Shown: piece after piece, positions 1-64,000 of the stretch
How positions within the stretch are numbered: the stretch's first letter is position 1
Layout: the number at the start of each line of letters is the position of its first letter
NCBI GenBank assembly: GCA_021292105.1
Contig: CM037873.1
Location: 15,288,051 to 15,352,050 of the forward strand
DNA from: Anadara kagoshimensis
Taxonomy: Eukaryota; Mollusca; Bivalvia; Arcoida; Arcidae
DNA length: 64,000 nucleotides
Direction: 5' to 3'
Notes under the pieces: model-generated
The model's database searches: none
The model's input: only the letters and a program-made list of their open reading frames with translations
Told to the model about the DNA's origin: nothing
Program-made: the position numbers and the translations under genes

Positions 1-2574
1 AAGATGACGCTAGCTATAATTATTGCTTGAATTGTATAATCCATGTCCTGATAATTCCATTTTATCTGAATGTTATAACTTGTAAGACAAAATCGTAGTC
101 AAGATAATTTCATTTATATCAAGATGTGAAACAACGAAGTAGCAGAAATTATGAAATGATATGGTGAACACAAACAGCAGTATACATAGTAAATAATATA
201 CCGTGGATATTGTACTTTATTTTAGTTTTTTTAAGAGATTTTCATGAAATTTGCAGCCAAGTCTACTTAAAAACGTCATTGTATGGAAATTCATTTAAAA
301 GTAAATTTATACAATTTTAAAGAACGGGCCTGTACGGACTCTCGCCGTCAGCATTCAAATTTGTCCTGAACTAGATCACACTGTTACAGACATAATTTTT
401 CTTCGCTCAATGACATGAGAAGCGGGGGGGGGGATTAATTTTTTTTTTTTTAGAGTTTTTTGATGTTTAAAATTGAACTTACGAATAGGAATTTCAATAA
501 TTTAAATCATTTTAATTTCATATACCGCCAGTCACGACAGTCGACCATCAATTTATACATTCGTAAATCAATATTGAAATATTTAATATTTTTTAATGCA
601 TCTTTCCAAAATTCCAAATTAATTATACTTAATATGGGATATCGTGAAGACTTTATCACTTAATTTATTTACACTATCAATCTTCAGATCTATGTTGTAT
701 ATGTAAGGTAGATCTACCTCTTGATTACCGGCGATGGAATGTCTAATAAACAGGATCTAAAGATACTGTAGGTTACTGATAATCTCTTAATACCTGTATG
801 CGAGAAAGGGATGTAAATTCTACTTTTAAGAAATTGGGATCTTATTGATTTATCGTGAAAAAATAAAAGAATATTTTATCATTTTAGGTTAGTTGATGCA
901 TAGATCATTGTGCACATGATTTAGCCAATATTGGTCATTATTAAATTTAAAATAAGTCTAAATAGAGACAAATTCTAAGTTATCATAATTTTTTAATTAT
1001 TTTTACAATCAACGGTCGCACACAAAACCATATTTAAACAATATTTTTAACAACTTTTACACTATACCGTAACCACACTATTGATAGCATGGCGAGGTTT
1101 GTTCACACATGACGTCACAGCGTGTTCTTCTCACCTCCAACACAGAAGAGCTGCGGCGATGATTTTCGGCAATTTTCAAATAGCGAAATATATATCTTAA
1201 TGGAATAATTTTTTATTTTTTGAATTTTATTATTAATATGTACTTATAACTATCGATTTTGGTCATCAGTGTCCCTTTAAGACACTGAACTGTAGATCGT
1301 TACACAGGTGAAGTACGACAATGTACATGATAGTAGACTATGTACAGATTTGTCCGTCAGCATCATACATGTTCTGGATTTATTTTCATATAAATATCAC
1401 GAGAACAGTTAGAAGATAAAAGTGAAATAATCATTTAAGACAAAATATGATTATAAATTTATTTAGTCAAATAAGAAAATAATATATTTTAATAATTTTA
1501 AAATTTTCAAACTTTATTTTATTGGGTCAATAAATCGGGTCACCAGTATAATCATCCAAATTAATCTGATTAATAAGTCTAATTTTAAAGTCTAATTTAG
1601 TCAAATATATCTTTTCAAAATTAAAGAAATAAAATTTATATCGGATTTCATAGAGACTTCATATCTAATTATTTATACACACATGTGTCAATAACTGTTT
1701 TTGCAAATTGGACAGTAAGTTCTTTTGATTACAAGTGATAAGTTTTACTCATAAACATGATGGTTTATTGATATTATTTTAATAACTGGTATGTGAGTTA
1801 TTGCGAATTTATAGTAATCAGAAACTACCTATTGAAGTTTTCCGTTGGTGATTATACAAAAACCCAAGATATTATGGATTATTTGAACTTTGTAAAAGCG
1901 ATTTTATAGATATTTGTTGTTTTGCAATATGAGAAATTTTCTGATGCAAACATGTATTTTATTTATATAAATAATACATACTTTTTTTCTAATAATGGGC
2001 CAACATACTATTTATTTATTTATTTTTCATTTGCCAATTAAATATTTGTTAAATTAATTTGATAAGATAGTTGAACATTAGCATTAGGATGGATGGGTGC
2101 AATGTACTATGTAATAAATAATCACATTTATTAAAATGTGTATTAGCAATTTTACTGATATTTGCATTGCGCACACATATTTGATTCATGACTTGATCAA
2201 GTTACTGTCTTTGTGTGTTAATTAAAATGATAAACGTTTATATATCCCATTGTTTTTGCCTAACAAACAGTATATCTCCCACATTTAAATATTTTTTTCT
2301 GTCTCTCAACTAGTATATTTAACTCCTCATATATTTGCTGTTCTGCTTCAAATACCTCTTAGATTCATTTTTACCGTGATCAGTTCATTTAATCTCATAA
2401 TGATCATGTCAGGTTGTCAGTTACGTTACCCAGTGATTTGTTATCGATAGCTCTTGGTAACGAGGTTTGTGAAATTTTCCTGTAATAGTTATTCGCCTGA
2501 TCATTACAAAATATAGCTGCAGTAGTTTTAACCACAACATCAACCATATAACTTTATTACTTCTAAGTTCGTTT
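1..2574. other. left flank, no gene recognised
   Basis: AT-rich sequence with a poly-G run near 424-433 followed by poly-T, a TGACGTCA near 1110, and a 7-bp-arm hairpin CAGTGTCcctttaaGACACTG at 1267-1287. Short frames such as 460-663 are asparagine/isoleucine-rich chance frames. Confidence 0.45.
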
Positions 2575-2774
2575 CGGTTACTCAGTTGGTAGACTGCACG
2601 CTCCGTAAATGGGAGATCGTGGGTACGAGTCTGACCCAATACTTGAACGTGGGTAGTGATTTTTCTTTTACGAAACACTCGACATTACGAAAAGGAAGTA
2701 CCTTCACCTATAGCTTGCGATGTCTCGATATAATTGAAATATTCTTGACTGGGACGTTAAACATCATTACTTAA
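2575..2774 (+). mobile_element. tRNA-derived SINE, internally deleted
   Basis: The head 'ggttactcagttggtagact' and 'ggtacgagtctgaccc' are tRNA-like A and B boxes. The body 'cttgaacgtgggtagtgatt' and tail 'cttgactgggacgttaaaca' match the SINE at 45065-45395. It lies 37 bp outside the target duplication of the giant foldback element. Confidence 0.82.
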
Positions 2775-2811
2775 CAAAACTCACTCATTCTCATTTTTCA
2801 TTTCATTTGTG

Positions 2812-2820
2812 AGAAAATAT
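2812..2820. repeat. 9-bp target-site duplication, left copy
   Basis: AGAAAATAT directly before the first base of the foldback element; identical to 35052-35060. Confidence 0.85.
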
Positions 2821-3044
2821 ACTGGTGTGAAGCTAGCCCGCAATTCTAGCCCGCAATTTTTTTATATATCATCATCAGCGGGCAATTCAATTTTATTTAA
2901 TACGGTTAGTCCTAATTCATTCGATTTATTAATATTTGATATTTAGGGCGACCTGGTTTGCCACAACTTTTTATAAAGACCACCTGTATATTAAGACCAC
3001 AGGACCGTGATTCTACGTGTGATTACGAAATTAAGCATAGGCGT
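2821..3044 (+). repeat. foldback element, left terminal inverted repeat (non-satellite part)
   Basis: About 224 bp with a short direct repeat at the tip ('tagcccgcaattctagcccgc') and a later 'gaccacctgtatattaagac' segment. It is about 85-90% identical by eye to the reverse complement of 34826-35051, with a few small indels. Confidence 0.85.
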
Positions 3045-6000
3045 TTTCCCCATCTAGGCCTTTTAACCACGGGTAGATCTATCCAATTGCAACATTTGGT
3101 GAAAATTTCAAGAACCCTAGAGGGGTAGAACGGGTCTTACGAGAGCTCAGAAGGACCATACCCCCCTTTTGATATGTGATTTCGTAAGGACCTGCTACGT
3201 TTGAAGTAGCGTACACAGAGAAAATGCGTTTCCCCATCTAGGCCTTTTAACCACGGGTAGATCTATCCAATTGCAACATTTGGTGAAAATTTCAAGAACC
3301 CTAGAGGGGTAGAACGGGTCTTACGAGAGCTCAGAAGGACCATACCCCCCTTTTGATATGTGATTTCGTAAGGACCTGCTACGTTTGAAGTAGCGTACAC
3401 AGAGAAAATGCGTTTCCCCATCTAGGCCTTTTAACCACGGGTAGATCTATCCAATTGCAACATTTGGTGAAAATTTCAAGAACCCTAGAGGGGTAGAACG
3501 GGTCTTACGAGAGCTCAGAAGGACCATACCCCCCTTTTGATATGTGATTTCGTAAGGACCTGCTACGTTTGAAGTAGCGTACACAGAGAAAATGCGTTTC
3601 CCCATCTAGGCCTTTTAACCACGGGTAGATCTATCCAATTGCAACATTTGGTGAAAATTTCAAGAACCCTAGAGGGGTAGAACGGGTCTTACGAGAGCTC
3701 AGAAGGACCATACCCCCCTTTTGATATGTGATTTCGTAAGGACCTGCTACGTTTGAAGTAGCGTACACAGAGAAAATGCGTTTCCCCATCTAGGCCTTTT
3801 AACCACGGGTAGATCTATCCAATTGCAACATTTGGTGAAAATTTCAAGAACCCTAGAGGGGTAGAACGGGTCTTACGAGAGCTCAGAAGGACCATACCCC
3901 CCTTTTGATATGTGATTTCGTAAGGACCTGCTACGTTTGAAGTAGCGTACACAGAGAAAATGCGTTTCCCCATCTAGGCCTTTTAACCACGGGTAGATCT
4001 ATCCAATTGCAACATTTGGTGAAAATTTCAAGAACCCTAGAGGGGTAGAACGGGTCTTACGAGAGCTCAGAAGGACCATACCCCCTTTTGATATGTGATT
4101 TCGTAAGGACCTGCTACGTTTGAAGTAGCGTACACAGAGAAAATGCGTTTCCCCATCTAGGCCTTTTAACCACGGGTAGATCTATCCAATTGCAACATTT
4201 GGTGAAAATTTCAAGAACCCTAGAGGGGTAGAACGGGTCTTACGAGAGCTCAGAAGGACCATACCCCCCTTTTGATATGTGATTTCGTAAGGACCTGCTA
4301 CGTTTGAAGTAGCGTACACAGAGAAAATGCGTTTCCCCATCTAGGCCTTTTAACCACGGGTAGATCTATCCAATTGCAACATTTGGTGAAAATTTCAAGA
4401 ACCCTAGAGGGGTAGAACGGGTCTTACGAGAGCTCAGAAGGACCATACCCCCCTTTTGATATGTGATTTCGTAAGGACCTGCTACGTTTGAAGTAGCGTA
4501 CACAGAGAAAATGCGTTTCCCCATCTAGGCCTTTTAACCACGGGTAGATCTATCCAATTGCAACATTTGGTGAAAATTTCAAGAACCCTAGAGGGGTAGA
4601 ACGGGTCTTACGAGAGCTCAGAAGGACCATACCCCCCTTTTGATATGTGATTTCGTAAGGACCTGCTACGTTTGAAGTAGCGTACACAGAGAAAATGCGT
4701 TTCCCCATCTAGGCCTTTTAACCACGGGTAGATCTATCCAATTGCAACATTTGGTGAAAATTTCAAGAACCCTAGAGGGGTAGAACGGGTCTTACGAGAG
4801 CTCAGAAGGACCATACCCCCCTTTTGATATGTGATTTCGTAAGGACCTGCTACGTTTGAAGTAGCGTACACAGAGAAAATGCGTTTCCCCATCTAGGCCT
4901 TTTAACCACGGGTAGATCTATCCAATTGCAACATTTGGTGAAAATTTCAAGAACCCTAGAGGGGTAGAACGGGTCTTACGAGAGCTCAGAAGGACCATAC
5001 CCCCCTTTTGATATGTGATTTCGTAAGGACCTGCTACGTTTGAAGTAGCGTACACAGAGAAAATGCGTTTCCCCATCTAGGCCTTTTAACCACGGGTAGA
5101 TCTATCCAATTGCAACATTTGGTGAAAATTTCAAGAACCCTAGAGGGGTAGAACGGGTCTTACGAGAGCTCAGAAGGACCATACCCCCCTTTTGATATGT
5201 GATTTCGTAAGGACCTGCTACGTTTGAAGTAGCGTACACAGAGAAAATGCGTTTCCCCATCTAGGCCTTTTAACCACGGGTAGATCTATCCAATTGCAAC
5301 ATTTGGTGAAAATTTCAAGAACCCTAGAGGGGTAGAACGGGTCTTACGAGAGCTCAGAAGGACCATACCCCCCTTTTGATATGTGATTTCGTAAGGACCT
5401 GCTACGTTTGAAGTAGCGTACACAGAGAAAATGCGTTTCCCCATCTAGGCCTTTTAACCACGGGTAGATCTATCCAATTGCAACATTTGGTGAAAATTTC
5501 AAGAACCCTAGAGGGGTAGAACGGGTCTTACGAGAGCTCAGAAGGACCATACCCCCCTTTTGATATGTGATTTCGTAAGGACCTGCTACGTTTGAAGTAG
5601 CGTACACAGAGAAAATGCGTTTCCCCATCTAGGCCTTTTAACCACGGGTAGATCTATCCAATTGCAACATTTGGTGAAAATTTCAAGAACCCTAGAGGGG
5701 TAGAACGGGTCTTACGAGAGCTCAGAAGGACCATACCCCCCTTTTGATATGTGATTTCGTAAGGACCTGCTACGTTTGAAGTAGCGTACACAGAGAAAAT
5801 GCGTTTCCCCATCTAGGCCTTTTAACCACGGGTAGATCTATCCAATTGCAACATTTGGTGAAAATTTCAAGAACCCTAGAGGGGTAGAACGGGTCTTACG
5901 AGAGCTCAGAAGGACCATACCCCCCTTTTGATATGTGATTTCGTAAGGACCTGCTACGTTTGAAGTAGCGTACACAGAGAAAATGCGTTTCCCCATCTAG

Positions 6001-9000
6001 GCCTTTTAACCACGGGTAGATCTATCCAATTGCAACATTTGGTGAAAATTTCAAGAACCCTAGAGGGGTAGAACGGGTCTTACGAGAGCTCAGAAGGACC
6101 ATACCCCCCTTTTGATATGTGATTTCGTAAGGACCTGCTACGTTTGAAGTAGCGTACACAGAGAAAATGCGTTTCCCCATCTAGGCCTTTTAACCACGGG
6201 TAGATCTATCCAATTGCAACATTTGGTGAAAATTTCAAGAACCCTAGAGGGGTAGAACGGGTCTTACGAGAGCTCAGAAGGACCATACCCCCCTTTTGAT
6301 ATGTGATTTCGTAAGGACCTGCTACGTTTGAAGTAGCGTACACAGAGAAAATGCGTTTCCCCATCTAGGCCTTTTAACCACGGGTAGATCTATCCAATTG
6401 CAACATTTGGTGAAAATTTCAAGAACCCTAGAGGGGTAGAACGGGTCTTACGAGAGCTCAGAAGGACCATACCCCCCTTTTGATATGTGATTTCGTAAGG
6501 ACCTGCTACGTTTGAAGTAGCGTACACAGAGAAAATGCGTTTCCCCATCTAGGCCTTTTAACCACGGGTAGATCTATCCAATTGCAACATTTGGTGAAAA
6601 TTTCAAGAACCCTAGAGGGGTAGAACGGGTCTTACGAGAGCTCAGAAGGACCATACCCCCCTTTTGATATGTGATTTCGTAAGGACCTGCTACGTTTGAA
6701 GTAGCGTACACAGAGAAAATGCGTTTCCCCATCTAGGCCTTTTAACCACGGGTAGATCTATCCAATTGCAACATTTGGTGAAAATTTCAAGAACCCTAGA
6801 GGGGTAGAACGGGTCTTACGAGAGCTCAGAAGGACCATACCCCCCTTTTGATATGTGATTTCGTAAGGACCTGCTACGTTTGAAGTAGCGTACACAGAGA
6901 AAATGCGTTTCCCCATCTAGGCCTTTTAACCACGGGTAGATCTATCCAATTGCAACATTTGGTGAAAATTTCAAGAACCCTAGAGGGGTAGAACGGGTCT
7001 TACGAGAGCTCAGAAGGACCATACCCCCCTTTTGATATGTGATTTCGTAAGGACCTGCTACGTTTGAAGTAGCGTACACAGAGAAAATGCGTTTCCCCAT
7101 CTAGGCCTTTTAACCACGGGTAGATCTATCCAATTGCAACATTTGGTGAAAATTTCAAGAACCCTAGAGGGGTAGAACGGGTCTTACGAGAGCTCAGAAG
7201 GACCATACCCCCCTTTTGATATGTGATTTCGTAAGGACCTGCTACGTTTGAAGTAGCGTACACAGAGAAAATGCGTTTCCCCATCTAGGCCTTTTAACCA
7301 CGGGTAGATCTATCCAATTGCAACATTTGGTGAAAATTTCAAGAACCCTAGAGGGGTAGAACGGGTCTTACGAGAGCTCAGAAGGACCATACCCCCCTTT
7401 TGATATGTGATTTCGTAAGGACCTGCTACGTTTGAAGTAGCGTACACAGAGAAAATGCGTTTCCCCATCTAGGCCTTTTAACCACGGGTAGATCTATCCA
7501 ATTGCAACATTTGGTGAAAATTTCAAGAACCCTAGAGGGGTAGAACGGGTCTTACGAGAGCTCAGAAGGACCATACCCCCCTTTTGATATGTGATTTCGT
7601 AAGGACCTGCTACGTTTGAAGTAGCGTACACAGAGAAAATGCGTTTCCCCATCTAGGCCTTTTAACCACGGGTAGATCTATCCAATTGCAACATTTGGTG
7701 AAAATTTCAAGAACCCTAGAGGGGTAGAACGGGTCTTACGAGAGCTCAGAAGGACCATACCCCCCTTTTGATATGTGATTTCGTAAGGACCTGCTACGTT
7801 TGAAGTAGCGTACACAGAGAAAATGCGTTTCCCCATCTAGGCCTTTTAACCACGGGTAGATCTATCCAATTGCAACATTTGGTGAAAATTTCAAGAACCC
7901 TAGAGGGGTAGAACGGGTCTTACGAGAGCTCAGAAGGACCATACCCCCCTTTTGATATGTGATTTCGTAAGGACCTGCTACGTTTGAAGTAGCGTACACA
8001 GAGAAAATGCGTTTCCCCATCTAGGCCTTTTAACCACGGGTAGATCTATCCAATTGCAACATTTGGTGAAAATTTCAAGAACCCTAGAGGGGTAGAACGG
8101 GTCTTACGAGAGCTCAGAAGGACCATACCCCCCTTTTGATATGTGATTTCGTAAGGACCTGCTACGTTTGAAGTAGCGTACACAGAGAAAATGCGTTTCC
8201 CCATCTAGGCCTTTTAACCACGGGTAGATCTATCCAATTGCAACATTTGGTGAAAATTTCAAGAACCCTAGAGGGGTAGAACGGGTCTTACGAGAGCTCA
8301 GAAGGACCATACCCCCCTTTTGATATGTGATTTCGTAAGGACCTGCTACGTTTGAAGTAGCGTACACAGAGAAAATGCGTTTCCCCATCTAGGCCTTTTA
8401 ACCACGGGTAGATCTATCCAATTGCAACATTTGGTGAAAATTTCAAGAACCCTAGAGGGGTAGAACGGGTCTTACGAGAGCTCAGAAGGACCATACCCCC
8501 CTTTTGATATGTGATTTCGTAAGGACCTGCTACGTTTGAAGTAGCGTACACAGAGAAAATGCGTTTCCCCATCTAGGCCTTTTAACCACGGGTAGATCTA
8601 TCCAATTGCAACATTTGGTGAAAATTTCAAGAACCCTAGAGGGGTAGAACGGGTCTTACGAGAGCTCAGAAGGACCATACCCCCCTTTTGATATGTGATT
8701 TCGTAAGGACCTGCTACGTTGAAGTAGCGTACACAGAGAAAATGCTTTCCCCCATCTAGGCCTTTTAACCACGGGTAGATCTATCCAATTGCAACATTTG
8801 GTGAAAATTTCAAGAACCCTATAGGGGTAGAACGGGTCTTACGAGAGCTCAGAAGGACCATACCCCCTTTTGATATGTGATTTCGTAAGGACCTGCTACG
8901 TTTGAAGTAGCGTACACAGAGAAAATGCGTTTCCCCATCTAGGCCTTTTAACCACGGGTAGATCTATCCAATTGCAACATTTGGTGAAAATTTCAAGAAC

Positions 9001-12000
9001 CCTAGAGGGGTAGAACGGGTCTTACGAGAGCTCAGAAGGACATACCCCCCTTTTGATATGTGATTTCGTAAGGACCTGCTACGTTTGAAGTAGCGTACAC
9101 AGAGAAAATGCGTTTCCCCATCTAGGCCTTTTAACCACGGGTAGATCTATCCAATTGCAACATTTGGTGAAAATTTCAAGAACCCTAGAGGGTAGAACGG
9201 GTCTTACGAGAGCTCAGAAGGACCATACCCCCCTTTTGATATGTGATTTCGTAAGACCTGCTACGTTTGAAGTAGCGTACACAGAGAAAATGCGTTTCCC
9301 CATCTAGGCCTTTTAACCACGGGTAGATCTATCCAATTGCAACATTTGGTGAAAATTTCAAGAACCCTAGAGGGGTAGAACGGGTCTTACGAGAGCTCAA
9401 GGACCATACCCCCTTTTGATATGTGATTTCGTAAGGACCTGCTACGTTTGAAGTAGCGTACACAGAGAAAATGCGTTTCCCCATCTAGGCCTTTTAACCA
9501 CGGTAGATCTATCCAATTGCAACATTTGGTGAAAATTTCAAGAACCCTAGAGGGGTAGAACGGTCTTACGAGAGCTCAGAAGGACCATACCCCCCTTTTG
9601 ATATGTGATTTCGTAAGGACCTGCTACGTTTGAAGTAGCGTACACAGAGAAAATGCGTTTCCCCCCTCTAGGCCTTTTAACCACGGGTAGATCTATCCAA
9701 TTGCAACATTTGGTGAAAATTTCAAGAACCTAGAGGGTAGAACGGGTCTTACGAGAGCTCAGAAGGACCATACCCCCCTTTTGATATGTGATTTCGTAAG
9801 GACCTGCTACGTTTGAAGTAGCGTACACAGAGAAAATGCGTTTCCCCATCTAGGCCTTTTAACCACGGGTAGATCTATCCAATTGCAACATTTGGTGAAA
9901 ATTTCAAGAACCCTAGAGGGGTAGAACGGGTCTTACGAGAGCTCAGAAGGACCATACCCCCCTTTTGATATGTGATTTCGTAAGGACCTGCTACGTTTGA
10001 AGTAGCGTACACAGAGAAAATGCGTTTCCCCATCTAGGCCTTTTAACCACGGGTAGATCTATCCAATTGCAACATTTGGTGAAAATTTCAAGAACCCTAG
10101 AGGGGTAGAACGGGTCTTACGAGAGCTCAGAAGGACCATACCCCCCTTTTGATATGTGATTTCGTAAGGACCTGCTACGTTTGAAGTAGCGTACACAGAG
10201 AAAATGCGTTTCCCCATCTAGGCCTTTTAACCACGGGTAGATCTATCCAATTGCAACATTTGGTGAAAATTTCAAGAACCTAGAGGGGTAGAACGGGTCT
10301 TACGAGAGCTCAGAAGGACCATACCCCCCTTTTGATATGTGATTTCGTAAGGACCTGCTACGTTTGAAGTAGCGTACACAGAGAAAATGCGTTTCCCCAT
10401 CTAGGCCTTTTAACCACGGGTAGATCTATCCAATTGCAACATTTGGTGAAAATTTCAAGAACCCTAGAGGGGTAGAACGGGTCTTACGAGAGCTCAGAAG
10501 GACCATACCCCCCTTTTGATATGTGATTTCGTAAGGACCTGCTACGTTTGAAGTAGCGTACACAGAGAAAATGCGTTTCCCCATCTAGGCCTTTTAACCA
10601 CGGGTAGATCTATCCAATTGCAACATTTGGTGAAAATTTCAAGAACCCTAGAGGGGTAGAACGGGTCTTACGAGAGCTCAGAAGGACCATACCCCCCTTT
10701 TGATATGTGATTTCGTAAGGACCTGCTACGTTTGAAGTAGCGTACACAGAGAAAATGCGTTTCCCCATCTAGGCCTTTTAACCACGGGTAGATCTATCCA
10801 ATTGCAACATTTGGTGAAAATTTCAAGAACCCTAGAGGGGTAGAACGGGTCTTACGAGAGCTCAGAAGGACCATACCCCCCTTTTGATATGTGATTTCGT
10901 AAGGACCTGCTACGTTTGAAGTAGCGTACACAGAGAAAATGCGTTTCCCCATCTAGGCCTTTTAACCACGGGTAGATCTATCCAATTGCAACATTTGGTG
11001 AAAATTTCAAGAACCCTAGAGGGGTAGAACGGGTCTTACGAGAGCTCAGAAGGACCATACCCCCCTTTTGATATGTGATTTCGTAAGGACCTGCTACGTT
11101 TGAAGTAGCGTACACAGAGAAAATGCGTTTCCCCATCTAGGCCTTTTAACCACGGGTAGATCTATCCAATTGCAACATTTGGTGAAAATTTCAAGAACCC
11201 TAGAGGGGTAGAACGGGTCTTACGAGAGCTCAGAAGGACCATACCCCCTTTTGATATGTGATTTCGTAAGGACCTGCTACGTTTGAAGTAGCGTACACAG
11301 AGAAAATGCGTTTCCCCATCTAGGCCTTTTAACCACGGGTAGATCTATCCAATTGCAACATTTGGTGAAAATTTCAAGAACCCTAGAGGGGTAGAACGGG
11401 TCTTACGAGAGCTCAGAAGGACCATACCCCCCTTTTGATATGTGATTTCGTAAGGACCTGCTACGTTTGAAGTAGCGTACACAGAGAAAATGCGTTTCCC
11501 CATCTAGGCCTTTTAACCACGGTAGATCTATCCAATTGCAACATTTGGTGAAAATTTCAAGAACCCTAGAGGGGTAGAACGGGTCTTACGAGAGCTCAGA
11601 AGGACCATACCCCCTTTTGATATGTGATTTCGTAAGGACCTGCTACGTTTGAAGTAGCGTACACAGAGAAAATGCGTTTCCCCATCTAGGCCTTTTAACC
11701 ACGGGTAGATCTATCCAATTGCAACATTTGGTGAAAATTTCAAGAACCCTAGAGGGGTAGAACGGGTCTTACGAGAGCTCAGAAGGACCATACCCCCCTT
11801 TTGATATGTGATTTCGTAAGGACCTGCTACGTTTGAAGTAGCGTACACAGAGAAAATGCGTTTCCCCATCTAGGCCTTTTAACCACGGGTAGATCTATCC
11901 AATTGCAACATTTGGTGAAAATTTCAAGAACCCTAGAGGGGTAGAACGGGTCTTACGAGAGCTCAGAAGGACCATACCCCCCTTTTGATATGTGATTTCG

Positions 12001-15000
12001 TAAGGACCTGCTACGTTTGAAGTAGCGTACACAGAGAAAATGCGTTTCCCCATCTAGGCCTTTTAACCACGGGTAGATCTATCCAATTGCAACATTTGGT
12101 GAAAATTTCAAGAACCCTAGAGGGGTAGAACGGGTCTTACGAGAGCTCAGAAGGACCATACCCCCCTTTTGATATGTGATTTCGTAAGGACCTGCTACGT
12201 TTGAAGTAGCGTACACAGAGAAAATGCGTTTCCCCATCTAGGCCTTTTAACCACGGTAGATCTATCCAATTGCAACATTTGGTGAAAATTTCAAGAACCC
12301 TAGAGGGGTAGAACGGGTCTTACGAGAGCTCAGAAGGACCATACCCCCTTTTGATATGTGATTTCGTAAGGACCTGCTACGTTTGAAGTAGCGTACACAG
12401 AGAAAATGCGTTTCCCCATCTAGGCCTTTTAACCACGGGTAGATCTATCCAATTGCAACATTTGGTGAAAATTTCAAGAACCCTAGAGGGGTAGAACGGG
12501 TCTTACGAGAGCTCAGAAGGACCATACCCCCCTTTTGATATGTGATTTCGTAAGGACCTGCTACGTTTGAAGTAGCGTACACAGAGAAAATGCGTTTCCC
12601 CATCTAGGCCTTTTAACCACGGGTAGATCTATCCAATTGCAACATTTGGTGAAAATTTCAAGAACCCTAGAGGGGTAGAACGGGTCTTACGAGAGCTCAG
12701 AAGGACCATACCCCCCTTTTGATATGTGATTTCGTAAGGACCTGCTACGTTTGAAGTAGCGTACACAGAGAAAATGCGTTTCCCCATCTAGGCCTTTTAA
12801 CCACGGGTAGATCTATCCAATTGCAACATTTGGTGAAAATTTCAAGAACCCTAGAGGGGTAGAACGGGTCTTACGAGAGCTCAGAAGGACCATACCCCCC
12901 TTTTGATATGTGATTTCGTAAGGACCTGCTACGTTTGAAGTAGCGTACACAGAGAAAATGCGTTTCCCCATCTAGGCCTTTTAACCACGGGTAGATCTAT
13001 CCAATTGCAACATTTGGTGAAAATTTCAAGAACCCTAGAGGGGTAGAACGGGTCTTACGAGAGCTCAGAAGGACCATACCCCCCTTTTGATATGTGATTT
13101 CGTAAGGACCTGCTACGTTTGAAGTAGCGTACACAGAGAAAATGCGTTTCCCCATCTAGGCCTTTTAACCACGGTAGATCTATCCAATTGCAACATTTGG
13201 TGAAAATTTCAAGAACCCTAGAGGGTAGAACGGGTCTTACGAGAGCTCAGAAGGACCATACCCCCTTTTGATATGTGATTTCGTAAGGACCTGCTACGTT
13301 TGAAGTAGCGTACACAGAGAAAATGCGTTTCCCCATCTAGGCCTTTTAACCACGGGTAGATCTATCCAATTGCAACATTTGGTGAAAATTTCAAGAACCC
13401 TAGAGGGGTAGAACGGGTCTTACGAGAGCTCAGAAGGACCATACCCCCCTTTTGATATGTGATTTCGTAAGGACCTGCTACGTTTGAAGTAGCGTACACA
13501 GAGAAAATGCGTTTCCCCATCTAGGCCTTTTAACCACGGGTAGATCTATCCAATTGCAACATTTGGTGAAAATTTCAAGAACCCTAGAGGGGTAGAACGG
13601 GTCTTACGAGAGCTCAGAAGGACCATACCCCCCTTTTGATATGTGATTTCGTAAGGACCTGCTACGTTTGAAGTAGCGTACACAGAGAAAATGCGTTTCC
13701 CCATCTAGGCCTTTTAACCACGGGTAGATCTATCCAATTGCAACATTTGGTGAAAATTTCAAGAACCCTAGAGGGGTAGAACGGGTCTTACGAGAGCTCA
13801 GAAGGACCATACCCCCCTTTTGATATGTGATTTCGTAAGGACCTGCTACGTTTGAAGTAGCGTACACAGAGAAAATGCGTTTCCCCATCTAGGCCTTTTA
13901 ACCACGGGTAGATCTATCCAATTGCAACATTTGGTGAAAATTTCAAGAACCCTAGAGGGGTAGAACGGGTCTTACGAGAGCTCAGAAGGACCATACCCCC
14001 TTTTGATATGTGATTTCGTAAGGACCTGCTACGTTTGAAGTAGCGTACACAGAGAAAATGCGTTTCCCCATCTAGGCCTTTTAACCACGGGTAGATCTAT
14101 CCAATTGCAACATTTGGTGAAAATTTCAAGAACCCTAGAGGGGTAGAACGGGTCTTACGAGAGCTCAGAAGGACCATACCCCCCTTTTGATATGTGATTT
14201 CGTAAGGACCTGCTACGTTTGAAGTAGCGTACACAGAGAAAATGCGTTTCCCCATCTAGGCCTTTTAACCACGGGTAGATCTATCCAATTGCAACATTTG
14301 GTGAAAATTTCAAGAACCCTAGAGGGGTAGAACGGGTCTTACGAGAGCTCAGAAGGACCATACCCCCTTTTGATATGTGATTTCGTAAGGACCTGCTACG
14401 TTTGAAGTAGCGTACACAGAGAAAATGCGTTTCCCCATCTAGGCCTTTTAACCACGGGTAGATCTATCCAATTGCAACATTTGGTGAAAATTTCAAGAAC
14501 CCTAGAGGGGTAGAACGGGTCTTACGAGAGCTCAGAAGGACCATACCCCCCTTTTGATATGTGATTTCGTAAGGACCTGCTACGTTTGAAGTAGCGTACA
14601 CAGAGAAAATGCGTTTCCCCATCTAGGCCTTTTAACCACGGGTAGATCTATCCAATTGCAACATTTGGTGAAAATTTCAAGAACCCTAGAGGGGTAGAAC
14701 GGGTCTTACGAGAGCTCAGAAGGACCATACCCCCCTTTTGATATGTGATTTCGTAAGGACCTGCTACGTTTGAAGTAGCGTACACAGAGAAAATGCGTTT
14801 CCCCATCTAGGCCTTTTAACCACGGGTAGATCTATCCAATTGCAACATTTGGTGAAAATTTCAAGAACCCTAGAGGGGTAGAACGGGTCTTACGAGAGCT
14901 CAGAAGGACCATACCCCCCTTTTGATATGTGATTTCGTAAGGACCTGCTACGTTTGAAGTAGCGTACACAGAGAAAATGCGTTTCCCCATCTAGGCCTTT

Positions 15001-18000
15001 TAACCACGGGTAGATCTATCCAATTGCAACATTTGGTGAAAATTTCAAGAACCCTAGAGGGGTAGAACGGGTCTTACGAGAGCTCAGAAGGACCATACCC
15101 CCCTTTTGATATGTGATTTCGTAAGGACCTGCTACGTTTGAAGTAGCGTACACAGAGAAAATGCGTTTCCCCATCTAGGCCTTTTAACCACGGGTAGATC
15201 TATCCAATTGCAACATTTGGTGAAAATTTCAAGAACCCTAGAGGGGTAGAACGGGTCTTACGAGAGCTCAGAAGGACCATACCCCCCTTTTGATATGTGA
15301 TTTCGTAAGGACCTGCTACGTTTGAAGTAGCGTACACAGAGAAAATGCGTTTCCCCATCTAGGCCTTTTAACCACGGGTAGATCTATCCAATTGCAACAT
15401 TTGGTGAAAATTTCAAGAACCCTAGAGGGGTAGAACGGGTCTTACGAGAGCTCAGAAGGACCATACCCCCTTTTGATATGTGATTTCGTAAGGACCTGCT
15501 ACGTTTGAAGTAGCGTACACAGAGAAAATGCGTTTCCCCATCTAGGCCTTTTAACCACGGGTAGATCTATCCAATTGCAACATTTGGTGAAAATTTCAAG
15601 AACCCTAGAGGGGTAGAACGGGTCTTACGAGAGCTCAGAAGGACCATACCCCCCTTTTGATATGTGATTTCGTAAGGACCTGCTACGTTTGAAGTAGCGT
15701 ACACAGAGAAAATGCGTTTCCCCATCTAGGCCTTTTAACCACGGGTAGATCTATCCAATTGCAACATTTGGTGAAAATTTCAAGAACCCTAGAGGGGTAG
15801 AACGGGTCTTACGAGAGCTCAGAAGGACCATACCCCCTTTTGATATGTGATTTCGTAAGGACCTGCTACGTTTGAAGTAGCGTACACAGAGAAAATGCGT
15901 TTCCCCATCTAGGCCTTTTAACCACGGGTAGATCTATCCAATTGCAACATTTGGTGAAAATTTCAAGAACCCTAGAGGGGTAGAACGGGTCTTACGAGAG
16001 CTCAGAAGGACCATACCCCCCTTTTGATATGTGATTTCGTAAGGACCTGCTACGTTTGAAGTAGCGTACACAGAGAAAATGCGTTTCCCCATCTAGGCCT
16101 TTTAACCACGGGTAGATCTATCCAATTGCAACATTTGGTGAAAATTTCAAGAACCCTAGAGGGGTAGAACGGGTCTTACGAGAGCTCAGAAGGACCATAC
16201 CCCCCTTTTGATATGTGATTTCGTAAGGACCTGCTACGTTTGAAGTAGCGTACACAGAGAAAATGCGTTTCCCCATCTAGGCCTTTTAACCACGGGTAGA
16301 TCTATCCAATTGCAACATTTGGTGAAAATTTCAAGAACCCTAGAGGGGTAGAACGGGTCTTACGAGAGCTCAGAAGGACCATACCCCCCTTTTGATATGT
16401 GATTTCGTAAGGACCTGCTACGTTTGAAGTAGCGTACACAGAGAAAATGCGTTTCCCCATCTAGGCCTTTTAACCACGGTAGATCTATCCAATTGCAACA
16501 TTTGGTGAAAATTTCAAGAACCCTAGAGGGGTAGAACGGGTCTTACGAGAGCTCAGAAGGACCATACCCCCCTTTTGATATGTGATTTCGTAAGGACCTG
16601 CTACGTTTGAAGTAGCGTACACAGAGAAAATGCGTTTCCCCATCTAGGCCTTTTAACCACGGTAGATCTATCCAATTGCAACATTTGGTGAAAATTTCAA
16701 GAACCCTAGAGGGGTAGAACGGGTCTTACGAGAGCTCAGAAGGACCATACCCCCCTTTTGATATGTGATTTCGTAAGGACCTGCTACGTTTGAAGTAGCG
16801 TACACAGAGAAAATGCGTTTCCCCATCTAGGCCTTTTAACCACGGTAGATCTATCCAATTGCAACATTTGGTGAAAATTTCAAGAACCCTAGAGGGGTAG
16901 AACGGGTCTTACGAGAGCTCAGAAGGACCATACCCCCTTTTGATATGTGATTTCGTAAGGACCTGCTACGTTTGAAGTAGCGTACACAGAGAAAATGCGT
17001 TTCCCCATCTAGGCCTTTTAACCACGGGTAGATCTATCCAATTGCAACATTTGGTGAAAATTTCAAGAACCCTAGAGGGGTAGAACGGGTCTTACGAGAG
17101 CTCAGAAGGACCATACCCCCCTTTTGATATGTGATTTCGTAAGGACCTGCTACGTTTGAAGTAGCGTACACAGAGAAAATGCGTTTCCCCATCTAGGCCT
17201 TTTAACCACGGGTAGATCTATCCAATTGCAACATTTGGTGAAAATTTCAAGAACCCTAGAGGGGTAGAACGGGTCTTACGAGAGCTCAGAAGGACCATAC
17301 CCCCCTTTTGATATGTGATTTCGTAAGGACCTGCTACGTTTGAAGTAGCGTACACAGAGAAAATGCGTTTCCCCATCTAGGCCTTTTAACCACGGGTAGA
17401 TCTATCCAATTGCAACATTTGGTGAAAATTTCAAGAACCCTAGAGGGGTAGAACGGGTCTTACGAGAGCTCAGAAGGACCATACCCCCCTTTTGATATGT
17501 GATTTCGTAAGGACCTGCTACGTTTGAAGTAGCGTACACAGAGAAAATGCGTTTCCCCATCTAGGCCTTTTAACCACGGGTAGATCTATCCAATTGCAAC
17601 ATTTGGTGAAAATTTCAAGAACCCTAGAGGGGTAGAACGGGTCTTACGAGAGCTCAGAAGGACCATACCCCCCTTTTGATATGTGATTTCGTAAGGACCT
17701 GCTACGTTTGAAGTAGCGTACACAGAGAAAATGCGTTTCCCCATCTAGGCCTTTTAACCACGGGTAGATCTATCCAATTGCAACATTTGGTGAAAATTTC
17801 AAGAACCCTAGAGGGGTAGAACGGGTCTTACGAGAGCTCAGAAGGACCATACCCCCCTTTTGATATGTGATTTCGTAAGGACCTGCTACGTTTGAAGTAG
17901 CGTACACAGAGAAAATGCGTTTCCCCATCTAGGCCTTTTAACCACGGGTAGATCTATCCAATTGCAACATTTGGTGAAAATTTCAAGAACCCTAGAGGGG

Positions 18001-21000
18001 TAGAACGGGTCTTACGAGAGCTCAGAAGGACCATACCCCCCTTTTGATATGTGATTTCGTAAGGACCTGCTACGTTTGAAGTAGCGTACACAGAGAAAAT
18101 GCGTTTCCCCATCTAGGCCTTTTAACCACGGGTAGATCTATCCAATTGCAACATTTGGTGAAATTTCAAGAACCCTAGAGGGGTAGAACGGGTCTTACGA
18201 GAGCTCAGAAGGACCATACCCCCCTTTTGATATGTGATTTCGTAAGGACCTGCTACGTTTGAAGTAGCGTACACAGAGAAAATGCGTTTCCCCATCTAGG
18301 CCTTTTAACCACGGGTAGATCTATCCAATTGCAACATTTGGTGAAAATTTCAAGAACCCTAGAGGGGTAGAACGGGTCTTACGAGAGCTCAGAAGGACCA
18401 TACCCCCCTTTTGATATGTGATTTCGTAAGGACCTGCTACGTTTGAAGTAGCGTACACAGAGAAAATGCGTTTCCCCATCTAGGCCTTTTAACCACGGTA
18501 GATCTATCCAATTGCAACATTTGGTGAAAATTTCAAGAACCCTAGAGGGGTAGAACGGGTCTTACGAGAGCTCAGAAGGACCATACCCCCCTTTTGATAT
18601 GTGATTTCGTAAGGACCTGCTACGTTTGAAGTAGCGTACACAGAGAAAATGCGTTTCCCCATCTAGGCCTTTTAACCACGGGTAGATCTATCCAATTGCA
18701 ACATTTGGTGAAAATTTCAAGAACCCTAGAGGGGTAGAACGGGTCTTACGAGAGCTCAGAAGGACCATACCCCCCTTTTGATATGTGATTTCGTAAGGAC
18801 CTGCTACGTTTGAAGTAGCGTACACAGAGAAAATGCGTTTCCCCATCTAGGCCTTTTAACCACGGGTAGATCTATCCAATTGCAACATTTGGTGAAAATT
18901 TCAAGAACCCTAGAGGGGTAGAACGGGTCTTACGAGAGCTCAGAAGGACCATACCCCCCTTTTGATATGTGATTTCGTAAGGACCTGCTACGTTTGAAGT
19001 AGCGTACACAGAGAAAATGCGTTTCCCCATCTAGGCCTTTTAACCACGGGTAGATCTATCCAATTGCAACATTTGGTGAAAATTTCAAGAACCCTAGAGG
19101 GGTAGAACGGGTCTTACGAGAGCTCAGAAGGACCATACCCCCCTTTTGATATGTGATTTCGTAAGGACCTGCTACGTTTGAAGTAGCGTACACAGAGAAA
19201 ATGCGTTTCCCCATCTAGGCCTTTTAACCACGGGTAGATCTATCCAATTGCAACATTTGGTGAAAATTTCAAGAACCCTAGAGGGGTAGAACGGGTCTTA
19301 CGAGAGCTCAGAAGGACCATACCCCCTTTTGATATGTGATTTCGTAAGGACCTGCTACGTTTGAAGTAGCGTACACAGAGAAAATGCGTTTCCCCATCTA
19401 GGCCTTTTAACCACGGGTAGATCTATCCAATTGCAACATTTGGTGAAAATTTCAAGAACCCTAGAGGGGTAGAACGGGTCTTACGAGAGCTCAGAAGGAC
19501 CATACCCCCCTTTTGATATGTGATTTCGTAAGGACCTGCTACGTTTGAAGTAGCGTACACAGAGAAAATGCGTTTCCCCATCTAGGCCTTTTAACCACGG
19601 GTAGATCTATCCAATTGCAACATTTGGTGAAAATTTCAAGAACCCTAGAGGGGTAGAACGGGTCTTACGAGAGCTCAGAAGGACCATACCCCCCTTTTGA
19701 TATGTGATTTCGTAAGGACCTGCTACGTTTGAAGTAGCGTACACAGAGAAAATGCGTTTCCCCATCTAGGCCTTTTAACCACGGGTAGATCTATCCAATT
19801 GCAACATTTGGTGAAAATTTCAAGAACCCTAGAGGGGTAGAACGGGTCTTACGAGAGCTCAGAAGGACCATACCCCCCTTTTGATATGTGATTTCGTAAG
19901 GACCTGCTACGTTTGAAGTAGCGTACACAGAGAAAATGCGTTTCCCCATCTAGGCCTTTTAACCACGGGTAGATCTATCCAATTGCAACATTTGGTGAAA
20001 ATTTCAAGAACCCTAGAGGGGTAGAACGGGTCTTACGAGAGCTCAGAAGGACCATACCCCCCTTTTGATATGTGATTTCGTAAGGACCTGCTACGTTTGA
20101 AGTAGCGTACACAGAGAAAATGCGTTTCCCCATCTAGGCCTTTTAACCACGGGTAGATCTATCCAATTGCAACATTTGGTGAAAATTTCAAGAACCCTAG
20201 AGGGGTAGAACGGGTCTTACGAGAGCTCAGAAGGACCATACCCCCCTTTTGATATGTGATTTCGTAAGGACCTGCTACGTTTGAAGTAGCGTACACAGAG
20301 AAAATGCGTTTCCCCATCTAGGCCTTTTAACCACGGGTAGATCTATCCAATTGCAACATTTGGTGAAAATTTCAAGAACCCTAGAGGGGTAGAACGGGTC
20401 TTACGAGAGCTCAGAAGGACCATACCCCCTTTTGATATGTGATTTCGTAAGGACCTGCTACGTTTGAAGTAGCGTACACAGAGAAAATGCGTTTCCCCAT
20501 CTAGGCCTTTTAACCACGGGTAGATCTATCCAATTGCAACATTTGGTGAAAATTTCAAGAACCCTAGAGGGGTAGAACGGGTCTTACGAGAGCTCAGAAG
20601 GACCATACCCCCCTTTTGATATGTGATTTCGTAAGGACCTGCTACGTTTGAAGTAGCGTACACAGAGAAAATGCGTTTCCCCATCTAGGCCTTTTAACCA
20701 CGGGTAGATCTATCCAATTGCAACATTTGGTGAAAATTTCAAGAACCCTAGAGGGGTAGAACGGGTCTTACGAGAGCTCAGAAGGACCATACCCCCCTTT
20801 TGATATGTGATTTCGTAAGGACCTGCTACGTTTGAAGTAGCGTACACAGAGAAAATGCGTTTCCCCATCTAGGCCTTTTAACCACGGGTAGATCTATCCA
20901 ATTGCAACATTTGGTGAAAATTTCAAGAACCCTAGAGGGTAGAACGGGTCTTACGAGAGCTCAGAAGGACCATACCCCCCTTTTGATATGTGATTTCGTA

Positions 21001-22112
21001 AGGACCTGCTACGTTTGAAGTAGCGTACACAGAGAAAATGCGTTTCCCCATCTAGGCCTTTTAACCACGGGTAGATCTATCCAATTGCAACATTTGGTGA
21101 AAATTTCAAGAACCCTAGAGGGGTAGAACGGGTCTTACGAGAGCTCAGAAGGACCATACCCCCCTTTTGATATGTGATTTCGTAAGGACCTGCTACGTTT
21201 GAAGTAGCGTACACAGAGAAAATGCGTTTCCCCATCTAGGCCTTTTAACCACGGGTAGATCTATCCAATTGCAACATTTGGTGAAAATTTCAAGAACCCT
21301 AGAGGGGTAGAACGGGTCTTACGAGAGCTCAGAAGGACCATACCCCCCTTTTGATATGTGATTTCGTAAGGACCTGCTACGTTTGAAGTAGCGTACACAG
21401 AGAAAATGCGTTTCCCCATCTAGGCCTTTTAACCACGGGTAGATCTATCCAATTGCAACATTTGGTGAAAATTTCAAGAACCCTAGAGGGGTAGAACGGG
21501 TCTTACGAGAGCTCAGAAGGACCATACCCCCCTTTTGATATGTGATTTCGTAAGGACCTGCTACGTTTGAAGTAGCGTACACAGAGAAAATGCGTTTCCC
21601 CATCTAGGCCTTTTAACCACGGTAGATCTATCCAATTGCAACATTTGGTGAAAATTTCAAGAACCCTAGAGGGGTAGAACGGGTCTTACGAGAGCTCAGA
21701 AGGACCATACCCCCCTTTTGATATGTGATTTCGTAAGGACCTGCTACGTTTGAAGTAGCGTACACAGAGAAAATGCGTTTCCCCATCTAGGCCTTTTAAC
21801 CACGGTAGATCTATCCAATTGCAACATTTGGTGAAAATTTCAAGAACCCTAGAGGGGTAGAACGGGTCTTACGAGAGCTCAGAAGGACCATACCCCCCTT
21901 TTGATATGTGATTTCGTAAGGACCTGCTACGTTTGAAGTAGCGTACACAGAGAAAATGCGTTTCCCCATCTAGGCCTTTTAACCACGGTAGATCTATCCA
22001 ATTGCAACATTTGGTGAAAATTTCAAGAACCCTAGAGGGGTAGAACGGGTCTTACGAGAGCTCAGAAGGACCATACCCCCCTTTTGATATGTGATTTCGT
22101 AAGGACCTGCTA
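3045..22112 (+). repeat. 184-bp satellite array, left arm, about 104 near-identical copies
   Basis: 'tttccccatctaggcctttt' recurs every 184 bp (3045, 3229, 3413, 3597, 3781 and so on; the last at 21961 is truncated at about 22112). Most copies look identical apart from single-base length changes in homopolymers (five or six C in 'ataccccc', 'cacggg' or 'cacgg'). Within the unit, 'GCTACgtttgaaGTAGC' can form a small hairpin. The unit has no useful open frame. Confidence 0.97.
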
Positions 22113-23639
22113 TATTTTAGAACCCTACATATAAATAAGGTCCAATTTTTTGGTGTTTAAAAAGCTCGTTTAAAATACTACTACAAAATATGGGGAAAAA
22201 TAACAACCTTAACAGATCGTTTTCGAGATAAATGACGTTCTGTCAAAGGTACAAAATAGCACTATTAACATGTCGCATGAAACCATCATGAGCTGGCCGT
22301 AGATTCGTACACACACAACACAATTTACCGCTAGTTATATGTTCAAGTACGTTTCGCTGCATCTTCCTTTCTAATGTTTTTGATTTAATCATCATTTTCC
22401 GGTTGTTAGGGCAACAAGTCGTTGCTATGGCAATTTTCTTGATTATTTTTGAAGTTTAGACCGTGGACGAAAATACGAAACTGTTGTATGATACCTGAAG
22501 TGGCGTACATGGAGTAAAATAAGTCCTCGGTCTTTAGGCTTGTTAGGTAATCATATTACTACGCGAATATCATATCACCGTATTCCAAACGTAATTGCCT
22601 TTCTAAATGAAAATATCATGGCTCTGTTTCCATACATTTTGTAATTTTATTTATTTTTATTAAAAAATCTTTGAACGAAGCACATGGCCGCACTATTTGG
22701 GTCCCTTGCACGGAATTACCTAAAACTGGAGCGCACGGAAATATAATCATATTAAAAACCCAACGTTGGTTTGCCAATATTCTTAGCCTACACTATTTGA
22801 GGACTCTCTATGGAGTCTTTGTATGGAGTAAATTTCAAAGCTATCATGAGAAATAAGCAACTTATGTAAAGAATGTATTAGTGAAATATTCCCTTAAATA
22901 GTATTCCAAGGAATACTAATTCACTGAATTTTCTTGTTACGTTTCTTTTTCATCTTTTTTCACAAAAAATCATATGACCTTTGGTCATTCAGATGATGCG
23001 ATATTTGACGTTTTAAGGATCTGAAACTTGTAATTTGTTCAGAGTGAAAGGTCAAGATCATGACTTAATTCATTTATTCCGTGTTTTGTTTGATTTTACA
23101 TATTTGATATACATTTGTCTATAACTTTTTTATGTTAGAAGCAATGATTTTCAACACGAAGACAAAGTCGAACTCGACAATAAAAACTGTATTGTTGATA
23201 AACTTTTAAAACTTTATGTGAGCTTAGGCCATTTTCAGTTTCATGTTTTCATAGCATGGCATTCAAAACGGAGTAAATGTTAAAGCTCTGAATTAGTTTT
23301 GAAATTGTGAGCTTTTTCCTCTATATTTGTTACATTTCAATTTGAGTTTTTACTTACACTGCTCTTTTACCATTGATCAAGTTTAAAAGCCAAGGTACTG
23401 ACCTCATTTGAAAATGCTAAATCTGGACTATATTTGTTGCAATGGTCAATAGAGTTTTATATCTTTATGAGTTATAATTATAATATATTTGAAGCCGATT
23501 TTAATTTAGATTTTAATTTTTGTAATTTTAAATAGACAATTTTGGTCATGTGTAATTCCATGACTAAGATATTGATTTCGTTTGTATAGTATTTATTTAT
23601 TTATTTTTTATTAATTAATTAATTAATTAATTAATTAAT

Positions 23640-23676
<37 letters not shown>

Positions 23677-25679
23677 TTTATTTTTATTTATTTATTTATT
23701 TATTTATTTGGAAAAGCCGAGACTTCGAAGCTTTTTGGTAAATTCAAAAGAAGTAAGCTAATGGAATTTAGTCGAGTTTGCAAATAAGCATATGATAGAC
23801 GCCAGGGTGGATGACGCATTGCAAAAAATGAGGTCAAAGGTCACTGAATGGAAAAAAAATTAATTATATCCTGGACATAATGTGCCCTTATCTTGCAAAA
23901 ATCATATAACTTTTATTTGCAATAATTTTGAGATAAATAGAACATATTGTATAGTGATGATTGTTTTTAAAACTGCATGACGTTAAATAAACAAAATTTA
24001 AGATAAATATTGCCAAAATCTTGTCCAAATACATATAGAATAATTAATTTTTGAAACATAAATTTGTGAAGATGTAAGAAAGGATCATATCCACCAAGTT
24101 TTACTATGCCGTCTGCAAAACATCATATACATGTATATAGAAATTAATCAAAGTACTGAGAGTACTCTAGGTAGAGATTTAGCTTTTAGCTATATATAAA
24201 ATATTAATATATGTTATGTTCTGAATGTTACAATAAAACAGAAGTAAAATAAATATTTTCATCAGATAATAATATTACTAAGGACATATGTTTAATCGAT
24301 ATGAATGTGATGTTTTCAATGGCGTTTAAGTAATATTTAGTGCTAAGATGCTGTTGATTTTGTGACAATTGGATTACTCTGATTATCAAAATGGACATAG
24401 CGAACACTTATACACTTTTTAACGTAGTAATATAAAGAGAAAAATTTGCAATTGAAAACATTTTTAATATCCTATGCAAATAAGAATGTAAAACAATAAA
24501 TGATTCAACAGACAAACAAGACCAGATAAATACATATCGGCACCACTGAGTATAAATTCCCGAGATTTGGACGGGAATCACCAGTAGTTTTAAAGGCAAA
24601 ATCCGCTTTTTCATTAAAAAGTATATAGATGATAGGACAAAAACGAGGAATAAATAAATAAGGAACTATTATACCTTTTTTGATGTTAGTTTCCTTAATG
24701 GCTGCCATTCATGTTTAAATAATTTCTTGAAATGGGTAGATCATCACTAGGGTTGGTACTGAAGATCATAAAAAGGTCAAAGGTCAAATGAGTGAATTAT
24801 ATCATGAAATATACATATAAACTTTCTAATACTAGAAAATTCGGCATATTTATGAGTAATTACCTCAAAATAATATAAAACTAAGTTTTAGAAGTATATT
24901 ATGTATCAAACGAAATCGACCAGAATTTGCACTTGAGGTAGACCAAAGTATAGTGGATGAGTTAAATATTTTATTTTCAGTGTTGATGGCATATATTGTT
25001 TAACAATCTTGATGATATTAAAATATATATTAGTAATATTTGTTTTTATAATGCTTTGGGATTTTGGTTTAGACATGGATTGGTATGTTTTTTATGATAA
25101 CTTCATATTTATGATATGATGCAATGCTGAAAGCTATTATTCTTTTTCACTTTTTCTCGATTCTTGGAGGTTTTGACAGTTCTAAAGCAACTTTTTCCTT
25201 ACTACTTTCCAAAAGAAAATTTATGTTTGAAATTGAAATTGTTGGAATTGTTCATTTTCTTACAGACATAACAATATCATTATGATCATGTACTTGTGTT
25301 TTGACAAATATATTAACATTGATAATGATATGTAATGATTCCTTAAACTGTCTCAGTTTTTCAGCACTAGAAATCAGCCAAAATAGGCGCTTAGTAAGAC
25401 CACTCGTGCATTTTGTATGTACTAATCTGTAAAACTTGATGTAATGATGTTTTGGTGTTTATCTCAAAATGTGGTTGATAAACAAGTTATTTAGATGGGG
25501 TAAACGGGGTTGTGGTGATAAACTTAGAACTGACAGAAAAATAGAATGGAATTGAAAAGGAAATTTCAAACTTTTGGGTATAAAATATAATTTGGGAGAT
25601 ATAGATTTTTACCCAGAAAATTATACAGATTAACTTGAGTCCTTTAAGAAGCTTCTGTTCTGAATGATTTGTCATTCTT
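22113..25679. other. foldback core, left part: no gene, probable decayed satellite unit
   Basis: AT-rich. Near 22490-22560, 'ctgaagtggcgtacatggag' and 'ggtctttaggcttgtta' resemble the satellite's 'ttgaagtagcgtacacagag' and 'catctaggcctttta', suggesting one old unit. Small open frames (for example 22671-22856 and 24408-24708) have no recognised motif. No transposase was found. Confidence 0.5.
23590..23710. repeat. (TTAA)n / (TTTA)n microsatellite
   Basis: Runs of 'attaattaatt' followed by 'tttatttattta' over about 120 bp in the core. Confidence 0.92.
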
Positions 25680-26610
25680 AAGTGCCAGATCTTCCAAACG
25701 ACATAATAAATGAAATAAATAGATTGATGTTCTCTTTCATATGGAACATCAAATTGAATAAAATAAAACGAGGTGTATTGGTTTTTTGAATTATGATGAA
25801 GGTAGTTTAAAGGTATCCCATATCAAGTTCTTTTGTCAAAAGATTTCATGGGTGCAGAAAATCCGCTCTGCCATTTTACCATGGAAATGTCTGCTTCTGG
25901 ATGATCTCGAAGAGTTCGAGGGTGCTAATGTTTTTAAAGATGGGTTTGCTTCAATCACACCGTTGATTAATAAATTCTGGTGATCGGTGATCACTGCATG
26001 GGCCAATTTACCAAATAATTACATCACAAACACAAATGACGTAATGTCACAATATCTCTGGTAAAATCCTAACATTAAAACAAATAAAACTTTTGGAAAA
26101 TGTGGGCAAAAGAAAATATTAATTTTATAAAGGTTTTAACAAATGATGAAGGAAATATTATGTCTTATAATGAGTTTACAGCTAAGTTTGATTTTAATAT
26201 TAATAATCTAAATTATTACACCTTGATTGATACAATTCCGGAAATCTGGAAAAGTGCAATCCAGCTACAAGAAAATCCGCTTAGAGAAGTCAGAAATAGT
26301 TTTATAACTAAATTGAAATAAAGGAAAATAGTTTCCAAAATGTTTTACATATATATCTAAAAGAAATTAGAAATTTTGCACAAAAATAAGAGATTGGATG
26401 TGTTGATTAATTATGTTTTCTTGTCACCGATGAAACAAAAAATCAAGATTTCCAGTATAAAATTAAACACAATATTAATTTTATAAGCAGCCGAACAATG
26501 AAATGCAAGCTTCTTGAAACTGAACTATGCAGTTTTTGTTGGAAAGTTAAAGAAACTGAACAACATTTATTTTTAGAATGTCAGTATGTAAAAATATATT
26601 AAACATATTT
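25680..26610 (+). pseudogene. decayed LINE ORF2 C-terminal fragment (L1/Tx1-like)
   Basis: Reading across frames gives NDIINEINRLMFSFIWN then KLNKIKRGVL, NYDEGSLKVSHIKFF, ISWVQKI, LWYNPNIK-like and TNDEGNIMSYNEF pieces, the order found downstream of reverse transcriptase in L1/Tx1-type non-LTR elements. Near 26520-26590 comes CSFCWKVKETEQHLFLEC, a C-x2-C-x8-H-x4-C knuckle typical of that C-terminus. Several stops and frameshifts (for example in the T run near 25780 and around 25983-26100) break it, so it is a relic. It lies inside the foldback core and probably arrived by independent insertion. The reverse transcriptase and endonuclease domains are absent. Confidence 0.72.
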
Positions 26611-28204
26611 TTCGATCAAGATAAAAATCAAATCCCACGTGATTATAGAAAATGAAGTAAATAATGTTTATTTGGAAAGAAGCACAAAGTAATCATTTTT
26701 GGCATTTTTCATTTATGCATTTTAATAATTAAATAGTATATCCATATATGTAGAATGTCCAATACATTTCCCCAATACAATATTGCAATAGAAAAGATGT
26801 GTCTCTACAAACAGATCGAAATGTATTCCATATATCAGTATTCCACGACAAGGGCACACAAAATTAGAATAAACTGGGAACATGTTGAGGTAGGCCCATA
26901 CATTGAAAACATATTTTGAAATTTTAATATGTTGTACATGGGCATTAACCACTCAACATGCCAAAATTTCAAGGTAGGTATTCAGAATACTTAAGAAAAT
27001 TCTGAAGCGCCATCTGGTGGACATTTTCACGACATAAATGGTCAAAAATAATAAGCTTTAATACTTTTTGCCATGCTTAGAATCCAAAAGAGTCTTGCAT
27101 TTAAATTTAACATTATGTCATAAAGATAATTTGGACTAATTGATTTTACTTCCGGACATGCGGTATTTTTCTACTGCGCCGCCTATCAAGAAAGAACATT
27201 AAAATTTCGGAAAACTAAAAGTAACACCCTTTCGTTATTTTGATGTTTTATAAAAAATACGATCGCTGATTTTAACATGTGTTGCGCATGAATATATAAG
27301 TTTAGAAAAAATAGAGGGTAGTCAAGCTACTTTTTTCATAAAATTGCATTAAAATCAAAACCAAGATTAGAAACCTTATTCCTTACATAAGAACTCACCA
27401 TTAATGTCCTAGGATACAATTTTAAACTCAATGTTTTTCGTTTGGTGTTAACAAATAAGCAAAAACAGTGATAATGAGCTATTTGGCTTTGCAAAACAAA
27501 ACGAATTTGAAATACCATATTATCTGTACCCCTAGCAACCCTTACCAATACCAACGAATTAAATTGGAAAGAGGAGTCGTATACATTGATGAAGGGTTCT
27601 TGATTCTAGGCCGCTGAAATGAAAAGCAAATACAAGAGCATAGTCAAAATTTGACACTGAGAAAAATTATTATGAAGTATGTTTATTGAACAACCGTGCG
27701 TTTGCGTCGTACTATTTTTATTTGAATAACCCTTCTCCCAAAAAGTCACATAAAGCAGCGATATAAAACACAGTACCTCAAATTTTAAACGACGTTCTCA
27801 AATCTTTCAAATATTTAGATTTGCGCCCTCAAAAGTGTAGATCTTCCTTATTTCCGTTAAATTATACATTTTGTTCTTTAAAAATAATACACAACATTGG
27901 TGTTGTGAATTATAAGCTTTTGTGAATGCAGATAATTATTCTAAATGATACGCATTAGAGCGTCCCGCCATAATTCGGTAGGTGCCGAACACCATTTATT
28001 CGTGACGTCATAGGTAGAAAGACGTAAAATCGGAGAGTTTGTCCTTACGCACAAAACGACGACGTCACCATGGTATGGATATACCTTAAAAGATTGTGGG
28101 ATTTATAAGTTGTTATAATAATAGATGTGTGTATAAATTGTTTTTGTTAATGCCTTTTAATTCTGTTCTGTAACATATACAGAGAAATAAAAATATTTAG
28201 AGCA
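26611..28204. other. foldback core, middle: no gene recognised
   Basis: AT-rich. Contains a CTCF-like motif at 27007-27020 and a TGACGTCA near 28002. The open frames at 26722-26952 and 27336-27554 (minus) show no recognisable domain. Confidence 0.4.
27007..27020 (-). promoter_or_regulatory. CTCF-consensus-like site
   Basis: The minus strand reads CCACCAGATGGCGC, matching all 14 positions of CCASYAGRKGGCRS. A single motif match says nothing about binding. Confidence 0.35.
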
Positions 28205-28350
28205 CTGTATAAGGGTTTTTACACTCGCTAGTGTGTTTTTATTTTGTCAATCTCTGAATACGGTGTTTTTATACTCACTGAATAAGGTGTTTGATTTTGA
28301 TACTCGCTAAATAATGTTTTTTAGTTTTGATACTAACTGAACAAGGTGTC
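28205..28350. repeat. short degenerate tandem repeat, about 40 bp unit
   Basis: 'tactcactgaataaggtgtt' and variants ('tactcgctaaataatgtttt', 'tactaactgaacaaggtgtc') recur about four times. Confidence 0.7.
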
Positions 28351-30307
28351 TTATTATAAAACGGAATACAAAAGTAAGTCATCCGGTTTCATTGAAATAA
28401 CGATATTCTTTATACAATCTGAAATCATTTTAATTATCTTTATTAATTAAACACTAGATATTTAACATTTTTATTACATTTATTCTGATGATCACATTAC
28501 TAGTAAGTGAAACTCAAGTCAAGCATTAGCTAGAACAAAATGTCGCCTTAGTAATTTAGCTATAAAAATATGTAGTGTAATTAATGTGCGATTACTTTTC
28601 GAGTTTGTTCAGTGGAATATGTCATTCAATTATTTATCTTACAAAAACTCGTCTGTAGTTTACGTTACATAATAAACATCATCAGAAACATCAATAGTGA
28701 TGTACCGTAATTCGTCAGTCAGTTATTTAGTTATTAAAGGTGTACCCAGTAATTCAAACAAGTGCGCGTCTAGTTGTTTGCAGAACAATTACACTAGGAT
28801 TAAGATTTATTTATTTGAAATGTTTTGCAACTTTTACCCAATTGAGATTTAATGTTAAATCTGTTCTTTCTCTGAATTATAATTAGACTCTAATGGTTGT
28901 GAAAAAGTGTCATTGAGAAATTAGGATATACGTTAGACAAAAGCATTGTATTCAAGACATCAGTATTCAGTTACATGTACACGTTAACGCTTAATATTGA
29001 CAGTTCTTTTTAAAATATATGTGATTTTGGCACTTTCAAAGCGGGTGTTATATAAACAAAATGTTAAACTACAACCACAATTTCCTTATTTCCGGTACTC
29101 ATATTGCTTGTTTTATATAAGTATTCGAATGAAATGATCGTTAGAATTACACTTATTTGAACCTTTGACACCAAAATGACTTAACATCGTAACATCTGGA
29201 TTGGAATCCACTCTAAAACCACTATATGTATCCCAAGCAAAAATTTCAGAATGAATTGTCAGTTATTGACCATTGACAAAAATATCATCAAATGTAAATT
29301 TAAGCATAAAAATAGAGTTGTCAGCCAGACTATTACATATTATTGTTTTGCAATGACTGTTTTAAAGATACAGTGCCAAAATGAGAAAATGCATTCGTCA
29401 CTCGGTTTAGTTTTGAAATATTAATACATTGAGAATTTAACATTACATCACATACTTTTAATTATGTGTTTCCTCATACGGTGTGGCTGAATGATTTAGG
29501 GGTAAAAAACAATTATATCTTCTCAATGAATTTATTTGAAATTTGTCATACATCATTAAATAACATAGTTATATATATACATGTATATAGTAACCCACTA
29601 TAGGTATAGTTCATATGGTGTAATATTGTTGTGAAAATAATCCTGGAGTCGTTTGTGTACATCCAACACCCAGATTTAACCTATCATTGACGTCATTGTC
29701 CTAACATCTTGACAGAATAGACACTTATCAATGAAATTTAAAACATCAGATTTTGCATATAAATTACGGTTTTAGAATTTACTCTCATATTAATTATTTA
29801 CCAAATAAAAATTTAACTTACAAAATTAATTCCATAAAACCACATTTAAAATAAACGGACAACATTTCTACACTTAAAATTGTTTAAACGTACTTGGAAA
29901 CGTTAAATTCATATCATTTAAACAGACGATTATGAGTATATGTATCTATCGCTTAAATAAACATTTATATTAGTTGTTTTATTATAATTATGGTTACAGA
30001 ATAAGTAAATGGTGATGTTGTATTTGCCGTTTAGAACTCATAGTCAACCTAATACATAGAGCACTTTCAGTACTTTGATTAATTCTGTAAACTTTATATG
30101 TGCCATAATGCGTTTGAAAAGGTACACCTGGTGCATAATTATGCAGTTTCTTCTTACATCGACACTATAATTTTTATTTTATGGTTAAAATAAATAAATA
30201 TTGTATTTAGTTTTTCAACTTGTTACATTTTGTAATAAATGTTGGAAATATGATTTTCAACATTCCATGTAATTAAAAACAGAAAACTAGTTATCATAGT
30301 AATTCCG
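28351..30307. other. foldback core, right part: no gene recognised
   Basis: AT-rich unique sequence up to the start of the inverted satellite. No open frame with a recognisable motif. Confidence 0.4.
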
Positions 30308-33300
30308 AGCTCTTGTTAGTCCCGTTCTTCGCCTCTAGGGTTCTTGAAAACCAAATGTTGCAATTGGATGGATCTACCCGTGATTAAAAGCCCTAGATGG
30401 GGAAAGTAATTTTCTCTGTGTACGCCACTTCAAACGTAGCAGGTCCTTACGATATCACATATCAAAAGAGGGGTATGGTCTTTCTGAGCTCTCGTAAGAC
30501 ACGTTCTATCCCTCTAGGCTTCTTGAAATTTTCACCAAATGTTGCAATTGGATAGATCGACCCGTGATTAAAAGCCGTAGATGGGGAAAGTAATTTTTCT
30601 CTGTGTACGCCACTTCAAACGTAGGAGGTCCTTACGATATCACATATCAAAAGGGGGGTATGGTCCTTCTGGCTCTCATAAGACCCGTTCTACCCCTCTA
30701 GGGTTCTTGAAATTTTCACCAAATGTTGCAATTGGACAGATCTACCGGTGATTAAAAGCCGTAGATGGGGAAAGTAATTTTTCTCTGTGTACGCCACTTC
30801 AAACGTAGCAGGTCCTTACGATATCACATATCAAAAAGGGGGTATGGTCCTTCTGGCTCTCGTAAGACCCGTTCTACCCCTCTAGGGTTCTTGAAATATT
30901 TACCAAATGTTGCAATTGGATAGATCTACCGGTGATTAAAAGCCGTAGATGGGAAAGTAATTTTTCTCTGTGTACGCTACTTCAAACGTAGCAGGTACTT
31001 ACGAAATCACAAATCAAAAGGGGGGTATGGTCCTTCTGAGCTCTCGTAAGACCCGTTCTACCCCTCTAGGGTTCTTAAAATTTTCACCAAATGTTCCAAT
31101 TGGATAGATCTACCCGTGGTTAAAAGCCCTAGATGGGGAAACGCATTTTCTCTGTGTACGCTTCTTCAAACGTAGCAGGTCCTTACGAAATCACATATCA
31201 AAAGGGGGGTATGGTCCTTCTGAGCTCTCGTAAGACCCGTTCTACCCCTCTAGGGTTCTTGAAATTTTCACCAAATGTTGCAATTGGATAGATCTACCCG
31301 TGGTTAAAAGCCCTAGATGGGGAAACGCATTTTCTCTGTGTACGCTTCTTCAAACGTAGCAGGTCCTTACGAAATCACAAATCAAAAGGGGGGTATGGTC
31401 CTTCTGAGCTCTAGTAAGACCCGTTCTACCCCTCTAGGGTTCTTGAAATTTTCACCAAATGTTGCAATTGGATAGATCTACCCGTGGTTAAAAGGCCTAG
31501 ATGGGGAAACGCATTTTCTCTGTGTACGCTTCTTCAAACGTAGCAGGTCCTTACGAAATCACAAATCAAAAGGGGGGTATGGTCCTTCTGAGCTCTCGTA
31601 AGACCCGTTCTACCCCTCTAGGGTTCTTGAAATTTTCACCAAATGTTGCAATTGGATAGATCTACCCGTGGTTAAAAGCCCTAGATGGGGAAACGCATTT
31701 TCTCTGTGTACGCTTCTTCAAACGTAGCAGGTCCTTACGAAATCACATATCAAAAGGGGGGTATGGTCCTTCTGAGCTCTCGTAAGACCCGTTCTACCCC
31801 TCTAGGGTTCTTGAAATTTTCACCAAATGTTGCAATTGGATAGATCTACCCGTGGTTAAAAGTCCTAGATGAAGAAACGCATTTTCTCTGTGTACGCTTC
31901 TTCAAACGTAGCAGGTCCTTACGAAATCACATATCAAAAGGGGGTATGGTCCTTCTGGCTCTCGTAAGACCCGTTCTACCCTCTAGGGTTCTTGAAATTT
32001 TCACCAAATGTTGCAATTGGACAGATCTACCGGTGATTAAAAGCCGTAGATGGGGAAAGTAATTTTTCTCTGTGTACGCCACTTCAAACGTAGCAGGTCC
32101 TTACGATATCACATATCAAAAGGGGTGTATGGTCCTTTTGACCTCTCGTAAGACCCGTTCTACCCCTCTAGGGTTCTTGAAATTTTCACCAAATGTTGTA
32201 ATTGGATAGATCAACCCGAGATTAAAAGCCGTAGATGGGGAAATTAATTTTTCTCTGTGTACGCCACTTCAAACGTAGCAGGTCCTTACGATATCACATA
32301 TCAAAAAGGGGGTATGGTCCTTCTGGCTCTCGTAAGACCCGTTCTACCCCTCTAGGGTTCTTGAAATTTTTACCAAATGTTGCAATTGGATAGATCTACC
32401 GGTGATTAAAAGCCGTAGATGGGGAAAATAATTTTTCTCTGTGTACGCTACTTCAAACGTAGCAGGTCCTTACGAAATCACAAATCAAAAGGGGGGTATG
32501 GTCCTTCTGAGCTCTCGTAAGACCCGTTCTACCCCTCTAGGGTTCTTGAAATTTTCACCAAATGTTGCAATTGGATAGATCTACCCGTGGTTAAAAGCCC
32601 TAGATGGGGAAACGCATTTTCTCTGTGTACGCTTCTTCAAACGTAGCAGGTCCTTACGAAATCACATATCAAAAGGGGGTATGGTCCTTCTGAGCTCTCG
32701 TAAGACCCGTTCTACCCCTCTAGGGTTCTTGAAATTTTCACCAAATGTTGCAATTGGACAGATCTACCGGTGATTAAAAGCCGTAGATGGGGAAAGTAAT
32801 TTTTCTCTGTGTACGCCACTTCAAACGTAGCAGGTCCTTACGATATCACATATCAAAAGGGGTGTATGGTCCTTTTGACCTCTCGTAAGACCCGTTCTAC
32901 CCCTCTAGGGTTCTTGAAATTTTCACCAAATGTTGTAATTGGATAGATCAACCCGAGATTAAAAGCCGTAGATGGGAAATTAATTTTTCTCTGTGTACGC
33001 CACTTCAAACGTAGCAGGTCCTTACGATATCACATATCAAAAAGGGGGTATGGTCCTTCTGGCTCTCGTAAGACCCGTTCTACCCCTCTAGGGTTCTTGA
33101 AATTTTTACCAAATGTTGCAATTGGATAGATCTACCGGTGATTAAAAGCCGTAGATGGGGAAAATAATTTTTCTCTGTGTACGCTACTTCAAACGTAGCA
33201 GGTCCTTACGAAATCACAAATCAAAAGGGGGTATGGTCCTTCTGAGCTCTCGTAAGACCCGTTCTACCCCTCTAGGGTTCTTGAAATTTTCACCAAATGT

Positions 33301-34825
33301 TGCAATTGGATAGATCTACCCGTGGTTAAAAGCCCTAGATGGGGAAACGCATTTTCTCTGTGTACGCTTCTTCAAACGTAGCAGGTCCTTACGAAATCAC
33401 ATATCAAAAGGGGGGTATGGTCCTTCTGAGCTCTCGTAAGACCCGTTCTACCCCTCTAGGGTTCTTGAAATTTTCACCAAATGTTGCAATTGGACAGATC
33501 TACCGGTGATTAAAAGCCGTAGATGGGAAAGTAATTTTTCTCTGTGTACGCCACTTCAAACGTAGCAGGTCCTTACGATATCACATATCAAAAGGGGTGT
33601 ATGGTCCTTTTGACCTCTCGTAAGACCCGTTCTACCCTCTAGGGTTCTTGAAATTTTCACCAAATGTTGTAATTGGATAGATCAACCCGAGATTAAAAGC
33701 CGTAGATGGGGAAATTAATTTTTCTCTGTGTACGCCACTTCAAACGTAGCAGGTCCTTACGATATCACATATCAAAAAGGGGGTATGGTCCTTCTGGCTC
33801 TCGTAAGACCCGTTCTACCCCTCTAGGGTTCTTGAAATTTTTACCAAATGTTGCAATTGGATAGATCTACCGGTGATTAAAAGCCGTAGATGGGGAAAAT
33901 AATTTTTCTCTGTGTACGCTACTTCAAACGTAGCAGGTCCTTACGAAATCACAAATCAAAAGGGGGTATGGTCCTTCTGAGCTCTCGTAAGACCCGTTCT
34001 ACCCCTCTAGGGTTCTTGAAATTTTCACCAAATGTTGCAATTGGATAGATCTACCCGTGGTTAAAAGCCCTAGATGGAGAAACGCATTTTCTCTGTGTAC
34101 GCTTCTTCAAACGTAGCAGGTCCTTACGAAATCACATATCAAAAGGGGGGTATGGTCCTTCTGAGCTCTCGTAAGACCCGTTCTACCCCTCTAGGGTTCT
34201 TGAAATTTTCACCAAATGTTGCAATTGGATAGATCTACCCGTGGTTAAAAGGCCTAGATGGGGAAACGCATTTTCTCTGTGTACGCTTCTTCAAACGTAG
34301 CAGGTCCTTACGAAATCACAAATCAAAAGGGGGTATGGTCCTTCTGAGCTCTCGTAAGACCCGTTCTACCCCTCTAGGGTTCTTGAAATTTTCACCAAAT
34401 GTTGCAATTGGATAGATCTACCCGTGGTTAAAAGCCCTAGATGGGGAAACGCATTTTCTCTGTGTACGCTTCTTCAAACGTAGCAGGTCCTTACGAAATC
34501 ACATATCAAAAGGGGGGTATGGTCCTTCTGAGCTCTCGTAAGACCCGTTCTACCCCTCTAGGGTTCTTGAAATTTTCACCAAATGTTGCAATTGGATAGA
34601 TCTACCCGTGGTTAAAAGGCCTAGATGGGGAAACGCATTTTCTCTGTGTACGCTTCTTCAAACGTAGCAGGTCCTTACGAAATCACAAATCAAAAGGGGG
34701 TATGGTCCTTCTGAGCTCTCGTAAGACCCGTTCTACCCCTCTAGGGTTCTTGAAATTTTCACAAAATGTTGCAATTGGATAGATCTACCCGTGGTTAAAA
34801 GCCCTAGATGGGGAAACTCATTTTG
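30308..34825 (-). repeat. 184-bp satellite array, right arm, inverted, about 25 diverged copies
   Basis: The same unit on the opposite strand ('gatggggaaa...cgcattttctctgtgtacgc' read on plus). Copies fall into classes: 'gccacttcaaacg' with 'gattaaaagccgtag', and 'gcttcttcaaacg' with 'ggttaaaagccctag'. From about 31940 to 34150 a four-unit, 736-bp higher-order repeat occurs three times ('acagatctaccgg' at 32021, 32758 and 33494). Confidence 0.95.
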
Positions 34826-35051
34826 CGCCCTATGCGTAATTTCGTATTCACACTTAGAATCACGGTTCCTGTGGTCTTAATATACAGGTGGTCTTTATAA
34901 AAAGTTGTGTGCAATAGCAGGTCGCCCTAAATATCAAATATTTATAAATGGAATGATATTAGGATTAACCGTATTTAAATAAAATCGAATTGCCCGCTTG
35001 ATGATATTTAAAAAATCGCGGGCTAGAATTGCGGGCTAGCTTCACACCAGT
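34826..35051 (-). repeat. foldback element, right terminal inverted repeat (non-satellite part)
   Basis: Mirror of 2821-3044. It keeps about ten bases at the junction with the satellite ('gcaaaatgag' read outward) that the left end lacks. Confidence 0.85.
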
Positions 35052-35060
35052 AGAAAATAT
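35052..35060. repeat. 9-bp target-site duplication, right copy
   Basis: AGAAAATAT directly after the last base of the element; identical to 2812-2820. Confidence 0.85.
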
Positions 35061-35980
35061 TTATGTACAGGTAGTTTCTGGTCACGTAATTAAACGGTAT
35101 TATGCTTTTGAAATTTGTCTTGTTTCTGCAATGAAAACAAATGTAAAAAGGTAGTAGTGAAATCCATTTGCACCATTTTAGCGTCCTTTTTGCGCCAGGA
35201 TATCACTCTCTCCTCAAACTTTTAAAAAAAAAACCTTAGTCCTTCTGCGCGAATATTGTACCCCAACTGCCCTATTTTATTGATATGAAAATACCTTTTG
35301 AATTCCCTGATTCTTTATCCTAGATAAAATTCTCAAATAATTAAAAATCACTATACATAAAAATAACACATAATTATAATACTGTATTAAATGTCACTGA
35401 CGGGGCCGACGCACATATGAAAATAAAATTATTGTTTTTTTGAGCGGCCGATCACGAAGATTTTAAACATCGTTTAAAGGTCACCGGTCACCAAAACCGA
35501 TTTTTTAGTACTATTTTCCGAAAGATTACATAATAAAGAGAGTCGATTTAGCCACAAATAACATTTTTGGAATCATTTCTGTCTGTTTTACAGCGTACAA
35601 TTAAGTCCTGAAACTGTTGAAACACGGTCTTGTCTCCCTTTGTAGTTAAAGGGCACAAGTGACGCTGAAGGTGTTATCACAGCTATTAAGTAACGGAACC
35701 TTTTATAGTGAACTGTATTTATTACCCAGATTTGTCAGTAATAAACTATCATGTTTTATGTATTTGTTTATTTTCAGCATTTGATATTTCAATTTTCTTC
35801 AGCAGAAACAAAAATAATAATAAACATAATAATTAATAAAGAAAGAAAGAAACAGCTATATTTGTGTTTGATCTAAGTATGATATACTATTACTAATACT
35901 TTAACAAAACATAATTTTACATATCTTTTGATTTTATTTATTCATTTATTCTTTTTGTTATTTAGATACACATCATTACG

Positions 35981-35982
<2 letters not shown>
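35061..35982. other. right flank of the foldback element, no gene
   Basis: AT-rich unique sequence just outside the target duplication. Confidence 0.4.
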
Positions 35983-36019
<37 letters not shown>

Positions 36020-36107
36020 TAAATTATTCTACTGATTGAAAATCATTAAAGTAAATATTTCAAGATTTATGCAAGATTAAGACTTATAATAATTCACTGA
36101 ATACTTG

Positions 36108-36158
<51 letters not shown>
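35983..36158 (+). repeat. duplicated segment with two (TC)n microsatellites
   Basis: Pure TC runs at about 35983-36016 and 36113-36158. Each is followed by a related flank ('aaattattctactgattg' and 'aaataattctacggacta'), so the microsatellite and about 100 bp of flank were duplicated. Confidence 0.85.
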
Positions 36159-36163
<5 letters not shown>

Positions 36164-36984
36164 ATAATTCTACGGACTAAGAAACCTTAAGGTAAATCTT
36201 TTGAGATTAACAAAAACTGAGTCTACTTCTGACAACCTGGATCTGCCAATTGGACCATCTCTCCTGAAAATCGGGTTATAATAAGCAGTGCCCTAATTAG
36301 TTCCGATTGACTGCCCATGACTTGGTATTACAAGATCCAATATGTCATGTAACAGTTACATAAAACCCGATTTATTATGCATCAATTAAATGAATTTTTA
36401 AAAGTTTTATTGAAAAAATATATTAATTTCAAGTCATAAAATAAAATACAAGCGATATGTAATTAAAATTTGATTTTAATATTTAATTATAAAACAATAT
36501 TATAGGTTGCTGAAAATACGAAATGCTAATTTCCTTTTCATAATTTCAACATATGAATGGCACCCCAGTTTAACGTCACAGTATAATGATCAAGGGAGAT
36601 AACATAACTACCCGGCTAATGTTCCTTTTACAAACAATCCCTATAACGCCAAAATATTGAAAATATTTTGTAGTTAAAAAATATATATAATTAACAACTT
36701 GCCACCACGTAATTAAGTTACGGATAGCACATGACGGGTGCCTAGTTGTGCCCATAGGAACTCAACATTCACAGGAGCATGAATACCAATCTCTAACATG
36801 AATAAGTAATTAATTACTACAAGTGTGCAGAAAATGAATGCAATTGTGATAGAACATTATTGCAGAAAATGCGTGAAGGTTGTTGCCCTTAAAAAAGATG
36901 TGTCAATTGTATATCAAAGTACAATTTATGACCTCGTACATATATGGTATGTACAGATACTCCAATACTCACGAAAAAATTCAA
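36159..36984. other. intergenic, nothing recognised
   Basis: AT-rich unique sequence. No open frame with a recognisable motif. Confidence 0.4.
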
Positions 36985-36988
36985 TTAA

Positions 36989-37466
36989 AGCCCGTCTCAC
37001 ACAGAACACGGTTCGGCACACGGTTCCAACACGGTATACTCGGTTATACACGGGTTGACTGGTACGAGTATTGAGCTCCAACCGTACCTGAGGATGAGTT
37101 GGTACGATTTAGACTCGAATGTATAATTCGTACTTGAATCGTATTGGTCGTATGGCGATCGTATGAAACCGTATTGGTCTTATAAAACCGTGTGTACACT
37201 CGTGTGAATCGTACGGTGATTGTTTGACATTCAAGTGGAGTGGACTTCATGCGCGGTTGTATATACGGTCACACACGGTCTAATACGATCATACACGGAC
37301 ATGGCACCCGTGCCAGTTTTTTAAAAGTTTTAAAAATCACACACGGCTTTCAGATACACTCGAATGGCCCGAGTGTAAGTCGGAAAAGGCCACGGTTGGT
37401 TCGGTTGTATGTACGGTTTACACGGGTGGCCAACCGTATAAGCCGTGTGTTCTGTGTGAGACAGGC
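36989..37466. mobile_element. 478-bp TTAA-flanked MITE rich in CGT/ACGG motifs
   Basis: The left end AGCCCGTCTCACACAGAACAC and right end (reverse complement) GCCTGTCTCACACAGAACAC match over about 20 bp. TTAA lies at 36985-36988 and 37467-37470. The interior is packed with 'cacggt', 'accgta' and 'cgtat' motifs in both orientations, unlike the AT-rich surroundings. Several short open frames run through it on both strands, but these come from the repeated motifs. Confidence 0.78.
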
Positions 37467-37470
37467 TTAA

Positions 37471-38057
37471 AAGAAGTTACAAACTAATTTCTAAGCACAA
37501 GACGACCGTTTCGGAATACAATTCCTCATAAGTAGTGCTTGGACCAAAATTGTAATACCATTTTTTCAAATTGTTGAAAAGATACCCAAAATATAGTTTA
37601 CCCATTTTTGCATGAGGGGGTATACCTTAGTTTTTGAGAAATTTAAATCCTTCGTTCTACATACCTACGTGGACAGTGATGACTGGGAAGTTACTACTTG
37701 AAACGTTATGTTATTCAGCTGCACCAATGTAATAATTTGTATTTAGTACTCTTATCCATCAAGAGTTTTGAGCCTTCAAACCGGTTATTTGCATAAGAAT
37801 GCAATGATTAAGATAAAATCAAATTGTTTCGACGACGCCTGCTGTAATAAGTAAAAAATACACCCATTGTATAAAAATTAAGATTAAAAAACTATCGAAA
37901 AACCAATCTACCAAAAGGGTTACATAACTTTTCACTATTTTCAAATATTAATTTTCATACTAGTATTCATTATGTTTTATAGAAAATCGAAATATTTTGT
38001 TAATTAACATTTACAAGAAACAGTACAATAAATTCTTTTTAGTGATTTTATCATGAC
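37471..38057. other. intergenic, nothing recognised
   Basis: AT-rich unique sequence between two inverted-repeat elements. Confidence 0.4.
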
Positions 38058-38600
38058 AGAGCTTGGCTTGCAATATCCGTGGGACAATAATTTATTTGCA
38101 AGCAACCTGCTTCATTGTTCTCGTGGTGGGAACGATCTCTACCATAGCGTATTAATTAGGAAACAAATACACCATAAGCAGGTATATTATTAAAATAGTT
38201 TGAGCTGCAGTGCAGGTATTTTTTTCCAATGAATATGTGATAATGAAAACGATACTTCTACAATTACATGTTCTTGGCCGAAAATACATAGGTTGAAATA
38301 AGTTAATAAAATTAAACATCACAAGTTATACCCTTTGCGATATATAGTGGTTTCCTTCGTCAATTAAGCTTATCACCAGAATTAGTACTCAGATACTTAT
38401 GCTGTATGACAAACGTGATGATTTCAATTTTTCTATTGAAAACAATACTTTTCTATGCAGCATTATACCTGCTTCTCCAGCTTATGGCATTTGTTGCACA
38501 ATTAATACGCTGTGATAGAGTTTGTTCCCACTACGGAAACTTTAAACAACGAAGCAAGCTGCTTACAAATAAATTGTAGACTTGCCAAGGCCCTCAAAAA
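38058..38600. mobile_element. old MITE with long imperfect inverted arms
   Basis: Left 'cttggcttgcaatatcc', 'aatttatttgcaagcaacct', 'gtggtgggaacgatctctac' and 'agcgtattaatta' are mirrored on the right by 'taatacgctgtgatagag', 'gttcccactac', 'gcaagctgcttacaaataaa' and 'gacttgccaagg'. Arms are about 150 bp and clearly diverged. Confidence 0.7.
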
Positions 38601-39354
38601 CTTTTATTGTCGTTTTTACTATATTGTTGCTACCTTGAATTCTCAATTTTGATTTTACACGTGGCCATGTAATTCAAGTATCCTCAGGGTGACCATTTGG
38701 GAACTTTGGGTCTCTGCTATTTTATCTTAGAACAGTAGCGGTGGTTAATGTTTTCTGAGCAAAATAAAGTATAACATATTTGTGGAACGAAATAAGAATA
38801 GCAACGTCTATATATAGAACCAACAAATTCAAACACTGCCACAATAGTTTCCAGATATTGTAAAGATTTTTTATATTTGATTGGATTGTAACATTATATA
38901 ATTACCTTAGTTCAACTTTGATGTATGGTGACATCCTGGTCAGTGCAGATGGTCATTTAATGTATTCTGTAGCATGTATGAGGGCATGTGACACATCCTT
39001 CCATATAGATTGACCTCTTGTTAATTCTTTTTGTTGTAACAAATTTGTTGTTCAAGATTTTTTGAACTACAATTCTTCAGAGCTGCATGCCAGATAAATA
39101 GCCTTGAACAATGCAAAGCCATATATTCAATCTGTGGTCTCCAGTAGATAATGAGAGGTCTTGGTCCAAACCCCTACTGGGTCTGACTAAGACTTGAAAA
39201 GAGGTACTGACTGCTCTTTTAGCAATTATTCAGAATTTAAAACAAAACCCATAGGGTCCCTTGGAAGAAACCAATACCCTCTGTCATTGTAGGAAAAGTA
39301 CAATAAAGAACAATCCATGCACATTGCCTTGAATAATGCAAGGCAAAGGTAAAG
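38601..39354. other. intergenic, nothing recognised
   Basis: Two stretches resemble each other loosely ('agccttgaacaatgcaaagcc' near 39101 and 'tgccttgaataatgcaaggc' near 39327). No gene. Confidence 0.4.
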
Positions 39355-39415
39355 TTTATTTAACTTCACCTATAGCTGGTGATGTCTCAATGTAAATAAA
39401 ATATTCTTAATCAAT
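39355..39415 (+). mobile_element. SINE 3'-end fragment
   Basis: 'ttcacctatagctggtgatg' and 'tctcaatgtaaataaaatattctta' match the 3' part of the SINEs at 2575-2774 and 45065-45395. The head is missing. Confidence 0.65.
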
Positions 39416-39449
39416 TAATTAATTAATCTTCAAGTGATCTACTGGATGA

Positions 39450-39705
39450 ATGCAATCAACAAGACATGGACACACATTGATCAATGACAAGGCCTTCAAC
39501 ACATAGATGGAAGACATGCCTTCAGCACTCATTGATGGATGACAAGGTCTTCAACACTCTTAAATGAATGACAAGTCCTTCAACACTCAATGATAGATGA
39601 CAAGGCCTTCAACACTCAAAGATGGATGACAAGGCCTTAAGCACTCATTGATGGATGACAAGGCCATCAGCACTCATAGATAGATGACAAGGCTTTTAAC
39701 ACTAA
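39450..39705 (-). repeat. 29-bp tandem repeat, first orientation
   Basis: Units of the type 'gatgacaaggccttcaacac' plus 'tcatagatg', about 29 bp. At about 39706 the array flips and continues as its reverse complement. Confidence 0.85.
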
Positions 39706-40198
39706 TCTATGAGTGTTGAAGGCCATGTCTTCCATCTATGAGTTCTGAAAACCTTGTCATTCATCTACGAGTGTTGAAGGCCTTGTCTTCCATCTATGAG
39801 TGCTGAAGGCTTTGTCTTCCATCTATGAGTGCTGAAGACATTGTCATTCATCTACGAGTGCTGAAGACTTTGTCATTCATCTATGAGTATTGAAGGCCTT
39901 GTCTTCCATCTATGAGTGCTGAAGGCTTTGTCTTCCATCTATGAGTGCTGAAGACATTGTCATTCATCTACGAGTGCTGAAGACTTTGTCATTCATCTAT
40001 GAGTATTGAAGGCCTTGTCTTCCATCTATGAGTGCTGAAGGCTTTGTCTTCCATCTATGAGTGCTGAAGACATTGTCATTCATCTACGAGTGCTGAAGAC
40101 TTTGTCATTCATCTATGAGTATTGAAGGCCTTGTCTTCCATCTATGAGTGCTGAAGGCTTTGTTATTCATCTACGAGTGTTGAAGGTCTTTTCTTCCA
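39706..40198 (+). repeat. 29-bp tandem repeat, opposite orientation, with 116-bp higher-order units
   Basis: 'ccttgtcttccatctatgag' plus 'tgctgaagg' is the unit. Four variant units form a 116-bp block repeated at 39781, 39897, 40013 and 40129. Confidence 0.9.
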
Positions 40199-40708
40199 TC
40201 TTCCTATGTTGGAGATAGAGATTTCCGTTTGAATAAACGATGGAGGAAATTTCTATCTTCACGTCCACGTGCTTATCTTCACCTCCTCGTGCGGCTTTCA
40301 GTGACGTCACAATCAAAGGACAATTGAATGACGTCATATCGTGGAGACATGACGTCGCCTTGCGGGAAAATGACACCGGAGTCTCCAAAATTTAGATATT
40401 TTCACTGCGTTTCAAATCTTTATTTTGAGAGATTAGAATAAATGGCTTTGTTTTCTAGTTTATACATTCTGTATAAACCATAATCAGGTACATTTTGTCC
40501 GATGGTCATATTTATTTTCATGTAAAACGTTAAATAACAAAGTTAGATTTACAAAGATGGCGTCGATGTTGATGTGACTGATACTTCAAGCAAAAAATTG
40601 TCATCAAAATGGAAGAAAAAGAATCAGCAAGCCTCGTCTCCGACTGAAATATTCAACCCCTCGGGTGAGATTTCCCTATCCTACATGGATACTCATGATA
40701 GATTCTAT
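40199..40708. mobile_element. possible element inserted in the 29-bp array, with CRE-like sites
   Basis: The 29-bp array stops at about 40198 with 'tcttccatc' and resumes at about 40711 with 'tcttccatctatgag', so about 500 bp interrupts it. The ends are weakly inverted ('cctatgttggagatag' and, reverse-complemented, 'ccatgtaggatagg'). It carries two perfect TGACGTCA motifs (40302-40309 and 40329-40336), one TGACGTCG (40350-40357) and a CACGTG. No coding region is supported. Confidence 0.5.
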
Positions 40709-40710
40709 TA

Positions 40711-40810
40711 GTCTTCCATCTATGAGTGCCGAAGGCCTTGTCTTCTATCTATGAGTGCTGAAGGAGTTGTTATCTATCTGAGTGTTGAAGGCACTCATAA
40801 ATGAAAGACA
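40711..40810 (+). repeat. 29-bp repeat, resumed fragment
   Basis: About three degenerate units ('tcttccatctatgagtgccg', 'ctatgagtgctgaagg', 'gagtgttgaaggc') after the interruption. Confidence 0.75.
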
Positions 40811-41089
40811 AGTAAAGTATAACAACACTGGCTAACATATTTCTGAATTTTTTTATGTAGTTTGAATATTTACATAATTATTTTTAACAGTACTAAGCAT
40901 AATAATTATGAACAGTTGAAGATTTCAACAATAAGCAAGTATAATGGGAAAAATATTTGTCAAATATTGTCACATTTCCCCATATACTTAATTTTTCTGA
41001 TCTTTGGAATAAAAAAATATAGACAGGAATGTCATATAAATGAAAAAAAAAAGAGATAAAAAACCTCGTCAGTCAATGTAAGTAAATTG

Positions 41090-41290
41090 GAGAAGAGGGC
41101 CTTGGGAGAAATCACATAATCTCTTCTTAAGGTCAGTTGGCATGCTTAAAACTTTTGTTATAGGAAGGAAAAAATAAATACAGGGTTGAACTAAGGAATC
41201 AATCCTAGGACTTCTCAAACTCTATAGGTGCTTTACCAGCTGAGTTATCAAGACTGCTACATGCCTCTCCTGTTGTTCCTGAGTCTCCAA
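41090..41290 (-). mobile_element. diverged tRNA-derived SINE
   Basis: On the minus strand 'aactcagctggtaaagcacc' and 'cctaggattgattcctt' resemble tRNA A and B boxes. The tail side shares 'cttcttaagg' with the next copy at 41345-41480. Confidence 0.65.
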
Positions 41291-41344
41291 AAAGTGATAA
41301 ATCTTGCACCTTAATTCCCTCGGATGGACTTTATATGACCTGCA

Positions 41345-41480
41345 ATTATCTGTCCATCACTTCTTAAGGCCAAACTGGCAATCAAACTATATAACAAGGA
41401 GGAAAATATGCAAGGTCAGCCTAATGATCAAACTAGGGACCTCATGCAGTATAACAGAGTAATTGTTACATATGTAGTGG
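41345..41480 (-). mobile_element. second diverged SINE-like copy
   Basis: It shares with the previous copy the order 'cacttcttaaggcca', 'ataacaaggagg' and 'caaactagggacctc', at lower identity. It looks like a decayed copy of the same family with a poor tRNA head. Confidence 0.45.
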
Positions 41481-41834
41481 TCTTATACCGAGATCTTAGT
41501 TCCTTGCAGGGGAAACTGCAAGGCAAATGAGAAACAGACTGTAAATCTGACCTAAGAAGAGTCACTATATATATATATACAACAAGGTGAACACATATGG
41601 CCTGCCATTCTGTGTTAAACATTCAAAGGCAAGTTATACATATATCATATACAAAAAAATATAACAATAATATATTAAGTAGATGATTTACAACAACTTA
41701 AATATATACAAAATGCACCATAACAAGATAGTCATCACTGGATTATATACTTTATATAATCTTCTATAATCATCAGTAGATAATTTACTGTACAGGATAT
41801 ATACTAGGTAACATACTACAATATAAGGTTATTG

Positions 41835-41936
41835 AACTGATATTGTGAAATACTGTCCTGAGTCAACTCGAAATTTGCACGAGATTGTGAGTGCAAATTT
41901 CGAGTCAACTCTGGACAATATTTTACAATATCAGTT
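41835..41936. repeat. long hairpin, 46-bp arms with 10-nt loop
   Basis: The left arm 41835-41880 and right arm 41891-41936 pair with 5 mismatches in 46. The arms include 'aactcgaaatttgcac' and its complement; the loop is 'gagattgtga'. It is probably part of a small inverted-repeat element. Confidence 0.85.
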
Positions 41937-41944
41937 TTTACCCT

Positions 41945-43035
41945 TTTATTGTATAGCAAAATAATATAGGGGTACAAGAGATGGAGATATCTTGCACCTC
42001 TATTTTAATGGATTTTTCTATCTGGGGTGGAAGAAATTTATTTACCAAACTGACAATCTTGTGTCGCGTTTCACTTATAGTCCTCTATTCAGAAATGAAA
42101 AATTTACATTAGTGTATGAATATGTAAAAAGAATAACTTTATTTTTCATCAAAAAAGTATTGATAAGAACATGAAGAAGAGAAAACTCACATAAACTCTA
42201 AAATGTTAAATTTTATTTTCAATGATTTCATTTTGGAGAGTTGAATGGTAGCATAAGCAACACAGATGAGGTTAGTCTGTAGATGAGCAGGTTGCACCGA
42301 GTAACCCAACATGACTTTCAGGTATGAAAAGACTGAAAACTTCAGTTTTGAGATAGATAATCTGCAGTAATATTAATGTTTAAGTCTACAGTATTGCTAT
42401 AGTGGATATGTCATATTGCTGTACTCAGAACAACTTGCTCATCTACCTCCATCTGTATTACAGGGGTCCAAACAGTTATGGGGTCCAAAAATATAGGAAA
42501 ATTAGGAATATGAGGTCAAAATTGTAGAAGTTTTATAGGAAATAATAGGAGTTTTCACTGAAATTATTGGAATATTTTTAACTAGTTTACACATAAAATA
42601 TATATCCATGACCTCTTTTCTCCCTTTCAGCCATTCCCTTTCCCCCTTTTTCTAACAAAGATAAATATTGGCAACTGCAATGTACACTTATTGCTTTAAA
42701 AATCCGAAACAAACATTATTAGTAATCATGCCATACCCTTCAAAGAGCCCCATTTATGAAGTTTCCATTTAAAATAAACAAAACATTTCATTGAGGTTAA
42801 ACATAAATGCTTACACAGAATAGAACCAATGTGATATAACCTCTCTCTCTTTCTATGTATATAATAATTTGTAACATGGAAATATAAAATTATTTAATGA
42901 ATAGAACATTATGAAATCACAAAATACTAAAACGTTGAATTTAATTGCACTTAAATACAGTGGAGAATGTGAAAACTGAACTCTGAGTAAACCATGAAAA
43001 TGTGAAAGTCAACCAAACATTAGACCTGTCTAAAC
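41945..43035. other. intergenic, nothing recognised
   Basis: AT-rich unique sequence. The open frame at 41992-42174 has no recognisable motif. Confidence 0.4.
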
Positions 43036-43039
43036 TTAA

Positions 43040-43751
43040 CTCTTTCACTGCCACATTTCTCATAAAATGGCCTTCTCAGTGCCACATTTATTTTGGACGA
43101 TTTGCAGAAATGCACTGTATATAGGAAAATCCTTGTAAAATCTTTATTTATTGTTAGATCTTAATAAAACTTTCAGTATATGAAGATTATTGTTTGTTGT
43201 GTTTAAACCAATCTCCCAATTAAGTATACATATATCATATGACCTTGACCTTGACCTTGATTGACCTACATTTGGAATTTTTTCACCAAAGTTGAGTATT
43301 TTGTACTAAACTGTCAGATTTAACATGTTTTCACTTCTGAAATTGATTGAAATAACAACTAGCATTAAGTTTTAAGAAGAAACATATTTATTACCATTTT
43401 TCAAGTGATCAATACAGCTAGAATGCTTCAGAGATGTCAGAATCGTTAGCGATTAGCTCCAGTACTTCCTCCCTTGATAGACGCGCAGCCATATTGTTTA
43501 TCCCGATCTCGCTGCAACTGTCATATGCTGTTTTTAGCTTCAAAATCAACAAAAACTATCTTTTTTGTGCGTTTTTTTTTCACTTCCGCAACGCTGTGTC
43601 ATAAATGAACATGCTATACCATAAAGTAATCGTATGTCGTAAAATTGTAAGTCGTAATGTATGAGGTATGATACGGGGTATCTGAATCGCCGATCGGCGA
43701 GATTGGCATTCAGCCTAAAATAGCCGAACGGCGAGGTTGGCAGTGAAAGAG
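43040..43751. mobile_element. 712-bp non-autonomous piggyBac-like element
   Basis: CTCTTTCACTGCCA at 43040-43053 is exactly reverse-complemented at 43738-43751, and TTAA flanks both ends (43036-43039 and 43752-43755), the target site of piggyBac transposons. No transposase frame is present. Inside are three head-to-tail 'gacctt' motifs near 43241. Confidence 0.78.
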
Positions 43752-43755
43752 TTAA

Positions 43756-45064
43756 ATTTTCCTTACTATAGAATTTTATTCTGTAAGTGTTTACCTATGT
43801 AAACACAAAACAATCAATTATTAAACATAACAGGGACACAATACCAGTAGCACATAATGAATATATGCCCAAAATTTAGTAATTTAATGCCTCTTGAGTA
43901 TGTTGGCATTTCCCTATTTGGAACCTCATGGCTAAGATTTGTACAAGTTCAAAACTAGATGTCCTAAAAAGGTATAAATTAAATATCCAAGTTATATTTC
44001 ATTTTTTTTTTTTTTTTGTATATTCAAAGGAAAATATTTTTTTAAGTTTTTCACCTATTCTTAATCTAACCCCTTCCCCTTTCAAGAAGCCCAAGTGAAC
44101 ATAACTACTGAATCTGTGGAAACCTGAAAGCCCTTCACCCATCAAATATGGCCCAGTAGTTTTGAATATGATTAAAATGAAAAAAAATAATAATGGAAAA
44201 GTTAAGGATGACAAACCATAACAATAGGTCATCTAAGCTTAAAGAATAAAATTGAGTTTTAATTTTTCAAACATAAAGATGATATGCCATGCAATATCAA
44301 CTGCCGACTGCTTATAAAAATGTATGTGTGCAATATTTACATAAAGAGACATGCAAAAAAATAACATTTTACACAATACACAGATTTGTTTTATGATGAA
44401 AACCTGATACTATGATGATATGACAACTTTAACATATCTTGGCACAATATTACAGTAATATACGTGAATATGATGTTTTTCGTGAGTGAATTTTTTTAGC
44501 GAAATTGTACTATTGGTATTTCGTGAGGGGTTATTTCATTAAGGGATATTTCTTTTTTATTTTTTTTTGCCCATTTTTGTGTTGATAACATAAGAATATC
44601 TTAATTCACGAGGGAGAATTTTCATGACTTTTTTACAGTTTTCACCACACAAAAATAACCACATTAGCAGTACATGGATTCATGGTCTTATTTACATTTT
44701 ACAAACTTTATATGTAATATAGTCACTACAGTTCCAACAGGTTTGTGCACATTAAAACCCTTATCTTTTTAGCATAGCACACCCTTACAGTGAAATTACA
44801 GATTCCAAGATATAGCACGTTTTATTAAATCACAGGCCTAATGTTCATGGATTTGATTGTCCAGGTTTCAAAATTCCCAACCTTCACACAAAAGTTGTAT
44901 ATATTATTTTTAGTAGTCAGACATTACCTGTTTTGACATAAAAATTGATGAATTTTGTACTTTATCAATATTTCTTTTGCTACATTACACTATCCTAGAA
45001 ACATAATTTGTGATTCTGAAAAAAAATTTAGAATCTTGTCATGTAATTTCTATGTATATTGAGT
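43756..45064. other. intergenic, nothing recognised
   Basis: AT-rich, with several poly-T runs. The 77-codon minus frame at 43999-44232 ends in poly-lysine encoded by a T run and is considered chance. Confidence 0.4.
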
Positions 45065-45395
45065 TGAGTAATGGTGTTTAACGTCCCAGTCAAGAGTATT
45101 TCACTTACATCTAGACGTCGCCAGCTATAGGCGTAAGTGCATAAATTTCGCCTGTGCATTGTGCTGATGGCATTATACAGCAGGGTTCTTAGCATGCCAA
45201 CCTCACCGTGACACGGGACCCCATTTATTTTAAGTTCCCATCCGAAAGAACTGTGAACTTTCATTTCGTAATGATGAGTACTTGGCGAAAATACAGTCAC
45301 TACCCACTTTCAAGTCTTGGGTTAGACCCAGCCGGGGATCAAACCTATGACCTCCCACTTACGGAGCAAGCACTCTACCAACTGAGCTACTGCAG
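45065..45395 (-). mobile_element. full-length tRNA-derived SINE
   Basis: Read on the minus strand, the head 'agctcagttggtagagtgct' and 'ggtttgatccccggctggg' has the A-box and B-box pattern of a tRNA gene. A body with 'cttgaaagtgggtagtgact' follows, and the tail is 'cttgactgggacgttaaaca'. The copy at 2575-2774 shares head, body and tail but lacks the middle. The family resembles known bivalve tRNA-SINEs, but I cannot name it exactly. Confidence 0.85.
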
Positions 45396-47160
45396 TGGTT
45401 TGTACAGTAAAAGAAACAATAGCTGTAGAAACTTATGCCATTCGCTTTTTTTGCAAAATGAGAAAAATAAATAAATTTGGCGATAAAAACTAAACATTGG
45501 CGAAAGTGATGGCGAAAAAAATGTTTACATAAACAGGTTCACTGCACATCGCAGACATGAGCAGAGTCGTTACAGTAACTGGTTTCTGTCTCATCATATG
45601 TGTATATCAAACGATCGATCTAGTGAGTTTCAAATGGGTGTTTATTTGGGTCATCGAAGCTGAATTAACAAAACCCCACGTTTGAAGGTGTTAATTACAG
45701 GTGGATTAACCCTTTAACGAGATTTAATTAACATTGTCAGCGAGTGTTTACCAAGCCGCGACCGGCGTATGCGTAGTGTCCCCAGCGCATTTACAAATAA
45801 ACACAGGTAATTTAGAATGATTTATTATCGGCGATAGACCTTTGGAAGTTGGTAAAAACAGATGAGCGCATTTCGATAATTACGAAGCTTGTGCCTCATC
45901 TTTGATCAACCGATCGATAGATTTATCAATGGACATACGAGATCAAAGAAATCATATTATTTGGCAATTATGGTAAAACGTAAACCAACTGACAAAAAAA
46001 AAAAACCAACTGACGACTTTAAGAATTTGACTATTAAAGCTCAAAAGTTGTCATCGAATAAAAGAAATACCGGTAAAACAAGAAAACTGTTGTTGTTTTT
46101 CATGTCATCAGACATGCATTGTATTAGACAATTTTATTTCTCTTAAATTTTTGCTAGAAATTACAATTAGATCAGGAAATATCTTTGTCCAAAAAAAATT
46201 ATATTTGGTGAAAAAAAAATAGTTCTGGCGAAAGTTTTGGAGAAAAAAAAATTGAAGTCAGTGTGAACCCTGAGTATGTATGTGTTATGGATTATTATTG
46301 ATTTTAGAGTGCACAAACTTGTTAACGGAACTTTAATATACAAATGCTGTCTTGTGTACAAATAAAGACTTTTGTTTTAGTTTTTACAAAACTTTTTTAC
46401 ATGTATTAACATGATTAACCTAGTTAAAATAAAAGGCTTGAAAAGATTTCAGTATGCATGATCCAGGTACTTGAGTTTACACAGTAATCAAACAGACCTT
46501 GTATTGGTGATGGATGAGTGCTTATGGGCAAACAACAATAACCAATCAGCTGTCATTTTTGCCCCTACAATAAAGAAATCATAACTAAGATTGCAATTTT
46601 TTAAAATGTTCAAGTAGTTATTCTTAAGAAAAAATTCCAATGTACTATTTAAAGATTTCCGTTTTTATTGCCCTATACATATCTAGTCTACTTGTATCAA
46701 GTTTATATTGTCCAGTTTTAGACAAGTTTTTCACTATATAATATACATATAGTACAGACCTATCAAAAGTTTAACACTAAGCTAACAAAATATAGTGTAA
46801 TTCTGGCAACCGAGTGGCCAAGATATGGATAGTTTGTGACCGAAAATCTATCAAAAGATAGATAACAACTGCCAAAAGGCTGTGCAACTGTAGTTAACGT
46901 GGGTCGAGATAAACGATAGTATTTGCTAACTTAATGTTAACCTTTGGACAGGTCTGTACTGTAAAATCAAAAATTATTTTAAATAATGAAAATCCAACCT
47001 GATTTAATATATAAGAGGTTACATAATGTTTCTGAAAGTCAGAAAAAGTTTAAACATAATAACATACGGTAATTTAGCACTATTGTCATATATTGGGACT
47101 TTTGAATTTAAAAAGACGAGAAGGATTTCATTACTGATAGCATATCGTTTTATCTTAGAA
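45396..47160. other. intergenic, no gene recognised
   Basis: AT-rich. Motifs of the 'ttggcgaaa' type recur near 45478-45520 and 46205-46245, perhaps the two sides of one decayed element. The 85-codon frame at 45889-46146 is lysine-rich, low in complexity and has no recognised domain. Confidence 0.4.
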
Positions 47161-47470
47161 ACTTAAACTTCCTCTGACAGTGCCATCTAGCAGCTTGTCT
47201 TAGGAACTTAAACTTTCTCTGACAGTGCTATCTAGCAGCTTATCTCAGGAAGTTAAACTTCCTCTGACAGTGCCAACTAGCGGCTTATCTCAGGGACTTA
47301 AACTTCCTCTGACAGTGCCATCTAGCTGCTTATCTCAGGGACTTAAACTTCCTCTGACAGTGCCATCTAGCGGCTTATCTTAGGAACTTAAACTTCCTGT
47401 GACAGTGCCATCTAGCGGCTTATCTCAGGAACTTAAACTTCATCTGACAGTGCCATGTAGTTGTAAGTAC
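47161..47470. repeat. 45-bp tandem repeat, seven copies, each with a CTCF-like core
   Basis: 'acttaaacttcctctgacag' starts at 47161, 47206, 47251, 47296, 47341, 47386 and 47431. Each copy continues 'tgccatctagcggcttatct'. On the minus strand this gives CCGCTAGATGGCAC, 13 of 14 positions of the CTCF core consensus CCASYAGRKGGCRS. By eye the seven copies match at 11 to 13 positions. The array lies about 1.6 kb past the CLOCK stop. Confidence 0.9.
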
Positions 47471-47474
47471 TTTT

Positions 47475-48539
47475 TTTATTTCCTGTACAAATCACTACAG
47501 TATATCTGGGAAAAGTTTCCCATAACCAGAGAAAACATTGAATATGTTATAAGGATAATCAACATAGTAACAAAACAATACAATTTCTTTTATTTAATGT
47601 AGTTATGTCCATTTTGCTTATTGTATTAAGTTTTCCAGGGTTATCCCCCCCCCCCCCCTTGTGGGTCATATTTGCAAATAAAGCAGTCAGTAAGTCCCAG
47701 CAGGACTTTAATTGTTATACAATGATATATACACAATTGTTAACAAGTTTAAATAAATGTGACCATTGTTATAAAATAAAATACAACAAAATATTTACAT
47801 TTGACTAGTAAAACTGTATAAATAACTTATACTCTCCACTTATAAATATCTAAATAAATAAAAACTAATAGTTGCCTTTGGCATTCACTGCCGATGACTT
47901 CCTTCATAAATCAAATAAATTTCCACTTCAAGCCATTTTGATATATATGAAAAATATATCTTTTTCAGATTTTTACAGTTAAGGAAGGGGGTAAGGTTGG
48001 GGGAGGGGGTCTAGTCCAAATATAAAACATCTATAAAGTATAAATGTATACTGTATATGTATTTAAATAAGCATTCTCATATTTAGCACTCTGGTCAAGG
48101 TCAGTGCTCGCTCAAAATTTTTTGTCACAAATTTTAAACAAGAGTAGAAATTTTACGTCTTTTAAGACATTTTTTCTATCTAAAGATTTTTTTTATGTGG
48201 CGACATTTGCAACTGACAGTGTGATCACTGACTCTAAAGAGTGTAGAATGATTAGTAAAATCCTAAATTTGTGAAATGACAGCAAAAAAATTCTAAAATT
48301 AGCAGTAGTATACTATTCTAATAGAGAATACTAACACTATAGCCACAAAGTTGAGATTCCGAGTGGGTCATGTTTTGTTTATGGTTGCAGATTTCAAGTC
48401 ATGATAAGGCCAGACATTGGACAGTCAAAAGTAGTGCATATACAAAAGCAACTTGTTTAAACTTATTAAGAGATTGCATGTGCAAAATTATAAGGACTAA
48501 TAGGGAGTGATGTGGCTATTGGGCACCAATGGCCTGATT
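47475..48539. other. downstream of CLOCK, no gene recognised
   Basis: Contains a poly-C run at about 47646-47660. It may include the CLOCK 3' UTR on the minus strand. Confidence 0.35.
47589..47594 (-). terminator. possible CLOCK polyadenylation signal (AATAAA)
   Basis: TTTATT on the plus strand gives AATAAA on the minus strand, about 1.5 kb past the CLOCK stop. I did not find a TTTATT closer to the stop in a by-eye scan of 48000-49063. In such AT-rich DNA one hexamer is weak evidence. Confidence 0.2.
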
Positions 48540-48730
48540 GTTAAAGGTGTCTATAAAGGCCACCAAAGGAACCAACAAGCAGCCTTTATGGCAGGTGGCC
48601 CTTATATAAAGGTTCAAATAACATGAAAAAAGAGCATTAGGGATAAAAATTCACTGGCCTTTAACAGCAGGTGGCCCTTATATAAAGTTGCCTTTAAGGC
48701 AGGTGCGTCTATATTAAGAATGCTGCTATA
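48540..48730. mobile_element. degenerate pogo-type MITE remnant
   Basis: The motif 'gcaggtggcccttatataaag' recurs at about 48591 and 48667, with 'aaaggccacc' and 'aaggcaggtg' around it, like the interior of the MITE at 53295-53452. Clear ends were not found. Confidence 0.35.
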
Positions 48731-48963
48731 ATAAATACACATACAGAATATCCAGGTATATGCAGGTATAAATATTGAATTCTGATAACTTTTAAGCTTG
48801 GTCCTGATGGCACAAACTGTGTGGAATGAATTTCATTAATACAACAAACAACAAAAACATAACAACAATTCTTTTAAAAACGACCCATGAACAGCATAAT
48901 TTGCAAATAAATACAACAACAATCATGTAAATATCACAAGATTTACAGTAAGTGATGTGAATA

Positions 48964-49052
48964 TCACGTGATCACAATTAATACTTTTTTTTGTCACATG
49001 ATTTGGTAATACTATTGCTACATAGAAAGTCATGTGATCATAGGTCACATGA
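48964..49052. promoter_or_regulatory. cluster of four E-box-like TCAYRTGA palindromes after the CLOCK stop
   Basis: TCACGTGA at 48964-48971, TCACATGA at 48994-49001, TCATGTGA at 49030-49037 and TCACATGA at 49045-49052, all within 90 bp of the stop codon at 49064. CACGTG is the canonical CLOCK:BMAL site. On the transcript these lie in the 3' UTR. A regulatory role is inference only. Confidence 0.35.
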
Positions 49053-49063
49053 TCAGTATAAGG

Positions 49064-49284
49064 CTATAATTGAGGTGATAAAGGTGATTCAGATCCTTGT
49101 GAAAAGAAAGAGTCCGACTCTTGCTGTAATGAATGAAATGGCACAAAATGGGATTGATCTAATGTCAGCTGTGCTTGAGGATGTAATGACATCATTGGAG
49201 ACACTGCTGGTAGTTGTATACCCTGTAACATGGAGTTATCTCCCATTGTAGTGACTGGTGCTGGTGAAATTATTAATGGACTAC
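49064..49284 (-). CDS. Clock: CLOCK terminal coding exon
   Basis: The acceptor is TTTTTGTAG ending at 49285. Two bases complete a glycine codon and 72 codons follow to TAG at 49064-49066. The protein ends SFFSQGSESPLSPQL. The exon is methionine-, serine-, proline- and glutamine-rich (SPMMSLHPQAQLTLDQ), as expected for a C-terminal activation tail. No catalytic domain is expected. The end of the transcript was not located with confidence. Confidence 0.87.
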
Positions 49285-50691
49285 CTACAAAAACATAAGA
49301 GAATGAAATGTTACAGGTTAATACAATGTGCTTGACACAGACAACATAACAAGAGCCAAGCTAAGTGAAGCAAGATATGTCCATTAAATTGATTGCAAAA
49401 CAAGTAACTTCACCCTCCTTCAGACTTTACACAGTTTGCAGACTGACCAATTCAACAGATATATCCCTTTTTGACGGAAAAACGGATGGATGACATGAAA
49501 AAGTCAAAGTAGGCAAATTTTTCCTATTTTGACAGTTTGTTTTTAATTTAAAGTACTAAAAAATTGGACTTTTTGTATGAAAATTGTACCAAAATCAAAC
49601 ACTTAACCATAAAAAAGAACCTTAAAGGCAACCTTGCGCACTAAAAATGTACCAATCTGGACTAATAAATAAATTTGATTGGTCAAACTGAGTTTGTTAG
49701 CTGTAACTGAAGTAATATATTAAATGCTACTTTACCAGGTGAAGGCACAGGGATAATTGGCATTATTCCTTGTTGTGTTAAGTTTAACTGTTGTGTTATT
49801 TGTCTGAGTTCCTCCTGTTGTCGTATGATGGCCTGTTGTAAGCGTAAAGATTTCTGTCGTAGTTGTTCATGTAACTGTTGCTGTATAGGTGTCAGGAATA
49901 TCTGTCTCTGTACAGAACTCTGTAACAAACACACATACGTTTTCACAAATATAAAAACATAAGTAGCAAAAAATAAATCAGCTCAATATTTATTTTTCTA
50001 ATTATAAAAATAGCAGCCATTTGGTTTTAGGACAGCCATGCCAGACACAAAATGGTATATTATAAGTTATATAATCTTTTGGCACGTTACACGGCCCCAT
50101 GTACCCTGCGACATAGGCAAAGGGTACATTGATCTTAGACAGAGTATATGGGGGCATGTCACCTGCCAAAACTGTGTATAACGTTTTTGTCACCCTTCAA
50201 AGCAGCAATAGTTTGGTCTGTTTAACTTTGATGTCGTAATCTGTGTGACTTGCGGGGGTCACGTGCGTTTATGTACCCAGGCAGATTTCCAAACATAGTT
50301 CTATGTACCCTGGGCAAGTTAACCAATCGCTATGTGAGAAATTTCTTTGAAGGGTGACAAGACACATTAATGATATATGAAATACTTCATCTGTTGCTGA
50401 ATATTACTTGAAAAATAGTAACAAGTTTGGAACTGTAAAAAAAAAATAATTATCAACAGCGTATATAGCCAAGAAAATAATACAATTTCAGTATTAAAGG
50501 AAAACAACCAGTCAAAACAAGACAGTAAGACAAACACTTGTGAGGACATGTTAAAACATATCTGTACAAGTTATTATTTTTTTGGCAATAAACAATTGTA
50601 CAAGTTATAACTTGTATAGCAAAGTTTGTAGAAGTTGTAACTTGTACAAAATCATAACATGTACACAACACATACTGATATATATATATAT

Positions 50692-50726
<35 letters not shown>

Positions 50727-53700
50727 TGTGTAAAACTTGTATTTTGTAATAGCGATATGTCTGTTATTCTCTATTTATAGTAATAATCCGTGGGCTAGGT
50801 GGACCCACCGTGCATCCCCCCCCCCCCCCAGGAGTAAGCCATCTTGGTTTTCAGGATTTTCCTCACTAAATGTTGTTTTATTCTGCCCAATGATTTCAGA
50901 TGGGAAGGTTTAGTTTACAGAGATTGACATAAACACACACACATACACACACACTTAATATTATCCTTAGTATTTTACATAAATTAAACATAAATACATA
51001 CCTGTGCTTGGTCTACAGTCATAACAGGACTACTAGATACAGATGATATAACACCCAGAGACGGAGAACCTGCTACTGATAACATTGTCTGAAATTATAC
51101 AATTATACAGTCATAACAGGACTACTAGATACAGATCATATAACACCCAGAGACAGAGAACCTGCTACTGATAACATTGTCTGAAATTATACAATTATAC
51201 AGTCATAACAGGACTACTAGATACAGATCATATAACACCCAGAGACGGAGAACCTACTACTGATAACATTGTCTGAAATTATACAATTATACAGTCATAA
51301 CAGGACTATTAGATACAGATGATATAACACCCAGAGACAGAGAACCTGCTACTGATAACATTGTCTGAAATTATACAATTATACAGTCATAACAGGACTA
51401 CTAGATACAGATCATATAACACCCCGGAGACGGAGAACCTGCTACTGATAACATTGTCTGAAATTATACAATTATACAGTCATAACAGGACTACTAGATA
51501 CAGATCATATAACACCCCGGAGACGGAGAACCTGCTACTGATAACATTGTCTGAAATTATACAATTATACAGTCATAACAGGACTACTAGATACAGATGA
51601 TATAACACCCAGAGAAGGAGAATCTGCTACTGATAACATTGTCTGAAATTATACAATTATACAGTCATAACAGGACTACTAGATACAGATCATATAACAC
51701 CCAGAGACGGAGAACCTGCTACTGATAACATTGTCTGAAATTATACAATTATACAGTCATAACAGGACTACTAGATACAGATCATATAACACCCAGAGAC
51801 GGAGAACCTGCTACTGATAACATTGTCTGAAATTATACAATTATACAGTCATAACAGGACTACTAGATACAGATCATATAACACCCAGAGACGGAGAACC
51901 TGCTACTGATAACATTGTCTGAAATTATACAACTATACAGTCATAACAGGACTACTAGATACAGATGATATAACACTCAGAGACGGAGAACCTGCTACTG
52001 ATAACATTGTCTGAAATTATACAATTATACAGTCATAACAGGACTACTAGATACAGATGATATAACACCCAGAGATGGAGAACCTGCTACTGATAACATT
52101 GTCTGAAATTATACAATTATACAGTCATAACAGGACTACTAGATACAGATGATATAAAACCCAGAGATGGAGAACCTGCTACTGATAACATTGTCTGAAA
52201 TTATACAATCACAAGTTTTGAGTAGGGTAGAGTCAGAATTTTTATACTAAGACAAGATTCTCTCGCATAAATCAAGGCTACCCAGCAACAACCAGCAAGT
52301 AAACCCACAAATTTTTCACAGAAGAATCTGTGCTTAGAAAATGTAAACATGGGCCATAAGAGGTGCTGTGATCCATGCTCAATGATTCTTAAAATACTGC
52401 AGGAAAGCAAAGATGTATTTATAATGGCGGTATTTAAAAAGCAGGTAAGTGCAATTTTAATGGGATGTAGAATTTCAAACTGATAAAGACATAAGATGTG
52501 AATAAAGATGCAATCTGGATTAAAAACATTGTCTAAAACAGAAGTAATATTTTCACAAGCATTTATATATGAATATCTTTTAAACAGATTATAAAAACAA
52601 AACAGTGAATGGTGCAGGGGAGACAACTGTATGTGTTGCTTTCCATATTCAACCTAAGTAATAAGCCTACAGTAACAAGTGCAGGGGAGACAACTGTATG
52701 CCTTTCTTACCATATTAAACCCATGTAATGGGTCTGAAGGTGACAGTGTACATCAGTAACTGTTGAACATGTTGAAGGGGAGACAACTGTATGATGCTTA
52801 CTGTATCAACACAAGTGATGAGCCTGAGGGTGTGTACATACAGTAACTAGTGGAGGGGAGACAACTCTATGTGTTACTTACTGTATTTAACCCAAGTAAT
52901 GAGCCTGAAGGTGATGGTGTACAAACAGAAACTGATGGAGGAGATACAACTGGTTGCGTTGGTTGAGCTAAATGTTGAGTTATAACAACTGAAGGCCTCT
53001 GTTGTTGTTGATGTGTTTGTGATTGTTGTTGCTGTTGTTGTGATGCTGATGGTTGTTTCATTGTTTGCTGATCTTGTGTTGGATGTTGTTCCTGCCTTTG
53101 TTGCTGTTGTTGTAAAAGACGTTGTTGTATTAACATCTGTAACTGTTGTGATACAACTGCTGGGAAGCCCTTCCCAACTGACGTAGAGTGTGGATGTACT
53201 GAACTATCTACACTCTCTTTGTCAGATTGGCGAGTTCCTGAAAAACAAAATCAAAACAATTTAAAACTTACAATATCAAGTCACAAACCATATACAGTCA
53301 AATCTTCCTTAAAGTCCACCTCTATATTAGGGCCACCTGATTTTAGAGGTTAGTAAAATTTTATCCCTTTGACTCTTTATATAAGTGCCACCTGCCCATA
53401 AAAGCCACTTTTACAGATTAACTTGGATGCTTTTTATAGACAGGTTTGACTGTATATTACAGACCGTGATACACGAACAGTTGCATTGTAGTCTTGTAAA
53501 TTACTTAACATAAGTACAACAACACATCAGTTGTATATTTATTCCCCCATTAAGAAATTTCACCACAACAACAGCATACAGTGAAAGAATACAGTGAAAG
53601 AAAATCTTTCACAGAGTTGTAATTATAACATCAATTTACCATCACTACCAGCCTTTTTGGTAAATTTTCAAGTAGGCAACAAATTCATAAAGTAGACAGC

Positions 53701-56700
53701 AAGTGTGGTGTAATATGCATTTTAAAATATATACAGACAATGTAAATTTAGGCGACAAATTTTAACCAAATTTAAGCAAGTAGCAGACGACTTTTGTTGC
53801 CTTGCTGGCTTTATTGAAGCCAATGACTACAGTCAATACAACAAGAACAATTGCATCTTGTTAGAAAGTGGCAGCAGGGTTCTACCTTTGACCCCATTTT
53901 GAAGGTCATTTCATGAAAATGTCAAAACTGAAAATCCCACATCATTATCTGTTCAAATAATCACAAGTTATATTAATTTGAAGCCAATTTATGAAATTTT
54001 AAAATATAACCAAAAAACGTGTCACCTATTTTTCATTTATAACATGAACAAACCACAGGCTAAAAAAGATTCTAAAGAAGCCAAATATCTTATTTAGAAC
54101 TTTTTCCTTGCATTTCAGTTTTGGAAGATTTTGGAAGATTTTTTTAAATATTTTTGCACTGCTAGGTCACTTTGAACTAATTTTAATAGCCAGGGCAATG
54201 CCACAAATAAATCTGAATTGCATCAGTCTATACACGCTTCTGATCAAGTATGACCAAAATCTGTTTAGTAGTTTTAGTGTAAATGTTGAAAAAGGTGTTA
54301 TTGACACATATTTGTAAGCAAATTTGGTTCCCACAATTAACATCATTCAAAATTCCCCTGATAATTCCCTGATGTTTCTCTGACAGAATACTATTTTCTG
54401 ACATTCTAAAACACTTCAAAACAAGAATGCCACTAGGTAGAACAAGATATGCCTTTTTATATTTTTGCCATTTAACTGCTCATAAAGATGGCATTGATGG
54501 CAAAGTACTAAGGGTTATGAATTATTGAAGCAGTAAAGAGGCCCATGGGCCTTAATGCTCACCTGAGGGTGTATACATATCTCATGCAAAGGTTCAATTA
54601 CATTATTAAAAAGATGTCTAAATTTTCAGTTGTAAGGGCAATTATGCAAAATTTTTGCTATTTAATTACTTGTTCTAAGAATGCTACATCTAATATATCT
54701 AAAGTCTAGCTGCAGTATATAATTTATAAACAGCTAAAATAGTTTAAAAAAAAGGCAAACATAAAATACTAGTAGTCCATTTTGATACTTGTTTGCATCT
54801 GTGACCTTGACCTTTGAACCCATGACCTTTATGTAATAAAATGACTGTTATGTCAATGCCTACAATATTCTAATATACATGCCTATATAAAAGTTTATAG
54901 TTTTCCAGATAATTAATCATTTCAGTATTCTTTTGCACATGTGACCTTGACCTTTGAACCCATGACCTTCATTTATATATCAAAATGATTGTTGTGCCAA
55001 TACCTACATTAATCTGACATATATGCCTATACAAAAAAATACAGTTTTCCAGATAATAAATACAATCAGAAAGGTAAAAAATTAGGTCATGACCTTTACA
55101 ATTGACTTTGACCCCATTTTGAAGGAAATTACAAGAATATGTCAAAACTGAGAACCCCATGTCATTATCTGATCACACAGTTGAGTTAAAACAATTTGAA
55201 GCTATTTTACGAATTTTTTTTAAAATTTAACGCCAAAAAACATAACCTATTGTTTATCCAAATTTCACGAAATGAACAACTTATAGGCTTAAAACCCTAG
55301 AGAAGCCAAATATTACATCAGATTTTATCTCCAATTCAGAGAAAAAGATTTTTTAAGATTTTTGCACCCCTAGGTCACCTTGACCTAGTTGTGGTAGCTA
55401 TGGGAACATCATGAACAAATCTGAAGTGCACTGACCCATATATATTTCTGACCAAGTTTCATTGAAATTTGTCCAGTAGTTTCAGAGAAGAAGTAAAAAA
55501 TATAAAAGTTTACACCACCAAGACAACAACGACAGACAAATTTTGATCAGAAATGCTCAAGTGAGCTAAAAACATGATTAAAATTTGAAAGGAGCACACA
55601 TGTTCCATAACACGTTCCTTAATCAAAAAAACAAGTAGAACTTTACCTTCTGCTGATAATTCTTGTAAACTTTCATCAATATCTACTGAACAGTATTGGA
55701 GAACTTGTCCAGAAAAAAAAACTTTAAACATGCAGACAGAGGGATGGAGTGCATGACTATATTCCATGGTTGATTTCTTAGCAGGGGATCATTATTAAAC
55801 ACCAATAGAAATGTGACTTGGATCTTTTTTAGATGACAAATAATTATATAAATGACTTTATTATATAATTAATAAATTCCATCTTTATGATTGGCTAAAA
55901 CGGTAACACGTGACCATTGGATCTCACATCATATACCACGGATTTTCCGGTGAATATCAAATTCGGTGTACGTCATCGATTTTTGTTGACGTTCTCCGTA
56001 AAATGATTAGAACGTCATCAATTAAGTGTACGCAAGTGATTGTGTCTTGTTATTTTTTTCATAGAACGTTGATGTTATGGCATTATCAATTTACAATGTA
56101 GTGTGTAATTAATTGTGTCTCATCCGGAATGCCATTTATTTTTTCATAGAATCAGACTTAAAAAGTCAGATTGATCTAACTAATGCGGGATGATTTTAGT
56201 GTGATCAACCAGGTGGGCAGGGAAATCTAACATCGGTAAAATAGTTAGATTGCCTGGTCACAGATTTGAGTAAACATTGTCAACGGAAGTGCCACAGTGG
56301 CTAAATTATATAATAAAACAGTTATGGACTTTTTAGTGGTTGTATATGGTGTGATATTCACCGGAAAAATAAATATTGACCTCGGCTGTCGCCTCGATCA
56401 ATATTTATTTTTCCGGTGAATATCACACCATATACAACCACTAAAAAGTCCATAATTGTATAATATAACTCTGTCTGAAAGTCATATGTAGAACATCAGC
56501 AGCTGGGAGAAGCAAATTTATGTGACATTTCCAAACTGTCAAGTATTTCAATATCAATTGCTGGTAGGATAGGGTTTTATGACAATGTCTTCTTACAGGA
56601 AGTAGATGGCAATGCGATAATTGGCAGGAGTGACATCAATACCACCCTTGCAATGTTAAGGTTACAATGTCACTCAATACAAATAAATTTTATTATTTGG

Positions 56701-59700
56701 AGGAGGGGGGTTGATAATTATACAGACATGCGTCCTTTCATACTTCACAACAAGATCAGTCTGGTTTCACAAAAATGGGTGGTGGCAGACTAAGAATACC
56801 TAGAAGTGTCTCTGAGAGGCAAATACCCCTGCCCCAACATCTACAAGGGTTTAATGTTTTCCTGAGACCTTGACCTTTCTGATATGACCATAGTTCAAGA
56901 CTATGACCTTTGAACCCATGACCTTTATTCATATACAGTCGAAACTCGTTATCTCGAAATTTGCAGGAGAGGAAAAATACTTTGACTTCACAAAAGTTGG
57001 AATTTTAAATTCGAAACAGAGGGAAGTTACCAAGTTTTGTAGTGTACTTGGAGTTGATACATGAGAAATTGAAAATTTTCCAGTATTTCATTCAGTTGTT
57101 TTTGTTAACACATTAAGTAAAATTAAAAATTAAAAAATAAAATAAAAAATTTTTTGAATCACTGGAAAATTCTTGATTGTCACATTACAGAATACTGACA
57201 TATGACAGGATCTCAATGTAACTTACTAGGTTACATTGAGATATCCGTCTATATAAACAAGAGGCCCAATAGGGCCTGTGATGCTCAACTGGCAGCTAAT
57301 TTACATTTTTGATAAATAACATGCAAATCTTGTGAAATGGCATTCCCCCTCCTTTTTACAATTGCAACTGGAACCAAAGTGGTTGGAAACCAAATTTGCA
57401 TTGGTTTTTCATGTTATTGCTATGTATAGGAACAGAAGCCAACTTAAATTTTGGCTGATATGCCAGACACAACTTTTGGATGACTGTTACTAAAGGACTT
57501 TTCATGCTGTATTGGGTTAGAATTGGCCAATTCAGGAGAAAATTTTCAATGATGTGATTGAAACAAACATCTTATTTGTTGTACACTGCCTAAAAATTGG
57601 GTCAACAATTTTTTTTCAGGTAAGGTAAAACATTAGGTCATATAACCTTAACAATTGACTTTGACCTCATTTTGAAGGTAATAACAAGAATATTTCAAAA
57701 CTGAAAACCCCATGTCATTATCTGATCAAATAGTGAAGATATAACAATTTCAGCAATTTTTTGCATCCGTGACCTTGACCATTGAACCCATAACCTTTCT
57801 CTATACATCAAAATAGTAGTTGCATTAATATCTATAACATTCTAATATACATGCCTTTACAAAAAGATTACAGTTTTCAAGATAATGAACCATTTCAGTA
57901 TTCTTTTGTGTCTGTGACCTTGACCTTTGAACCCATGACCTTAATCTATACATCAAAATGACAGTTGCATCAATACCAACAATATTCCACTATACATGCC
58001 TATACAAAAAGTTTATAGTTTTCAAGATAATGAACATGTTCAGTATTATTTCTTGTCTGTGACCTTAACCTTTGAACCCATGACCTTAATATATACATCA
58101 AAATGACAGTTGCATCAATACCAACAATATTCCACTATACATGCCTATACAAAAAGTTTATAGTTTTCAAGATAATGAACATGTTCAGTATTATTTCTGT
58201 GACCTTGACCTTTGAACCCATGACCTTAATCTATACATCAAAATGACCGTTGCATCAATACCAACAATATTCCAATATGCATGCCTATACAAAAAGTTTA
58301 TAGTTTTCAAGATAATAAACCGTTTCAGTATTGTTTTGCTTCTGTGACCTTGACCTTTGGACCCATGACCTTTTTCTATACACCAAAATGATCGTTGTAT
58401 TAATACCTACAACATTCTGATATATATGCCTATACCAAAACTTTATAGTTTTTAAGATAATGAACCGTTTCAGTATTATTTCGCGTCTGTGACCTTGACC
58501 TTTGAACCCATGACCTTAATCTATACATCAAAATAACCGTTGCATCAATACCAACAATATTCCAATATACATGCCTATACAAAAAGTTTATAGTTTTCAA
58601 GATAATGAACCTTTCCAGTATTATTTCGCATCTGTGACCTTGACCTTTGAACCCATGACCTTAATCTATACATCAAAATGACCGTTGCATCAATACCAAC
58701 AATATTCCACTATACATCCCTATACAAAAAGTTTATAGTTTTCAAGATAATGAACATGTTCAGTATTATTTCTTGTCTGTGACCTTGACCTTTGAACCCA
58801 TGACCTTAATCTATACATCAAAATGACCGTTGCATCAATACCAACAATATTCCACTATACATGCCTATACAAAATGTTTATAGTTTTCGAGATAATGAAC
58901 CATTTTGGTATTGTTTTGCTTCTGTGACCTTGACCTTTGGACCCATGACCTTTTTCTATACATCAAAATGATCGTTGTATTAATACCTACAACATTCTAA
59001 TATACATGTCTATACAAAAAGTTTATAGTTTTCAAGATAATGAACCGTTTCAGTATTATTTCATGTCTGTGACCTTGACCTTTGAATCCATGACCTTAAT
59101 ATATACATCAAAATGAGCGTTGCATCAAAACCAACAATATTCCAATATAAATGCCTATACAAAAAGTTTATAGTTTTTGAGATAATAAATAAAATCAGAA
59201 AGTCAAAAAATTAGGTCATGACCTTCAGAATTGACCTTGACCCCATTTTAAAGGTAATTACAAGAATATATCAAAACTGAAAACCCTATGCCATTATCTG
59301 ATCTTATAGTCAAGTTATAACAATTTAAAACAATTTAAAGCTATTTTACGATTTTTGCAAAATTAAACGCAAAAACGCGTAACCTATTTTTTGTCAGAAT
59401 TCCACGAAATGTACAAACTAAGAGGTTAAGACCATCTAGAAGCCAAATATCAAATCAGATTTTGCCTCCAATGACTGGTTCTGGAGAAGAAGATTTTTTT
59501 AGGTTTTTTCTATTTTTAGTAACAGCAGCCATCTTGGATATCTAATCGCCATGATTTGTACAATCTACAGTCAGACTCTAGCAAGGACCTTGCACAGCAA
59601 ATTAGGTTTCAAAAGGCCTGGTAGTTACAGAGTTTTTGCTGTTAACGGACGCACGCACACACGGACGCACGCACGCACGCACACAAGCATCATGCCAATA

Positions 59701-62700
59701 GCTCATCTGGCTAAAGCCAGTTGAGCTAAAAATGGGCCTGGGCATGACAGGATCTCACTGTAACTTACTAGGTTCCATTGAGATATCCATCTATATAGAT
59801 AATGGGCCTGGGCATGACAGGATCTCACTGTAACTGACAAAGTTCCATTGAGATATCCATCTATATAGAAAATGGGCCTGGGCATGACAGGATCTCACCG
59901 TAACTTACTAGGTTCCATTGAGATATCCGTCTATATAGATAATGGGCCTGGGCATGACAGGATCTCACTGTAACTGACAAAATTCCATTGAGATATCCAT
60001 CTATATAGAAAATGGGCCTGGGCATGACAGGATCTCACCGTAACTTACAATATCTGTCTATATAGATAATGGGCCTAGGCATGACAGGATATCACTGTAA
60101 CTGACAAAGTTCCATTAAGATTACCATCATTATAACATTATTTGGACGCCGATAGGAAAATAAGACATAATACACAAGTACAATGTATATGTACTATTTA
60201 CAGATTTTTGAAAAATAAAAAAAAATGAGTACATTTATATTCCACTATAGTTATCTATTCAATTTATAATCCACTATTATGAAGCACTAAATAAAAGTTC
60301 TTTCAAGGTCTTTCTAGCTTATATTGGGAATGAATGTTCGACAGGAGGAACTCATGAGTAAAAGAAGTCAGGGATTTAACGTTTGAACACCGCACACTGA
60401 ATAATTGGTACTCTCTTTTCTGATAGATAACACTCTGTAATTTACACATACCCAAGCCTTCTTAAGTACACCTGAACAGTGCAGTGAATACAGATGGATT
60501 AAACACCAAGCAGACATCAATTCATGACTGTCGGTTTTCATCAAACACAATTTTAATTACCAAACTGCTAACAAATACCGGTACTCACAGATGGCTTCGG
60601 AAACCCCTTCATTAGATTGTTTATTTACCGACAGTGAGGTCAATGTTTTCAACACGGATGTGAAATAAGATTGTTTATTTACCGACAGTGAAGTCAATGT
60701 TTTTCACACGCATGTGAAATAAGATTGTTTATTTATCCACAGTGAAGTCAATGTTTTTCACACGGATGTGAAATAAGATTGTTTATTTACCGACAGTGAA
60801 GTCAATGTTTTCAACACGGATGTGAAATAAGATTGTTTATTTATCCACAGTGAAGTCAATGTTTTCCACAGGGATGTGAAATAAGATTGTTTATTTACCG
60901 ACAGTGAAGTCAATGTTTTCAACACGGATGTGAAATAAGATTCTTTATTTATCCACAGTGAAGTCAATGTTTTTAACACGGATGTGAAATAAGATTGTTT
61001 ATTTACCGTCAGTGAAGTCAATGTTTTCAACACGGATGTGAAATAAGATTGTTTATTTATCCACAGTGAAGTCAATGTTTTCAACACGGATGTGAAATAA
61101 GATTGTTTATTTACCGACAGTGAGTCAATGTTTTCACACGATGTGAAATAAGATTCTTTATTTATCCACAGTGAAGTCAATGTTTTCCACAGGATGTGAA
61201 ATAAGATTGTTTATTTACCGACAGTGAGGTCATTGTTTTCCACACTGATTTGAAATAAGATTGTTTATTTATCGACAGTGAGGTCATTGTTTTCCACACT
61301 GATTTGAAATAAGATTGTTTATTTATCGACAGTGAGGTCATTGTTTTCCACAGGGATGTGAAATAAGATTGTTTATTTACCGACAGTGAAGTCAATGTTT
61401 TTCACACGCATGTGAAATAAGATTGTTTATTTATCCACAGTGAAGTCATGTTTTTCACACGGATGTGAAATAAGATTGTTTATTTACCGACAGTGAGTCA
61501 TGTTTTCACACGGATGTGAAATAAGATTGTTTATTTATCCACAGTGAGGTCAATGTTTTTCACACGGATGTGAAATAAGATTGTTTATTTACTGACAGTG
61601 AGGTCATTGTTTTCCACACGGATGTGAAATAAGATTGTTTATTTACCGACAGTGAGGTCATTGTTTTCCACACGGATGTGAAATAAGATTGTTTATTTAT
61701 CAACAGTGAGGTCAATGTTTTCCACAGGGATGTGAAATAAGATTGTTTATTTATCGACAGTGAGGTTATTGTTTTCCACACGGATGTGAAATAAGATTGT
61801 TTATTTACGACAGTGAGGTCATGTTTTCCACAGGATGTGAAATAAGATTGTTTATTATCGACAGTGAGGTCATTGTTTTCCACATGGATGTGAAATAAGA
61901 TTGTTTATTACCGACAGTGAGGTCATTGTTTTCCACACTGATTGAAATAAGATTGTTTATTTATCGACAGTGAGGTCATTGTTTTCCACACTGATTGAAA
62001 TAAGATTGTTTATTTATCGACAGTGAGGTCATTGTTTTCCACACTGATTTGAAATAAGATTGTTTATTTATCGACAGTGAGGTCATTGTTTTCCACACTG
62101 ATTTGAAATAAGATTGTTTATTTACGACAGTGAGGTCATTGTTTTCCACACTGATTGAAATAAGATTGTTTATTTATCGACAGTGAGGTCATTGTTTTCC
62201 ACACTGATTTGAAATAAGATTGTTTATTTATCGACAGTGAGGTCATTGTTTTCCACACTGATTTGAAATAAGATTGTTTATTTATCGACAGTGAGGTCAT
62301 TGTTTTCCACACTGATTTGAAATAAGATTGTTTATTTATCGACAGTGAGGTCATTGTTTTCCACACGGATGTGAAATAAGATTGTTTTTTTTACCGACAG
62401 TGAGGTCATTGTTTTCCACATGGATGTGAAATAAGATTGTTTATTTACCGACAGTGAGGTTATTGTTTTCCACATGGATGTGAAATAAGATTGTTTATTT
62501 ATCAACAGTGAGGTCAATGTTTTCCACAGGGATGTGAAATAAGATTGTTTATTTACCGACAGTGAAGTCAATGTTTTCCACACGGATGTGAAATAAGATT
62601 GTTTTTTTTACCGACAGTGAGGTCATTGTTTTCCACAGGGATGTGAAATAAGATTGTTTATTTATCAACAGTGAAGTCAATGTTTTCCACAGGGATGTGA

Positions 62701-63854
62701 AATAAGATTGTTTTTTTTACCGACAGTGAGGTTATTGTTTTCCACATGGATGTGAAATAAGATTGTTTATTTATCAACAGTGAGGTCAATGTTTTCCACA
62801 GGGATGTGAAATAAGATTGTTTATTTACCGACAGTGAAGTCAATGTTTTCCACACGGATGTGAAATAAGATTGTTTTTTTTACCGACAGTGAGGTCAATG
62901 TTTTCCACATGGATGTGAAATAAGATTGTTTATTTACCGACAGTGAGGTTATTGTTTTCCACACGGATGTGAAATAAGATTGTTTATTTATCCACAGTGA
63001 GGTTATTGTTTTCCACACTGATTTGAAATAAGATTGTTTATTTACCGACAATGAGGTCATTGTTTTCCACACGGATGTGAAATAAGATTGTTTATTTACC
63101 GACAGTGAGGTCATTGTTTTCCACACGGATGTGAAATAAGATTGTTTATTTACCGACAATGAGGTCATTGTTTTCCACATGGATGTGAAATAAGATTGTT
63201 TATTTACCGACAGTGAGGTCATTGTTTTCCACACGGATGTGAAATAAGATTATTTATTTATACCTACAATATTTCAACATACATGCCTATATAAAAAGTT
63301 GGTAGTTTTCCTAATGCAGATAAGTACACAAATTTTAGCAAATTTCTCCTTAAGTGCCTTGAATTCTCCCAATGGAGAGTCTTAAAGCTACAATTTGTGC
63401 AAATCTAACACTAGGCATTTTAAGTATGTTATACATCAAATATCCAAGCTATATCTGGAGAAAATGGTTAGATTTTCAATTCTTATGGGGCCCCAAGGGG
63501 ACCTAACTCCTTTATTTGTGCAAATCTGAAAGCCCTTTACCCAGGCATGACAGTCAGTAAGTTTCATCAAATTTGGTATGGTAGTTTTGGAGGGAGATGA
63601 TTAAAAGTAGACGGTGGAGACACACGGCAGAGGACAGATGGTAAACCATCACAATAATCAAAACAAAATACTCACTATCTGTTTCTGATGAACACTGGGA
63701 ATGTGACGATGACAAGTGAGATTTTAAAAAGCCACCAGATGTCACTGAACACACTGATGGACTTCTCATTCTCTGACCGTTTTCACAGTTTTCGTTGCCA
63801 GCATCGCTATCAAATCCCATCTCTCTTCTAGTCTGTTCTCTAACATCTGCGTAA
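49064..63854 (-). CDS. Clock: CLOCK circadian bHLH-PAS transcription factor, C-terminal part (six exons)
   Basis: The coding sequence on the minus strand joins 63854-63676, 55685-55647, 53237-52882, 51088-51002, 49919-49736 and 49284-49064. Every intron is GT-AG and the phases agree, giving 354 residues to a TAG stop. The first exon begins YADVREQTRREMGFDSD, which resembles the end of the CLOCK PAC segment (YAEVRAERRREL in mammals). A later exon carries IIRQQEELRQITQQLNL, matching the CLOCK/NPAS2 segment around HRQQEELRKIQEQL. CLOCK family proteins pair with BMAL1/CYCLE, bind E-boxes in the nucleus and drive period and cryptochrome genes. The middle is glutamine-rich, as in other CLOCK activation regions. 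The tail after the PAC segment (about 354 residues) is shorter than in mammals (about 480). The bHLH and PAS exons lie outside the window. NPAS2 is the only serious alternative, but invertebrates generally have a single Clock gene. Confidence 0.88.
49736..49919 (-). CDS. Clock: CLOCK conserved coiled-coil exon (equivalent of mammalian exon 19)
   Basis: The acceptor is TTTGTTACAG and the donor GTAAAG. The exon encodes 61 residues plus one base. The core LRLQQAIIRQQEELRQITQQ is the clearest CLOCK signature in the window: in mouse CLOCK the same stretch (HRQQEELRKIQEQL) lies in the exon-19 region that is deleted in the Clock-delta19 mutant and that contacts the repressor CIPC. It should form a charged, glutamine-rich helix. 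Finding it as its own exon suggests the boundary is old. The downstream part (GIMPIIPVPSP) is proline-rich linker. Confidence 0.9.
50187..50360. mobile_element. 174-bp MITE with perfect 16-bp inverted ends
   Basis: TTGTCACCCTTCAAAG at 50187-50202 is exactly reverse-complemented at 50345-50360. No clear target duplication was seen. Beside it, 'ATGTACCC' and 'GGGTACAT' (about 50099-50128) form another small hairpin, so a larger nested element is possible. It lies in the CLOCK intron. Confidence 0.65.
50677..50730. repeat. (TA)n(GT)n microsatellite
   Basis: A TA-rich run followed by about 13 GT units in the CLOCK intron; a (CA)-rich run follows near 50934-50955. Confidence 0.9.
51002..51088 (-). 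CDS. Clock: CLOCK exon of 29 codons, source of the 92-bp array
   Basis: Phase 0 on both sides: acceptor ATAATTTCAG, 29 codons (TMLSVAGSPSLGVISSVSSS, then PVMTVDQAQ), donor GTATGT at 50996-51001. This is the only copy of the repeated sequence that runs on into GACCAAGCACAG and a good donor, so it is taken as the functional exon. The other copies upstream in transcription keep the acceptor and the first 24 codons but then run into an in-frame TAA. The product is a serine/valine-rich linker just before the conserved coiled-coil exon. Confidence 0.8.
51015..52200 (-). repeat. 92-bp tandem array derived from a CLOCK exon and its acceptor (13 copies)
   Basis: Copies of 'acagtcataacagg' start at 51015, 51107, 51199, 51291, 51383, 51476, 51569, 51661, 51753, 51845, 51937, 52029 and 52121, a period of 92 bp (93 where one C is added). 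On the minus strand each unit is 72 nt identical or nearly identical to the first 24 codons of the exon at 51002-51088, followed by the 20-nt spacer GTATAATTGTATAATTTCAG. Every unit therefore has its own acceptor, but read-through meets TAA two codons after the 72 nt. Differences between copies are scattered base changes with no sign of coding constraint. Confidence 0.93.
52201..52600. other. CLOCK intron between the two exon-derived arrays
   Basis: About 400 bp of unique intron sequence. A 141-codon open frame on the minus strand (52201-52626) crosses it, but its protein is hydrophobic, has no recognised domain and overlaps the repeat, so it is not called a gene. Confidence 0.5.
52600..52881 (-). 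repeat. degenerate tandem copies of the CLOCK glutamine-exon 3' end and donor
   Basis: Downstream of the true donor (52876-52881) the pattern 'CTTCAGGCTCATTACTTGGG..AATAC|GTAAG' recurs with donor-like positions at 52796-52801 (GTAAGC), 52705-52710 (GTAAGA) and 52638-52643 (GAAAGC, GT lost). 'GGGGAGACAACTGTATG' on the plus strand marks each unit. Spacing is uneven (80, 91 and 67 bp), so this is older or less regular than the acceptor array in the same intron. Confidence 0.8.
52882..53237 (-). CDS. Clock: CLOCK glutamine-rich exon
   Basis: The acceptor is TTTTTCAG just upstream of 53237 and the donor is GTAAGT at 52876-52881. Two bases complete a glycine codon, then 118 codons follow. The first part (TRQSDKESVDSSVHPHSTS) is serine-rich. 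The middle is dominated by glutamine runs (MLIQQRLLQQQQQRQ and several later QQQQ runs), and the end is proline/serine-rich and finishes LLGLNT. Glutamine-rich activation regions are typical of CLOCK and vary in length between species. The last part of this exon plus its donor has been copied several times into the following intron (see the repeat at 52600-52881). Confidence 0.87.
53295..53452. mobile_element. 158-bp MITE with TA-flanked pogo-like termini
   Basis: The ends are CAGTCAAATCTTCC on the left and, reverse-complemented, CAGTCAAACCTGTC on the right, each preceded by TA. The interior has repeated 'ccacctg/gccacctgcc' motifs typical of small pogo-type elements. It lies in the CLOCK intron just upstream of the glutamine-rich exon. 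Confidence 0.7.
53453..54534. other. CLOCK intron, no recognised feature
   Basis: AT-rich unique sequence. The small open frames here (54108-54317 plus, 54228-54419 minus) have no supporting motif. A segment near 53880-54260 ('gaccccattttgaagg', 'tttggaagatttt') looks like a diverged 3' half of the element at 54535-55570. Confidence 0.4.
54535..55570. mobile_element. second copy of the same repeat element, with only two 140-bp units
   Basis: It starts with 'aaagaggcccatgggcctta' and 'atgctcacctgag' and ends 'aaatgctcaagtgagctaaa', inverted with respect to each other. Two units beginning 'gtgaccttgacctttgaacc' lie at 54801 and 54941. The 3' part ('aggtcatgacctttacaatt', 'ccccattttgaaggaaatt') matches the 3' part of the larger copy at 57600-59480. 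It sits in the CLOCK intron. Another partial unit lies at about 56868-56935. Confidence 0.65.
55647..55685 (-). CDS. Clock: CLOCK micro-exon of 39 nt, acidic linker
   Basis: A 39-nt exon between acceptor CTGTTCAG and donor GTAAAG (55641-55646). With the split codons on both sides it reads (I)DIDESLQELSAE(G), a short acidic segment. Its entry phase (two bases) and exit phase (one base) match the neighbouring exons exactly, which is the main reason to accept so short an exon. No domain is recognised. Because its length is a multiple of three, skipping it would keep the frame, so it could be alternatively spliced (inference). Confidence 0.72.
55768..56321. other. CLOCK intron: probable MITE body, no gene
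   Basis: AT-rich ends ('ttatataaatgactttattatataatt' near 55845-55875) resemble the sequence beside the hairpin ('taaattatataataaaacag' near 56301), so the whole 55845-56470 stretch may be one element. A CACGTG E-box lies near 55905. Confidence 0.4.
56322..56455. repeat. perfect inverted repeat, 58-bp arms with 18-nt loop
   Basis: The left arm 56322-56379 begins 'ttatggactttttagtggtt' and the right arm 56398-56455 is its exact reverse complement. The loop 56380-56397 is 'cctcggctgtcgcctcga'. A partial related motif ('ttttccggtgaatatcaaa') lies near 55941. It is probably the core or one end of a MITE. Confidence 0.93.
56456..57191. other. CLOCK intron with a pogo/Tigger-like terminal repeat
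   Basis: 'TACAGTCGAAACTCGTTATC' at 56934-56953 followed by 'TCGAAATTTGCAGG' resembles the terminal repeat of pogo/Tigger-type Tc1-mariner elements. A matching right end was not found, so the element is probably truncated. Otherwise unremarkable. Confidence 0.45.
57192..57256. repeat. isolated 70-bp repeat unit left of the larger element
   Basis: 'tgacaggatctcaatgtaac' and 'ttactaggttacattgagatatccgtctata' match the 70-bp units of the array that begins just past the far end of the element at 57257-59730, suggesting that the element split an array. Confidence 0.7.
57257..59730. mobile_element. mollusc-type repeat element with expanded internal 145-bp array
   Basis: It opens with 'acaagaggcccaatagggcc' and 'tgatgctcaactggc' and ends with 'tagctcatctggctaaagcc' followed by 'agttgagcta', a strong terminal hairpin. 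The start and end motifs are inverted versions of each other (GCTCAACTGGC). Inside, from about 57769 to 59200, a 145-bp unit beginning 'gtgaccttgacctttgaacc' occurs about ten times (starts near 57769, 57914, 58059, 58199, 58344, 58489, 58634, 58779, 58924, 59069). After the array comes a segment shared with the element at 54535-55570. A (GCAC)n-like run lies at 59645-59690. There is no coding region. A Helentron-like or foldback-like non-autonomous element is possible. Confidence 0.7.
59731..60130. repeat. 70-bp tandem array, about six copies
   Basis: 'aatgggcctgggcatgacag' starts at 59731, 59801, 59871, 59941 and 60011, exactly 70 bp apart, with a shortened sixth copy near 60068. Alternate units carry 'taacttactaggttcc' and 'taactgacaaagttcc', suggesting a 140-bp higher-order unit. 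Confidence 0.9.
60131..60613. other. CLOCK intron, no recognised feature
   Basis: Unique AT-rich sequence between the 70-bp and 54-bp arrays. A 60-codon frame on the minus strand here has no recognisable motif and is treated as chance. Confidence 0.4.
60614..63255. repeat. 54-bp minisatellite in a CLOCK intron, about 49 copies
   Basis: The unit 'gattgtttatttaccgacag' continues into 'tgaggtcattgttttccaca' and 'cggatgtgaaataa', 54 bp in all. Two main classes alternate, with 'accgacag' or 'tccacag/tcgacag', and with 'cacggatgtg' or 'cactgatttg'. Because 54 is a multiple of three, the minus strand gives long false frames repeating an 18-residue motif (MTSLSVNKQSYFTSVWKT). The array ends about 420 bp from the CLOCK exon at 63676-63854. 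Single-base indels (for example near 61120-61190 and 61440-61510) break the frame, so it is not coding. Confidence 0.93.
63256..63675. other. CLOCK intron, unique segment
   Basis: It starts with a short remnant of the 145-bp repeat ('aatatttcaacatacatgcctatataaaaagttggtag', 63269-63307). The rest has no recognised feature up to the donor at 63670-63675. Confidence 0.45.
63676..63854 (-). CDS. Clock: CLOCK exon: end of PAC segment and start of serine-rich linker
   Basis: The acceptor is a long T tract followed by TGACAG (63855-63860). The exon starts with one base completing a split codon and then encodes 59 residues, YADVREQTRREMGFDSD onward, ending in a serine-rich stretch (SSSHSQCSSETD) and one base of the next codon. 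The donor is GTGAGT at 63670-63675. The opening residues are the strongest tie to CLOCK, because this RRE-containing stretch follows the second PAS domain in the family. The serine-rich part is probably phosphorylated, which is inference from CLOCK biology and not visible in the sequence. This is the most upstream coding exon in the window; the next upstream exon is beyond 64000. Confidence 0.88.
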
Positions 63855-63942
63855 CTGTCAAAAAAAAAAAATTAAATATTTAAATTTTGATTTACCAGCA
63901 AAAAATCTATATTTTAATACTGATTTAAATATTTTAATAACT

Positions 63943-64000
63943 TTGATTTAAATATTTCAATTTTGATTTAAATATTTCAGTTTTGATTTAAATATTTTAC
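63943..64000. repeat. short AT-rich tandem repeat, about 20 bp unit
   Basis: 'ttttgatttaaatatttcaa' is repeated about three times, running off the window edge, within the CLOCK intron upstream of the first exon seen. Confidence 0.7.

Follow-up and report, generated by a model that had tools for sequence, protein, structure and literature searches.

The 32-kb stretch described here is genuinely mobile DNA and has many young relatives elsewhere in its genome. We read it as a non-autonomous foldback-type transposon with terminal inverted repeats (TIRs), whose ends are joined in trans and whose satellite arrays travel with it and vary, and we give this reading a probability of about 0.93. It builds on the directly observed structure, exact 9-bp duplications, empty sites, a shared core, length variation in whole units and variants private to single arms. 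The tandem-repeat inverted arms, the unequal and variable repeat number and the ~9-bp duplication that characterize foldback elements were all found.

Structure of the element and its insertion site

The window analyzed is a stretch of 64 kb, and its features are collected in Table 1. A muscle-myosin exon identifies the host as a mollusc. The element itself (2821-35051) is 32,231 bp long and has a perfect 9-bp duplication, AGAAAATAT, outside both termini. Elsewhere in the window this motif occurs once in forward orientation (26111) and not at all on the reverse strand. The 20-bp terminus ACTGGTGTGAAGCTAGCCCG was found, with up to 3 mismatches, at two places only, 2821 (+) and 35051 (-); its mean number of occurrences in 100 shuffles was 0. 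Aligned as an inverted repeat, the outer ~790 bp of the two ends are 95% identical, and their satellite-free portion is 92% identical over 226 columns. At 224 bp, the left TIR falls short of the ~235 bp found at other ends, as it lacks ~11 bp where it joins the array. The pair of 13-bp repeats near the left terminus may represent putative transposase binding sites. These results confirm what the sequence-only reading had claimed, namely matching inverted outer ends, the same 184-bp satellite inside each end in opposite orientation, and a perfect 9-bp duplication around the whole.

Table 1. Features of the element and its flanks, with positions in the 64-kb window
Feature	Position	Strand	Remark
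Dispersed repeat struck by the insertion, left part	1277..2820	+	L080, 96%
Left 9-bp target site duplication, AGAAAATAT	2812..2820	+	
Left unique TIR, 224 bp	2821..3044	+	
Two direct 13-bp repeats adjoining the terminus, CTAGCCCGCAATT	2833..2858	+	
Left arm, 184-bp satellite array, 103.8 units	3045..22112	+	TRF
Core between the arrays, 8,190 bp	22113..30302	+	
Deletion junction, lacking ~253 bp that the C1, L078 and L079 copies have	25480..25481	.	
Probable LINE reverse transcriptase remnant	25762..26600	+	weak zf-RVT, E = 0.03
Right arm, inverted 184-bp array, ~24.5 units	30303..34816	-	
4-unit higher-order repeat, three copies	31870..34085 (approximate)	-	coordinates reckoned from unit length
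Right unique TIR, 235 bp	34817..35051	-	
Right 9-bp target site duplication, AGAAAATAT	35052..35060	+	
Same dispersed repeat, right part	35052..36419	+	L080, 94%

In the left array, 76 of the 103 whole units have an identical sequence. The remaining units hold 43 differences, 5 of them substitutions, all within units 31-37; most of the others are 1-base deletions in short single-base runs. Such deletions look like consensus errors, and it is therefore safer to speak of about 100 near-identical units than to give an exact count. The 19-kb length of this array is as assembled, and array lengths throughout depend on the assembly. The right array was placed by TRF at 30303-34824 (24.6 copies), with a unit that is the reverse complement of the left one. 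Its 24 whole units match the left consensus at 91-99.5%, and a higher-order repeat of four units occurs three times in units 5-16, counted from outside. TRF gave 33 rows in the window, where satellite DNA is frequent and diverse.

The joined flanks of the element match uninterrupted sequence at 40 of 40 scored places, at 87-97%. At the three empty sites inspected, the left and right homologies overlap by exactly the 9 bp. An empty site with one AGAAAATAT, which had been proposed as a check, is thus present in paralogues of the dispersed repeat into which the element inserted. In a post hoc test, insertions were concentrated 20-60 bp from an old MITE-like repeat; the cause behind this target bias we infer.

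The family in the genome and the variation of its arms

The element's own genome (1.1 Gb) was searched with end and core queries. The end queries gave 268, 269 and 273 candidate ends, with identities of 93-100% among the 40 scored per query; the ends were sampled by score, and these figures describe the best-matching ends only. At each core edge, 40 copies were scored, and at the right edge 36 of the 40 showed at least 98% identity. The concern that the ends of other copies might stop elsewhere was not borne out, as all 56 other end copies examined begin at the same terminal motif. Exact 9-bp duplications were found in 13 of the 20 facing end pairs tested, or in 12 of 19 when the present element is left out. 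The copies with duplicated sites measure 10.1-32.2 kb (median 22.3 kb), and the present one is the longest. The expectation of 9-bp duplications around other copies therefore held for these 12 pairs and failed for seven. Of these seven pairs, one nearly matches and carries 7 extra bases, one combines ends of two different elements, another has a flank that is a duplicate from a different chromosome, and one includes a run of N; for three, no explanation was found. All 1,596 pairs among 57 ends were also compared. This gave one further exact 9-bp match, through a flank that duplicates the flank of a verified copy, and no match with one mismatch. The family copies, the exact duplications elsewhere and the empty sites bear out the earlier claim of a single mobile unit, and the family is young, large and recently active.

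The 8% divergence between the two TIRs of the element was considered as a measure of insertion age and was rejected after alignment of the 57 ends. These fall by type, on either arm, into ends with 0-5 and ends with 6-10 substitutions from the majority (grouped by eye), and the element's left end has private small indels. The 8% difference is therefore attributed mostly to changes before insertion or to consensus error.

Among copies with near-identical cores, the arms range from ~3 to 104 units in whole-unit steps. Left arms measure 0.9-19.3 kb (17 used; three starts rest on extrapolation over at most 151 bases, and a value of 15.2 kb was excluded because its end belongs to another element). 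Right arms measure 1.25-9.3 kb (21 used; 2 of 40 copies were excluded because the match lacked the right edge). The lengths cluster at one 184-bp phase (Rayleigh p ~2e-5 for left arms and ~5e-6 for right arms), and the best-fitting periods are 183.5 and 182.75, respectively. Right arms of 1.25-8.2 kb occur among ten copies whose 2 kb of right core are 100% identical after rounding. By core, the nearest copy lies at a different site, C8:3.6 Mb, and shows 14 mismatches in 8,216 columns. In its left arm, 50 of 53 sampled units are identical to the left unit of the present element, and its right arm bears other variants than ours. Arms carry private variants, and some linked variants, such as A128T+T131C in arms at unrelated sites, reappear in independent insertions; T158C+G159A+A164G is another linked set that copies have in common. 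With both kinds of variant at hand, the arrays seem to be carried by transposition and also reshaped arm by arm. Derivation of the unit from the end found no support: the best local score was 19, below the 95% level of 23 obtained from 300 shuffles, which used 2-base blocks and not a strict dinucleotide shuffle.

The long arrays could alternatively have grown in place after the jump of a short element whose arms held 3-4 units each, in which case the satellite would never have travelled in long form. This would agree with the C1 copy (10.1 kb, exact duplication), whose arms hold only 3.9 and 3.2 units at the consensus sequence. It would also agree with the nearly uniform left arrays of the present element and the C8 copy, which look as they would after recent growth, and with the right arms of these two, which have no arm-typical pattern in common despite near-identical cores. 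However, left arms above 2 kb are the norm (14 of 17), and growth in place would therefore need to recur in most copies. In addition, A128T+T131C at unrelated sites fits carried arrays or exchange between elements, and we consider growth in place less likely than not. The view that two unrelated arrays flank 8 kb of ordinary DNA by chance or inversion could draw on the frequency of many kinds of satellite, as in the 33 TRF rows, but it has practically no probability given the recurring end-array-core-array-end order, and the 12 other exact duplications and the empty sites already refute it.

The core and the search for a transposase

Pfam domain searches covered the element's own core and a 6.5-kb piece of the longest-core copy. 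In six frames, no domain above the cut-off was found in the own core, and no transposase in the 6.5-kb piece. The weak motif in the core (Table 1) is probably a remnant of a LINE reverse transcriptase; this piece gave 0 matches against PDB. The own core was compared with the C1, C8, L078 and L079 copies, and frames were listed for C1, L078 and L079. A whole-genome search with the MULE model gave 76 PF10551 matches, the nearest 287 kb from the 80 listed ends; these 80 ends stand against ~270 candidate ends, and an autonomous copy may be among the others. The autonomous copy with a MULE transposase for which the sequence-only reading had proposed a search was thus found neither by Pfam on the core pieces nor by the MULE model genome-wide. 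One many-copy MULE, of which two copies were examined, has ends that differ from those of the family and yielded no helper. The Merlin model gave only 4 matches in the whole genome, every one with stop codons. The exact 25-base end had 0 matches in viral_contigs, which we count neither way.

The duplication falls within the 8-11 bp of Mutator elements and the terminal inverted repeats are long; a MULE transposase with matching ends was not found in the searches run. Rehavkus-like traits are also present (9-bp duplication, an end length within 26-400 bp and a minisatellite). We infer a Mutator-type helper, and no membership of the Mutator superfamily is claimed. The helper could also be no Mutator relative but a Merlin, a P/Galileo-like or an undescribed transposase making 8-9-bp duplications, and the distance of every PF10551 match from the listed ends and the different ends of the one many-copy MULE speak for this. 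Galileo, a P-type element, likewise has internally repetitive long arms. P elements, however, produce 7-8-bp duplications, which argues against a P-type helper, and a Merlin helper is opposed by the stop codons in all 4 matches and by the terminal GG described for Merlin, whereas the ends here read ACTGG. Overall, the chance of a helper from outside the Mutator group falls somewhat short of even. Helitrons and Helentrons make no target duplication and have no terminal inverted repeats, and they are ruled out by the inverted ends and the 9-bp duplications.

Proposed mechanism and comparison with known systems

In the mechanism that we propose for the foldback-type element, a DDE transposase, most likely related to Mutator/Rehavkus and making 9-bp duplications, would cut and join the ends in trans. 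Each arm consists of a unique end of ~235 bp and, behind it, a 184-bp satellite array; the two arrays lie in opposite orientations round a ~8.3-kb core that today codes for nothing detectable. The arrays would move with the element, as linked unit variants common to independent insertions suggest. They would gain and lose whole units and homogenize arm by arm, probably through unequal exchange, slippage or gap repair; the timing of unit gain is likewise presumed. We see an even chance that the family acts as a self-dispersing satellite. Such a giant family, made up mostly of satellite DNA, would seed inverted arrays across the chromosomes, reset and re-expand their unit number within the time of single transposition bursts and prefer sites at a distance of 20-60 bp from where copies of one old MITE-like family end, setting both the amount and the address of the satellite. 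The direct route from transposon to satellite DNA suggested by the sequence-only reading would presuppose arrays free of the element.

The birth and spread of satellite arrays is an old question, and few cases tie an array to a transposon base by base. Here, one genome holds young insertions, exact duplications, empty sites, near-identical cores and arms of ~3-104 units. Unit gain and loss, homogenization and transposition can be timed against one another, in a mollusc and not in a fly. The inverted satellite arms, up to 19 kb long and present at many sites, probably also favour ectopic exchange and assembly errors.

The open-licence literature searched yielded no account of a molluscan foldback element, and one may be in print elsewhere. 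Tetris of Drosophila virilis (PMC4079207) is a non-autonomous foldback-like element in which each inverted arm has a unique flanking domain followed by tandem repeats of ~220 bp; it has a non-coding middle and, in three complete copies, 8-9-bp duplications; its alleles differ by one unit, and its units also form satellite-like arrays of up to 66 copies. By description the plan is the same here (unique ends, tandem-repeat inverted arms, non-coding middle, ~9-bp duplications), but scale and target bias differ. The Tetris arms measure at most 1,735 bp in its three complete copies, whereas here arms reach 19.3 kb, with 13 verified copies and ~270 candidate ends. In Tetris, moreover, 37 bp of the unit recur in the flanking domain (~80%), whereas here a comparison of unit and end gave no significant similarity. 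The Tm1 Mutator/foldback family of root-knot nematodes (PMC3169594) likewise has composite inverted ends, variable tandem repeats in numbers that differ between the ends, and duplications of 8-10 bp, mostly 9 bp (45/53); its two ends are on average 93% identical. In contrast to the present family, its repeats are 13-15 bp, its elements 1-2.6 kb, and an autonomous transposase copy is known.

Rehavkus and other MULEs (PMC6446971) have 9-bp (8-11) duplications, with TIRs of 26-400 bp and an internal minisatellite in Rehavkus; here, in contrast, a transposase was not found, and the arrays lie on both sides and are of satellite length. The two 13-bp repeats are comparable to the short repeats of 9-15 bp that Aedes MULEs, including Muta1 (PMC5225508), carry in subterminal position. 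Bivalve tandem-repeat MITEs and Helitron/Helentron elements (PMC12628747), with which we group the oyster satellitome (PMC8268682), also hold satellite-like arrays within mobile elements. Those arrays lie in the central region of the element, whereas here they make up the inverted arms, and the element has inverted ends and 9-bp duplications. In size, the element resembles the giant eukaryotic transposons (PMC6431247), which far exceed usual DNA transposons; they owe their length to genes, and the present element owes it to satellite.

Structure of the element and evidence for its transposition

The sequence-only reading described a 32-kb unit with inverted ends, a 9-bp duplication and 184-bp arrays inside both ends, and every one of these parts was found in the window. 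The left array was nearly uniform, with 76 of its 103 whole units identical. The remaining units carried 43 differences; five of these were substitutions, all within units 31-37, and most of the others were single-base deletions in short runs, which we regard as errors of the consensus. The right array contained 24 whole units with 91-99.5% identity to the left consensus. Its outside units alternate, units 5-16 form a 4-unit higher-order repeat present three times, and the core-side units are decayed; it is older in look than the left array. In the 8,190-bp core, the longest reading frame did not exceed 111 codons. A Pfam search of the core in six frames gave no domain above the cut-off, and the sole weak match was to zf-RVT (E = 0.03). 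The frames beside this match presumably resemble a LINE reverse transcriptase, as judged from its motif; a comparison of this piece with PDB gave no match.

Coordinates of features in the window and at other loci of the genome
Feature	Position	Remark
Left 9-bp duplication	window 2812-2820	AGAAAATAT
Foldback element	window 2821-35051	32,231 bp
Left 184-bp array	window 3045-22112	~104 units
Core	window 22113-30302	
Right 184-bp array	window 30303-34816	~25 units
Right 9-bp duplication	window 35052-35060	AGAAAATAT
29-bp minisatellite	window 39470-40201	two adjoining blocks, opposite orientation
92-bp array	window 51014-52209	x 13
145-bp tandem array	window 54777-55537 and 57736-59508	TGACCTTGACCTTTGAACCCATGACCT; 83-88% to the insert in L084
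54-bp array	window 60614-63260	x 49
Element ends L023, L010, L016	C17:3310980, 3333076, 3355094	same orientation, spacing 22.0-22.1 kb
Shared-flank ends L030, L032	C7:17476135, C6:28184999	
MULE copies L083, L084	C7:6124489, C10:13221460	
Nested insert in the 14-kb core of one copy, L090	C5:58290001-58296500	

Facing ends were tested for the duplication in 19 pairs out of 80 listed ends and in the pair of the window. An exact 9-bp duplication was present in 13 of these 20 pairs, the window copy included, and all 13 sequences were different; such copies are called verified below. When all 1,596 pairings of 57 ends were compared, no further match was seen even at one mismatch, except for the end on C7 (L030), whose flank is the same as at the verified C6 copy. 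Seven pairs had no exact duplication. At C19:5559858, AACATTTCG is present at both sides, the left one with 7 extra bases; the pair C5:40624897/40661855 contains two elements; the flank of the C7 pair is a duplicate; and one pair has a run of N inside. For three pairs we have no explanation. Paralogous empty sites with one AGAAAATAT were also recovered. The joined flanks of the window copy matched uninterrupted at all 40 scored sites (the best 40 of 1,793 candidates), at 87-97%. In three empty copies inspected, homology to the left flank extends up to base 2820 and homology to the right flank starts from 35052, and the two share exactly nine bases. The element therefore split a dispersed repeat of ~3 kb.

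Two loci with repeated surroundings were also noted. The element ends L030 and L032, on two chromosomes, share their flank and outer array units, for which ectopic exchange between elements, duplication, or an assembly misjoin inside the array are alternatives. The three ends on C17 have nearly the same flank, and this series is a tandem duplication taking in the element.

Copy number, arm length and unit variants

A muscle-myosin exon of the genome has its best PDB matches in molluscan striated myosins (135 and 131 bits, compared with 113 bits for the following group), which gives good support for a mollusc as the host. The assembly that contains the window (1,115,223,567 bases, 36 contigs) was searched with three end queries, which gave 268, 269 and 273 first-look candidates; the best 40 of each were scored, and 40 of 40 matched each time. 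These and the following counts are lower bounds biased to the best matches. At least 40 copies were counted for the left core edge (32 span the whole query at 90-100%) and at least 40 for the right one (36 of 40 at 98% or more). Across the whole 2 kb of the right edge, 16 of the 40, including the window copy, round to 100%. Two end types were distinguished among 57 aligned ends, each present on either arm. Verified copies range from 10.1 to 32.2 kb (median 22.3 kb), the longest being that of the window.

Arm lengths were measured where end and core edge were both listed, i.e., in 17 of 40 copies for the left arm (one false join was dropped) and in 21 of 38 for the right arm (two of 40 copies without a right edge were left out). 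Left arms were 0.94-19.3 kb long (median 8.6 kb) and right arms 1.25-9.3 kb (median 4.0 kb); the C1 copy, available as a complete sequence, has 3.9 and 3.2 units in its arms. In both arms, the lengths fall preferentially at a single phase of the 184-bp period (Rayleigh test, p about 2e-5 and 5e-6), so both array junctions are fixed and units are gained or lost whole. Right arms of 1.25 to 8.2 kb occur among ten copies with a right core edge rounding to 100%, which indicates that the number of units evolves far more rapidly than the base sequence.

The outer units of 38 ends share one consensus. In 8 of 38 arms, the sampled outer units had no substitution at unit positions 17-177, and the other arms have variants fixed within that arm, e.g., T131C and A128T in 8/8 units at C14:6480828, and G174A and T181A in 8/8 units at C9:15689384. 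Some linked variants are nevertheless found again at insertions unrelated to each other. C17:3.3 Mb, C14:6.48 Mb and C8:5.69 Mb share A128T+T131C, while C15:34.34 Mb and C3:68.3 Mb share T158C+G159A+A164G; C23T+G27C is common to the right arm of the window copy, C8:24.6 Mb and C8:5.69 Mb. The copy nearest by core (C8:3.6 Mb; 14 mismatches and 49 gap openings over 8,216 columns) is inserted at a different site. In its left arm, 50 of 53 sampled units equal the left unit of the window copy; in its right arm the variants differ and the 4-unit repeat is absent. Arm-private variants and the recurrence of linked variants at unrelated insertions suggest that the arrays travel with the element and would later be reshaped arm by arm. 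Alternatively, the sharing of variants between insertions may reflect exchange between elements.

Insertion sites

With 3 mismatches allowed, CTGTCGAAAGTTTAAC occurred 105 times in 60,259 bases of element flank (1.74 per kb). By comparison, the element-free part of the window (31,760 bases) and the MULE loci (26,229 bases) contained two occurrences each, and other loci (24,782 bases) none. Of 57 ends, 22 have CTGTCGAAAGTTTAAC at a distance of up to 150 bp. By manual count, 10 of the 13 verified insertions have it that close on one or both sides; none was present within this distance at the window, C9 and C4 insertions. CTGTCGAAAGTTTAAC marks the inverted ends of a ~216-bp repeat (e.g., L027:1759-1974), which we take to be MITE-like from its build. 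This repeat is common (2,155 candidates; most of the best 40 scored at 71-92%, many partial) and old. Among 35 long flanks, 13 have the start of this repeat 20-60 bp from the insertion, compared with 5.6% at other points of these flanks (binomial p = 2e-8, for an interval picked after the data were seen and with some flanks being both sides of one insertion). This count excludes L044, three duplicate flanks and the flanks of 150 bp. Since the repeat is old and the giant elements are young, the latter most likely chose the site near it.

Mobilisation and comparison with known elements

An autonomous copy with a MULE transposase, as envisaged in the sequence-only reading, did not emerge: the 76 MULE domain matches in the genome all lay at least 287 kb from every one of the 80 listed ends. 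A many-copy MULE, of which two copies were compared, has ends unlike those of the giant family, and the four Merlin matches, the only ones in the genome, are all broken. The extra length of the 14-kb core of L090 is a nested non-coding insert of ~5.8 kb with inverted, internally repetitive ends, perhaps of another foldback family. As far as the copies were read, the giant family is thus non-autonomous. A Mutator relative as its helper is suggested by the duplication of 9 bp, the long ends and the subterminal repeats of 13 bp; such features are described for Mutator-type elements (PMC6446971, PMC5225508, PMC3169594).

The MULE family of L083 and L084 has about a dozen equal-score matches, open frames up to 497 codons, and ends with repeated CATTACCGCGACATT. 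Its C10 copy contains a nested array with a 145-bp unit like that of the window; because the window array is shared with this insert, a mobile element probably carries it as well. The 29-bp minisatellite pair may be a small foldback element from a different family, and the 54-bp and 92-bp arrays are further long arrays of the window.

Tetris of Drosophila virilis (PMC4079207) has the same plan as the giant family. The new aspects here are the arm length, the abundance of young copies within a single genome, duplications and empty sites as proof, arms that vary in whole-unit steps beside a nearly invariant core, and the bias in target choice.
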